A stretch of 64,000 nt of DNA from Heterotrichella gracilis. Taxonomy: Eukaryota; Sar; Xanthophyceae; Tribonematales; Xanthonemataceae. The notes below the pieces were generated by a model. That model had not been told where the DNA came from and made no database searches. It saw only the letters and a list, made by a program, of their open reading frames with translations. The stretch spans positions 1-64,000 of the forward strand of contig JAULBX010022741.1 in the NCBI GenBank assembly GCA_032358255.1, given 5' to 3'. This document shows, in pieces, positions 1 to 64,000 of this stretch; position 1 is the stretch's first letter; each line of letters begins with the position of its first letter. The position numbers and the translations under genes were made by a program.

Positions 1-245
1 CAGCTTAGCCTAATGTCCCTGAGTTTGTCACTTATGCTTTGTTGCCCACACTTGCTAAGGAGAACGGAGATAGGGGTATCAGTGCGGGACCCGTTGTACC
101 TCAGGAAAACATAGCTTTAGGTATCTTGTTATTACCATACACCCAATGCTACCCCACAAAATGGCTTTGCTGCACGCTGGCATCTATGTGTAGGACCAAG
201 ACCGTATCGAAGCTTCCTAGCTGCAACCTGCTGTCCCATGTGCAG

Positions 246-2932
246 GCACTAGGCTGACATTCAGTAGAAGGGAGCATCTTCTTATGTCGGTCAATGGCTT
301 GGTGCTTGCCGAGCTAGCGGGGGGGACAGTCACCGACATGGGCACCATCGTCAACAGCGTGCTAGGTATGATCATTATTTTATCAGAAACAGTGTAACTA
401 GGCATGATCAGTAGGTCATGTGCAATTACAGACGTGTGCACCATCGTCAAGAGCGTGCTATGTATGATCAGTGTTGATCAGAAACAATGTCCTAGGCAGG
501 ATTAGATCGGATCACATGCAAGGTGTCGCCTGGGGTTGCATTCATCCCATTGATGTATACATACATGTGCCCTCGATGCTAGCAATACAGCATGACCACA
601 TGGGCTTACTTGTGCAAAGTCAGCAATGGGTATGATTCAGTACAGATTACAACTGCTCTTGCAAGGCGCCTGAACTGCATGGACACTCAGTATGGTGGTG
701 GGTCCATGGTTTGCATTGGTGGCTGATGCAGATTTTGTCCTTGCAGGTGCCTATGGCTTGCCACAGATGAAACAGGCAAAAGGGTTCCGCCTCTATGACG
801 AATTCAATGTCGACTACGAGTTCGAATACCCTAAGGGCTGGGTGGGGCGCAAGAACACCCTTCGGGAGGGGATATACATCAGCGATTTCAATGTACGGTC
901 TCATCGGGCGATGGAACGAGGTTGCAGGTCACACACATGGGGTGCATCCGATAAACAATGACCGCGCGCCATGCATCCCTGCCCTCACGAGCCGTAAGCA
1001 CATTGTTCCATGTGCATTGCTGTTCTCCTAGTGAAATCACCTTAGTGCATTGCGGTCATCAATGCTCTGGCAGATACAATGGTGCAACAGGACATTGCAT
1101 TGCTGTCATCTCATCCAGCCAGTCTCAGGCCCACTATGCTGACCTGGTTGAGGAGAAAGATTATCCATATGATTATGAGGAGAATTATGATCCTGAGCCG
1201 GCATATGCCCATTACAATGACCGTACATATCATTATGATGCATTTGCCAAGAGGAATGTAGAAGAAGCTGGTATCAACCGTGATAGTACGAGTGCACATG
1301 AACGAGTGCAAGTGCATGCACACACTGTTCTCACGCAACATGCACTCTTAGTAGATAGGACGTCACCTTGGCCATGCACTCATCTGCACGAGAAGCAGAT
1401 TTAGCAAGCTCAAAGTGCAACATGCACCCCTTACCAGAGGTTGAAATTGATGACAAACCTAATGAGTTATCAATTACGTGCAAAAGGCATTTATACTCCT
1501 AATTGTTATCAATAGTTTTGTTTTGTAATACTAACATGTGTACTCACTGGCAGACAGCGGATCGAGCAAGCGTGGAGCAATTCCCAGCCAAGCAAAGCTA
1601 TGCTGCTGGAGGGGAGGAGCTGGTCGAGGAAGTGGTCAAGCGCCTGGTGGCACCAGGACAAGAGGTAATGCAAACATATGTAATCAAAATTTATAATGCC
1701 TGTTGCCATGGAGACCTGTTAGCTGGTGGGAGGGGTGCACATTGTGGGCCCCGGCAACTCTCCTGTTTATTTTTAACAGCACGATGTATGATGCGTGGTT
1801 TGTGCTGGGTGTAGGTTGGAGGCAATGCAAGGCTAGAGCTGCCGCCGGCGAGCAGAATCAAGGTCGAAACTGCAGAATTCAATGGGCAGGTCAGTGGAAA
1901 AAGCCCTGGTTTGGGGTTTGCCAACCTGCCTGGTGTATGCACCCCATCAAGCGGATGATGTCTCTAACTGAGCTGAGCTGGCAAGCATAGGAATGCACGT
2001 TGCTGATTATTTTCCGCCACAATCCCCTGGGGCGCGAATCTTGCTTTCGAGCGGGAATGCATGTTTTGTGTACAACGTCTCAGCTGGTGGTCGGGGTTCG
2101 TGGAAAAGGTATCTGAGATCGCCATCGTGTGGTTACGTGTGCCTTTCCTCCCCTGCAGCTGTACACCTACATCACATTCCCCTCTGAGACCATCACCCGC
2201 AGCGGATACCAGGTGCGGCGCAAGAACTTTGCTGTGGCGGCCATCAAGCGAGGGACGGTCTACAGCCTGGTGGCCAGGTGAGGATCACCCCAAAACCTAA
2301 CCAGAAACCCTAGACAGGAGGTCTGCTGTGACGGCCATGAAGCAAAGTGCGGTGTACAGCCCTGGTGCCTGGTGAGGTTCTCCTAAATCCTAAATCCTAG
2401 GCGCGACCCTATACAGGGGCGGTACACAGCCTGATTGCTAGATGAGATGCTCATTTGAATGTGCTTGCTAGATGAGATGCTCATTTGAATGTGCTTTGCT
2501 TTTCTTGCCATGTCTCCACTGACAGGACTCGGTGCTGCCTGTGCACACATGGCAAGTAAAGCCACATTTTTAAATGAGCATGTCACCTAGCAATCAAGCT
2601 GTGACGGGCCGCGTACATGCATGGCTGCGTCAACACTGCCCTCCGGCTGCAGTTTTGCTGCCATGTTTGCTTTCCAGTGAATGGGAAGCAATGGACCCTG
2701 CACATGTGGTATTGCAATTACGCGAACAGGGTAGGGGGGCAACCCCCCTGCAAAAAATTGAAGAAATATGAGCGGTGGTCCACTGTGGCGCACATTAAGG
2801 AGTGTCCTTTTGCAATATGTGGGCCAGTGCTGACTGCTGTTCTTGTGTTTTTGCAGCGCCCGCAGTGACCAGTTCAACCCTGAGAAGGGTTTACTGCTGC
2901 AGCACATCGTCGAGTCGTTCAGGGTGAGGTGA
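246..2932 (+). CDS. PsbP-domain thylakoid-lumen protein (5' end missing)
   Basis: Exons read as 246-365, 747-892, 1554-1664, 1815-1889, 2159-2277 and 2857-2932, all with GT-AG junctions and matching phases. The first readable exon has a twin-arginine stretch (SRREHLLMS) followed by a hydrophobic/Ala segment, as in a Tat-type lumen-transfer signal. Then comes a PsbP fold: FRLYDEFNVDYEFEYPKGW, SDFNTADRASVE, a GGEELVEEVVKRLV helix, a strand pair around YTYITFPSETITRSGY, and a C-terminal VESFRVR. Members of this family are lumenal factors of photosystem assembly or electron transport; which PPD subgroup this is I cannot say. The upstream transit-peptide exon lies before 246 and is unresolved. Intron 892-1554 contains an open Tyr/Asp-rich stretch that I did not join. 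Exon 5 is followed by decayed copies of its own end. Confidence 0.85.
2320..2496 (+). repeat. Decayed copies of PsbP-gene exon 5 edge plus a 30-bp direct repeat
   Basis: 2320-2380 repeats the end of exon 5 with its donor (parent about 2226-2285: same ACGGCCAT..AAG, GTGTACAGCC and GGTGAGG words). A shorter third copy lies at about 2421-2445. It runs into a two-unit direct repeat with a period of 30 (GCTAGATGAGATGCTCATTT at about 2437 and 2467). Confidence 0.75.
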
Positions 2933-4154
2933 TTGCGCTCAACTTCAAGCACTACAGGAGAAGACGGCGCAGCAGTAGTCCACCTGTGGGCTTGCGGATG
3001 CAAATAAGATGGGGGTTGGATGAGGCAGCGCAGCTGTAGTGGCGCTTGTGGGCTTGCAGATGCCAAGAGGAGGGGAGAGGATGCAAATAGGAGGGGAGGG
3101 GAGAAGGCAGCGCAGCTGTAGTTGCGCCTGTGGGCTTGCGAATGCAAATAGGAGGGTGAGGGGTGGATGCAAAGAGGAGGGGCGGGGAGCTGCACCCATG
3201 ACCATGTGCAGTCCTAATGAAAGGAATTGCTGAGGTACAGACTTGATTGATAATTCAGAAACTGATGAACAAATTGCGTCAAGTGCGTCAGTGAAATGTC
3301 AATGTCAATGTAACGTCATGACTCATGATAGTATCAGATGAGCAGTGAGTGCTGCAGCCCATGCCTATGAGACATGTATGAGACAGCCTTGAGATAGCCA
3401 TGAGACAGCCTTGAGATCCCTATGAGAAGTGCTTTGATAGGCTTATAAGATGCCTGTGAGAAACCCTGTTTCCATAGTGCTGCTGATGCTCTTCGGCAGC
3501 GACCACCCATAAATAGCAGTTTGAATGATGCATGGCTTTTTTGTATTATGCTTGTGCACTGGCCAGAGAAGGTGGCAGCTGTGTGGTACATAAAATCGTC
3601 AGGATGATGCACACATGCAATGTCTGAGCAGGTGACCCGTCCTGACAGGGCGAGGCTCTAACGGTATGGTCCATGGACTACCAATTTCAAACGCATCTGT
3701 GTGAAATGTTTTATTGACCCATGTTGAGGGTCACTCCTTTCACTCCTTTCACATCTTCATCCCTCTAGGGTCTCTTTGGTCAAAGGGTTTTCGAGAGGGT
3801 TTAGGGTTTCACTCCTTTCCTGCCATGCAATCCGATGATTATTGGACCAAGGTGACACATCAGTCAATGATTGAGCCTGCATGCATACAGCTGTAACAGT
3901 TGAAATGGCATGGCGCAATGCAATGAGTGAAAAGACACTTCAACTGCCAACTTGTTCGACACTTAAAAGGCTCCGATACCGTCAGCGATAGGTTCCCGCT
4001 TGTTAGTGCGTCCAGCGACTCTCGTTGGTCTGAGCCATTTCCCTGCTGTCCTCAGCACAGCTCAGGTGTTGTCTTGAAGACGTTGAGAGGTTCCGGAGGC
4101 GCTTGTTCATCGGAAGTTTACGCAGTGGCACTCACGGTGGTTTGAGCAGTCACG
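2933..4154. other. Intergenic region between PsbP gene and DUF4329-like gene, with tandem repeats
   Basis: About 2965-3190 holds three diverged units, each starting GCGCAGC(T/A)GTAGT and containing GTGGGCTTGC, probably in the 3' UTR of the PsbP gene. About 3365-3470 holds a degenerate repeat of GAGACAGCCTTGAGAT. I see no coding exon here with convincing frame or splice sites. Confidence 0.5.
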
Positions 4155-5968
4155 ATGCAGACTGTCTGGCCTTGCACGTTGGCCCTGTTGCTGCTGCTGT
4201 CGCAGTGCAACTATCACTGCAATGCACAGGACGCATCTGCACCCACCGAGGCTTCGCCACCAGTTGCTGCCCCTCCTTCCCAGGAGCCTGCTTTGCCGCC
4301 CACAGAGGGAGGACTTATGCCCCTGGTTGCCAATGCAGGTGGGTACAACCGAGTTGCTTGACTTGTAACGCCTGGTTGCATGGCCTGCATGCAATATTAT
4401 GCCAGCTGGTCTCAGACTCCTCACGTAGGTATTGTCATGCGTATCTCATTCGTGGACATGCACAAGGTCATCACACCGCTTCTGAGTGGATATTTATGGC
4501 ATTGTTGAACACCTTGCTGAGCCCAGCTTTTTCAGCATGAGCTGCTGAGCTGGGTATATGCAAACAGGCATACAGCTGGTATCATCTTCAGACATGACCA
4601 GGGGTTGCAACCTCTGGTTGCAAATCGCTCCTGCGCATATTTACTTGATTGTGATGTCCTTGTGTAGGTTTGCCCCCTCCTACCGCACCCACCATCCTTG
4701 GAAGCGAAGCTGTGAAGGCACAACTGCGCCAAGCCTGGCAGGCAAGCTTCCCACCCCTCACTGCTGGCGGGAGGACCGGTCCACCCACCAGCCCCCCTCC
4801 AGATTATGGCTACCTGGAACAGGGAGGGTGGATATTCATGAACCAGCAGACCGGTGCCTTCATGGTGACGCCCAAGGTCAGGCCCAACAGCGACCGCCCT
4901 TCCCCCTACAACCCTGGGGCCGGTGGGATCATTGAGATGAGCTTCGATGGCATTGTCCTGCCATCTGACAAGGGTATGTATTGCAGCTGTAATAGGGCAG
5001 TGTATGCATGTAAGCAGAGATGAATGGCGCCTGTGTACTCAATTGCCAGCATGGCGCACAGCCAGCGTGAACCCTAAACCCTAGGGTTAACGTCTGGCTG
5101 TAGCGCCATGCCGATAAAGTACACTAGTGCACTTGGCATGCATTCGCTTCTGCTTTCATGCATTAATTACCTGCACAGACCAACACTGCACCATGCAGAG
5201 CGCATACCATGTGTGTGTTTGGTGATAGAGCAAATGGCTGCCTGTTGTAGGGTTCGGGGTTTAGCTAGCACCTGCATGTACTTGTTACAGTACTGCTTCA
5301 TGGTGCGCGCGCACAAGTGAGCGCTTGCAATGTTAATTGCTGCGTGTTTCAGTGCCACTTGGCATGGCAGTGGTTCATTGCTGCAGATGGATATGTGCCA
5401 ACATGCATGCACCTCTCAATGTGCTGTGCTGAGATATTATTCTGTCCTCACTATACTACCCACGGTATTCCAATGGCTGAAACGCAATGGCTGACCTGCA
5501 ATGCCTGTGTGGAGTGCAGCGTACAAGCTGGTAGCTGACTACCACACCCATCCCCTGCCCTTGTGCATGATCCCATCATGCACGGGCAAGTGCAGCAGGC
5601 AAGACAGCGAGGTGGCATGGTCCCAGACCACTGATCGACCCACCACATCCGGCGTCCCCTCCATTGTCGTGGCACGTGATGGCTACTGGTGGTGCGGCCC
5701 GCCGCAGCGCCTGTACAAAGAGGACAGGCTTATGTATACCATGGACGGCCCGCAAGGGTACACCAACCCCTCTGGTACCCTGATTACGTCTGGATCGGGG
5801 TCAATCCCTGATGACTACTATGCGGCATCGCAGTCTGCCACTCTGGTGGACCCACACAAGCAGCAGCCTCCCATTGTGGACAGCGGCATCGCACCGCGAC
5901 TGGATGTTGAGATTGGCGACAAGTCAGTTTGCAACAACAAGGATACCAGCTGCACTAATCGCTCTTGA
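4155..5968 (+). CDS. Secreted JAB/JAMM-like (DUF4329-type) protein
   Basis: Three exons, 4155-4338, 4668-4973 and 5520-5968, give 312 residues with consistent phases. Residues 1-24 form a clear signal peptide (MQTVWPCTLALLLLL, then CNAQ). A Pro/Ala-rich linker follows to about residue 105. The core contains YGYLEQGGWIF (Glu112), then DYHTHPL (His172, His174) and CSRQD (Ser189, Asp192), then GVPSIVVARDGYWW. This order, E..HxHP..SxxD, is the JAMM metal-site layout. The long spacing between HTHP and SxxD, and the Gly-Val-Pro-Ser strand after it, resemble the bacterial DUF4329 group more than eukaryotic MPN+ deubiquitinases. No transmembrane segment follows the signal, so it is probably lumenal or extracellular. 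The substrate is unknown. Cysteines in the core (179, 184, 188) suggest disulphides, consistent with secretion. Confidence 0.7.
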
Positions 5969-7440
5969 GCCAGCTAACACTTTTTGTTTGACAACAGTCT
6001 GAACTTTGTTGAACGCAGTTCTAAAAAAGGGTATGCTAGCATTCGCCACAGCAATTGTCACTTTTAACCGTACCGCTACGTCGTACGGCAATATGCACAT
6101 GCTTTCTTTCTGCAACAAACTGGGTCACGTAGGACCTCAAGTCAAAAGTGAGCCAGGGTTGATTGCCAATAAATAGCAGTGCATTGATCCCACACACCAT
6201 GTGGAAGTGTCAAGGTGAAGCAAAAAAATTAATTTGATTTTCAAGTAGTGCCCATAACACAATTGTTGTGTTCATGCATGCCAGTATAGCTCACCATTTA
6301 AGTACTTTACATGTGTAGGCACTGCATTTGACACATTCTGCACCGTGCAAGTTACAGGACTCCATGTTGAGCCATATTATGCTCACTGTGATCTTCATGC
6401 CGCATGCACGATGTTTGTTTAAAATTTTGCAGGTTTATCACTGGCTATTCTCCATCAGCTTGAGTGCCTGTAGCTGCGGTTATTGCGTGTCAGGCACGCT
6501 GTCCTTTAGCTGTCATTTTGTGGAGTAATCCTCAGGTGTTGGCCAAACATCCTTGTGAGCTCAACTACGGTAGTCGCTGTTCAATAGTGGTAGCGCTAGT
6601 ATTGGTACTGAAACAAGAACAAATGTGAGTTACATGTTAAACAATGTCGTTGCGCCGTGGCATGACATGGCATACCAGACTAAATTGAAGGGCGGTACAA
6701 AGCTGCAGCCACACCGTAGATTTGATTTTACACTCGGTGCAGTCTGCACGTGTAATAATATACCTATCAGGGAAAGGCCAGAGCTCTAGGCTCTTAAACA
6801 GGTGGTCAGCCCGGGTCCAAAACAGGTGCTCAGCCAGAGCTACTAGCCTACCTTGCGGGCCTCCTCAGACCCTCCCCCAGGCTGCAATCAACAACAGGAA
6901 GGCCATCTTCTACATCAAGAGACTGTCTGCAGCGGCACAAAAATAATGCAGTGAACCCAATTCCAGTCAATTGACTTTAAGTGTTGCGATTGATAATGAT
7001 CATCCATTACTACGATGGTAGTTGTAACAAAACTGCCTGCTGAGTCAGGCCCTGCACTGCCAATACATTACCCAACATCCCATCCCCTACTATACTTGAC
7101 CATCACCAGTCACACAAAAACTACCTAGGCTTGCCCCGTTTTTGCCACCATGACTTGACTCCGCCATTCAGCCTGGTAATTAAGTGCCTTGATGGCACCA
7201 CTGGTTGGCTGCCAGCCTGAGGCTTCAATGATCACCCCCAAGTACGCACGGCCCGCGGCCAATGCAACTCAAGTGCGCATCGCAAGCTGCTCCCCATCAC
7301 GCTGCTTTCAAGCACTGGTTGCCACCTAGCTGTTGCCGCCATGGCCACTGCAGACCAATCATGACTGATCGGGCGCTTGATTGCATGCCACGGCCATCGC
7401 AGACCATTAATGAGTGATCAGCTGCCTCGATTGCACCCCG
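5969..7440. other. Convergent intergenic region; duplicated 3' end of CLT gene
   Basis: 5969-7280 is AT-richer and shows no supported exon. About 7285-7370 is a diverged copy of about 7386-7484, that is, of the last coding bases and start of the 3' UTR of the CLT gene on the minus strand. Shared words are CACGCTGCTTTCAAGC, TGGTTGCCACC and GCAGACCA. The copy is thus a repeated, decayed gene end downstream of the real stop. Confidence 0.55.
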
Positions 7441-10400
7441 TCACGCTGCTTTCAAGCTCTGGTTGCCACCCAACCGTTGCCGCAGCCCCGGCAGCCATAC
7501 GTGTGAGTTGTACACCAGCAGCCCCGCCACCACCACAGCCACCCCCACGCCAAACTGCGGGCTCAAGGGGGGCGTGGCGGGCAGGAATGGCAGGGGGATG
7601 GTGAAGGCGAGCACTGTGAGGGGTACCATTGCTGACATGACAAGGGAGGTGACCACGTTGCCTGCACCATGGGAGCAACAGCTACATAAACAATGTGTCT
7701 TATTGGGGAACTGGTAGGTAATGACATCTAATGAATTTTAATTGGATTTATCTAAAACCAAGCTGATAATTAGTTCCAAAGTACTTTCGGCTATGAAGAA
7801 CAAAACAGCATAGTCAAGGAAAGCCATCGCCCCCAGTTACCTTTAAGTGAGTCAACTTGAAGCAACTCAGCTGTGAATGAGTGTCAATCTTTGATGACAT
7901 TGCAACCCCACGTGTGCCATGCACACATGTGGTGCACCACAAATGTGCCCAATGGGGCAAGGGACTGGGCAGACCCACTATTTTGTTCCTCATTCCCGAC
8001 TTACAAAACCATGGCGCATGGCATCATTATCTCAATTTTGCTCAGAGCATGCTCAGCGTACCTGCTCTGCGAATGAGGTTGAGCGCTGCGATGTTGAAGA
8101 GCAGGTTCATGACCACGTACACCATGGGAAGAAGCGGGGCGCCTGAGCAGTCGGTGCCGCAGGTAGGCGTTATGCCGCGGAAACATTGTGCTCCTGCAAC
8201 AGTTGATGGCATTTTACAATGAACACTGTATTAATGGTAGGGTCCTTTATCTGCCAGTGCACAACGTGCAGCGGGAGTGCAGCTTGCAATCAGCAGTGCG
8301 CAGCTGTGCAACACCGTTGATGTAAGATAAAGGATTTACTCAGCGAATTACAGATATAACACTTCTTTACAGTACTTGCCGTGCCCCAGAAGAAACAACA
8401 TTCCATGTAATAACAAACAATTTCAGAGATAATACATCAAAAAGCAATAACAAATCGATTACCTTGTTCAAGGTAGCCTGGCAAATGCGCCATCGATATC
8501 CCTCGGCTCGTTGCCAGTATGGGAAGCAGGAGGAAGTCAAACCCAGCCTGCAGCAGGAGCACCCAAGAACATTTTTAAGATGAACATTGTTAGGGTTAGG
8601 GTTAGGGTTTAGGGTGACTGGAAACCAAGCAGATGCAAGCCAAACACGGTTTTGCAAACCTACCACTACACAGGTGTGGCAGTACTCGTCATGCGCCTCC
8701 CATGTCGTCACGACAGTTTGCAAACAGAGTTACTAGCAAGCAAGACAGGCTGAGCTGTGTGCAAGGGGTATTCGTAAAACAGTGGACAGTAACTTGAGCT
8801 GGTACATTGAACTGCGCTGCTTGTGCAAAGCTGCCAATTAATTTGCCTGTCTCAGGTGCGGCAGGAACACATGTCGCTCAATTAACAGCTACATTGAAAA
8901 ATAATCTCATTCCACTGGCTCACACAGCGCCATGTCAACTTTACTATGGTATTGCTGAAATAAAGGTTCTGGAATCTAATTGAACTCGCCTGCGATGCGG
9001 ATCCGAAAGAGTTGACCACAAACAGGTCCAGCTGCTTGCCCCCCATGGTCTCTTGGCTGCTCTGAAAGATGCGCTCCTTGAAGATGGTGGCCAAGGCAGG
9101 GAAAATCATGGAAGCTAGGAAGACAAACGCGTACACCGGCTCCACCTGCGCACAGCACAGCAGCCAGGATGGGGCAACACAGTCCCTGATTGACTGGGGA
9201 CGCCTTGAATAAGTAACCAATAATCACCAGGGTTTCCACCCAGTACATGTTCCACCAGCCTGGCCCCACACAGGCCGTACATCTGTAAACACCGACTGCG
9301 TGCATCCTGGCGCCGCTGCCACACACACGCCCTAGACATGAGACCCAGTGCAATCATTGATGCATACATCCGTGCCCGATTCAGTGATAAAAGACGACCG
9401 GATACAGAAGTACATGCAGCAGTGATCTGCAGAGGTAACCTATCATGACTATGCGGGCGTACATTAGCAAACACCGATTGCGCGCTCCCTGGCGCCGTTG
9501 CCACACACACGCCCGCCATGAGGGTCAGTGCGCCCAGCACCTGTGTTGGGCTGAAGGTCTTGCGCAGCAGCATCCGCGCAAAGAACAGCTGCCAGATCAC
9601 TCCGGACTGCGATAATAGGGGAAGCACCACTCCTGGTGGAGGGAGGAAACGGGGGGGTGGGGGGAGGTCGTCAGTGGGGAGCAGCGGGTTATGAGAAAGT
9701 ACTACAACAGGTGCATAATGGGTGGACATTCATGGGGGCCATTCTACAGAGAAACAACAGGCGGGTACCGTAAACAACAGGCGGGTACTGAACCAGCAAC
9801 AGAACCACACCAGGCAGGTTGCATCAAGAAATCAAATAAGGCATGGATGGCCTGCTTAATTTAAAATGCACAGCGATGTGGCTGATCACAGATGCACCTC
9901 TGATGGCGGGCGATAGAGGGTTTACTGCTCAGGATTTAGGGTTTAGGGTAATCCTACCTGGCAGCTTGGCAGCGCCCACCAGCCCCAGCAGCTGCGAGGC
10001 CGCCTCAAATGCACCAATAGCGATGAACAGCCCCGCGCTTTGGCGGGCTATCTGCAGCTGCTGCTGGCTGACCAGGCCAGTCCTGTGAAGGGGAGCGAAC
10101 AGGATGATCAAGTGAAAGAGAAGGGAAGGTAACTGCAAGCGTAATGCTCAGGCTGATCAAATCCAAGGGGGATGGATCAGGGGTATGAATAAACCCTGAA
10201 AATTGTGTGCATGCAGGGGGACTAGAATAGGACCATTCTAGTCCCCACGGCGTGTGCCACTCTATAACACCCATCACCGCGACGAAGCTGAACGGTGAGA
10301 CGGCAGATGGATAAGCTAAATCGATTCGCCACGCCGCGATGCAGAAGTGGACTGGTACGCAACCTATGGCAGAATCCGACAGCAATACCATCGCCATCTT

Positions 10401-10668
10401 GACCACAGTGGACTACTCTAATTATCCACCTGAAACCCTAGAAGGCATGCATGGTATACCCAGCAAACCAGCACGCGTGATGAATTTGTGAGATATGGTG
10501 CTACCCAACGTACTTGATTCGCCACCCCAGGATGGCAAAGTAGACCGCCACGTAGCCAAAGGTCTGGAATTGCGCCAGAAAGAACACATAGTCAGACAGC
10601 GGCACCAGAGCCATCTTGTACAGCACGCGATTGGTGATGCCCGTCACCATCACAGCTGCTATGCTCCC
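7441..10668 (-). CDS. CLT: CRT-like plastid-envelope transporter (CLT family), first exon unresolved
   Basis: Exons in transcript order: 10668-10514, 10082-9958, 9632-9475, 9145-8990, 8547-8463, 8193-8062 and 7661-7441, 343 residues. The drug/metabolite-transporter fold is plain: NRVLYKMALVPLSDYVFFLA, FGYVAVYFAIL, AIGAFEAASQLLG, YAFVFLASMIFPALATIFKE, GKQLDLFVVNSFGSASQ, SGAPLLPMVYVVMN and VVTSLVMSAMVPLTVLAFT. These match plant chloroquine-resistance-transporter-like proteins, which move glutathione and gamma-glutamylcysteine across the plastid envelope. Intron 4 (8548-8989) appears to start with GC (CAG|GCGAGT). The N-terminal transit-peptide exon should lie between 10669 and about 11600 but I could not fix it. 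Two introns hold decayed copies of neighbouring exons (9287-9352, about 10290-10405). Confidence 0.88.
9287..9352 (-). repeat. Decayed copy of a CLT exon 3' edge inside the next intron
   Basis: About 65 bp match 9472-9537 in the same orientation (AAACACCGA(C/T)TGCG, CCTGGCGCCG, TGCCACACACACGCC). The copy lies downstream in the transcript and its frame is broken. Confidence 0.75.
10290..10405 (-). repeat. Decayed copy of the first resolved CLT exon in its downstream intron
   Basis: Read on the minus strand this gives KMAMVLLSD and later AAWRI, parallel to KMALVPLSD and LGWRI of the true exon 10514-10668, with the middle shortened. At DNA level the words ATTCGCCAC, CCGACAGC/CAGACAGC and GCCATCTTG line up. 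Confidence 0.55.
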
Positions 10669-12647
10669 CTGGACCACCACAAGGAGTTTTGTTTGTTTTG
10701 TTGGTTCTTGGTAGGATTAAGGGTTTTGAATTTAGGGTTTTGGGAGTAGGGTTGGTTTGAGTGTGCATGTGCTTAACAGCCACTTTACACTGCCAGCGCA
10801 GTGTCCTGCGTAATGAAGCCAGGCTCGCACCTGGCTTAACCCTTGCAAGTTGCTTGATCAGTTGCTAGATTCCCACACTGTGGACGGTGACCTCCTGACC
10901 AGTGGCACTTGCACTGTATATGATGACCTCGTGGCCAACACAGCCCAGGCATGCACCAGCATATGACAGCGCATACACTCCCAAGGTCCAAGATGTTTTG
11001 GCTGGCTTGCTTGAGCACGGGTGAAGCCATCCTGGGTGCCAACGACCACCCTGTCTATGGTTATAACCACATCCCAGCCCACCACCACCACCAACCACGC
11101 CACCACTACCACCACCATCACCACCACCACCCACCACCACTCTGCGTCATCCAAGGTTCACTGCCCATCACCACTCTGCGTAACCCACTGCCACTGCCTA
11201 CCTCCCCGCACCCCACCACCACCGCCACCCACCACAAGCGCCCAGGACGTCTGCCCACCACTGCCACTTGGTGTTCCAGGGTCTTCAACCGTTACTGCTG
11301 CTTCACCATCTTCAGCACTAGCTGGCAGGCTGTCTTGCGCTTCTCGCCCTGCATCTGCCCCTGCGCTCCCTGCTGAGTGTACACGCCCCACGCCCCCATG
11401 CTGCAACTTGCTCCTCCCCAACTGGGAAGTCCGGACACCAGGCGGCGGCCTTGTTGCAGTGAAGGGACGCGGGTGGTGACGGCTATGTGTCAACGGCTGC
11501 ACTGGGCGACCCGCATCACGGCAGACTGGTAGGGGAAGGCGAGCCCATGTGCATGCATGTGCCATGTGCATGCATGTGGCATTCATGGTCTGGAGGGCGT
11601 GAGACCCCATCAAGACTAGCTGGCAAGTTCAAATATTTAAATACGCTGTGTATAGAGGATAACGGGCGCGTGTCTGACCTTCAAGTAAGGCAAGCATGCG
11701 GGGCATGCCACAACCCTGTTGGGCCTAGTAAGCGTTTGATGGCCAGACAGCTGGCGAGACAGTGTGCACGACTAGGCAAGTGGAATAGTCAGCTAGGCAA
11801 GTGGGATACTCGTCGCAAGTTGTTTATGGCAAAACAAACTTCGCAAGTGTCTGTTTGAATATGCTGTATGACTTCGCTCAGGACTCTCGAGTCAGATATC
11901 TAGAGAACGACCGCGCCACTTCAGCCCTTGCAACACTGCCTGTATACCAATAGGATATGGGATATCTTAACAGGTACAAGTATGATATAGGAACAGGAAT
12001 AGGAATAGGAACAAGACTTTTATGTCGACACCTATCCTGATCTGAGCTCATGAGCTGCTATTGATATCAGTACTGCACAAACAAGCCCCCACTTCTGTGT
12101 TAGAGCATTCTGCCCTTCTCAGAAATCTTCTTCATTTTGATTTTGGGTTTTGATAAAACACCGACGAACTCGGAAACGAGAGCGAAATGCTCCCTTTAAA
12201 TGCTCCCCCTGAACTGCACAAATTCTGATGCACTAGACTGTCAACCCGCTGGACACCAGCAGGGCTGAAGGGGTGGGGTTATCAATATAAACAGAAGGGC
12301 ATGTCATGGCTCAACCAAGGCCATAGGGTATAACACAAAATTTACAGGACCCATTCAGGTTTGGGTGCGATAGGTTATGAAGACGTGTTGACAAGAATAC
12401 CCAGAAGCAAGTTCAGAAGCGCTATCTAAACCACCTGCGTTGCCTCTCAACCGGCTCCGAGGAGAACCATCATATTTCTGCATGCATCACATCACGTTGT
12501 CACTGGCCACTTTCTTTGCTATTGACGTCAACAGGCCTTATTATACTTGATTTCACTGCTGTTTAAGGTTCTCCGCAGCGGTGCTAGGCCCGCGGCCGAA
12601 ACCAATAGCCAACTGTTTCATTGAACACCTTGCCACCGTTGACAGTC
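10669..12647. other. Divergent region between CLT and bS18m; likely holds the CLT 5' exon; CAC-rich tract
   Basis: 11080-11150 is a CAC/CCA-rich tract. 11160-11480 is GC-rich and open in several frames, and might hold the CLT transit-peptide exon, but no frame is convincing. 10860-11030 (-) has a short stretch resembling a WD-repeat blade (HEVIIYSASATGQEV) that ends in a stop. 11640-12600 shows no exon. A short degenerate AGGAATAGGAA run lies near 11990-12015. Confidence 0.4.
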
Positions 12648-14080
12648 ATGAACCGCCTGCGAGGCCTGTCTCGGCCTTTGCAGCTGGCTCTACAAGCACG
12701 GCAAGGCGTAGTGAGTGGCACACAGCAATGCCAGCGGCTTTGGGACAGCCAAAGTAGCCTTGGTGTGCAGCACCTGAGTGCCGCCAGGGAGTGTCAGGCG
12801 GCAAAGCCACATGCATGCAGGCAGTTTTCAAGTGATGAGCAGGAGCCCACTGACAGAAAAGGTACCAAGCAATAGCTATTACTTGTGCTCTGCCAATGTT
12901 GCTGCCCCGGTAAAATCGGCCTTCTCTCTCCTACTCTGCATTACGATGCATATGCTGTCACTGCTGACCCCTGAGCAGAAATTGATTACTTGGGCGGTGC
13001 CCATGTCCGATCAGTCAGTGCTGTTGCACTGGTGCACTGGCAGCTAGAGGATAGCATCCATCCTGTTGCCATGCGTTTGCAATTAATCCTTGCAAACCTG
13101 TTTGCTGTTGCAGGGAGGCAACCACTGACCCCTGCCACCGATGCGGATGGCAAGCAGCAGTGGAGGACCTGGGTGGAAACACGCCTGGAAGGTACTATTC
13201 TCCAGTAGAAACGGTGGCGGGGGTTGAACGTGAGGGCTGAACCTGTATTGCTACTCATGTCATGCATCATTACTCAACAGCTAGTGGTGGTTCAATTAGA
13301 ACTACCTTGCACTTGTGTGTCAGCTTTTTGTCCACGCAACTCCAGTCCCCGCAAATCCAGTGAACGAAATAGTGGTTGCACGTCACTGCACTCTCCTCAA
13401 CAAGTGACAACGTCTCGCGCCCTACAGGCCTGAACAAGAAGCGCGCACAAGAGCAGCCGCTTGTCCCCGTCGATGAGGCGGAGCCCGAGCCTGCCCTGGA
13501 GGCCTCCACCACCACCCCAGCAGCACCCACATCCCGTGGCCCCGCCTACCCCGCCGCAGCCGCAACACAGCCAGCTGAGGAGCCCGAGTTTGACTACGAC
13601 CAAGTGCTCCTGCAGCAGGTCCACCAAGCAGATGGCAGCGCATCCCCAGTCAGCGGGTACTCACAGCTAGGCAAGGTGGCCCTCGCAGCGCGGCCCGGGA
13701 CCGGCAACACGGGCCGCCTGGACGAGATCTCGCCCAACCGCATCCACCCCAACCGCCTGTTCTACCCGGGCCAGACCTACGAGCCCGACGAGCTCAACGT
13801 GTTCAAGCAGGACTCGCTGGTGAGCAAGCAGGCGTGGAGCGTGCCCCGGCCTCACGTGACCAACACGGGCGTGCTGCGGGACGGGGGGTTCAAGAACATC
13901 AAGTTCCTGTCCACCTTTGTCACCGAGACGGGCAAGCTGGTGCCCCGGCGGCGGGTGCGGCTGCGACAGAAGGTGCACCGCCACGTGTGCCGCCAGATCC
14001 GCCTGGCGCGCTGCATGGGGCTGCTCAACCCTACCGCCAAGCTGCCGCAGTTCAGCAGGGGGGGGAGGGGCAGCCGCTAG
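12648..14080 (+). CDS. Mitochondrial ribosomal protein bS18m-like, with long N-terminal extension
   Basis: Exons 12648-12861, 13114-13191 and 13428-14080 encode 314 residues. The N terminus (MNRLRGLSRPLQLALQARQG) is Arg-rich, lacks acidic residues and looks like a mitochondrial presequence. The bS18 core lies at about residues 257-297: FLSTFVTETGKLVPRRRVRL, then RQIRLARCMGLL. This matches the bS18 pattern of a basic patch followed by an Arg-rich helix ending in R.xGLL, which packs on 16S-type rRNA near uS11 and bS6. About 250 residues precede the core, much longer than bacterial S18 (about 75) and Ala/Pro-rich at 95-150. A plastid target is possible but less likely given the N terminus and because plastid S18 is usually plastid-encoded. 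The stop region is repeated downstream. Confidence 0.8.
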
Positions 14081-14190
14081 GGTGTGGACTGCACCTCAGC
14101 TCATCAGAGGGGGGAGGGGCAGCAGCTAGGGTGTGGGCTGCGCCTCAGTTCAGCAGAGGGAGGAGGGGCAGCCTAGGGTGTGGCCTGGAC
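14045..14190 (+). repeat. Three tandem copies of the bS18m stop-codon region
   Basis: A unit of about 50-55 bp made of TCAGCAG, a G-rich block (GGGGAGGGGCAGC), CTAGGGTGTGG and CTGC.CCTCAG occurs three times. The first unit contains the end of the coding sequence and its TAG; the other two lie in the 3' UTR. Confidence 0.8.
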
Positions 14191-14281
14191 CGGTCATGTA
14201 GAGGTTACACATGCACAGGCTAGGTATTTTACAAATAACAGCTAGCAGCCAAGTTTATCAAAGGTTTGCTCAACACAGATG

Positions 14282-16028
14282 TTATGGACTTGAGCTGGGT
14301 GCAGGATGGTCGGGCCTGACTATCGCGTATGCCTTTTGCATCGCCTCAAACACCTTTTGTTGCTCAGCGTCGGCGGCGACGTTGCGCTGCACCTGCGCTT
14401 CCAGTGCGTTGAACTGGGTCTGCAGCGACATGAGCTGTTGGATCAGCAACTGGTTGGCGTTAGTGAGCGCTGACATGTCTGTATGGCCTTGCATGGCATC
14501 GCCCATATCCCCAAACATGGCCAGCTCAGCTTGTAACGCTTCAATCAGCTTGTCGTCGTTGTCTGTCTTTTGCAGCACCGTTGCAACCTTGCCCTTCCAC
14601 TCCCTCAACTGCAGCGCACGCACAAATAACGTTATGGTAACATTCTTTGAAGGAGGTTTGTTGACTGAAGGTGCAGTGAGCAGTCGTTGGCACTGATCAG
14701 GCTATTTGTCACCTGTCCCAATGACCAGCTACTTTGGCGGGCGTTCACTTGGGGCGCTGATTGTGGCGTAGTTTGTGCATGGGCATGACATTGTGTGCTT
14801 AACCTCATTCTGCGCACCTCATCCTCCAAAAAATGCTTTCGGGCGATGGCTGATTCGTACTTCAACCGCCATTCTCGGGCTTTTGCTTCCGCAGCCTCCA
14901 CGTCAGCCTTCAGGTACTGCTGCCGTTGCATGCGCTCAGCCTTGATCTGCATGATGTCCCGCGTTTGCCTCAACCCCGCTGGGCAGGTGTTTCCAGCATT
15001 GGGTGCCTGCACACAAGGCACGTTGATTGTGAAGAGTTCCAGGACACCTTGCCAACCAAACCACATTGCAAAGCTTCTCGCACTGCCTAAACACCGTCTA
15101 AACACCGCCTAAACAGTGCGAGTTGCGTACCATGGTATGCTAAGCAATGCTAAGCACTGAACGGATGGGGCAGCAGATGGAACCCTACCTTTTCGCCAGG
15201 CGCCACCCCACTGGCAGACATCTCCCTGAGCTTGGCCTTTAACAGCGTGATCTGCTGCGCCCTCCCCCTCCAGTCACTCTTCCCATCCACCAGGCTGGAC
15301 ACGGGGACCTCCTCCCCCACCTCCTGCTGCACTATGCGCAGCAACTTGTCACGCTCTGCTTTTAAGGTCCCAACCTGCACGCATGCGACCGTGTGAATAC
15401 ATTCTGAGTAAGCATACAATACACGACAACTACTTGAACACATGGTAGGGAAAATGTCCATGCCTTTGCGTCCAGTTGCCCCATCTTATCCAGCATATGG
15501 TTGCACTTCTCCTGCAAAGCATGGTGCTTGTCCTTCCAAAGCTCTCCCTGAGCTGCTGCCCTCTTCACGTCCTGCAAGAGTTCCCAGCAGTGTTTTACAA
15601 GGCTCTGCCGTCATCTGTTGGCTTTTACATTCCATTGTCGTGGACTTGAGAAGGTCAGGCAGTGGTGTCTGTTGCAGCGTGGAGGTCAATCGACAACCAC
15701 TTACTGTTCCAGTAGGGTCCGGTTCTCTGGTGGCAGGGTTGACGGCAGCAGCAGCCAGCTGTGCAGATCGTCTTCTCTCCTTCTCTAGAGCGAGCGATAG
15801 CGACCTGTTCTGCGAATGGATGGGGGAATGGGAGGCGTTTGCACACACAAGGTGTTGACTTGTTGCTGGGCACTGACGCAACTTCCAACCCAGTACCTTC
15901 TTAGATAGGTCAATGATCTTTTGAGCGGCGTCGCTGTTGTCTTCTCCAACAAAGCCCTCTTCACTGACGAGCGTTTCCACGTCCTCGGAGGTTTTGCTGC
16001 GAGTGCTGGCCACCTCTGGCTCGCCCAT
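14282..16028 (-). CDS. Coiled-coil protein of unknown function
   Basis: Exons 16028-15897, 15809-15705, 15571-15464, 15374-15189, 15006-14749 and 14608-14282 give 371 residues, all introns in phase 0. Most of the chain is charged and heptad-like (LALEKERRRSAQLAA, ELWKDKHHALQEKCNHMLDK, MQRQQYLKADVEAAEAKARE, QLLIQQLMSLQTQFNALEAQ), separated by short flexible parts, with no transmembrane segment. I do not recognise the family. The start at 16028 gives an acidic Ser/Thr/Glu-rich N terminus. The third intron (15375-15463) seems to use a GC donor (AAG|GCATGG). The exon 5/6 junction has an in-frame alternative (ATGAG|GTTAAG with a later acceptor). It lies head to head with CEP104, so a ciliary role is possible but only inferred. 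Confidence 0.65.
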
Positions 16029-16714
16029 GGTTATATGTATCGCACAGGCGCCCGTAAATATAGACGTGCACTTATGGGCGATGGTACCACCTACTATGGG
16101 TACTGTTACTGCCCTAAAAAAACCTTATTAGAACAAACGCTGGGTATTCATTCTGGCCTCAGCGGAAGTGGCATGCCCCCAATGCCGGAGGCAGGTTGCA
16201 AAATGATGGTTTGTCTGTAGTTGCACCCCCGGCTAAGACCACATATGAGCATCGTTTTGGGGAAAAAAGCGCTCTTGAACAGTGGATGCTTTTACACGGG
16301 TACCAGGTTTCAGTCGCACGATGTTCCACCCCTTGAATTTGAACCTCCATTTTTTTCAAACTTTCTGAAACTCGGTTGCCCTCCGTTGACGAAAACTGGC
16401 GATACCGAGCCGTTTCTACTTGACATGCTAGCGCCCACATCATTATATTGGAAAGTGACTTGCAGCCTTAACCCAGCGTTTGAACATAATCTGCGAGTAT
16501 CTCAATCACAGCATTGGGCATGCATGGTATCCACATTGCCTTTGGGAAGGCCAACAGACCCCCAAGTCTAGTCATACGCCCGTAGGAAGGGTACCCTTCT
16601 ACGTTAAAACCTCCTTTCATGTGTATTGAAGTGGTGGCAATGCAGCGGCACAGTGTCCACAGCAGCCCGTTGTGACATCCCCAAATCGCTGAGGGAGGCA
16701 ATACAAAACACACC
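16029..16714. other. Divergent promoter region between coiled-coil gene and CEP104
   Basis: The 686 bp between two divergent start codons contain open frames on both strands, but none with a matching splice pattern. I see no clear regulatory motif. Confidence 0.4.
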
Positions 16715-19700
16715 ATGGAGGCGGGCGGCTTGCTGCAGGGTGGCTCTGACAAGCTCCGTTTCAGCGTCTTCCACTGTTCTGGAGAGGTGGGTAGCGAGCC
16801 ATTTTACAACGCAGATACCTTCAGAAACGTCCCACGCTGAGCTTGGGTAATGCATGCGTTGCAGGACCCAGAGTTCCCTGCTCGGGAGCTGCTCTATCAC
16901 CACAACCAGAGCAGAGGCTGGCAGAGCCCCAGGTCAGCTGAACAGCAAAACATTGTACCCTGCGCCTGTTATATGTGGTCCACGGTTGGCTGGTATTGAC
17001 AGGGCCTCCGTTTGCAGGTTTTGTCAGTATCCTGTGGAGCTCATTGTGAAGCTGGACCAGCCTTCCCTGATAAGGCAGATCCAGCTGCTTTCCCACGAAT
17101 TCAAGGTACTGTTCACCTTTTGAGGAAGCATTTTTAGAGGTTCAAGTTTGGCCCATGTTGACGTCATTGTCACATGGCCGTCATGCCTGCTGCCCGGCGG
17201 AGCCTAGCAACCGCTCGCATGTCCTACCTATCTCCTATCAAGCTACCTGTCTCACCTCCAATTAAGCTGCCTATCCTACCTCTTATCAAAACACCAGGAC
17301 ACCTTGCAAACTGCTCCTGTGATTGCAGATCACCTCCAAGATAGAGGTCTGCGTGGGGAACCTGGCCCCGGGGGAGGTTGACTATTCCCGGTGCGTGTAC
17401 AAGCGCCTGGGATACCTGACACTGGCGACCAACGAGGAAACCAACTTCACGCAGCGCGAGCTGAAGAGCATCAACCTGCAGCAGCAGGCGCAGCTGCTGC
17501 GGTTTGTGTTCCACCGGTGCCATGCCAACAAGTTCAACATATACAACCAGGTACGGCCCCGCGCACCCATTCATTTAGTGACATGCATTAGGCAGTAAGG
17601 GACCTGCGTTCTATTATGTCATTAAACATTGCATTCAATTACATGTTATATTATAGTACCGCCGGGCTCACAGTCTGCCTGCATCAGCGCATGCCCGACG
17701 GGTCTGTCTCGGCACCGCTCATACCAGTTCTGAGCGATTGGTTACCAATGTTGGGACCTGCATTGTGACTCTACACCCTAGTCACTTGCTATCCAGCTGT
17801 AAACTGCAGCCAGATAGCCAATCACATTGCATGAGCTCTCTCCACTCAGCTCTCTGCACTCAGCTCGCGACTTGGCAACGCTTACGCCATTTCTGTGCCT
17901 GTTTCCACCTTGCCAGCAGGATGCAGAATGCATGCCCTGCCTGCCCACAGCTTCACCCCCACATAAACCAATGGCTATTACCAATCAGGAATCCATTTCC
18001 ACCTTGCCACCTTTCAATTGGGGTACCATACTCGCACTGCCTAACCACAGCCTGCCCCGCAGATCGGCTTGATCGCACTCAACGTCATCGGCGAACCGCT
18101 TGACATCCCCATGGACCTCGGCTACTCCAGCACCAGCCAGCCATACACTGCATCAAATGGGCACGGCGCGAGCACCTCATCCACTGGCATGGCAGATTTG
18201 ACCCTAGACATGCAAGTGGATCCTGCCACGGCTGCCAAGATCCGGGAGCTGCACCAGCAGAAGGAGTATGCGGTGGCCAGCGAGGACTATGACGAGGCCA
18301 AGAGGCTGAAGCAGGTACGCCTAGGGCCGCCTTAAACCCTACAGTGAGAACTGTAAAATTAATTAATCAAATAATTGGCTGAACAGGAGGTGGAGCTGTT
18401 GAAAATAGTTAGGCCCATCCCAAAAATGCCATATAAGTAAACCCAACTGAACATCTTACTGACAGGTTACCAATTTAATGTAACAAATTGTGTGCCTGAC
18501 ACAGGAGGTTGAGCGGTTGAAGGTGGTTGGGTCCCAGATTGCGCAGCTTGAGGCCAGGAAGCGCGCTGCGGTGGAGCAGGAGGACTATGACGCGGCGAAA
18601 ACGCTGAAACAGGTATGTGTGCGTGGGATAGGGGCTGGGGTACGCGGTGGCATGCGGCTGATCACATGTAGCTGATCACACCCGGCTGATCACATGCAGC
18701 TGATTACATGCGGCTGATCACATGCGGCTGATCACATGCAACTGATTACATGCGGCTGATTACATCCGGCTGGTCACATGGGGCTAGGGGTGTGCTGCAA
18801 GGGTGGCCTTACATGAGATTGATCCAATTAGCATGGTCCATACATGCTGGGATCACATCCGGCTGATCCCATGCAATGTTGCATCACTTGGAAACAGGTG
18901 CAATTTTGCCCAAATTAAATTAATCACATGCAAATTCATCAAATGCAGGAGATTGAGCGGTTGCGGGTGACGACAGACATCGCAGGGCCGGATGTGGGCC
19001 AGCCCCGTGTGCGGAAGCAGGCCGATCCAGATGAAATCTTCAGCCGGGTGCTCAACAGCAGGCCACCCACGGTACAGCACAGGCCAGCGGATGCGCAGGC
19101 TGACCCTGCGGTACCAGCAGCACCACAATTGCCGCCGGCTGTGCCGGATCCCATTGTCCCGTCGCGGCCCACCACAACCGCTGCAGAGCCCATACCAAGT
19201 ACGCCACAGCCCTAAACTCTACATTCTACACTGCTACTGGGAGCGCAATGCAACGGCCTATGCCAACCCCCCATACCTTAATAAAACCCCCCACTCAACT
19301 GCTTAAGAGGGCCATAATGAGCCCTCGCTCAAGTGCTTAAGAGCCCTCACTCAATTGCCTCAATGAGCCCTCACTCAAGGGCCATAGTGAGCCCTCACTC
19401 AAGTGCTGTGTGCGCAGCCCCACAAGTGGCTGAAGAGCCCTCCTACGCCAGCCAGCAGCACCACACAGTGTACGATGAGCGGCCCGTGGGAGGCAGGGGC
19501 AGCTACCACTTTGACCCCGCGGATGCTACCAGCAATCCCGAGCCTCCGCCCGCCGCCGCGCCTGCCGCCCGCATGCCGGCGCATCGGGAAACCGCGTCTG
19601 CAGCGCTGGGGCCCCGCCCCTCAGGTGCTTTTGGGACCTAGGTACCTTGTGCCATGTGGCCGTTGTCTTTATTTGGTTGCGCCTTTGGCGTAGGGCGCCC

Positions 19701-22700
19701 TTCCACCAATACAAGTGGCAATGCCACTGTTTGGTTCATGATGCCTTATTTTCCATCTTAATTTCTTGAAATTGCATATTCCCTATGCATCTCCCAGATC
19801 TTCAGGCGCAGCAGGTGTAGACGCCATTCTACTGCTCATGCCTAGACATAAGACATAGGTTTCCCGCGCCATTTTCTGTAAATTGCCTCTATTGTCTGCG
19901 CCCAGATTTCCCGTCAGAGCTACCCGCCCCTGAGCCCATGCCCTCCACCGACGCCAAGGAAGCCGAGGAGCTCATCCTGATGGTGGGCCAGTACACCGCC
20001 TGTGCGCTGTACAGCAAGAACTGGCAGCTGCGGGAAGCGGCTGTGCTGCGGATCAGCCGTGCGGTGGGCAAGAAAACCCTAGCGGAGGGTCCTGATGAGG
20101 TGCTGCGGGTGCTGACGCGCACCATCACGCGCTGCCTGAGGGACAAGGTGGCCAACGTGTTCACAGGTAACTCTCTTTAGGGTGTAGGGTCTAGGGTTTT
20201 AAGGTCTGTACGGCAAGAACTGGCGGCTGCGGGAAAGCCGCGCGGTGGGCAAGAAAACCCTAGCGGAGGGTCCTGATGAGGTGCTGCGGGTGCTGACACG
20301 CACCATCACGCGCTGCCTGAGGGACAAGGTGGCCAATGTGTTCACAGGTAATTGGCATCAGGCTGAGGGCAGCTACAGTCATATGAAGGTAGAGAATGCA
20401 CGAGGTCATCACCAACTTTCGGGGATCTGACTTCCTCTGCACATATTTATAATGCCGCTGCGTGCCCCACGCAGGTGGTCTGCAGCTGCTGCGGCAGTTG
20501 GTTGAGGGCTATGGGCGCTCCGCCCCCGCCCGCGACCTGCACCACTGCGTGCTGGAGGTGGCTCCGCTGTTGACAGAAAAGGCAGGGGAGGCCAATGCCA
20601 AGTTCCGTGAGGCGTCCACAGAATCCCTGGTGTACCTTGCGGGGGTGAAGGAGGCGGGGCTGGGGGCAGCAACCGCGGTCTTCCTGCGGCAGCCCAGCAA
20701 GGTGGGTTGGGTATGCGTGGAGTGGGTAGGTTCAGGGCCTAGGAATTGGGAGGGGTCAGGGCCCTGCCAGGCCAAATCTGGGTGTTGCAAGAGAAAAGGG
20801 GAACTGATGGTAAGCTCCGTGAGGTGTCCACAGAGGCCCTGGGGGAAGCAACTGCTGTCTTCTTGCGCCAGCTGAGCAAAATGTGTCCCTCTATTCAGCA
20901 TATTCACATTTACATTTTTGCGCTGCTGAGTGGGACAGAATCAGAATTAAATCATGCTCTACACTGCAAAGCCGGACATTGACTTTGATGTCGCTGAATT
21001 TCACAAAAATGGTGCAGAACCAGAGCGTGTGGCGCCCCGTGCTGTGCCGCCTCCAACTCCTCCAAGCCCTGCTGCCAGTCAGTGGAGCCAGCACCGTAAT
21101 ACATGTACAAGTTTGCATCACAAAATGGCACAGTTTCAGAAAAGTACCATGCTCTACATCATACAATCAGTCCATTGACATCAATTTGGCTAAAATTTGG
21201 TGCAGAACCAGAGCGCGTGGCGCCCCGTGCTTGGTCGCTTGCAGCTCCTTCAGGCGCTGCTGCCAGTCATTGGGGTCAGCCGGGGGGGCGAGGCGGGCTT
21301 TGGCATTGAGCCGCTGATGGCATTTGTTGGGACCGCTTTTGGCAGTGCCAACCAGGATGTGCGCGCGACTGCTGTAAAGGTCACCCTGCAGGTGGGTTGG
21401 GTTCTTGAAGTCGAGGATTAAATCTTAGTCGCGAAGATCCAGGCACAATCAATTGAAACTGCGATTGCAATCCCAGTCCACTGCTTGCCACTTCGCATTT
21501 GGCTGGGTAATGTTGTGGTACCCACAGCTGCCTTGCTCCCCTCTTCCCAAAAGATGTTTGGACAGCGGGCCCCTCGGTGCGGCGCCGCCTCCCCACCGGC
21601 CTCAACCTCGAGATCAAAGAGCAGCCAAGCAGGACGACTCGTTTGTATGACTTCGGCATTTTGAATATATTTGCGACATAATTATCAACTGCGGCCTTTC
21701 CATTTCTAGGTGTTTGAGATGGCGGGCCCCTCGGTGCGGCGCCACCTGCCCCCCGACCTCAACCCCAAGATCAAGGAGCAGCTAGACAGCGCCATGGCCT
21801 CAAGCCTCCCAGTGGATGACAGGCCGCTGCCGCCACCGCCACGTCAGCCAGCCTCACTACCGGTGCGTGTTAAAACTGCTTTATTTGTGTATTTATTGCT
21901 TAAAACCTAATGTGGCTAATATCCGGAATTTATATACATTTGTGTTTCCCCCTTGCTACCCCTTGCCACAGCTCGGTTCTGCATGCGCTCGTAGACGATG
22001 GTGAGGACGGGGACGTTTGTGCACCCACCCACATTAGTTAGTTAGTTTAGTTACATGCATTCCAGCAATACAGCCAGATTAGCAGTCGGTCTTGCACATG
22101 CGGCGCCACGCAGCACTTTCCTGGCACCCACCCACATAGCCACAGCCAATGCGCATGGCATTCTCAGCAGCCCCCGTCCCCAGCATATCCCCAGTGATTG
22201 CACATGACCTCCCCAACATGTTCGCCATCCCCATCTCACCTTGCACTCTGCATGCATGCAGGCTCCACCCCCCCCCCGCCGGAAATCGCAAACAGAGACC
22301 CCGCCGGCGCCCAAGCCTGCCACCAAGCCGCCCAAGCACTCACCACCCGCTCGGCCACCTCCCTCAGGTGGGGTCGCCAGGGTTTAAGGGTTTAGGGATA
22401 GGGGACCCAGTGGCGCAGGCTCCACGCATGCTTTTGCGTATGCCCATGCAGGCAGCCTTGGGGATCACCCATCCACGCACCTTTTCCCGCAGCCCTCACC
22501 GCCCCCTTGCCCCCTCCACCCAGCCACCAATGCAAACCCGCACATGCTTGCCCTCAACCCCCCCTACACACATGCAACCTCTCCCCCTTTGGTTCGGAAC
22601 CCACACCAACCCACCCACCCACCCACCCCTGCAGCCCCCGCGCCCCCACCCACCCACTCCGACCTACCCAAACCCAAAACCCTTAAACTAAACCCTAACC

Positions 22701-23870
22701 CCACCCACCCTTGCAGCCCCCGCGCCCCCCCAGCACACCTACTCCGACCTCCCAGATGACCCAGCCCTACTTGAAGCTGACCTCAGTGCCAAGCGGGGTG
22801 CCTTGGGCCCCGACCATCCCGACACAGTTGCAGCCATGAGCAGCCTCGCCAATGTGCTGGGTCAAGCAGGGGACTACGAGCGGGCAGAGGGGCTGTTCCG
22901 ACAGGTGGGTTAAGGAGGGATTTATAGGCATTTTTGGGGGTGTTTTGGGGGCTGCTGGGAGGATTTTTCTGTGGGGTGGTGGGCGTGAATTTAGGGGCGG
23001 GCTGGGTTCCGACAACCTTTGAGACAGGTGTGGCAATGAGCGGCCTGGCCAATGTGTTGGGGCAAGGGGGAGACTATGAGTGGACAGAGGGGCTCTTCCG
23101 CCAAGTGGGTTAAGCAGGGATCTGTTGCCCAACTCGGGGCATTCTGGGCTGCTGGGGATGGTTGGGGGATCTAGCTTATCGACCCCATCACCATATCGGG
23201 GCACATTGAGCAACCAGGCTATTGGTAGACACCGCACATCTGCATGTTGAGGCAAGAAGTTATCAACTAGATATTAGGTTTGTCAGCTAATCAATGCAAA
23301 AAACGGTTGATTTATTAGGCTATTATCGATTTGTTGTTTCCTCCCTGTTCCTGCAGGTTGTGACCCAGTATGAGCGGTCAGCTGGCCCAGGCAGCCTGGA
23401 GGCGGCGCAGGCACTCACTGACCTGGCTGTCATTCTGTTTGAGCAGGTGCGGAAAAGACCCAGGGTTTGGCTTTTAGGGTTTAGGGTTTGGGGTTTGGGG
23501 TTCTGCCTGGTTGCTGACCGACCTGGCTATCATACTGGTTGAGCAGGTGGGACGGGGAGGATTGGGGGGGTGAGGTTTACGGTGTAGGGTTCAAAGTTGA
23601 AGGTTTAGGGTTTGGGGTTCAGCCTGCAAGTGGACTGACCTGGTTGTCACTGTACACTGATCCTGTGCATGGATTGCAGGTACCAGCCCTTTACCACCCT
23701 GCCCTGAAAATCTCACCCCAACCTTCCAACCCTGACCCTAAACCCTTGTGCAGGGTCGAGATGACGAGGGCCGGCCGCTGCTTGAGCGCGCGCTGGTCAT
23801 CCAGGAGCGGGAGCTTGGCCCAGACCACGAGGATGTGCAGGCAATACGGGACGTGCTGGACAGCGAGTGA
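16715..23870 (+). CDS. CEP104: CEP104/FAP256 ciliary-tip protein with C-terminal TPR block
   Basis: Sixteen exons: 16715-16786, 16865-16932, 17018-17105, 17329-17550, 18063-18314, 18505-18612, 18949-19198, 19418-19624, 19906-20166, 20475-20701, 21206-21391, 21710-21862, 22262-22367, 22717-22904, 23357-23446 and 23754-23870. They give 864 residues. Residues 1-160 are the jelly-roll domain (SRGWQSPR, FCQYPVELIVKL, NKFNIYNQ). 205-285 are the coiled-coil repeats (EDYDEAKRLKQ, EDYDAAKTLKQ). About 430-690 are the tubulin-binding TOG domain, and 735-864 kinesin-light-chain-type TPRs (GPDHPDTVAAMSSLANVLG, GPDHEDVQ). CEP104 tracks microtubule plus ends and caps ciliary tips. The usual C-terminal zinc fingers are not seen. 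Introns carry many copies of adjacent exon edges. Confidence 0.9.
18386..18870 (+). repeat. CEP104 intronic repeats: decayed exon 6 edge and a GGCTGATCACATG minisatellite
   Basis: 18386-18420 repeats the acceptor and start of exon 6 (ACAGGAGGT.GAGC.GTTGAA). 18652-18782 holds about ten units of 13-14 bp around GGCTGATCACATGC, with variants TGATTACATG; a further unit or two lies near 18845-18870. Confidence 0.8.
20205..21090 (+). repeat. Copies of three CEP104 TOG exons in adjacent introns
   Basis: 20205-20350 nearly repeats the end of exon 9 with its donor (parent about 20010-20172), with one internal deletion. 20808-20882 repeats the end of exon 10 (CGTGAGG.GTCCACAGA, GCCAGC..AGCAA) with a deletion. 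21005-21090 repeats the acceptor and start of exon 11 and keeps its frame (NQSVWRPVLCRLQLLQALLP versus NQSAWRPVLGRLQLLQALLP). Confidence 0.85.
21556..23675 (+). repeat. Copies of CEP104 exons 12, 14 and 15 edges
   Basis: 21556-21640 is a decayed copy of the start of exon 12 (GCGGGCCCCTCGGTGCGGCG). 22630-22690 copies the acceptor side of exon 14 (GCAGCCCCCGCGCCCCC). 23029-23112 copies its end (GACTATGAG.GG.CAGAGG). 23506-23550 and about 23630-23675 copy the end of exon 15 (GACCTGGCT, GAGCAGGTG). CCCTAAA-type words separate several of them. Confidence 0.8.
22030..22125 (-). repeat. Dispersed short repeat, copy 1
   Basis: Minus strand: GCGTGGCGCCGCATGTGCAA, then CTGGCTGTATTGCTGGAATG, then ACTAACTAACTAA. 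Same family at 30095-30165 (-), 31800-31885 (+), 38016-38080 (-), 47940-48025 (+), 50915-50965 (-) and 62185-62275 (+). I detect no coding capacity. Confidence 0.75.
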
Positions 23871-24797
23871 ACAACGACAACGAACATTTTAATTGTGTAT
23901 TGCACCTCTATGCACTGGAAGCCTTTCTTCTACACGTATAGGGGGGTTTGATACGGGCATATCGCATTGCGTGCTCCAAGAGAAATGCATATTGCATTAC
24001 CCAGTACTGAATAACGTTGAACAGTGGTCACACGCCATGCAATTTCACAAGGTGTTGTAACAAACAACTACACCATCAGATGCACGTCACTTGGGCACGC
24101 ATGTAAAATTTAATTGCAGGTGCGCATACATCGCCAAGCCTTGCGAGTTGCGCTCTCCATTTAAATTCGGTCTCTCTGTGTCTCTTTGACAATGTTTCAG
24201 TCGAAACAATAGTATTTCGACATATGGCGGACAATGCACACTGTATATCATGATGGGCACGAGTGAGGTGAATTCAACCCCGGTATATCATGATTATCAC
24301 ATGCACATTATGATATGCACACTCAAGTGGCGCATGGCCCATTCACATAATTGCGACACTTTTTGGTAAAATCTTAGCGCAATTTCAAGGAGATTTGTTA
24401 CACCACAGCCAAACCATCCATGGTTGAGTGCTGCCAGCCGCAAGACGCACACCCATGCCTGCACGAGGCAATTCAACCTGCGCACACCGGCCAATGACTG
24501 CCGCACTGTGCCCTGTTCATTGTGGCACTGCTATCTCTAGCAGCTGGCTAGTGGATCGCAGCAAAACACCCCAACAACAACCCCACACCAGGGTTCCAAC
24601 ACACACCCTCAAGCACCACACCCATGACCGCCCAAGCAGCCCAGCATCTGGCATTGGAACTACCATCGCATACAGTAGGCGATTCCATCGGGCATCCAAC
24701 CATCGCCCACAGGAACACCAACCGCCCAGCATCTACCACCGCTAAAAGCAGGCTACCCGCACCAAGCACTGCGCACCAAGTACTGTGCACCAAGCTC
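23871..24797. other. Convergent intergenic region, CEP104 to uS2
   Basis: No exon is supported. A TGTAA word near 24055, a common algal poly(A) signal, follows the CEP104 stop. Short near-repeats of CACCAAG(C/T)ACTG(C/T)GC lie just downstream of the uS2 stop (24760-24800). Confidence 0.4.
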
Positions 24798-27700
24798 CTA
24801 GTACTGTGCGCCAAAGTCAGCTGGGGCAGAGTACTCAAAGCCTGAGGCGGCGGCTGGCGCCGCGGCCTCGAAGCCGGCTGCGGGGGCGGGTGCCGCCTCG
24901 AAGCCGGAGGCTGCTGGTGCGGCACCGAACCCGGCACCTGCCTCGGGCTGGCCGATGGCTGGGTCGTAGTTCTCTGTGGTCTCCCACCCAGCCTCAACAC
25001 CTGGGGAGAGTAAAAGAGGGTCAGAATGGGAGTACCAATAGGAAGCATCAACATTGAAGTAATACCTAGTATAGAAAATGTCTACAGGTATGAACCTGTG
25101 TGCTCCATAGCTGCCCAGACCCACATGGGCAGGCATCCAACAAGACCAAATTGAAGACAGTGTGCATGGGCAGCGTGCGCAAGCGAATGCACGCTGGTGA
25201 CCTGGCGCAATGGCTCTGAACCCTAAACCCTAAACCCTAAACCCCTGGTGACCCGGCGCACTGGCACGCGCATGCCTGATGCCGTCAACCCCACGTGAAT
25301 GCACGCCAGAGAACATCACCAAGATGATGATTCCATGAACCTCCCCACCCGTACATGGACCCATGCCACTGGAATGGCCGCTGTGCATGAAACCCTTCTA
25401 AAAAAACGCTTGAAGCCCGTAACCTAACCCATGACAACCTTGCAGGACCCTTCACTTCACCGGAGAGATCGCGATGGCAAGGAAGGTGGCAAGTCAGAGA
25501 AATTTCACAAGGCTAAACTACATGGTGTATACTCGCACCTGATGGTGCGGGGAGTGCAGCGAAGGTAGCCGCCTCCACCACAGCGCCAAAGCCGTCCTCG
25601 CCCTCACCCTCCTCCTTGGTCTCCTCTGGCTCCCTGCAAATTTAAAACAATAAAAGTCAGTGAGCACAGGCACCCAGGATGCTAGGGTCTGGGGTTCAGG
25701 GTCTAGGGATCAGGGTCTAAGCTGTAGGGTCTGGCGCTCTGCGGATACAGACAATGACCGCTAGTGAGCACAAGCAAAGTGCCGTCACCCTTATGGATGT
25801 GTAGACGTCCCACTCATACCGTTTGGTGCTTGTCCGCATGCACAGCGGCGTGCATTGTGCACCGCAGATATTGAACTTATCGCACATCGCCGCAAGATGT
25901 ATATCCCATCCTAGGTTCAGAAGGCACTGTAAGATTGCGTTGCTAGAGACCAGCCCACTTTAAGGTGGCTGCTGCTGTTGCCATTCTGAGAGGTCTCATT
26001 TGGCACATCCCCCTTCCCCTGGTATGATATCCTAGTGGTGCATGCACTGTCTGGTCCCAGACCCTTTTTGTGCAATCTGTTTCACGCCACCAGCCACCCT
26101 GGCACAGCGCCTGCCCAACCACCACGAGCTGCAAGCCACTTCCCTGTGGAACTGCACCCCCTCTAAAATGTTTAACCACGTCTCGTTACGTGGTTTGTTA
26201 CCCTTCCTCAGTCGCTGATGCCATGCGCATTTTGTCCCACGCATTGCGTCCATACATGTGCCAACCCAGTCATGCATGCACATGCACCTGACCCCCCATC
26301 CCCTCCCCCATCCCCACAAGTCTGCCGGGCAACCTCTGTGCCCTCCATCGCACATGTGCCATGGCCAACCCCTTGCACCGCACAAGTGCCAGGCCCGCCA
26401 TGCTGTCCCATGCTTGCCCACAAGCCTCCCCAGAGCCCTCCATCCCCAAACCACAACAAACCCTCCCCAAAACCCTAATCGCACCCGTAGAAGAACAGGT
26501 CCACCATGACGTCCCAGGGGTTGCTGGGGCTGACGGTGCCGCGCATTCAGTTCTACCTAAACCCTACAAAACCCTACAAAACCCTACCCAAAAACCTAAA
26601 GCGCACCTGTAGAAGAACAGGTCCACCATGACGTCCCAGGGGTTGCTGGGGCTGACGGTGCCGCGCATCTGCAGCACCATGCGCGCCAGCAGGTAGTACA
26701 TCACCCCGATGGCGTGCTTGCCCTTGTTGTTGGCGGGGATGGCGATGTCCACGTGGGTCAGGGGGCAGTCGGTGTCGCAGAAGGCGATGGTGGGGATGTT
26801 GACGTAGGAGGCCTCCTTGATGGGCAGGTGGTCGGTGCGGGGGTCGGTGACGATCAGAAGCCGGGGCTCCTCGAAGGTCTTCTGGATCTGGTTGGTGAAG
26901 GTGCCTAGGGGTGGTTGGGGGGTGGGTGTTAGTGTGGGGATGGGCGCTAGTTGGGGGGTGGAGAAGGGGGAAAAGGTGTGTGCGGTGGAGGTGGAAATGG
27001 GGGTCCCGTTGAGGTGCCATCAGGAGGTTTTTGCAATGGGGTGCGGGGTCCGGTGACGATCAGCAGCGGGGCTCCTCGCATGTCTCCTGGACCTGGTTGG
27101 TGAAGGTGCCTGGGGCCCCGCGGGGTGAGGGTGTGGGTGCGGGGGTAGAGTGGGGGCACTGTTGCCATGCGGTGCACAAGCGTGCTCATGCCTACCTCCT
27201 CACTTCGACAACCTGCCTATTCCAGGGAGAGGGTACAAATGCTACAAACTCGTATAGATATAGTGCGAGGTGCACAGAATGGACGTTGGCCCCGCTTAAG
27301 CTCTGTGCCCATCCCATGATTGTGGAATTGGCCAGCCATGCACTGCACACTCCCAACGTGACCCCAGCAGCGCAGGAAAAGGGGTACAAGCATCCCCAAC
27401 TACCACCCAGCTGCCTCGTCTGCCAACCCTTTGGCATGACATGATGCATGAGCGCTGCAGAACTGCTGACATGGGGGCCCCTGTGTTGCTGCTAAATGGC
27501 CACCGCTTCTGGCGGCAACCCACTCCCCAGGCAAATATGCGGAGTTGACAAAAAACCCATAGGCACTGCAGTGCACTGTAAGGCTGCCAAAACCTGGGTC
27601 GCCACTAAGCACCAATCTTAGGATATGCAGGGTTGCAGGTGGCAGGGTTTGCTGTCAACTGGCAGTCTTGTGCCCAAACAAGCCCTCCTTAGGCTTCCAC

Positions 27701-28472
27701 TGCTTTAAAATAACACGTTCCCACCCATGCATCATAAGGAACCATCCCAACCCAGTGCACCATGCAGGTATTGTTGCTGAGTGAAGATACCCCAATGCCC
27801 CCCCAGCCACCATTCTAAACACCCCCCACACTTCCTCTGCCATCACCGCAGCCCCACAGCCCCAACCCACCTAAACTCTGGTGGCCAGCTAGCGCCCTGC
27901 GACAAGGGAACCCTCCACCCAGTGCCTATCACCCCTTTTGTTACTGGGGCAAACCTTCCAATCCTCCCAGGCATAGCCCTTGCCACCTTCCCCCACCCCC
28001 AACCACACCCTCCCCACTGCCCCCACAGCCGCAACCCACCTGGTGTGTGGCGGCCAGCCAGGGCCTTGGTACCCGTGTACTGTGCGAACTTGAGGCACGC
28101 CCTCTGCCCAAACTCGCGGGCAGACATGACCACCACGTCCTGTGGGTTCTCGATGGCCACGATCACGCGGGCTGCCATCTGCAGCTTGTCCCAGGTCTTG
28201 GCAAGGTTGATGACGTAGATGCCGTCCTGGCGACGCTTGTACACGTAACGCTCCATCTGGAAGTCGCAGTTCTTGGTGCCCAGGTGGCAGTGGGCTGCCA
28301 GCATCAGCTGGATGTCAGCCTCCTTCTGTGTGAGCTCCATCTTGGCGGCGTGATGGTTCACACTCGCCGGAGAGGCTGGGGAAGGGGCACCGGGGGATGG
28401 AGCCGCTTTGAAAGAGGCAGGTTCGGCGCTGGGAAGAGTGCTTTCTGCAGGTGTCGGCTGAGCCGCAGTCAT
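24798..28472 (-). CDS. RPSA: 40S ribosomal protein uS2 (SA/p40)
   Basis: Exons 28472-28040, 26904-26607, 25633-25539 and 25000-24798 give 342 residues. The uS2 core is almost plant-identical: [82 protein letters not shown] and [16 protein letters not shown]. The C-terminal tail is acidic, then Ala/Pro/Gly/Phe-rich repeats ([20 protein letters not shown]), as in plant SA proteins. The open frame starts at 28472, but Met45 (codon 28340-28338; AAGATGG context) would give 298 residues, the normal family size. The 44-residue Ala/Pro/Ser-rich extension may therefore be 5' UTR, a true extension, or an organelle-like leader. It is a structural subunit of the small ribosomal subunit. Confidence 0.92.
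25209..25242 (+). repeat. Interstitial telomere-like tract (CCCTAAA)n
   Basis: Three to four units of CCCTAAA in uS2 intron 3. Similar short tracts occur in both orientations, mostly in introns, for example near 8590, 9935, 20180, 23480, 29965, 37865, 46050, 47840, 54335-54640, 55990 and 58600. Confidence 0.85.
26488..27905 (-). repeat. Copies of uS2 exon edges in its introns
   Basis: 26488-26560 nearly repeats the 3' edge of exon 2 with its donor (TAGAAGAACAGGTCCACCAT in plus-strand view; parent 26599-26672). 27048-27118 repeats the 5' edge of exon 2 (CGGTGACGATCAG, CTGGTTGGTGAAGGTGCCT; parent 26845-26910). 27866-27905 repeats the exon 1 donor side (CAACCCACCT, GTGGCCAGC). Confidence 0.85.
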
Positions 28473-28967
28473 AAGCCCTGCCCTGTGTTATGCCTCCCTT
28501 GACGGCGGAGGGAAAAGGAGTTTGATATTCAAAAACCCACATTTTTAAATCACGATTTTAATGAAAAGGGCTGGCATTAAAGGGCTGGCATAAAAGGGTT
28601 GTGCGTTTGTCGTTGGGAAGATGAATCACTTAGTGAATGGATGTGTCGTCAACCAGTTCAAGCTTGTTGTTTACCGGGATTGTTCTGAGTGGCAGTAGGC
28701 TGGCGGACGTACTCGCCACTGCTGACGTCGAAGGGCATGCCCATCACACGCACCACAAGCGCACGCAGCACAAGCGCACTGCACGGAACCAGCGCCTGCC
28801 TGTCTAGGAGACCCTTGAAGCCTGCTCATAAACCAAGTCTCCATCCTTTCAACCCATCTCCTCGCCACCTCCTTCGCCCCCGCCATCGTCCACCAGAACC
28901 TATACACTCAGTGATTGCAGACGGTGGCACTTCGCTCCTGTGGCTTGAGAACCTCTCGGCAGCAGCG
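28473..28967. other. Divergent promoter region, uS2 and ZIP
   Basis: About 500 bp lie between the uS2 ATG and the chosen ZIP ATG. A Ser/Arg-rich open frame from an ATG at 28737 reads into the ZIP first exon and could be an N-terminal extension. I see no defined promoter element. Confidence 0.4.
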
Positions 28968-31900
28968 ATGGTGTGGCTGGAACCCGCCGAGGTCAGGGCA
29001 CTGACCATGTCCACGTTCGCGGGCCTGTCGACCACCATCGGTGCTGGGATAGCGGTGAGAAGCTAGGTCCAGGAGTGGTCTCAAGGTTGCTTTGTCTGTC
29101 TGCCTGATTGTTCGCAGCGTGGTGAAGCAGTTGCACTGTATTACGCGAACGTGAACGTTTGCCACATCGCTTGATGGACTCATTTAGGACCTCTGATTCT
29201 CCATATGCATGCATATCCCCCTCGGACGCGACACAGTACAGAAGGTTGTCGTAATCATTTTCAACCTCCTCTGCCGTAGCTGACATGATGGTGCGCTTGC
29301 TTTCAGATCGTCAAGCGGCCTGATGACAGCCTGCTCTCCTTTTTGCTGGGGACAGCCATTGGGGTGATGGCAACACTGTCAATAATGGAGATGTGGCTTC
29401 ACAACGCGTTTGAAAATGGATTCTGGCAGATTACCCTGGCAAGCTTGCTCGGAGCACTTCTGTTCCGGTTAGTGGACCCACTCATCCCCAGCTTCAACGT
29501 GGACGAGGTGGGTACAAACCCTAACCAACCCTAATAAACCCTAGCCAAACCTAGCCAAACCTAAAGGCACTCCAGTTCCGGTGTAGTGGAACACACTCGT
29601 ACTCAGCTTCAATGTCGATCATGTGGGTGCGGTTGCATAAGCCTAGCCAACCCTAGAAGCGCACTAGGCACTTTGCAAACGCTGTTACAGGAAAGATTGG
29701 GGGGGAGACTGGTTGCTGGCAATGAAAAGTATCTCGGTTCCTTGCTTGCCTGTGTATTGCCATCGTAATAGAGTGGGTTAATTGGCGAGTACTGTCATGG
29801 ACCATAGGATGCAGCAGTGCTGCCAGGTTTTGCCAGCTATGATGCCCACTGCTGGAACACGTGCTTGGTTCCTTGCTGCATCTCGTGCGGACCACTTGGG
29901 TGCACGTGATCGCCGCTGAAACGTTTACACGTGCTGCTGCTCCCAGGAGGTGGACAAAGCCTAAACCCTCAACCCCTAATCTCTAAACCCTAAACCCCAA
30001 ACATGTGCTGCTGCCTGCAGGAGGTAGACAAGGCCAAGCCTGACAGCACCAAGGGGCTGAAGGAGAGTCTGGTCAAAGCAAGTGAGTAAAGATTCTTGTA
30101 CTTGCTACGTACATGCTTTTCAGCAGTACAGCCAGGTTAGCACTGTGTCTGATGTACAACCCATGTGTCAACTGCAGGTGGCAGCGGCGACAGCATCAGT
30201 GCCAGCGCCAGCGACGAGCCTTCAGGTGCGGCGACCGATGGCATGGTGCTGCGGGGGAAGTCAGGTGTGGAAATGGGCAATATAAAAAACAAGCGGAAGT
30301 CAGGTATGGAAGTGGGCAGTATAAACAGCAATGGGAAGTCAGGTGTGGATGTGGGCATTATAGAAACGAAGGGTATGGGCCGGATGCTGTGCAATCCGGA
30401 GATGCAGCCAGACACCCTTATCAAGGGTTTTAGCCACATCCTACCAGCGCCTGCAGCGCAAGCACATGGATGATGTTGTGAGGGCACATGCAGCTTGGCG
30501 TGGCTGTGCATACAAAGCAATGTGCATTGTTGTTCCAGCGTGTTACGCCAGGCATGCTTGTAAATAAGATGCGCCAGGCATTTTAACGCGCCGAGGACAA
30601 TCGGGGGAGGTGGGTACGGGGCGGGGCAGTGGATACAGGGTGTTGGCATTGGTGGTTGCATTGGAGTGCCATGACAGGAGTGGGTGGTGCACGTGTGTAC
30701 TGGGTTGTCTGCTGATGTGGCTGTGCTGCCCAAATGCATGGCATCAACTCGATAATTTACTATGCAGGGGGGGTACGCAAGCCAGGGAGCAAGGCGGCAG
30801 GCAAAGCAGCAGGGGCCACAGCCGTTGCGGCATCACCCAAAGCCAAAACAGATGCCCCTGTGGGAAGGTGCGTTGTTGTGCGCCATGCTCTACTTGGACA
30901 GTTGTCATGGTCTGCATGGCGCTAGTGGCTGTCATGCTACTCCGTTGCAATCCCCATCCCCATTGCACCCGCATCCCCAACCCCGTCACCATACTCCGTT
31001 GCATCCCCATCCCCATGCATTACACATGGCACAGTACCTAGCCCAGCCTACAATTACACCTTCCAAAAAAGGTTTCCTATGCTCAAACCCATGGATGCCA
31101 GTCTACTAGGCCCCGCATTCCAATATGCTCACATTTTTTTCTTTGGTGGGTGCAGGTCTGCGCTGAACCCTGGGGAGCTGATGCGTTTATGCACTAGGGC
31201 CCACCTTGAACATATTATGCTCACACTTGGTTTTTGTGTGCAGGTCTGCTTTGAATCCCGGGGAGCTTATGCGGTTAGGGCTGCTGATGGCGGTGACGAT
31301 GACGCTGCACAACATGCCCGAGGGCTTTGCGGTACGCACGGAATGCACATAGCATCAGCTGCCTTGCTAGCCTTTTGGACCAAGGCAGTTGTTTTCCTGT
31401 CAGCAATGTAAAGTCCATTATTTGATTGGAAGAGACTTTGGGGGCCAACTTCCGAGGCTGGCTCTCTTTCACTGTGTCTCTTCTCAGCCAAAGCCCTCAT
31501 GCTTCAGACATGGGTTTGGTTTTAGATCATATTTGATCTGAGTAATATTAAAAACGAAGGGCTGTCAGTGCATGACCTCATGTGTAGCTGTGCCTGCAGG
31601 TTGCTTTCTCTTCTTTCACAGACCTGGGTGGCATAATGGCGGTGGCCATTGCGGTCCACAACATACCCGAGGTAAATTCACTACACGTGCAAACTCAAAG
31701 CCTTATTTTGGGCTTGGGCTCTATATTGCTAACCCCCCTCTATTTGGGTGTAAAGTTTTATCCAGTTAGGGTTAAAACCTGGCCCTGTTATATCAACAAA
31801 GAACTGCGTGGCACCGCATGCGCAAGAAGGCTGACTGCAAATCTGGCTTTAATGAGGGAATGCATGCACTGACTAACTGTTTATGCTGTGTGTTAATCTT

Positions 31901-32920
31901 GGTGATGGGTGCTGCAGGGCGTGATTGTGGCAGCGCCAGTGTATGCGGCTACCGGCAGCAGATGGAAGGCACTGGGGATTGCAACGGCATCGGTGGGTCC
32001 CAGGATGCGCTGCACACAACCTTGCAGTTGACCCCAATGACAGCAAGACCACACTCGGTGCCCCATTGCATGCCGTGCACGGTGCACTGTGCGCCTGTCA
32101 TTGCCGGCAGCTGATGCCGCTGCACCTGCATGGCCTTCTTGCGTGCTGCATCTCCATCTGCGCATCACAGCGTTTTGAACAGATGTTGCATCATGGCGTC
32201 TATTACTATTTTATTCTTGATGTTCTTATGTGCGTTGATTTTTGCCGTGTGCAATGGGTGCCCAACTACAACCTTTGCTTGAAGTGCGTGTGTGTTTCTG
32301 TGCAGGGGCTGTCTGAGCCATTCGGTGCCCTGATTGCCCTCCTTTTTGTCAAGCCCTACCTCACACCCCTGCGCCTACACTACATGCTCGCCTTTGTGGG
32401 AGGCATCATGGTAGGTCTGCATTCATGGTGCTTGTGGACTGGCACCAATGCAAGGGTTTATGGCTACTCATGCCTAGGTTTCAGAAATTAGGGTTTAGGG
32501 ACTAGAGTTTAGGCAATGTGAATCTGCCGTGATCACAACCATGCGTGCTTTCTGCTGCCCTCACTCCAGAGACCCCTTGGTCTACTTACAAGTGGGCTGA
32601 AGCACAGGCTTGATTTAGGCCCTAAATTATGGGGTTCTGTGTGGCGCGAATTTGCAATGTTGCCTGCTGGCACTGCTGGGATGCAAATGCTTAATCAGCT
32701 ACATTTTCGTAAATGCCTACTTTGGCCTCGTCTGCTACACATTTTCCTGGCCCAGCTACATGTGCCTTACCAGCTGACACGTGTCTTGCTGCTGCAGACC
32801 GCTGTGTGCGTGTTGGAGCTGTGGCCCGAAGCCAAAAAGTGCCGCGATGACAGGCGGCTGTGGCAAGGGATCATCTTGGGAAGCGTCATCATGGGGTGGA
32901 CGCTGTACGCTGGAGTGTGA
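28968..32920 (+). CDS. ZIP metal transporter (ZTP29/ZupT type)
   Basis: Ten exons: 28968-29054, 29307-29507, 30021-30081, 30178-30225 (or longer), 30768-30867, 31244-31331, 31600-31671, 31918-31992, 32306-32410 and 32798-32920, giving 319 residues in the shortest form. The two metal-site helices are clear: TMTLHNMPEGFA and AVAIAVHNIPEGVIVA, followed by GLSEPFGALIALLF and AFVGGIM, as in ZTP29 of plants and bacterial ZupT. These carry zinc or iron into the cytosol from the ER or outside. A variable, Ser/Gly/Lys/Ala-rich cytosolic loop between the third and fourth helices (exons 3-5) is typical of ZIPs. Exon 4 has four possible donors spaced 39 nt apart, all in the same phase. An alternative start at 28737 would add a Ser/Arg-rich leader. 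Confidence 0.85.
29567..29960 (+). repeat. Decayed copies of ZIP exon 2 end and exon 3 start
   Basis: 29567-29632 repeats the end of exon 2 (GTTCCGGT.TAGTGGA, CAGCTTCAA.GT). 29928-29960 repeats the acceptor and start of exon 3 (GTGCTGCTGC, CAGGAGGT.GACAA). It is followed directly by a CCCTAAA tract and then the true exon. Confidence 0.75.
30095..30165 (-). repeat. Dispersed short repeat, copy 2
   Basis: Minus strand: CAGTGCTAACCTGGCTGTAC, TGCTGAAAAGCATGTA. It lies in ZIP intron 3. Confidence 0.65.
30226..30381 (+). repeat. ZIP: 39-bp tandem repeat carrying 5' splice sites (ZIP exon 4)
   Basis: Four units of 39 bp start AGGT(G/A)(C/T)GG and most end GGAAGTC. Donor-like TCAG|GT words fall at 30226, 30265, 30304 and 30343. 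Because 39 is a multiple of three and no stop interrupts, each donor would add 13 residues to the cytosolic loop. Confidence 0.8.
31125..31190 (+). repeat. Copy of ZIP exon 6 acceptor region
   Basis: ATATGCTCACA.TT and TGCAGGTCTGC, then AACCC.GGGGAGCT.ATGCG match 31210-31275. The copy runs into a stop soon after (TGCACTAG). Confidence 0.8.
31800..31885 (+). repeat. Dispersed short repeat, copy 3
   Basis: CTGCGTGGCACCGCATGCGC, CTGCAAATCTGGCT, GGAATGCATGCACTGACTAA. It lies in ZIP intron 7. Confidence 0.75.
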
Positions 32921-34138
32921 TGCCCCTCCCTATAAACCCGCCACTCGCCGTGGAGTGAAATGGGGTCCTGCAACATATGCCAGGGTCAATGCTTGCGCAC
33001 GCAATGCCATGGAGCGCCGATGCCTGGGAGTGCGCCCAACCTGTTGCAATAGCTGGTCATGCCGAGTCGAGGCACTTTTGTTTGGGTAATGTTGGGGATG
33101 GCTTCACAACATGTCAAGTTGCCAGCACTTGTGTTTGGGGAATGCTATGGTTGGCAAGCTGCCAGCACACACTGGTTGTCTATACTGCTGTTCTTTTGTG
33201 TGGGGTGTCTGGGGCACGGTTATTTTCAGGGGGGTATGTATGTTACCAACAAGTGGTTGGCTGGTCTCCGGGGCTTGCTGCTGAAAATCAGGTGTTTTGA
33301 GGAGCGGCCCTGGGCCATCTAATGCCTCGAGGTGCAACAAGGATCAAATTGGCACCCTGTAGTCCATATATATCACGTCGAACGTGGCATCTCAAACAAA
33401 GGAAGAAACGAATGCTCCCTTTTATCGTTGATTTTGCCAGTAAAAGGAAATTAAAATTTTTTGTAATTGTTATTGGGTTGTCATTTTTGTAAACCCCACG
33501 ATTTGCAAGCATCCCTAGGGTCATGTGGGGATTGCAAATCTCTCAGACTCGGTTACCAAAACCGAGGGAGACTGGCCCGCCACTTTTTGCGCGCGGAACA
33601 ATAACTTGCCCGCTACTAAACAGCTACTTTAGGCCAACGTAGTTACCTAATGCCCAGTTCCTCTCCGCACAGCAACCTGTTCACGTTGGCCAAAGGGCTC
33701 CCAGAGATTGGCAACTGCATCGCTACTTCAGCTTCCGAGTGTAAAAGGCACTGCTAGACAGGCCCTTTTTTTTGGTGAACCAGCGAGGTTAACAGAGTGT
33801 ATGTTTTGCTGGAAGCTCTGCCCGGTGGTATGCACCCATTATATCGTGGATCGTAGCTGAGAAGTGTGCAGTAGGCCCAGGGTTGTTCCTTCCACGCTGC
33901 GGGGGTTGCAGGTGGAGTGGTGTGGTGGGAGGGGTTTCTAACTCATTTTGGGCAAATGCATCTCATCTAAAAGGCGCAGCTTGGGGGGGGAGCAAACTTT
34001 AAGGGCTTGAGTAAGACGTTCTACCTCCAGCGATTGTGGATCCTCGTGCAGCTGAAGCTGCAACCTATGCTAACCAGGGCGATGCACTCAGCGGGGAATG
34101 TGAGCTATTGCCCTTGACAACCGAGGCACACACACGCG
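32921..34138. other. Intergenic region, ZIP to RRA
   Basis: No supported exon. 33050-33160 has near-duplicate pieces (TTTGTTTGGGTAATGTTGGG and TGTGTTTGGGGAATGCTATGG). The rest is unremarkable. Confidence 0.4.
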
Positions 34139-37100
34139 ATGAGGGGGCCGATCATAGCGGCTTCCCACAACTCAAACTACCTGTCTTCCTCTTCTTCAAC
34201 AATATGGACACGGAGGAACCTTTACCTGGCGCTGATGGTGGGAGCGCTCTGTGGGCTGTTCGCATCCGTCATGAACATCATAGTCAAGAGCAACAGCCTG
34301 CAAATCCGGCAGCTAGACCAAATACAGGCCCAGTTATACGCCCAGATATCACAGCAGGTAGATACTCCTCCTCTGTCCCATGACCTGGGCCAGTTTGCCA
34401 GCGAGTGACGCATGCATGCATACTCAGCAACGTGTAATCGACCACCCACCTGGCAGGCCAAGGTGTGAGTGTGTGTGTGCACTGTAGGACGTCATGATTG
34501 CCGAAGAGAGGAAGAAGCGCGCAGTGGCGGAGCAAGAGAGGGATCACTACAAGGTACTTGCAGTGGCAAGAAACCCACCTAGGCAACACTTGAGGATGCT
34601 TCCTCTTGCAGCTGTGACACGTTCATACAGATTGCAGTCACATGTGTGCACACTTGGGACACATCCACCGATAGTGGCCACAGGCCTTGCATCCCCTGTC
34701 ATAGCGGCTGCCAAGTGCTAACCCATACAATCCACTGTCAAACACCTCAAGTACCACGTTCAATGAAGGGTTTGTTGCAACCAACAGGCCTCTGCTGAAG
34801 CCTTGCAAAAGAAGGTGAAAGCATACCTAGCTGACGTGGAGTCCAAGTTTCAAGAAGCCACCAACGGCATCACTACCAAGGTGCAGGAGCTTGTCTCACA
34901 ACGAGACACACTGGCTAGGCAACTCACGCAAGTCAAGCAGGTGCGGGTGAAGACTCACTTAATTTTAGTCATTGCAGGCCCATAGGGCTGACAAGGGATG
35001 GTGTGGAGTTGCTTGCAAAAACTAGTTCTGGCACTCTGGTTACCTGTCTTTTCTGCCAACATGTGTCCCGACCGTATAGCCAATACTGGTGAAAAGGAAC
35101 ACCAAGCAGAAGTGCCCAGTAGGCAGCATTGTGTCTGCACCCCTTGCTTTCCTCCGCCACTTTGCTTTGGGCATGAGCGGTGCTCGGCTTTGAAGCCTCC
35201 AAACGCCTTTGGTTGTGATTGTCATCCGCGATGCGGATGCACCGTTCTGATCTTGGTTGTCTGTGTGGTTGCAGTCTCACGAACAATCAGAGATGCAGCT
35301 GTCCACCATGCAAGAACAGCTATCTGCGGCTAAGCAGGTAAGCAGCACGTTGCTTACCTGCCTCATGGTATCAACTCAGCCTGGTGCACTTATCTGGGCC
35401 ATGACAGCGACTGTCATGCCTCTCAGCTGTCTGTCTTTGGTATGGCGTGCGCCTGAGATTGATGTTAGGCATGCCCCACAATCAAACTGCTTCTGTGGGT
35501 GTTGCCGTCAGTCTTGCCGCGTCTGGCTTTTCTCAAACCCTAGGATATAAGCCCTAAATACTAATTTAACACGTTGGTTTGCACTTCGCAGGAGCTGGAG
35601 TCAACGAAACACAGAGCGAAAACGATGCAAACCGACCTCCAGAAAGCGCAGGAGGTGCGCGGCTAGGCCACAGGCCCTTGCTGCTACAAGCTGCATGCAG
35701 GGGTTAGGGTTTAGGCGTGAGGCTATATGACCCTTGTCTTTAGGGTTGAAATAGTCGAGTGTTTAGGGATATTGCTGCTACAAGCTGCATGCATGGGTTA
35801 GGATCTAGGCTTGAGGCTATAGGATCCAGTTGCACATGCGGGTTTAGGGTTGAAGGATTTACGGTTTAGGACATTGCTGCTTCAAGCAGGCGATCTCTTT
35901 GGCAGGGTGGCTTGCTGCTACATGCTGATTTTGCGCTGATCATGACCATGCGCTCTCAATCAGCGCGTCTCACATTAAGGTGACCCGCGTCAGTCCCAGA
36001 CCCGTCCTCTACCCATTTTTGGATGGTCACAAATGCACAGAACCTAATTTTGGATCAAGCATTCACGTGCCTGCCCTTTGTTGGTGCAGGACTTGAGCTC
36101 CTGGCGCCAGGACAAGGCAGTGCAGGACCAGGACCTTCAGCAGGCTGTGCACCAGCTCAAGAAGGTGCAGGAGGAGCTGGAAACGTCCAGGACCCAGGTG
36201 AGTACCGGTATACTAATGAGTGAAATGCAAAAGCAAATATAATCAATGTTATAATGTACTCATAAAATAAATCATGTTACAATGCACTCGTAAGATGAAC
36301 TCATGTTACAATGCACTGCGCTAGCAAATGAAATAAACTGAAATACAATGTAAATGGAGATATCATGTTGATCATCTCAAGGAGTCTTCGAGGACACAGG
36401 TGGGTGGAATAATGAATGATAAATGCTCTAGTTTACGACAAAATAGGTGCGCTGATCGGTGCCTGGTGCTTGGTTGCGTGCAGGTGGAGTCCCTGAAGCG
36501 CGATGCCCAGGAATGCGATGACAGGGTCACCACCGCCATCTCGGCGGCCGAGGCGTCTCAGAAGGAGTCTGACACGCTGCGGGGGGAGATTGACGACATC
36601 CAGCGGCGCAGCGACCAGCATACAAAGGCGCTCAGGTAAGCAAGGAAATGAAGGGGGGAATAAAGGCTTCTAAAGGGAAAAGTTTTTTTCTTTAAAGGGA
36701 ATTTTTTAAAGGGATTTTTAAAGGGATTCTTAAAGGGAGAAATGGGATTCCTAAAGGGAAAAGGTATTTGTTAAGGGGATTCTAAGGGGGGAGATAGAAG
36801 GGAGAAAAAATTCATGTTATTCATTGTGCGGCAGCATTGGTGCTGGAGTAGGGACCTTTTGAGTGCTGCCCTAAGATCGTCCTAAAACATCGACCCGAAG
36901 AGGTTTTATGGTATGCGATGGCAGCCGCTCTAGGCTACTGTTAGGTGCTGTGAATGGCAGTCATGCAGCAAATTAGTACCTGCATTAGCATGCGCAGCCC
37001 TGTTTGGGAGCTGCTATACCGGTGGCCCCTTAGTATGGCACCTTATCAGCAGCATTGGCCAGTGTGTCTGCGCACCAACTGTGGTAGCCATGTGGGTCAT

Positions 37101-40100
37101 AATGATTGTAGATGTGGTCATCAAGCACTGTCCGTGATGGTAGCGGAATGGAAACCGTATACAAAAAAAAAAAACCTCGCTCCTTGAATAGCATGTTTTT
37201 GTCCCAGGTTGTGTATGGCGAGGAGGGTAATTGCGAGGGATCGGCATGAAATTCAACGTTATCAAATCTTATGCTACGACCCAAAAGCAACCAATAACAT
37301 TGTTGGATTACAAAAAGGACAAGGAGGAGGGCTACAGCCCTTCTCTGCTTGTCTGTTGACCTCGGCATTAGCTCGTGCATGGTCTCAGCACCATCCTCGT
37401 GTATTGATACACGGTGTGCATTTCAGATAGTCCCCTCTAAATGCACTTTTCCCTCACACACATGTGCATGGCGTGCATTTCCTCTTGATGCCCCTGTGCC
37501 CCTGCCCCGTCCACTGACCCCGGCACCTGCCTGTGTGTGGTGCAGGGCGCAGTTGGACGCGGCGCAGAAGATGGCGCGCACCAAGAGGGAGTGCCCGCCA
37601 TGCAAATAAAGATAGCGGGGGGTGCAGGGATGGGGCCGGGGGCTGTTGGGCTGCTGGGACAGGAGCTTGCATTTGTAGCTACCTGCTTGCTGCTACCTTA
37701 TGCAGATGAAACGCTCACTTTCCTGGATCGTACAGCCAGTGGTTTAGGGTTCACCCTGAACCCTAACGGCATCAGAGGGGTTATGTGACGTATATCGTCA
37801 CACCCAGCCAATGGATGGGCTGGGTTGGCGCCGGGGGTGTGGTTGTTCCACCAAGTACTGGTTAGGGTTTTGGGTCTAGGGTTTAGGGTTGGGGTGACGA
37901 TTGGGGACTCCCAAGTTGGGGTGCGTGTGTGCTTTGCTGCCACCAAGTGCTGGTGGCACTGAGCAATGAGACCTTGCTGATGGAAAGTCCAGTTGTTAAG
38001 GGTTTAGGGTATACTTACTCACATGCGTTCCAGCAATGCAGCCAGATGAGCACTCTGTCCTACATGCCTTGCGCCAACCAGCCCTGTCCGGGCACTGTTT
38101 AGGGTTTAGGCTAATTTTTCCCAGTGTCGGGAGTGGTTGTTATCTACCTCCGCCAGTAGATGACAACCAGAATCAAACGTTACACCTTTGTTTGGTGGTT
38201 GCCCTTATCCTTGTGGACAAATAAGCACGCCCTTTTTATTGCGCACATTGGGGGCGGCCCCTCGCTTAGTAATACGCCACCAGGATTGCGGGGGGCTGGT
38301 GCTAGATATGTTGTCACTGCGTGGCCTGCGTGAGTGGTTCCCTTTGCTTAAGGATGCCTATTTTGCCCCAGCCTTGTGTACTGTATGAATTGAAGTCCTT
38401 GTCTCGAAGATGCCTGACTTTTGAGCGTTAATTTTCCTAAATTCCAGGCTAGTGTTTAGTATTTGGCCAGGTTCCTGTGAAGGCATCAATGTGCCACTGC
38501 TGCATTCAGTTGTATAACCCTGTTGTCACCAAGTTGAACCCTGTGTTAGCAACTGTACCGGTAATCCCAAAAAAATGTCCCCAGAAGGCAACCCGCAGAA
38601 ATTGATGGCCGATACGGAGCACATGTGCACACCTATGGTGTGCGCATCGTTACCTGACAACAGCCTGTGCTGTTAATATAATTGTTGAGTAAATAGCTGG
38701 AATAATTTCTGGTATCACAGGCCTGCCAGGAAATCCAGATGCCATGCCATGCCATGCCATGTGTCCACAGACTCTGAGGCCCTCACAGGCCCAGCTTGCG
38801 CTCGATATTGATCAATAATAACCCATGCAAGCCCCGCATCACCAAATTAAAAAACGCAAATGTCACCTCGTCGAGGATCGACAATAATTATGAAACAAAT
38901 CAAGTTTCGTTCCTTTCCTTGCAGGGCTGAGGTGGAGACCGCCAAAAAGCTGTCCAAAGTCGGCCACCGCACCGACTGCAGCACCTGCCCCAAGCCCGAC
39001 TGCCCCAAGCCCGACCCATGCAAGCCATGCCTCCCATGCGAGGGGTGCAAACCCTGCTCATGCGCTAAACCTGGCTTGGAGGCTGCGGCCCAACCGCCCT
39101 GCCCCGCGTGCGAGTGCGGTGGTGATGGTGGTGGGATGGAGCGGAGGGTGGCGATTGAGGCTCCTGGCCGGCACACGCCCTGGCACCCTGGGCCCCACCT
39201 GGATGCAAAGGGCAATGCTGAGCTGGCGGCGATGCTGCGCAAGGTGGGGGGTGGTTGCTGCAATGAACATGCTGTGGGTGCCGGTGGTGGTGGTGGTGCT
39301 GATAGTTGTTGTTGTGCTTGTTGTTGTTGTGGCGGTGGTGGTGGTGGTGCCAAGCCCCCACCTGGATGAAAAGGGCAATGCTGAGCTGGCGAAGGTGGTG
39401 GGTGGTTGTTGATGGTGGATTATTGTTGTAGTGCATATGCTGTGGGGGGTGGCGGCACTGCTGGGCAAGGTGGGGTGTGGTTGGCTGCGGGGCAGGCGTG
39501 TGGTGGTGGGTGCGCTTTTTTATTCCATAGTTATTCTCTTCCGCTTGTAATGATGATGATTATCATGGCTGTACCTGCTCCTTTGCTAGGTGGTCATTCA
39601 TTTGATGATCAACAGGAGGTGACGAACGCCCGGTCCAACCAAACCAGACAAGAATAAATGCCGCACTGTTCAATTTCACATTATTTCCCTATTCAACACC
39701 ATATTCTTCACTCCTCTTGTTGCCAGGTGGCAATCAACGGCGAGGTGATGGTGGGCCTGTCAAACCGCAACTACGCGCTCAAAGGGGGCATGCTTACCAC
39801 ATGGATAGAGGGGGTGAAACACGCGGGGGTGAAGAATGCCATGGTGGTTGCGCTGGATAATGACACAAAAGCGCTTGTGGAGGAGCAGGGACTGCCCGCC
39901 ATATATATGGAGCTGGAGGTAGGATTTTGGCGAGGGTTTTGGGCAGAGGTTTCTCTTGCTATGTGCACCTTGCTGGTGGAATTAGGGTGTAGGGTTTTTG
40001 AGGTTGGGTAGGGTGAAACGAGCGGGGTGAAGATGCCATGGTGGTTGCGCTGGATAATGACACAAGAGCGCTTGTGGAGGAGCAGGGACTGCCCGCCATA

Positions 40101-42482
40101 TACATGGAGCTGGAGGTAGGATTTTGGCCAGGGTCTTGGCCAGGGGGTACTCTTGCTGTGTGCGCCTTGCTTAGGAATTAGGGTGTAGGGTTTTTGAGGT
40201 TGGGTAGGGTGAAAAGCGCGGGGGTTGAATAATGCCATGGTGGTTGTGCTGGATAATGACACAAAAGCGCTTGTGGAGGAGCAGGGACTGCCCGCCATTT
40301 ATATGGAGCTGGAGGTAGGGTTTTTGGCCAGGGTTTTTGTCAGGGCTTCTCTTGCAATGTACACCTTGCTTAGGAATTAGGGTGTAGGGTTTTGAGGTTG
40401 GGTAGGGTGAAATGCACGAGCTGGAGGTAGGGATTTGGCCAGGGTTTGGGCAAGGGTATCATTGTATCTGCCCCGTGTGCTGTGTTGGGTTTGTTGGAGG
40501 TTCCATAGTTACCTGGCTATGTATCACTGCACATCCTTCACCCAGAAAGTAATGTTTGAAAAGCATGGACAAGCTTAACATTAAGTTTGGTATTGCGCGT
40601 TTATCTTGCAACGGGACCATGTATACCCATGTACTTGCATCCCCCCCCCTTCTTCTGCAGATACCCGACTCCCAAAAGGGAACCGGCAGCAACCATGCTG
40701 TGTCAGCGCTCAAGTTCCGCATCCTTCGCCAGTTCCTGCAGCTAGGGTAAGGCCAGGGTTGGCTAGGGTAGTGGTAGAGTCCGTCAGGGTGTGGCTAGGA
40801 TTGGTTGCTGGCGCCAGTCATGTGGGGCAGCCTGCGGGTGGGATTGCATTGCTGGAAGGCATGTTTCAACTCAAGTAGGGGTCGAAATCCCCTGGTATGT
40901 CTGGCACATCCCAGAATTTTTCAGGGTTTAGGGTTTAGGCCCTGATGACATGGGCATTGCCTTGCACCATTCCACTTCTGCTGAGGGTTAGCGTTCAGGG
41001 ACTGATTGTTCCGGCAATGCCTTGCACAGCCCCGCTGCTTTTTCCTCCTCCCCAGGAAGGGCGTGCTGCTGTCTGATGTAGTAACCTCCAAAACCCTTCA
41101 GAACCCCCCAAAACCCTCTCACGGGTATGGCGTGCTGCTGTCTGACGTGGATGTGGTCACCCTCCAAAACCGTCCAAAACCCTTCAGAACCCCCCAAAAC
41201 CCTCCAAACCTCTCCCACAGGTATGGCGTGCTGCTGTCTGACGTGGATGTGGTCACTCTCCAAAACCCCTTCAACTTCCTGACGCGAGACAGCGACGTGG
41301 AGTCAATGAGCGATGGATGGGATAATTCGACTGCATACGGTGCGCCTGGTCCCATGCCTGTAGCTTGTGGTTTGTATTTAAGGGTTCAGGGTTTAAGCCC
41401 TCTTTCTATCCCGACCCAAACATGTGCAGTGGAACCAAAGCAGATGTACACGATCCAGATTGGGGCCGAGAAGTTCAAACCAAATCCAACTCCCTCATCA
41501 CAGGCTACATTGGTGTGGCGGACGATTCACACCAAGCACATGTTTGTTCCAGCCATAACTTTGACACAACTTAACACGATGCAAAGCCATTTTGCACAAA
41601 ATCTAAACCAATCCATTCCTCCATCGCAGGCTACAACGACGTGGCCGACGATCCCAGCATGGGCTGGGCCCGCTACGCACACTCCATGCGCGTGTTTGTG
41701 TTCAATTCGGGCCTGTTCTACCTGCGCCCCACCCAGGCAGCCTTGGACCTCCTGGATATGGTGGTGCACAGGGTGGAGACTGAGGCTGGGTGGGACCAAG
41801 CGATATTTAACGAGGCCATTTTCTTCCCCTCGCACCTTGGCTACAAGGTGAGGATACAATAATACACACAATTGAAATATGTGGCATATCTAAATGAGCG
41901 TAGTGAAAGTGCATATTTACAAGATTACGAGATTCATAGAGCCAGCCCGGGCTAATTAAATAGATATATTAAATATAGAAATGTGATATGCTGATGAAAT
42001 ATATTTTCTTATTTGTCCCCTCGCACCTACAAGGCAAAGCGGTGATGTACTGGTGCAAAATGGGTACATGGGGGGCCAAACATAGAGTATTGCTGGACCA
42101 CATGCTCTTCATGAACCCTAAAGTGCTGTTCAAGACCCCGCACGGCCGTGAGTCGGGCTACGCCACCCACACCCCCATTTTCACCCGTGATCGCCCCCAT
42201 TCCACCCCCAATTTCATCTCGGGAACCCCATTTCTATCCACATTGCCCCCAAATGCGCAGGATCCATCCGTGACCCGCCGCGTGCTCGACTACATGCTCT
42301 TCATGAATTCCAAGGTGCTCTTCAAGACTGTGCGCCATGACTCGCGCTACGCCACCCACACCCCCGCCATGGTGCACATCAACTACCACCCCGACAAGCA
42401 CGCGCGCATGAAGGCGGTGGTGGAGCGATACGTGAATGGGGATGTGCATGCGCTGGACAAATTCCCAGACGGGTCGCAATGA
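34139..42482 (+). CDS. RRA: RRA-like arabinosyltransferase (GT77), Golgi type II membrane protein
   Basis: Thirteen exons: 34139-34357, 34488-34553, 34788-34940, 35275-35337, 35592-35654, 36090-36197, 36484-36635, 38925-39243, 39727-39918, 40661-40746, 41221-41339, 41630-41847 and 42261-42482, 659 residues. Residues 27-49 form a signal anchor ([20 protein letters not shown]). 50-290 form a coiled-coil stem. 290-330 is a Cys/Pro linker ([15 protein letters not shown]). 385-659 is the GT77 domain: [31 protein letters not shown], the DxD strand [66 protein letters not shown] and [12 protein letters not shown]. Plant RRA enzymes add arabinose to hydroxyproline-rich wall glycoproteins. The long stem is unusual. 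Exon 37546-37609 is an alternative terminating exon. Confidence 0.9.
35680..35890 (+). repeat. RRA intron: about 100-bp repeat units rich in TTTAGGG words
   Basis: TTGCTGCTACAAGCTGCATGCA, TGAGGCTATA and GGGTT.A..GTTTAGG recur two to three times. This is an intron-only tandem array. Confidence 0.6.
37546..37609 (+). other. RRA: Alternative or relic terminating exon of the RRA gene
   Basis: It has a good acceptor (GTGTGGTGCAG) in the same phase as the true exon 8 (38925). It encodes [21 protein letters not shown] and then TAA, parallel to [16 protein letters not shown] and the following Cys/Pro motif of the true exon. Splicing to it would give a protein of about 295 residues with membrane anchor and stem but no catalytic domain. 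It could be a real isoform switch or a dead exon copy. Confidence 0.55.
38016..38080 (-). repeat. Dispersed short repeat, copy 4
   Basis: Minus strand: GAGTGCTCATCTGGCTGCAT, TGCTGGAACGCATGTGAGTA. It lies in the RRA intron between the alternative and true exon 8. Confidence 0.65.
39340..39402 (+). repeat. Decayed copy of RRA exon 8 end
   Basis: CCCCACCTGGATG.AAAGGGCAATGCTGAGCTGGCG matches 39190-39230 and is again followed by AAGGTGG. The intervening 39260-39350 is a GTT/GGT trinucleotide-rich stretch. Confidence 0.85.
40000..40440 (+). repeat. Two or three further copies of the RRA exon 9 end, period about 190 bp
   Basis: About 40004-40125 and 40198-40325 repeat 39810-39930 (ATGGTGGTTG, GCGCTTGTGGAGGAGCAGGG, ATGGAGCTGGAGGTAGG) with small indels that break the frame. 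40405-40445 is a shorter remnant. Intron sequence after the donor is included in the unit. Confidence 0.9.
41050..41170 (+). repeat. Two upstream copies of the RRA DxD exon start
   Basis: 41057-41090 and 41117-41165 repeat the first 35-50 bp of exon 11 (GGCGTGCTGCTGTCTGA.GT). They are separated by AACCCTCCAAAACCC-type spacers. The middle copy keeps the DVDVVT frame but has lost the AG acceptor. Confidence 0.85.
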
Positions 42483-42800
42483 GGAGGGCTGGGCTGGCAG
42501 CACTCACAGTCGCTGGTTTCTTGGGGATGGCAATATGAAGAGGGATGCGCATGCGCTGGACAGATTCCCAGATGGGTCGCAGTGAGGAGGGCTGGGGGCT
42601 AGGGGTTTTCTAATATGGGATTCTTGAATTCCAAGGTGCTGTTAAGACAGTGCGTCACAATTCGCGCTACTGGTCGCAGTGAGGAGGGCTGGTCTGGCTG
42701 CACCCATAGGCGCTGGCTTTTTGGGGGGAGGGCGTTTTTGAAGGGGGGCATGCCTGCGCTGGACAAATCCCCAGATGGGTGGCAGGAGGAGGGCTGGGGG
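41498..42800 (+). repeat. Copies of RRA exon 12 start, exon 13 middle and stop-codon region
   Basis: 41498-41560 is a decayed copy of the exon 12 acceptor side (CATC.CAGGCTACA). 42080-42185 is a diverged copy of the exon 13 middle ([13 protein letters not shown] versus [13 protein letters not shown]). 42530-42600, 42615-42700 and 42740-42800 are copies of the C-terminal coding end with TCGCAGTGAGGAGGGCTGG, lying in the 3' UTR. Confidence 0.85.
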
Positions 42801-44628
42801 CGCTGGGGGTTTTGTGGGGATGGCATTTCACATTTTTGGGTGTTACTAATTTTTATCTTGCAAGTCTTATTTATCTAGCTTATCCCTTGCTTGGTATGAA
42901 GGTATAATAATAATAGGAGAGAGCCAATAATGTTGTGGTGTTTGCAACAACCGGTTTCCACAGGCGCTTTATGGGGCGTGTTTGGGCTGCACGATTGGCT
43001 TAAAACCTGCGAATTCGTTGGAAAACCTCAGACTGAGGCTCAAGCTGAGGCCCTCTGTGAGCTGGCACTAAGGTGACGCCCCCCAGTGAAGCCCATTTAA
43101 GGTATTTCAAAGGGTTCTCTAGCAAACCTAACCAGTAGCAGTCAGCAGTGGCATGGCAGCACTCAAAAGCAGAAACCGAGGTGCATACCGGCGTGCGCAA
43201 TGCGCATTCCGGCAGTGCAGGTGCTACCCTGGTAGGAGTGGTAGTATCGACTAAGGCCGGGTATCCTGTGAGTTAGGCACCTAGGTGCGTGCCACAGGCC
43301 CTGCCCGGGACTGGTGCTCCCTAGCGGGGTATTGGTTGTAAAACCCTAGAAACCCTAGGAGGCTGGCCAAGCCACCCTAGCCTAGGGCCCAGGCCAAAGC
43401 TGTGCAGGCATCGCCGCTGCCGGAGCTCAGCTTGAACCTGTACCCTGCTGTGGTTCTTGCCAGAGTGAGTACACCCAAGGCATGGCATATGCTCACCGTT
43501 GTTGCAGGTGGCTGCGCAGGGGCCGCATGCATGGCATTGCGCATGCGTTGGGCACTCCATCATGCGGCATGGGTCCGCTGCATGTAAATAAGTGAGGCGC
43601 AACCAGTTGCTCCTCACTGTCTGTCACACCACCAACAGGAACGCTGCTCTAGCTGCTTCTAGACGAGCAAAAAAAACTGACAAGCGTTACATCCGCAGCG
43701 GCTTGAACCAGTTGGTCCTCAAATGGCTGCAACAAGAGTGTGGCTTTCGCTGCTTGCAGAATAGCAAAAGAGTCGACAAGCACTCCCACCCCAGCTCATG
43801 GCCGACCCGTGAGCTTTTTGCTGTCAGAAAGGTCAGGTCCCAAGTGGCCAATTCAGGGTACATACAAGAGTTGCAGTGAGACCTCCCGGTTGACCCAGAG
43901 CCTCCAGCGACGAGCCCAGCTGCTTCTGGAACCAGTAAACTCTGGAGTCTCTCCTGCGAGTGTTGAAAGAGGAGTTCAAACGTGCTGGGAAGTGTTTAGC
44001 CGGGGCTGTAGTGGTGCACTGTCGAACAACTAGGCAGGAAGCCGTAGCAGGGGGTACGGCTAGGGGGTCAGGGACACAGTGCGCACACCTGTTGGCAAGC
44101 TATGGCAACATGCGGAGGAGACAAGTTGGTGTAGATCGGATGACCCTGCGGTTGACCATGCCTGCATTTTCCGTGCCATATATTTTCTTTCGTTAAAAAC
44201 ATCGAATTAAGTTGAAATTCATATTCCTTTCGAATTTCCGGAATGCAAGAAAGCTGAAGCAACCACAACAGCTGGACAACACTTGCCCTACAAATCTGCG
44301 CGGCAGTGAGTCCTGTGCGTGCCATGCCCAATTGAACTAGGGTGAGAAGTTCCTTTGCACACGCGAAAGGGTGGCTGTCCCAATCTCTACGGCATCGACG
44401 TAGCGCACGTGCCACATCATCACCCCACGTGGACACAACCCATCAGCCAGAACAGCTGTCATTCCTCGTCCATCTGCGTCAGTTGAGGGCCTATGACTTA
44501 GAGGATTGTAGTTGGAACTAGCGCAACCCGTTGGCGCGTTAGCGGACTGGTGCCCCATCAGCAGCAGCTTCCTTCACTTCAACCAGGCCTTCCACACACG
44601 GCCACGTCCGAAGCCGTCGCCCAGCAAC
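42483..44628. other. Intergenic region, RRA to permease
   Basis: Its first part holds the exon 13 copies. 43590-43760 contains two diverged segments built on AACCAGTTG(C/G)TCCTCA. 44068-44436 (-) is an open frame of 122 codons with a helical, Leu/Ala-rich middle that I cannot place. No other exon is supported. Confidence 0.4.
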
Positions 44629-47600
44629 ATGCTGGTCCCCAAGGGCGAACCTACGAAATGGCAGAGGTTCCATATGATTTGGGTGAGTGGCAACTCTCTG
44701 TGAGCTGTGGTTTGGGCAGTTCTGGCGGTACCCGCATGTTGACTCAACCCTAGGTTTCTTTTGATCACTCGGCCTCCGGGAAGTTACGGAGGTTTATCCA
44801 CTCGAGAGTCGTTTGTTTTGACTCGGATTTTTTGCTAGGATAACTCATTTGACCCGGCTGCGCTTGTATAAGTGGATGAAGGAGTTGAACCTAGGTTAAA
44901 ATGGTACAGTTTGAGGACACCCTAGGGGGCCTGTGGTGGGGTGGGTGGGAGTACAAAGGTTCAAAAGCGCGTTGTGAGGTGACTGCTTGTTCTTTTTCTC
45001 GATAGCGGGTGTTAGAGGGGTGTTAGGGTGGAGGAAGCAAGAACGTGGGCGGTGGGTGGGTGGGGTGGGGTGGGTGTTTTTTAGAACACCGACCCACCAT
45101 GGCACCTCACCTGCTTTTAGGTTGGTGCGTCACCAGTGGGCTGACAGAGAGCCCGCAAGCCGTCCCTTCGTTTGCAAACGCAAGGCCCTAGCCTGGGTAT
45201 CCTATCCTGGGTATCGAGCCACATATAGATGGTCTCCTAAGAACCCTACCTAAACCCTAAACCCTTAATTCAGCCACCTGAGGCCATCTGGTCCAACCCA
45301 TGTAGGTTGTGGTTGGCGTGCTGACTCTGGCTATTATGGGCGGCGCCCAGCTGTCAGTGCCTGGGGCCTTTGCCTCTACCACAATACAAAATACCCGGCT
45401 TGCACTTAATTATAATCCCCCCTATTCCACGGCTGACTTGCAAAAGTTTGTACATGCAATCATCAGCACTAAGCACCTGAGGTCAGCGGTGCGATTCCAT
45501 GTAGATTGTGGTGGGGGTGCTGACCCTGGCTATCATGGGTGGTGCCCAGCTGCCAGTGCCTGGGGACTTTGCCTCTACCGGAGTGATTGTCGCATCTGTG
45601 CTGATGGTGGTTGTGGCAATCTTCAATAGCTACACCTCTGACATGCTGTGCTGGCAGGTGGGTGGGTGGGTGGTGGGGATGTGCTGTGCTGGCAGGTGGG
45701 TGAGTGGTGGCGATGTGATGGTTTGTCTATGGGTCGCGTTCTCCCTTCTCCTTCCTATGGGGTGAGGTGAGTAAGTGAGGTTGGAGGAAGGATTGGCTTT
45801 GTTTCTAATAGTCATGCGGCAGCCTCCAAGTACATATCCAACGTGCTTTGTCTCTTCGCTTGATCCTCTTCCTTGACCAATGCGCATGTTCAAGGACAGG
45901 CTGCGTAGATATTTGCGTAGATATTTGTTTATTTATCTAATATTATTATTATTATTTTATTTATACAACAATTTTGGTTCAGGTGGGTAGGCACCAGGCC
46001 GTGTGTACCCAGGCCTATGGCATTGAGAGCCGCTTGACTATGAGGCCGTAAACCCTAAACCCTAAAGCCCTGACCTCCGTTGGTGATGTCCCGCAGGCGT
46101 ACTACACCGGGCGCGTTGACTACGAAACCCTAGGGTACGCCATAGGGGGGCGCGGATGGCAGCTGGTGGTGGAGATCTCGAGCTTCATCCTGCTCATGGG
46201 CACACTGGTAAGAATTCCCTGGCTAGGGTTCAGGCAACCCATGTAGGGTTTAGGGATTAGGTGGCAGCGGGTGGTGGAGATTCCCACATGTATCCTGCTC
46301 ATGGGCACACTAGTAAGAAGACTTTCAGCCTTGCGATGATAATCCTGTCGATTTCATTGGAAAACGTCATTGCTGTCTGTGTGTGTTAATGCTGGATAAG
46401 CCGGATGTTTGGACTAATCTTGCTTTGCGGCAAACTTCTTCAGGTGAGCGCCATCCAGCAAATTGGGGAGGTGTGGTCCGCTGGCCTGCTTGTGTTTTCC
46501 GAGAACATGCCTGAGTGGCTGGTAGGGCGCAGTGGAACCGCGCTCATGGTGTTTGGCACCATTGCCTGCATCCCATTCGTCTTCATCACATCGCTGTCAG
46601 CGGTATGTGGCTGGATACCCTTAAACCCTGAGGAGTTTGATTGGCTCACTCCTAACCCCTAATTAACACGTAAACTCTAAATCGTAAACCTGTAGGCCCA
46701 CCCCGGGCTGGTGGTGCTTGTGGTGTTTTGCGCCCACACCCTAAACCCTAGCAGGGTATCCTGCCTAGGTTCTGCGGGCAGTACCGTGCACTCATGGTGT
46801 TTGGCACCATCGCCTGCATCCCATGTGTCTTCATCACTTCCCTGTCAGCGGCGAGTGCAGGGGGTGTGCTTGACCACAGATCATGCACATCTAACTAACC
46901 CTAATTGCGTGCAATTTACAGGTGGTTACATGATTTGCAACTCTTGTACATTTGCTGCCCTTGTGATGTCTGTCAAAATGGGCGTGCTGGTCAGCAATGC
47001 TGCCGTCCTGCACCAGACACTGACCAACTCCCCCCCCCCCTCCCACCGCCTAGCTTGAGCAAGCAGGCAATGCAGGCATCGTCATCGTGCTGGTGTCAAC
47101 CTGCTGGCTATTGGGCACAGCTGTGGCAATTCTCACTACCAAATAATTGCAATATAAAAGTTTCAAATCACACAGAAAGGACTCACCAAGACCCCTATTC
47201 ACAAAAAGCAATTGGTATAAACCACCAGACACTGACTTACAATCCCCCTCCCACCCCCCGCAGCTTGAGCAGGCAGGCAATGCAGGCATCATTATCGTGC
47301 TGGTGTCCACTTTCTGGCTTGTGGGCAGGTCCTGCCAGCTTGGATTACCCTACCTTGGGGTTGAGGGCGAGTTTGAAATCGTGGGCTTCACCAGCCCAGC
47401 AAATGTGGTGTCGGTGGTGTCGAGCTTCGGCTTCATTTTCTTCATCCAGCCCATCATGGTGAGTTTTGCCTTTTTTCTAAGCCATTTACTCTAAAGATTT
47501 AGTATTATTGTTATTAATTCTCTGACGAACGGAACATGGTCTCCACGCATGGACTCGGCCATCAAGGGAGTCTCTCAACCGATGCGCTTGCCTACTCTAA

Positions 47601-50600
47601 ATAATAGGTTTATAAGAATTAAAATGATATTGAGTACACAGGGTGGCTCAGGAAACCCGTAGCTATGAATGTACCCTAGAACAGTTAATTGTTCATCCTC
47701 AATTTACACCTCACCCCCCTGACTTGATCCCCAAACTGCAACAGATGCCGATGCTAGCTGAGATGCCACCTGGCAAAACCGGGGTGAGGCTGCTGTCCCT
47801 GGGGACCAGCATCACCATCATGGGTGAGTTGCCTTAACACCAAACCCTAAACCCTAAACCGGTAACCCTGGCTATAGATGTCTTTACCTTGGGGACCTCA
47901 AGTTGCATGGAATCAACAGATGGTTCAAACAGTGCCAGGATAGAGCTGCGTGGCACCGCATGTGCAAGACTCACTGCTCCTCTGGCTGTATTGCTGGAAT
48001 GCTTGTAACCAACTAACTAACCTCTGTGTGGCCCCAGATGCGCCCAACATAAGTATAAAATGATATACGCAGTTGCAAAAGCTTGTATGAATGAGCTGGC
48101 ACGCATGTGTACCGAAGTGCATTGTTCCGTCAGCAGATCACGCGGAAAACAACCCTCCCCTGACCCTGACCCATTGAACAAATCATTAAATGCAATCCCA
48201 AATCCCCATTCCTCTATCCCAGGAACCTCATTCGCAGTGTACTACCTGTGCGGATTCTTTGGCGCAGCAGCGTTTGGCCAGGCTGCGGTGGACACAGGCA
48301 ACTTTTTGGAGAATGACCTGGGTGGCGGGGTGGCACTGGGAGTGATGCAGATGTTCTTTGTCTGTGAGTATGACAGGCCATTTGGGCAGGAGGACAATTA
48401 AAGTTCCAAAGTCCTTCCTGACTTGGGTTCCATTTGGAGGTTGTTGTAAGGGTTTTAGGGGTACTAGGGTCCTTCACATGGCTTGTTTTTAGGGCTTTGG
48501 GGTTCTTATATTCCACTTTGCAAGTACCTACAAACCATGAAACAGGTCCCCTGGAGCGTGCAACAGACTTTGAGGCCCATACCTAGGGGATGGCCTGTGG
48601 AAGGGGGTAGCCGACAGAGTGATGTAGACGCATGTGGTTGTTATGAGCTTGACAGCTGCATGTGGTGATGCGGCGGGGCGGTTGTACCCCCTGCACCCTC
48701 CATAACGCACACTACACCAACCCTAACCGCCCGTCCCTTGCCCTCCCCTCCCCCAGTGTACCTCCTCGTGTCGCTGCCCCCCTTTGAGTACGGCACCCGC
48801 CACGCCCTCGACTCCTTTGTAATGAGCTTCTGCACAGACCTCACCAAGACAACTGGCTTCCCTGCATGGCTGAGGAACCACTACCGCATCCGCCAAGCGG
48901 TGCTGGCAGCCATCCTCTACACAGTGTCCCTGGGACTGGCGGTGCTCTTCCCTGGAAAATCTGACGTGGTGCGTAGTCAAAACCCTATACCCTTGGAGGT
49001 TGTGGTTGATAACCCTACCATAGGGCTTGAGGAGGGGTTTGTGAATGCCTGGCAGTATTGGAAATGATTTGCAACTTCTGCCCCGGCTGGGGTATTACTC
49101 TGCTGGAAAATATAGTGGCACAGCGGGCTTTTGTGATCGCTATCGACAACTCTGGAATCCCCTGAATTGGCCCTTTGCTATCCTCAGGTGATCACTGTCA
49201 CTGGTATAGGGGTAGTCAGAACCCTAGAATAGGGCATAGGACGGATTTTTTTTGTGAGTGCCTGGCAGGGTTATTGTGAACTCTACAAAGTTGTCACCCT
49301 GACGGTTTTGCAATTGACGCCTGGCTGAGATAACGCTTCCGCCTGGGAATCCACATGGCGCAGCTGGCTTTTGTGATCCACAGGTTATTCACCATTGTTC
49401 AAATTTGAATCCCTTGAACTGGATTTTTGTTGTCTACAGGTGATCACCATCACTGGTGCGCTTGGGCGCTGGCATGGTGTGCTACATCATCCCAGTCATT
49501 AACCCTAAATTGTAATCCTAAATCAAGCCAACTCCACGTGGCACAGCTGGCTGTTGTGATCTCCTGGTGATCACCATCATGACATTTTATATCCCTGAAA
49601 TGTCGTTTTTCATCCCCAGGTGATCACCATCACTGGTGCGTTGGGCGCGGGCATGGTGTGCTACATCATCCCAGTCATTAACCACTACATGCTACTCAAG
49701 GGCTGGTGCGGAAAAACCCTAGGAACCCACAACAAACCCTTGCATACCCTAATACCGGCAACGGGATGCGCTGCATCATCCACATGCTACTGAAATGCTG
49801 GTGCGCAACAAACCCTAGCAAACCGCACAAAATCCTTGCATGCCCTAGCATACATGGTTTTGCGACATTATCCCAATCATCAGCCACTGCAAAGCTACTC
49901 CTGAATGTGCACAGCCAATGGTTGCAACCGCCAAGCGGTCATGCGCGATGGTGCGTGGATCTGGCCCTGTCTGTCTGTCTGTCAAGCGGGGATGCTGCAT
50001 GCATGTGGCTATTCAACCCCTAGCCTATCCTTCATTGCTTCACTTGAATTGCTTGAAACCCATGCTGACTCACCCAACCCCTGTTTTTGGCCTGGGATCC
50101 ATCGCCTTGCCACCCCACTTCCTGCCAAACCATGCGCACACAAGCCCAAACCCTCCCTGAATATGACCACATCCGAGAGCAAAACCAAACCCTACACCAA
50201 ACCCTATACCAAACCCCCAACCCTTCTTCCGCAGAGCCCTGTGCCAGCGCGATCCCAAGGCCCTGCTCAAATTCAAAAACCTGAAGAGGAAATCCCTCAC
50301 GTGGCCATGCCCGACCACGCGGTGCCTGAAAAACCCTAAACAAAGCCCTAAATCTCTCCCACACCATGGCCATACCAGATCACCTTGTGCCCAGAAACTT
50401 ACACCAAACCCTAAGCTCAAAACCCCTAACCCTTCTCCCGCAGGGCCCTGTGCCAGCGGGACCCCAAGGCCCTGCTCAAATTCGAAAATCTGAAGAGGAA
50501 CTCCCTCACCATGGCCATGCCCGAGCACGCATTGCCCGAAAAAGCGCCAAGTGTCGCCGAGGAGCTGGCACCAGGGGAGCTTGATATTGACCCCAATACC

Positions 50601-51791
50601 TGGGCGGGGGGGCAAATTACCTCCCCTGTGCAGACCCTTTTCGACCCCCTGCTGCTGGAAGGGGAGGGGGACCCGGCGGATGCTGAGGTGGGTGTGCGGA
50701 AGATGTGTGGGTTGCAATGGGGTGCCATTTGATCCTATGATTATCTTATAACCCTTGATTGACCCCTTGCTGCTGAAAGGGGAACGGGACCCGGCGGCTG
50801 TCGATGCAGAGGTTGGGTGCGGGAAATGTTGGGAAATGTGCGATGTTGGGTTGTAATGGGGTGCCATTTGACCCTCAGCAGGAAAGGCAAGGGTGTGGGA
50901 ATGTGGGTTGTTACTTTCTCAGTGCATTCCAGCACACAGCCAAATTAGCATGTCGGGTGTGGTACCTTCACCTAGCGCGGCCCTAAGATGCATCCTGTGC
51001 AGGACCCTAAGATGCTGTAAAAATACCCTTGCAGGACCCTAAGGAGGGTGTGAAAGACTGTGTGGTTGATGGTGGCATACCCTCCCCAGAGATGGCAGAC
51101 TCAGCTAAGGTAAGCCACCACATTTAGGGTTTACGTTTAGGGTTAGGGATTCAGGGCATTACCCTGGCCTAGGGCTACGGGCGCGGCTGTGCTGCTCCAA
51201 CCATGCGCTTGCTTGCCACGGTTAGGGTTTAGATTGAGTGCCCATTGTGCAAATTTTTAGAGCATCAGCTTTTGCGGCGATGCACTGCCGCACTGCCGCA
51301 CCATACACCTTGGCAACGTGCTCCACCTCCCGATGCATCTGGTCATTCGCTGCTTGCCACTGGCTAGGGTTTAGGGTTGTTAAATGGCGGCCCGCCTGTG
51401 CATTATCAGGCCCGCGCCGCAGCACCATGCACCTTGACATGCAGCAAGGCACGGGGAACACTCTCTCTCTAAAACCCTAGCATTCACCCTACCAGGCCTA
51501 GCTGGCACCCTACAGCGCACCCTATCAACCCCAGCTGAAACCCTCCCACCCTACCAACCCTGCCTCGATGCGCAGGAGGTGGTCGCTGTCCCAGGAACCG
51601 CCGACGGGGACGCCGCCGCAAAATTGCTATCCCTGAAACCCGGCCAGCGCCCCATCCCTGGGGGCGCTCCCGACTACGTGTACCATTCCACGAAAGGGGG
51701 TGTGGCCATGTGGCTCTACTATTGGGTGCTGCCAGCGGTGGTGTTTCTGTTTGGCGGGTTCTGCAGCATCTACACCATGGCGACCCTGTAG
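44629..51791 (+). CDS. AAAP/SLC38-like amino-acid permease
   Basis: Twelve exons: 44629-44682, 45505-45657, 46097-46207, 46444-46602, 47264-47458, 47745-47823, 48223-48363, 48757-48968, 49620-49705, 50444-50687, 51035-51109 and 51576-51791, 574 residues. About ten hydrophobic segments are seen, for example VVVGVLTLAIMGGAQLPVPG, ASVLMVVVAIFNSYTSDML, LVVEISSFILLMGTL, VFGTIACIPFVFITSLSA and VITITGALGAGMVCYIIPVI. The order and motifs (Gly-rich first helix, NSYTS, YLCGFFGAAAFG, RHALDSF) suit the amino acid/auxin permease family, proton- or Na-coupled. A cytosolic insertion of about 120 residues (exons 10-12) precedes the last helix (WLYYWVLPAVVFLFGGFCS). Substrate unknown. The start at 44629 is the only in-frame ATG near the first helix; an earlier exon is possible. 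Confidence 0.8.
45295..47120 (+). repeat. Copies of permease exons 2, 3, 4 and 5 edges
   Basis: 45295-45375 copies the acceptor and start of exon 2 (CATGTAG.TTGTGGT.GG.GTGCTGAC). 46255-46320 copies the end of exon 3 (CTGCTCATGGGCACACT.GTAAGA). 46785-46865 copies the end of exon 4 (CTCATGGTGTTTGGCACCAT). 47045-47120 copies the start of exon 5 (GCTTGAGCA.GCAGGCAATGC). All lie in the intron next to their parent. Confidence 0.88.
47940..48025 (+). repeat. Dispersed short repeat, copy 5
   Basis: GCTGCGTGGCACCGCATGTG, CTGGCTGTATTGCTGGAATG, CCAACTAACTAAC. It lies in permease intron 6. Confidence 0.75.
49185..49810 (+). repeat. Copies of permease exon 9
   Basis: 49190-49240 and 49436-49510 precede the true exon (49620-49705), and 49760-49805 follows it. 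Shared words are CAGGTGATCAC, CATCACTGGTGCG and GGCATGGTGTGCTACATCAT. The second copy has an extra base pair that shifts its frame. Confidence 0.85.
50231..51034 (+). repeat. Copies of permease exons 10 and 11 edges
   Basis: 50231-50340 repeats the start of exon 10 with an intact acceptor (CTTCCGCAG|AGCCCTGTGCC). 50755-50830 repeats its end (GACCC..TGCTGCTG.AA, GGGACCCGGCGG). 50850-50885 copies post-donor intron sequence (AATGGGGTGCCATTTGA). About 50995-51034 duplicates the exon 11 acceptor (GCAGGACCCTAAG). Confidence 0.85.
50915..50965 (-). repeat. Dispersed short repeat, copy 6 (partial)
   Basis: Minus strand: TGCTAATTTGGCTGTGTGCT, GGAATGCACTGAG. It lies in permease intron 10. Confidence 0.55.
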
Positions 51792-53694
51792 GGGTTAGGG
51801 TCTTCCCTGCAATAGGGTTTTCCCTGCAGCTGCACAGCGAGGGTTCAAGGGTTCTGCAGCGTCTACACCATGGCGACCCTATAGGGTTTTCCCTGCAACA
51901 CCGCAGTGAGGGTTCTAGGGTTTCTGCAGCGTCTGCATCGGGGCACACCCTGTAGGGTTTAGGGTTTTACGCTGGCAGGGCCCCCCCCTGCGCTGGTATA
52001 GTGGACCTGTTAATGTGCAATGCCTCATTTGTATTCCTGTGCCCATGTCGTGGATGTCGGAGCCATGTACATGATATTGTTTGCTTGCCCTGTTGCCCAT
52101 TGGTACGAACAGCCATGTCATTTACTAGCCCTGTACTGCATGCCTTCGCTTCAGCATTGCTTTCATTGCTCCTGCACATGCCCCACATTGGCTTGGCCCT
52201 ATGAGGTGCCCATAGCTGGCGCTGATGGGCATGCCTACATAGCCTACGGAATGCACAACTGATGGGTCCTAGCTCACTTATTGCGTGTCATGCAAGAATT
52301 GATCCAGGGTCAATCACTTGTCCCTTACTAAGTTGTCCCTGATATGGTATTTGTTGGGGTCGCGTGGCACACAAACAACGTGGGGCGTTTAGGGTTTAAA
52401 ATTAAACTTTAGGGCTGCACCTAGCAGCCAGGCATGACTGCATTGCCAATGTATCATGCCACTGCTTGGAGTTGCTGATTGAGTCCATTGTTTCGCAACT
52501 GTTACGCAACATTTGTCAGCTGCAGTTTTTTCCTCCAATTATTTAGTGGTTTTTATTTTTACTTTTATTCTTACGTCCTAGGGTTTGGTCCCGGAGCGAG
52601 AGGGTTAAATCTGAAGTCATTCATTTGACGTTGTAAAATAAATTTTAACGTTCAATAATACTACGCGGTTGGACTCCACACCTCCCATCACTGCCACAGG
52701 GCACAGTGGGTCATGTCATTACCTGCAGTCATTTGCCAAGCTTGAGGATGTACCTGACTGTCAGCAGATGCGCTTTGCTGCAGTGCTGCGTGCTATGGCA
52801 TACAGTATGATAATATCTGTATATTATACCATTGCATGTATGATCCGATCTAAGATTTGATGATATGGCTGTGAGGCATCCGAGTGATCGCCAATCAAAG
52901 GCTGCTGAACACCGCACAACACCAAGGTGTAGATTGGCAAGGGCCTGCAATACTATTCCATGCCAGGAAGTTCCATGCCAGGCCCTGCAATATTCATTTG
53001 GAATCCATGCCATCCCATTGGGCCTGGGCTCAATCTGAAACTCCGAACGAAATGGATGCCGCCAGCCAGAGCTGTACTGATTGAAGACTTCCTTAGTAGA
53101 GAATTCCCAATGTTTGGAATCTTACAACATGATAATTAATTGTGTGGGGCTGCAAGACAGTCACTGCCGCGTAATCAGCACGACTATAGCAATCAAAGTG
53201 TTCCATCCAAACCACTGGCAGTTGGGCTGCCTGGTACTGTCCTCCCAGAGTGACTAGCAACTAGCATCCCATGAGTTGCCCACAACCACCAGCGCAGCCC
53301 CCATCACGCCTGGCATCCTCCCCCTCCCCCTCCCCTCCTGCTTCTCCAACGCCCCTTGGCTCACAAACCCTTGCCAAGGGCCCCGGGTTGCTTGGCGTCC
53401 GCCCCACAGCCCACAGCACGGCCCACCAGCTGACCGCGCATGGGAAAACCCCCACCCAGATGAACAACCCTACACTAGGGTCCTGGCACCCCTTTCGTCC
53501 TCCTACGCACTTCATACTGAACCCTCACCACACCGGAAATCCACCCCAGAGCACGGGCACGTACATTCACCCCCTTGCACCTGTAAGTACAACCATGGCA
53601 TGGAAACCTGGGTCCTGGACAGATCCTTGGTCAAGGTCACGTCCTATACCCTACACCACAGCCTACACCAAACCGCCCCAAATCCCTGACCTCC
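51792..53694. other. Convergent intergenic region, permease to TMEM209
   Basis: After the stop copies there is no supported exon. 52300-53270 is AT-richer. 53270-53690 is Pro/His-rich if read forward, but this is antisense to the TMEM209 tail and shows no gene-like signals. Confidence 0.4.
51840..51960 (+). repeat. Two copies of the permease C-terminal codons and stop in the 3' UTR
   Basis: GGTTCTGCAGC.TCTACACCAT and ACCCT(G/A)TAGGGTT recur at 51848-51895 and 51908-51962 after the true end (51755-51800). Confidence 0.85.
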
Positions 53695-56600
53695 CTACAC
53701 CAGGCCGAACCACCTGCCCACAAACAGGTTGTAGGTGGCCTCCACTGGGCGAAGCACCCTGGCCAGGCCCATGTACTCCAGTGCCCTCCCGCCTATCACG
53801 CCCCCCTGGGACCGCTGCGCCTGCGCGTGCAGGCAGCCACAGGCGAGTCAGTACACAGTACACACCCTTTTTGATGTTGACAAGGCGGTGCATGTGCATG
53901 TGCACGCGGTTCTGCTCATGCAGCGCACAGGTTGCGCCACCTGCATGCATTTCTTTTGCGCAGAGCGCACAAAAGCAACACGGCCACCATGCTCCTGGAC
54001 AAGCCCTACCCAGCTGTTGTGGCAGAAGCAACACGGCCATACAACCCACACCCACCACCAACCCCATGCACCCTCCATCTCGTGCACCATGGGCAGCAAC
54101 ACACCCAACCACACATGGGGGCTGATGATGTACCCGCAGCTTGGCTCCCCCCAGAAAACAACCCCAGGCACCCACTGCCGGCCCCTTCACCCCCAGCAAA
54201 GGCGCACCGCGAACAACACCGTGCCACGGCATGGCCTCCTAAATTACCCCAAACCCAAACCCTAAAACCCTGCAGCCTGAAAGCCTGCATACCCCACCTC
54301 GTGCATCAGACCAACAACACATCCAACTCATAGATTAACCCAAACCCTAAACCCTAAACCCCTGCGCCTCACCTCGTGCATCATGAGCAGCAGCACGTCC
54401 ACCTCACACATAAACCTAAACCCTAAACCCCAGATCCTAAACCCTAAAACCCTGCGCCTCACCTCGTGCATCATGAGCAGGAGCACGTCCACCTCATAGA
54501 TAAACCCAAACCCTAAACCGTAAAAGGCAAACCCTAAATCTAAACCCTAAACCCCTGCGACTCACCTCGTGCATCATGAGCAGGAGCACATCCACCTCAT
54601 AGATAAACCGAAGCCCTAAACCCCAAACCCTAAACCCTAAACCCCCTCACCTCGTGCATCATGAGCAGCAGCACGTCCAGCAGTGCGTGGTGGTTGTTGA
54701 GTGACAGCAGCGCCTGCCCCCTCACCACCAGTGTGAAGGTGGGGGTGGTGGTGCCCAGCTCAAGCGCTAGCACAGCCAGTGCACCCTGCACATGTGAGGG
54801 TACCGTGAGCAGTAGCAGCTTACGTTGGCAACCACCATTGAAAGTGGAATGCTACAAGCATTTGGGTGGTTGTGTGCTTTTCTAAGTGACAGCAGCGCCT
54901 GGCCCCCCACTACCACCAGTGTGAAGGTGGGGGTGGGGGTGCCCAGCTCCAGGCCCAGCACAGCCAGGGCACCCTGCAGTGTAACACAAGCGGAAATGCA
55001 ACCAGTTGGGCGTCCACAGGGATGGTCAATGCTGCACGGAGGCGGGCTAAACAGCGGAGGCGCTAGGAGCAGGGGACAGAGACTTTACAGGCGGCAGGTA
55101 CAGGGGACTTTACGCCGGTTTGCATTGCGCGCTACATTTCCACCTCAGCTTCAATTTCCTTACAACTCAGCTGTACAGCTGGCACGCATGTCAACTGAGC
55201 GTTACCTTGGGTAGCGTAGGCGGCCTGGCGGGTAGAATGGCTGTGAACACCTCGGGGGTGCGTGGGGGGAGGGTGCCCAAGTACAGGGGGCCGCCTTGGG
55301 AGGGGGGCGGGGGGGAGCCGTCCAGCGGGAAATGCCACTGGGGGGCCTCCAGGTAGGCGCAAAACAGGTAGAGTAACAGGGCGGAATCTGTGGGGAGGTC
55401 GGGGGACCAGGGCCTGCAAAATGGGTACAATATGATGATGTTCAAAATACAAAATAAAGGCAAAATCATAATGGTCATCTGCGCAGCATAGCTGAAGTAA
55501 TAGGGCGGAATCTGTGGGGAGGCCGGGGGACCAGGGCCTGCAAGATAGTTGCAAAATGATAATAAAAATACAAAACAATGACAAAATCATGCTTGCCGTT
55601 GTGATACATTTCCTACCCCAAATGTATCCATAAGCACAATTTGAAGTAACAAAACGGGGGAATGCTTATATTCATCCGACGCCAATGATTAAAATACGAA
55701 GGAGCGGGATCTCACTACAGCTAAAAGCAGGGATGAAAGGGCGAGAAGCGACGAGCCACAACACAGGAGGACGGCAAGTTGCAGAATACCGACACAACAT
55801 GCATACATTTACACCCTCTATGGAAAGGAGGAGAACTAGGCTCCCACCCCCACCCCATGAGACATAGGTAGAATAAGGATAGCAGCAAAGGAGCACCTCG
55901 CCCACCTGTCCACCCCTGTGCCCTCTCCTTAGCATTCAGGCATGATTAGGGACTGGCCCGCCCACATGCCACCCTGGTCAGGGATTTATGTTCAGGGTTT
56001 AGGGTTTAGCGCGCGCACCTGCCCGTCCACCTGCCCCCCCCGTTCCATGTGAAGGCCGTGAGGCAGGAACCCTCCGCAAGGGTTTTCGTGCGGGAGATGA
56101 GGTAGCCCCGGGGTGCGGGGGGGAGGAGGCCCCTGGGGGAGTCTCCACGCAGGAGGGCTGCCAGGTGGGCATAGGTGGTCACTGCCTGCAGGAAGCGTAT
56201 CAAAAAGTTGAAAAAAAAATGTATTTCTGTAATTGCCAAATGTACCTTGCTACCATAGACACTTTCGTTTCCGTTTCTTGTAAGAAATAGAAGGTAATGA
56301 ATAATGCCCAGCTTCCTCGGCATCTCATTTGCCCAGAGCTTCACGTTTGGACAAGCGAGTTAACAGCGCTGGGCAGCTTGGGAAATTCCACTTATCTTCA
56401 GGAGCACTTCGTGGCAGTGCAACAGTGTATTGTCCCCACAGGCAGGGTGGGTTGCACAGCATGGAATGTATACCATTCTATACCATAATCCCTAAACCCT
56501 AATCCCACCTCCAGGCACTTGATGGCGTTGGCCTGCAGCGGCCCCGCAGCCAGGGTGGGCAGCCGAGCCAGGATCTCCTCCCGTAACCGCTGCACAATGG

Positions 56601-59600
56601 CCTCGTCATCCGCCGCAGCGCCCCCGGTGACCTCCCCGCCGCCCTCAAGCCCCAAGGGGGTTAACTGGGAGACAAGGGACATGTAATCAAGGATGCAGCC
56701 TGTCGTTAAGCAGGTGCATTGGGTAATGGAAATGTGCGAGCAAAAAATCAACAGAAACTAGTAATTACAAGGGTCACAAAATTTATTTGAAGTCACTTAC
56801 AGGGAGCCAAACCTGGGCTCACAAGACTGTTGGAGGTGCTTATGAATAACGCCCGTCACGCAAATCCATCAGCAGAGGCAATGATGGACGCATGCGCACA
56901 AACGATTCCATGTAAAATGTACTTTTTAACTAACCCTAAAAGCCACATTTTCCAGATATTCCTATAGCATACCTGGATATTTGCCCACCCGAGCGCTGCA
57001 GCCGATGAGATGACGTCAGCATGCGCACGGTCCACCGCGGCCAACAGCGGCTTGACAAGTGTCAGCGACAGCCACTCGCGAAACCTCTCCCGCCACACCT
57101 GGGGCAGGACAGGGTAATACATGTACTCAGGAGGGGGTGAAAATATGCCCTTGGGAGTGCAATTCTGGAATGAAGAAACACGACAGGGTTGAATGCACGT
57201 CCCAGAGACTGTCTAACACACTGCAGCAAAAGCACACCATTGCGCACCTCCAGTGTCCTCTCATCGCACTTGAGCTTGTTGACGGCTGCATCCACACCCT
57301 CGGGAGGGGTGGGGGCCACACGCCCATCACCCAGGTACTGCGCACACACACATACATACCCTTTAGGGTTATGCTGCAGCTAGCCACACGCACATACCCA
57401 TCAGGGTCCAACTTTACAGCAAGCAGTGAGCAATACAACCATGCCCTTTAAGGTCGCAACTTTGAAAAAAGTGAAAACAAAGTGACACACCTCCTAGTGA
57501 GTGAGGTTGTCACTCACTACACGCAACTTTTACGGTGCGCGTGAGTTGGCAGCATGGCATTGGGTTTGCAACAATGAGCGCATGTATACACTATATGCAG
57601 CCACCTGGGGCCCCTCCCCTCTCCGCGGTATCTCCCAGATGAGGGCACCCTGTTTTGGACCAGAGTCTGGGGATTGCGCACCTGCGTAGCTGCGGCCACG
57701 TATCGCGGCTGCAGGGAGGGGCGGTAGGTGGGAGGGGCGCCGCCCTGCGGCAGCCGGAGGCCTGGGGAGGACTGTGCCGCAGCGCTGGTGCTGGCACCTG
57801 TCACCCGCACCATGCTGGTCACCTGGCGCAGCGCCCGCGCCCAGCCGCCTTGGGCCGGCGAGGGTTGCGCTGCAGGGCAAGGAGTCGGGGTTGAGGGCCG
57901 GCGATGGCAAGGGGTTTTTATCTGTGTACAGCAGTATATGTTCCGCATGGGTGCGAATCATTCTTGAACTTCATGGATGCAATCAATAAATGGATGCGGG
58001 GACACATACCTGCTGGCTCTGGGGATGGCGGCGGAAAGGTTGGGGATGTAGAATAGGCTGCAAAGGCTGCGTCGGGGCTGGTGGCTGCTGCCATGTCTTC
58101 ATCCAAAGCGTCCTGGTAAAGCATAACAAGCGGGATATGAGAAGGAGTTTAGGGTTTAGGTTTTTCAGGTAACAGAGAAATGCAGCGACCCTGAATACCT
58201 TTACCTGGAAAAACACTGCCGCACGGGCACAGCTGCGAGCAAAAGGAGAATGGGTGGGCATTTGTGGGATAAATTACAAAGAATGGTCAGGCAATTTGTG
58301 GGACGGGATGGATTGGATTCACGTGGGCAAGCCATCTCTAGGAATGGGCTACTGCAACTCCTCTCCGGTTTAGGAATGACGATGGGCGCATCCTAAACCC
58401 TAAAACCTGATCCTTCTCTAGATGGCCAACCCAGCAATAACCGCATCCCTCTGCAGTTGCTCAGGAGTGGTCAAACCCTAAGCCCTGCTCCCTAAATGCA
58501 GATCCTTCTCTAGGAATGGGCACTCACCATGTAACTCTGCAACTGCTCCGGTGTGGTCACCGACTGCGGCGTAGCTTATGGCGATGGGCCTATTCCAAAC
58601 CCTAAACCCTAAACCTTGAACCCTGAACCTTCTCAAGGGATGGCCAACCCAGCACTCACCATGTATCTCTGCAGCTGCTCCGGTGTGGTCACCGATTGCG
58701 GCGTAGCATATGGCGACGCCTGCCTGCCCCCCCGGCCTGCAGAGCTATGCGCCAATGGTGATGGTGTGGCGCCACCCCCACCTGCCGCCACCTGGCGGGC
58801 TGCCTCTGGGGTGGCTGCTGCTGTGGCTGGTGCTGAGGAGGGGGCGGAGGGTGTGAGGGGGCGCGCCTGCCTCTGCAGCACAATCATGTTAGGGATTTAC
58901 GGTTTGCCTCTGCAGCATGATTTAGGGTTAAGGGCCTGTCTCTGCAGCATGGAGTATACACAGCACAATGACACAGACAAGCAGACCATGCGCCATCATT
59001 TGACGCGCCATCGCGCATGCACATGCCATCATACACTGATCCCTTCACACTGCCGTGAGCACAGGGGATTTCATTGCAACAAGGCATTCTGTGGTGCCCG
59101 CTTGCAAGGACGCAAATGGGCAAACAAAAGATACATCTCCCTGGGCATGGCTGCGTTCTCCACCTGGGGTCTGCTTGTCTGTATCATTGTGCTATGCATG
59201 CCCAGACCATGCGCCAAAATTTTGGCGCCATCGCGCATGCATATGCCATCATCCTACACTGATCCCTTACCACTGGAGTGAGCACAGGGAACGCGGGTGC
59301 TGCCTGTTGCTGCGCCTGTTGCTGTGCAGGCTTGGTGCGGGGCGGTGTGGGCTCCAGCCCCAAAAGGAGCTGCTGCTGTTGTGAAAGGCCATACTGCCTG
59401 CGAGTGTGGCGCAAAATTTCAGCAAGATGCAAGGCACCGGTTGGTTTTGGACTTCAGTGCGTTGCACGCAGCTCCGACGCTAATAACAATTGGGGAGTTG
59501 ATCAGGCCGGGTATGCATCGTGGGGGCAAGAATTATTTGCTTGTGAATGGTAATACATGCAATGTATATGCAGCGTGCGGGGTCAGCTGTTGGTGTGCAG

Positions 59601-60468
59601 TCAGCAGTGCTAAAACAACAGTGTATTTACTCAATTTTTAATTATTTGGCAACTGTTCCAACCCCGCTTGGATGATGACTGGATTAAAAGACAATCATGG
59701 GAGCCAACCAAGCCTTATTGATGATGATGAAGTTTTTTTTGCAAGTCCCCCAAGAACGGCTGCACGCTACTGAACCAACAGGCTCTTGCCAATAGTGTTG
59801 GTCTGTAGGACTGCCTTACCACTTGGGTGGCGCGGATGGCGCATACGCGGCCGCTAGCAACGAAGCTGCCGATAGGCCGCACAGCACAGACAGGGTGTAC
59901 AAAAGTCCATCTGCAGAAGAGGATGGGTAGGATGGGTGGATGGGGTGAAGGGGACAGCCCTGAATATACCACAGGGAGGCCGTGTGATAGACAATGCTTG
60001 CATGCCCAACCCTGATGCCAACCCCCAAGCAATAAAAATTTGCCACGTGAAGCGCGTAAGTGTGGCTGTACAGTCCACCTTGTTGCAGTGCTACGAAGGC
60101 CAAAGCTGTTGACCACAATGCATGCATATGCACTGACAAATGCATTATTTTGAACTCTGAACCCTGGATAGGGCGTCAGCCGAGCACGTACCCAGCAAAG
60201 GCTTGACGGCATGGAAATACTCGTTGTCGAGGTGGAGCCAGCGGCTGCATGGGAGAGGGTGTTAGGTGACTGGTACTGGGTTGCATTCGGTACAGAACTA
60301 TGGTGTTAGATGCTGACAGTGTCCCTACCTCCTGGGAGCACAGAACAAGGCCACAGTGCCCAGAGCCAGCATCAAAAACCGTCTGAGGGTTTCGTTTTTG
60401 GCCAGGGGAGGTCGGCGCTGCTTCAACAGATAGTCTGCAAGCTTGCTCTGTTTGGCCAGCACCGCCAT
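53695..60468 (-). CDS. TMEM209: TMEM209 homologue (nuclear envelope/nucleoporin-associated membrane protein)
   Basis: Fourteen exons in transcript order: 60468-60329, 60244-60192, 59910-59820, 59397-59271, 58872-58660, 58112-58010, 57869-57682, 57337-57248, 57098-56973, 56664-56509, 56185-56019, 55413-55206, 54785-54651 and 53820-53695; 640 residues. Two N-terminal membrane segments (FLMLALGTVALFCA; GLLYTLSVLCGLSAASLLAA) are followed by LSQQQQLLLGLEP, as LSP..LLGL in family members. A long Pro/Ala/Ser-rich loop follows, then WRERFREWLSLTLVKPLLAA, SCLTAFTWNGGGRWTGR, WSPDLPTDSALLLYLFCAYL, and the C-terminal NNHHALLDVLLLMMHE and YMGLARVLRP. These match animal TMEM209 and the plant homologue end to end. 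The total length fits the family (about 560 in human). Exon 3 alone would stop at once; its donor TG|GTAAGG joins to G|CAG to give Trp. Confidence 0.88.
54075..54610 (-). repeat. Ladder of five copies of the TMEM209 exon 13 donor edge
   Basis: Plus-strand CTCGTGCA(T/C)CATGAGCAG(C/G)AG-type blocks lie at about 54077, 54296, 54374, 54458 and 54563, ahead of the true exon edge at 54651. They are spaced about 80-110 bp apart (the first gap is about 220) by CCCTAAACCCTAAA tracts. The three nearest keep CTCACCTCGTGCATCATGAG, including the donor. Confidence 0.9.
54880..59070 (-). repeat. Other copies of TMEM209 exon edges
   Basis: 54880-54980 copies the start of exon 13 (AAGGTGGGGGTGG, GCACAGCCAG.GCACCCTGCA in plus view). 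55500-55550 copies the start of exon 12 (GGCGGAATCTGTGGGGAGG). 58440-58470 and 58525-58620 copy the end of exon 5 (CTGCTCCGGTGTGGTCACCG). 58895-58960 copies its acceptor. 58985-59070 copies the end of exon 4 (GCCATCGCGCATGCA, GTGAGCACAGGG). Confidence 0.8.
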
Positions 60469-61353
60469 TGTGACGAGTGTAGGTTCAATCTGACTTCACA
60501 CACTGACACCCATAGTTGAAAAGCCTGAGTGCTTGGGCCTCTACTGGTCCAAGTGATGAACATGCGACACTTTTTGGCAGTGCATCAACTGCTTCGCAAC
60601 GAACCACCCCTAACAGATCTCAGTGAGCTGCGGCGAGTACAAACCCCCCAGGACCTTATGTACAACGTTTGCACAAGCTGCGTTCGTAAGCGTTTGCCAG
60701 ACGAACTACAGTTTGTACGAGCCTACCAGAACTGCTGTGACGTTTTGCATGCATATATGCATGCATCACGCGTCATGTTGTCGTAGGGTTTTTGAAGGGG
60801 AAACCCTCGCCGTGACATGGCATAAAAGTTTGGAAGGTGCAAGTTGATCCACAAGAGGGTCCATAAGAGTATGCTCGCAACTAATGGCAACAAAGGGTTT
60901 CCAGTTCACACTTCACGTTTCTCCAGCAAGCGATACGTTGTTGCGCGGGTGCATGCATGTCACCATCTTCAACCCACCAGCATAACAATTCTGCCAAGCG
61001 TTCTTCGGACAGGTGAATAAGACAAGCCTTCCTGCCTTCAGTTCATCCACAGACTAGATCAGGTTTGGCCACAAGGTGTCACTGTTTAAGCTTGTTTGGG
61101 TTGATCTACTGTACTTGGCCGCCACGATCTGAACTTGCGATGTATAAGCAACCACATGCGGTCAGAGTTGGAGGCAACGGGACGCTCATCTCCGGCTTAA
61201 CGTGCTGACGGCGTCCTTATTGTGAAGTAGTGGTCTCCCAAGCCTGTAGTGCCGCAGTTGCAATATGATAAACCTTAAAAGAGCAAGCTTGACTGCAGGT
61301 CGAACCCATCTCCAGATCCTGAACCCATCTCCAGTTGATCAAGAACGCTCAAG
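60469..61353. other. Divergent promoter region, TMEM209 and APRT
   Basis: Contains no supported exon and no clear motif. GCATGCATATATGCATGCAT near 60747 is a local palindrome. Confidence 0.4.
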
Positions 61354-62668
61354 ATGACTATACTATCCAATTCAGACAAACTGAAGGTAGGGAGGTTTGG
61401 TGTGCCAGATACAAACAGCACCCGCGTTGCCATCCTGCTGACTGCCTGTTGCTTTGCCATCCAGCGTTGCCATCCATCTAACTGCCTGGCGCGATGCCAA
61501 GCAACTAAATGCCTCTTGCACTGCGCAGTTTGTGTCAGACTCTATTGGCACTGTCCCAGACTTCCCCAAGCCAGGCATCATGTTCTATGATGTACAGACC
61601 ATCCTGCTCAACCCCACAGCCTTCCAGTACTCACTGGATCTCCTAACGGAACGGTACAAGGACGTGCAAATAGACGCGATTGCAGGTAGCTATGGCCTCC
61701 GTTCTATATCCTTATCTTGGTTGTGAGTGGCTGGCTGGTTGTGCCTGGCTGATGGGGTGTATTATATGCATTGCTTGATTCACCCTACTGCCATGTCTGC
61801 TTATGTGCACTGGCAAACGGTGCGGGGGCAGGCATGATGTGTAAATAGTATTTTGACAGTGTCATGGTTTCACATGCCGCCTTTGAGGCCTGTGGCTTTG
61901 TGTTTGGTCCACCACTGGCTGATGGGATTGATTACATTTATTTTAAGCTTTTAAAAAGCATTTTGACAGCGTCATGGTTTCACGTGCAGCCTTTGAGGCT
62001 CGTGGCTTTGTGTTTGGCGCACCCCTGGCCCTCGCGCTTGGTGTCCCATTCATAATGCTTCGCAAGCCAGGAAAATTGCCAGGTGAGCTCAAGGATTTCT
62101 TACCTTCAAGCATGGTTTTGGAGCAATGTTCACAAATCGGGTGTACCATGGCAAATGCAAATGAACATGGGAAAGTAGATGCTATTTAGCATGCTGCTTG
62201 GCGGCGCTGTTTGGTGCAACACTGTCTGCAAATCTGGCTGTCTTGCTGGAAAGCATGTTACTAGCTAACTAATTCATTGTGGTATTTGTCTATGGCTTTT
62301 TAATTCGGGTGAGAGGAGCTCCCAGGGATGGCTACGGCGCTGCCGCCTTTGTTGATTACATATCTATCTATCTATCAAATAATCAATTGGGGTGTGCAGG
62401 TGCTACTATCAGCGCGGACTACATCACCGAGTACAGCACTGACTCCATCCACATGAAAGTGGACGCTGTCAAGGCCGGAGACAAGGTGCTGTTGGTGGAT
62501 GACCTCGTTGCAACAGGCGGCACGCTGGCTGCAGGGGCGGCCCTGATTAGGAAAGCGGGCGGTGTCATTGTGGAGGCTGCGTGTGTCATTGAGCTGCCAG
62601 AGTTGAGCGGGCGCAGCAAGATACCCAACATCACTCTTTACACCTTGATTGAGAAGGAGGGTGCATGA
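61354..62668 (+). CDS. APRT: Adenine phosphoribosyltransferase
   Basis: Exons 61354-61386, 61529-61685, 61990-62082 and 62400-62668 give 183 residues, the normal family length. It converts adenine and PRPP to AMP (purine salvage; in plants also cytokinin bases). Motifs: [11 protein letters not shown] near the N terminus, [27 protein letters not shown], and the PRPP loop [17 protein letters not shown], then [12 protein letters not shown]. It has no obvious targeting peptide ([19 protein letters not shown]), so it is probably cytosolic. Intron 2 carries a decayed copy of the start of exon 3. Confidence 0.92.
61853..61925 (+). repeat. Decayed copy of APRT exon 3 acceptor and start
   Basis: ATTTTGACAG.GTCATGGTTTCAC and CCTTTGAGGC, GTGGCTTTGTGTTTGG match 61963-62030. 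The copy's AG acceptor has become CC (CATGCCG), so it should not be spliced. Confidence 0.88.
62185..62275 (+). repeat. Dispersed short repeat, copy 7
   Basis: GCTTGGCGGCGCTGTTTGGT, CTGCAAATCTGGCTGTCTTG, AAGCATGTTACTAGCTAACT. It lies in APRT intron 3. Confidence 0.65.
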
Positions 62669-64000
62669 GCATGTTGGTAAGGTGGATCTTGGTGCGCATT
62701 GACTCTTCATGTCCACTTCCCAATTTGTGCTTCCCATCAAGGGCTCAACAAGGCTTGTTGTTTGTCACTATGTAGATATAATACCACCTTGCCACTATTT
62801 AATATGCTGACCCCTAGTTGTTAGGGACAAACGTGATGTGGCCGGCAACTTGCTACTCGACACTTCTCCGTGCACTGTAGGTTGTTTTTTAAGCTGAAAA
62901 AACAACCAATGTATATATTGTGGGAACATTCCAAATTTGGCACTTCATTGAGCCTACCTTGCCAAGTTTAAAACTCAATGATTGTGGCTTACATGTCTTT
63001 TCAACCGCAAATATCAAAGTTGGATGCTTTCCAATAGATAGGACCGCTAATGAGTCCCTTGGCCCAAGCGTACGCATATTGAACCCGAGTTTAATAAGCC
63101 ATAGGAACTCCGACTGCTATTTAATATGGAAACTCCGCTTGCTATTTAATATGGAACGCACGGCACTGTAACTGAAACACAGTACTTGTGGTACCTCTGA
63201 AACAGAACTACAACTCTACCAGCTCGAAAAGAGCTACAATGTCACCAGATTATAGAGAAACTTTGCGGCGTGCGGCATATGCGGCACCTGGAGTCCATAT
63301 CCACGATTGCCACGAAGTCGTCTTCTTATTGTTAATAACCAATTGTGCCACAGGCTTTTCCCGCCATCATTCAATTGGTGATGAATGTTCACATACAACA
63401 ATGATGCATGCAATAATTGTGTGCTTGGTATTTTTGAGCCAAGAAGAGTCACTCAAACTTAAAGTTGCCACCACCACATTGCCACCACCGAGAAATTATA
63501 AGGAGGAAACAAAACGCCATGGGGGCCCCACACACAGCGGCACACCACATGGATCCAGATAATATTGCTGCGTGACCTGTCTGTGTTTTTCAACATTTTA
63601 TGTTGAAAAACACAGACAGGTCACGCAGCAACTAGTGAAACATGGGGTGGGTAACAAGGGTATAACACCTACTTGGCATGGCCCGGATTCATGTGTGTTG
63701 GTGTATGAATCGTGGGGAGCAAAGAATGAGTTGGCATGCCTGGAGGTGGTAAATAGGTGATACCCAAAACAGGCTAAATGTTAAGTATGCATTTGTTCCT
63801 GATAGAGAACTTGGTGAACTAAGGTGACAGTCAGCGTTCTTCAGAAACCCCAGGTATCCGTTAACATCTCCCCACCCCCCTTTGAAAGGGGAAATTCCGA
63901 TGGCTTCCAATCTATCTGTATGAAAGGCTACGCGATACTGCCTAGAAGCCTTAATAATACATAGCAGCCTGTGCACAAGTTGTGCATGGACAATGGTTTT
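62669..64000. other. Region downstream of APRT
   Basis: No supported exon. It holds a short direct repeat (TGCTATTTAATATGGAA at about 63116 and 63140) and the hairpin at 63565-63631. Confidence 0.4.
63565..63631. repeat. Perfect 32-bp inverted repeat with 3-base loop
   Basis: The left arm 63565-63596 (TTGCTGCGTGACCTGTCTGT and on) and right arm 63600-63631 are exact reverse complements, with loop TTT. The flanks do not continue the pairing. It could be a small-RNA or other hairpin, a foldback, or an assembly artefact. Confidence 0.9.

What the first reader, a model, noticed from the sequence alone, without database searches (positions are those of the whole stretch)
2320..62030. Most genes carry truncated copies of their own exon edges in adjacent introns and 3' UTRs
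At least 40 such copies are visible, in ten of the twelve genes (PsbP, CLT, bS18m, CEP104, uS2, ZIP, RRA, permease, TMEM209, APRT), which have no common function. Each copy is local, in the same orientation, 35-190 bp long, and usually spans a splice site or the stop codon, so the unit is genomic DNA and not spliced RNA. Ages vary from near-identical to barely recognisable. This looks like an active genome-wide process of short tandem duplication followed by decay, one that keeps making spare splice sites. I know of no standard name for it.
Basis: seen in the sequence. Interest (0 to 1): 0.88.

Follow-up and report, generated by a model that had tools for sequence, protein, structure and literature searches.

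The report
Short local DNA copies in introns
This green-alga genome keeps making short same-strand copies of nearby DNA, often about 100 or 200 bases away, that then decay; exon ends stand out among them mainly because exons are short and the real exon is kept from changing.

Summary
The copies are real: 54 local direct pairs in the window (41 after collapsing arrays), none in shuffles. In 308.7 kb there are 142 direct pairs and no separated inverted pair of 35 bp or more. Identity is 68-97%.

Offsets favour about 85-125 and 165-215 bp, in the window and in other contigs separately. Most pairs (86 of 107) are copy-spacer-copy, with homology ending sharply.

The link to exon edges largely dissolves: 36 of 69 such pairs in predicted genes cross an edge; random shifting gives 31.0 +- 3.9. 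Non-coding pairs are about as dense in introns as all pairs outside predicted genes. A modest excess of exon-derived pairs remains. Source-copy mismatches by codon position (11.7, 8.5, 20.0%) fit a freely drifting copy beside a constrained source.

Best reading: local duplication by nick or break repair, a known kind (rice, vertebrates), here with unusual spacing. Telomere-like motifs are enriched in spacers (28 of 86 against 12.9 +- 3.1), unexplained. No ancestral sequence, RNA or reads were available; gene models are my own predictions.

The parts
26579..26668 (-). uS2 exon 3' edge (62 bp exon, 28 bp intron), source; exon 26607-26904
   Evidence: Pfam PF00318; 94% match to 26458-26546, offset 121
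26458..26546 (-). truncated copy of the uS2 exon 3' edge in the next intron; spacer of 32 bp holds telomere-like motifs
26834..26939 (-). uS2 exon 5' edge, source
   Evidence: 81% match at offset 206, spacer 100 bp
27040..27144 (-). copy of the uS2 exon 5' edge in the upstream intron
20007..20170 (+). CEP104 exon 3' edge (source), copy at 20206-20351
   Evidence: 86%, offset 199; CEP104-like TOG domain
20206..20351 (+). copy of the CEP104 exon 3' edge; the gene finder wrongly kept it as an exon
21183..21280 (+). CEP104 exon 5' edge (source), copy at 20997-21092
   Evidence: 82%, offset 186
22821..22921 (+). exon 3' edge (source, donor after 22904), copy at 23021-23121
   Evidence: 81%, offset 200
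39812..40418 (+). three complete tandem copies, period 199
   Evidence: 89-91%
42433..42493 (+). stop-codon edge of the RRA-type gene (source), copies at 42536-42596 and 42739-42798
   Evidence: 90% and 84%
45474..45579 (+). permease exon 5' edge (source), copy at 45275-45380
   Evidence: 84%, offset 199
46157..46214 (+). permease exon 3' edge (source), copy at 46262-46319; spacer with telomere-like motifs
   Evidence: 84%, offset 105
47223..47327 (+). permease exon 5' edge (source), copy at 47011-47117
   Evidence: 83%, offset 212
50400..50543 (+). exon 5' edge (source), copy at 50193-50333
   Evidence: 87%, offset 207
54236..54679 (-). tandem array of period about 91-103 in the TMEM209-type gene, rich in CCCTAAA
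54700..54790 (-). TMEM209-type exon edge, paired with 54885-54978
   Evidence: 89%, offset 185; gene by PF09786
61952..62029 (+). APRT-type exon 5' edge, paired with 61842-61919
   Evidence: 87%, offset 110; gene by PF00156 in a later exon

Best explanation
The genome undergoes frequent local same-strand duplication of roughly 40-200 bp stretches. I infer that DNA synthesis that patches a nick, a break or a stalled fork re-copies a stretch lying about 100 or 200 bp back, leaving source-spacer-copy or, less often, a complete tandem copy. Ordinary selection then sorts the products: copies that land in introns, 3' flanks or intergenic DNA are tolerated and drift neutrally. A pair with one coding arm stays recognisable longer because only one arm drifts freely. 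As exons and introns are short, such pairs often cross an exon edge, giving the look of copied exon edges. Shown: existence, polarity, offset preference, sharp spacer structure, neutral-drift signature. Inferred: the repair step, and which arm is older where neither is coding.
For: Same strand only: 142 direct, 0 separated inverted pairs of 35 bp or more. Offsets fall off above about 225 bp; in rice, tandem duplications are 70% of insertions up to about 125 bp and 5% by 200 bp (passage). Homology stops sharply: 0.42-0.47 identity beyond the ends of 41 pairs, 0.44-0.46 in controls. Nine long spacers searched match only themselves plus two short local hits, so they look like ordinary local DNA. 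Codon-position mismatches 129/1103, 94/1101, 220/1101. Copy on the intron side of the source in 34 of 35 single-edge pairs (read), as selection would leave. Continuous identities, 68-97%.
Against: No ancestral or sister sequence, so no event was seen. Inverted templated insertions, known from break repair elsewhere, are missing here. Neither the lower nor the upper favoured offset is explained.
Confidence: 0.6

Rival explanations
1. Complete tandem duplications (fill-in of paired nicks) form first, and part of one copy is then lost by intron indels, leaving truncated copies.
For: 21 of 107 collapsed pairs are abutting or overlapping tandem copies. Extra homology past the ends at z > 4 in 14 of 72 pairs, control 5 of 72 (two sides scored against one in the control). 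The final product would look the same as a jump-back copy.
Against: Of seven pairs at 91% identity or more, five show no extra homology on either side, which leaves little time for deletion.
Confidence: 0.2
2. The process is aimed at exons or splice sites, for instance coupled to transcription or splicing.
For: Pairs are denser in predicted genes than outside, 0.395 against 0.137 per kb. One-coding-arm pairs exceed expectation and also dominate among pairs of 87% or more, 13 against 7 non-coding. Arms reach further into exon than intron in 23 of 35, null fraction 0.47.
Against: Edge crossing is close to random (36 of 69 against 31.0 +- 3.9; 32 of 48 against 0.52 +- 0.08). Non-coding pairs are no rarer outside predicted genes than in introns.
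Confidence: 0.11
3. Telomerase or capture of telomere-like repeats at breaks makes the spacers, with the flanks duplicated at a staggered break.
For: Motif in 28 of 86 spacers against 12.9 +- 3.1, concentrated at inner junctions; motif 52-fold over chance in the window.
Against: The strand orientation expected of telomerase at two break ends was not seen (G-strand 8 and C-strand 16 pairs after the first arm, 7 and 14 before the second). 58 of 86 spacers have no motif. Introns with copies are richer in the motif even outside the arms, so the two may only share a place.
Confidence: 0.05
4. Insertions of a mobile element or introner with very long target-site duplications.
For: Copy-spacer-copy resembles an element between target-site duplications.
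Against: 28 long spacers share no sequence family in the sampled loci; 9 of them have no relatives in the assembly at E 0.01 (a search that skips simple and very common words).
Confidence: 0.02
5. Assembly stutter, or functional alternative exons.
For: A few pairs are 94-97% identical; the gene finder sometimes accepts copies as exons.
Against: Median identity is 82.6%, far from stutter. Pooled mismatches at codon positions 1-2 are about half those at position 3, as for one free copy; single pairs could differ.
Confidence: 0.02

Closest known systems
Repair-mediated duplication by capture of proximal DNA (Pace et al. 2009, PMC2671141; abstract, passages and sections 6, 10, 14 seen)
   Same: Short local copies separated from the source by unrelated DNA (824 of 1,136 within 5 kb there), neutral fate, splice sites and exons among what is copied.
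   Different: There cases within 50 bp were removed, copies average 162 bp, at least one exon copy is inverted; here the offsets favour 100 and 200 bp and no separated inverted copy of 35 bp or more was found.
Patch-repair tandem duplication in rice (PMC7971508, passages; it cites Vaughn and Bennetzen 2014 and Schiml et al. 2016, not read)
   Same: Same strand, 50-200 bp, sharp upper size limit, common.
   Different: There the copies are tandem; here 86 of 107 pairs have a spacer.
Doublets, short paired duplications (Thomas et al. 2004; recalled, and cited; the paper is not held)
   Same: Same-strand pairs with favoured distances (recalled).
   Different: Favoured distances recalled there are under 100 bp and near 1 kb; here about 100 and 200 bp.
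Interstitial telomeric sequences at repaired breaks (PMC2246262; start of abstract in a listing only)
   Same: Telomere-like repeats near presumed break sites.
   Different: No telomerase-like strand orientation here.

Membership tests
Proximal-capture repair duplication | Copy near its source, separated by other DNA | tested here: met
   86 of 107 collapsed pairs have a spacer of 5 bp or more; many spacers are below the 50 bp that Pace et al. required
Proximal-capture repair duplication | Empty site in a relative; microhomology, filler or deletion at breakpoints | not testable with these tools
   no related eukaryote genome held; no second haplotype for the two stretches tried
Patch-repair tandem duplication | Same-strand, below about 200 bp | tested here: met
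Patch-repair tandem duplication | Copies abut head to tail over the whole period | tested here: not met
   met by 21 of 107 collapsed pairs only; sharp ends
Mobile element or introner | Inserted sequence belongs to a repeat family | tested here: not met
   28 spacers against sampled loci, 9 against the assembly
cDNA retrocopy | Spliced, intron-free copy | tested here: not met
   single-edge arms carry 7-78 bp of intron beside the exon (35 pairs)
Functional exon duplication | Both copies under coding constraint | tested here: not met
   codon-position mismatches 11.7, 8.5, 20.0% pooled over 51 pairs
Telomerase healing of breaks | G-strand outward from each break end | tested here: not met

The most novel reading that the evidence does not exclude
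A repair or replication process in this alga re-copies DNA at two favoured back-jump lengths (about 100 and 195 bp), on the same strand and often next to telomere-like G-rich motifs. The lengths would be a physical ruler, perhaps nucleosome or Okazaki-fragment spacing, written into the genome, and the process feeds introns with intact second splice sites fast enough to drive intron growth.
Probability: 0.25. Interest if true: 0.7.

Novelty: new variant of a known kind. Interest (0 to 1): 0.42.

Why it matters
If the two favoured offsets hold genome-wide, they make it testable what sets the jump length in short local duplication. The copies also supply second donors and acceptors whose dinucleotides are mostly intact (31 of 35), raw material for alternative splicing, and they can mislead gene prediction: 26 of 418 predicted exons of 20 bp or more lay at least 90% inside repeat arms.

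Tried and rejected
Whole-period tandem duplication as the general rule: set aside because of sharp homology ends and unrelated spacers, though kept as a rival. The first flank test was uninformative because alignments ran into the other copy. First gene-finder settings gave one absurd gene with 336 introns; stricter settings were used. Telomerase addition: predicted strand asymmetry not seen. Donor-side copies at offset 100 and acceptor-side copies at 200: suggested by the window, weak in the larger table (below 140 bp in 10 of 19 donor and 5 of 16 acceptor pairs). A gap in donor-side breakpoints (0 of 19 at 71-115 bp, null mean 5.5, P 0.0004) was picked after looking and is absent on the acceptor side (7 of 16); left unexplained. 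Second haplotype as ancestral state: none for two stretches. Rfam on the window: no match. Dust masking as the cause of few non-coding pairs: 69 pairs with, 71 without, in four loci. Literature: nothing on this pattern in algae among the listed results of searches (open-licence library; lists are capped).

Full report
What the window is. The window lies in contig C228 of an unnamed 68.5 Mb, 903-contig assembly. A protein predicted in another contig (L024) has its best named matches in green algae: Chlamydomonas eustigma 64%, Tetradesmus obliquus 67%, Dunaliella salina 66%. The species is unknown. I wrote a small self-trained gene finder; it gives 11 genes and 121 introns in the window, without RNA support. 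Pfam supports CEP104 and uS2, S18, APRT type, RRA type and TMEM209 type.

The observation. Self-BLAST at E 1e-3 gives 54 direct pairs of 35 bp or more at offsets of 60-450 bp in the window, 41 after collapsing arrays. Dinucleotide shuffles give none. In 308.7 kb, the window plus 25 sampled stretches, there are 142 direct pairs. The 17 inverted hits of that length are all single self-palindromes, so separated inverted copies are 0; one separated inverted match of 32 bp exists (58956-58987/59168-59199), and short inverted k-mer matches in the other loci are somewhat above shuffles. Identity is 68-97%, median 82.6. Arms cover 12.8% of the window and 6.9% of 298.7 kb of alga-like loci. L003 (37% GC, no coding signal) was left out of densities. 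The window has 41 collapsed pairs in 64 kb, the other loci 66 in 234.7 kb, and 7 of 24 other loci have no copy-spacer-copy pair.

Two favoured offsets. A k-mer spectrum independent of BLAST peaks at lags 85-124 and 165-214 bp with a trough at 125-164. Per 10 bp of lag, for 85-124, 125-164, 165-214 and 215-264 bp, the window alone gives 8.25, 2.50, 8.00, 1.60; the other loci alone 11.5, 6.5, 9.6, 3.2; shuffles 0-0.4. The lower peak also takes in 65-84 (6.5 and 11.0), and very short lags of 15-44 are common too. BLAST pairs with a spacer give 30, 19, 42 and 10 in those bins; the trough is weak against the lower peak (binomial p 0.076) and clearer against the upper (0.024), and Silverman's test for one mode gives p 0.0065 on 99 pairs. 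Bins were set after seeing the first spectrum, so one search is a split check, not a blind one.

Copy-spacer-copy. Of 107 collapsed pairs, 86 have a spacer of 5 bp or more. For 41 pairs with spacers of about 60 bp or more, identity just outside the homology is 0.42-0.47, controls 0.44-0.46. A more tolerant test finds extra homology at z > 4 in 14 of 72 pairs; the control has 5 of 72, scored on one side rather than two. Of the seven pairs at 91% or more in that call, two show it and five do not. Nine of 28 long spacers were searched against the whole assembly and match themselves only, plus two short local hits; that search skips simple and very common words.

Exon edges. In predicted genes, after removing 26 of 418 predicted exons that lie inside repeat arms, 36 of 69 copy-spacer-copy pairs have an arm over an exon edge. 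Random shifting gives 31.0 +- 3.9, and 134 of 1000 shifts reach 36. The earlier version, with tandem pairs and without the removal, gave 54 of 83 against 43.7 +- 4.0. Coding arms cross an edge in 32 of 48, model 0.52 +- 0.08, and in 30 of 51, model 0.44-0.45. Arms reach further into exon than intron in 23 of 35 single-edge pairs, null fraction 0.47. Non-coding pairs number 16 in about 110 kb of intron (0.146 per kb); pairs of any kind outside predicted genes number 17 in about 124 kb (0.137 per kb), some perhaps in missed genes. Total density is higher in predicted genes than outside (0.395 against 0.137 per kb). My reading: geometry, slower divergence of coding sources and the need for copies to be non-coding explain most of the link; a residual preference for exons is not excluded.

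Fate of the copies. In the 51 pairs with one coding arm, mismatches are 129 of 1103, 94 of 1101 and 220 of 1101 at codon positions 1, 2 and 3. One neutral copy beside a constrained source predicts about 1:1:2. The copy is on the intron side of its source in 34 of 35 single-edge pairs (read). Splice dinucleotides survive in 16 of 19 donor and 15 of 16 acceptor copies, about what drift at this divergence would leave. Spare splice sites therefore exist in sequence; their use is untested. In the window 26 of 84 introns hold 30 bp or more of repeat arm, median length 412 against 283.5 bp for the rest.

Telomere-like motifs. AAACCCTA occurs 81 times in the window against 1.56 expected. In 298.7 kb, nine-base windows of the CCCTAAA repeat number 909 against 15.8 in shuffles; clusters are 0.98 per kb in introns, 0.49 outside genes, 0.06 in coding sequence. 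They occur in 28 of 86 spacers, against 12.9 +- 3.1 (maximum 23 of 300 draws) in same-length non-coding segments of the same loci, and concentrate at the inner junctions. Introns with copies are richer in the motif even outside the arms (0.032 against 0.020), so part of this may be shared location. Strand orientation does not fit telomerase addition. G-rich sites that stall replication could be a common cause: in C. elegans such sites give deletions reaching 50-300 bp (passage). That is inference.

Mechanism and known kinds. Same-strand polarity, the size limit near 200 bp, ordinary-looking spacers and neutral copies point to local re-copying during nick or break repair. In rice, tandem duplications are the commonest insertions, enriched at 50-200 bp and attributed to repair of adjacent nicks (passages). 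In vertebrates, repair-mediated duplications capture proximal DNA (sections read). The present case shares features of both and fits neither fully: most copies do not abut, separated inverted copies are absent, and two offsets are favoured. I therefore call it a new variant of a known kind. What sets the offsets is not established.

Noticed in passing
window, e.g. 25225-25239, 26559-26586, 46050-46064, 54257-54639: Short telomere-like motifs (AAACCCTA and rotations) litter introns and intergenic DNA, about 50-fold over chance, and are nearly absent from coding sequence.
   Followed up: partly
window 22021-22127: A dispersed repeat of about 93 bp: 40 places at E 1e-10 listed, up to 98% identical, from 783 first-look candidates of which 39 were scored; further copies in the window near 30110, 31800, 38020, 47930 and 62190.
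   Followed up: no
window 63565-63631, 2462-2596, 37462-37607; 14 more in sampled loci: Self-palindromes of 35-179 bp (69-97% complementary), 17 in 308.7 kb.
   Followed up: no
L007 4371-4484: A second dispersed repeat of about 90-115 bp with many relatives at 75-86% in the assembly.
   Followed up: no
L003 (G000:C1:10001-20000): Contig C1 (894 kb) has 37% GC, no coding signal under the algal model and no local pairs; perhaps another organism or an organelle or bacterial contig.
   Followed up: no
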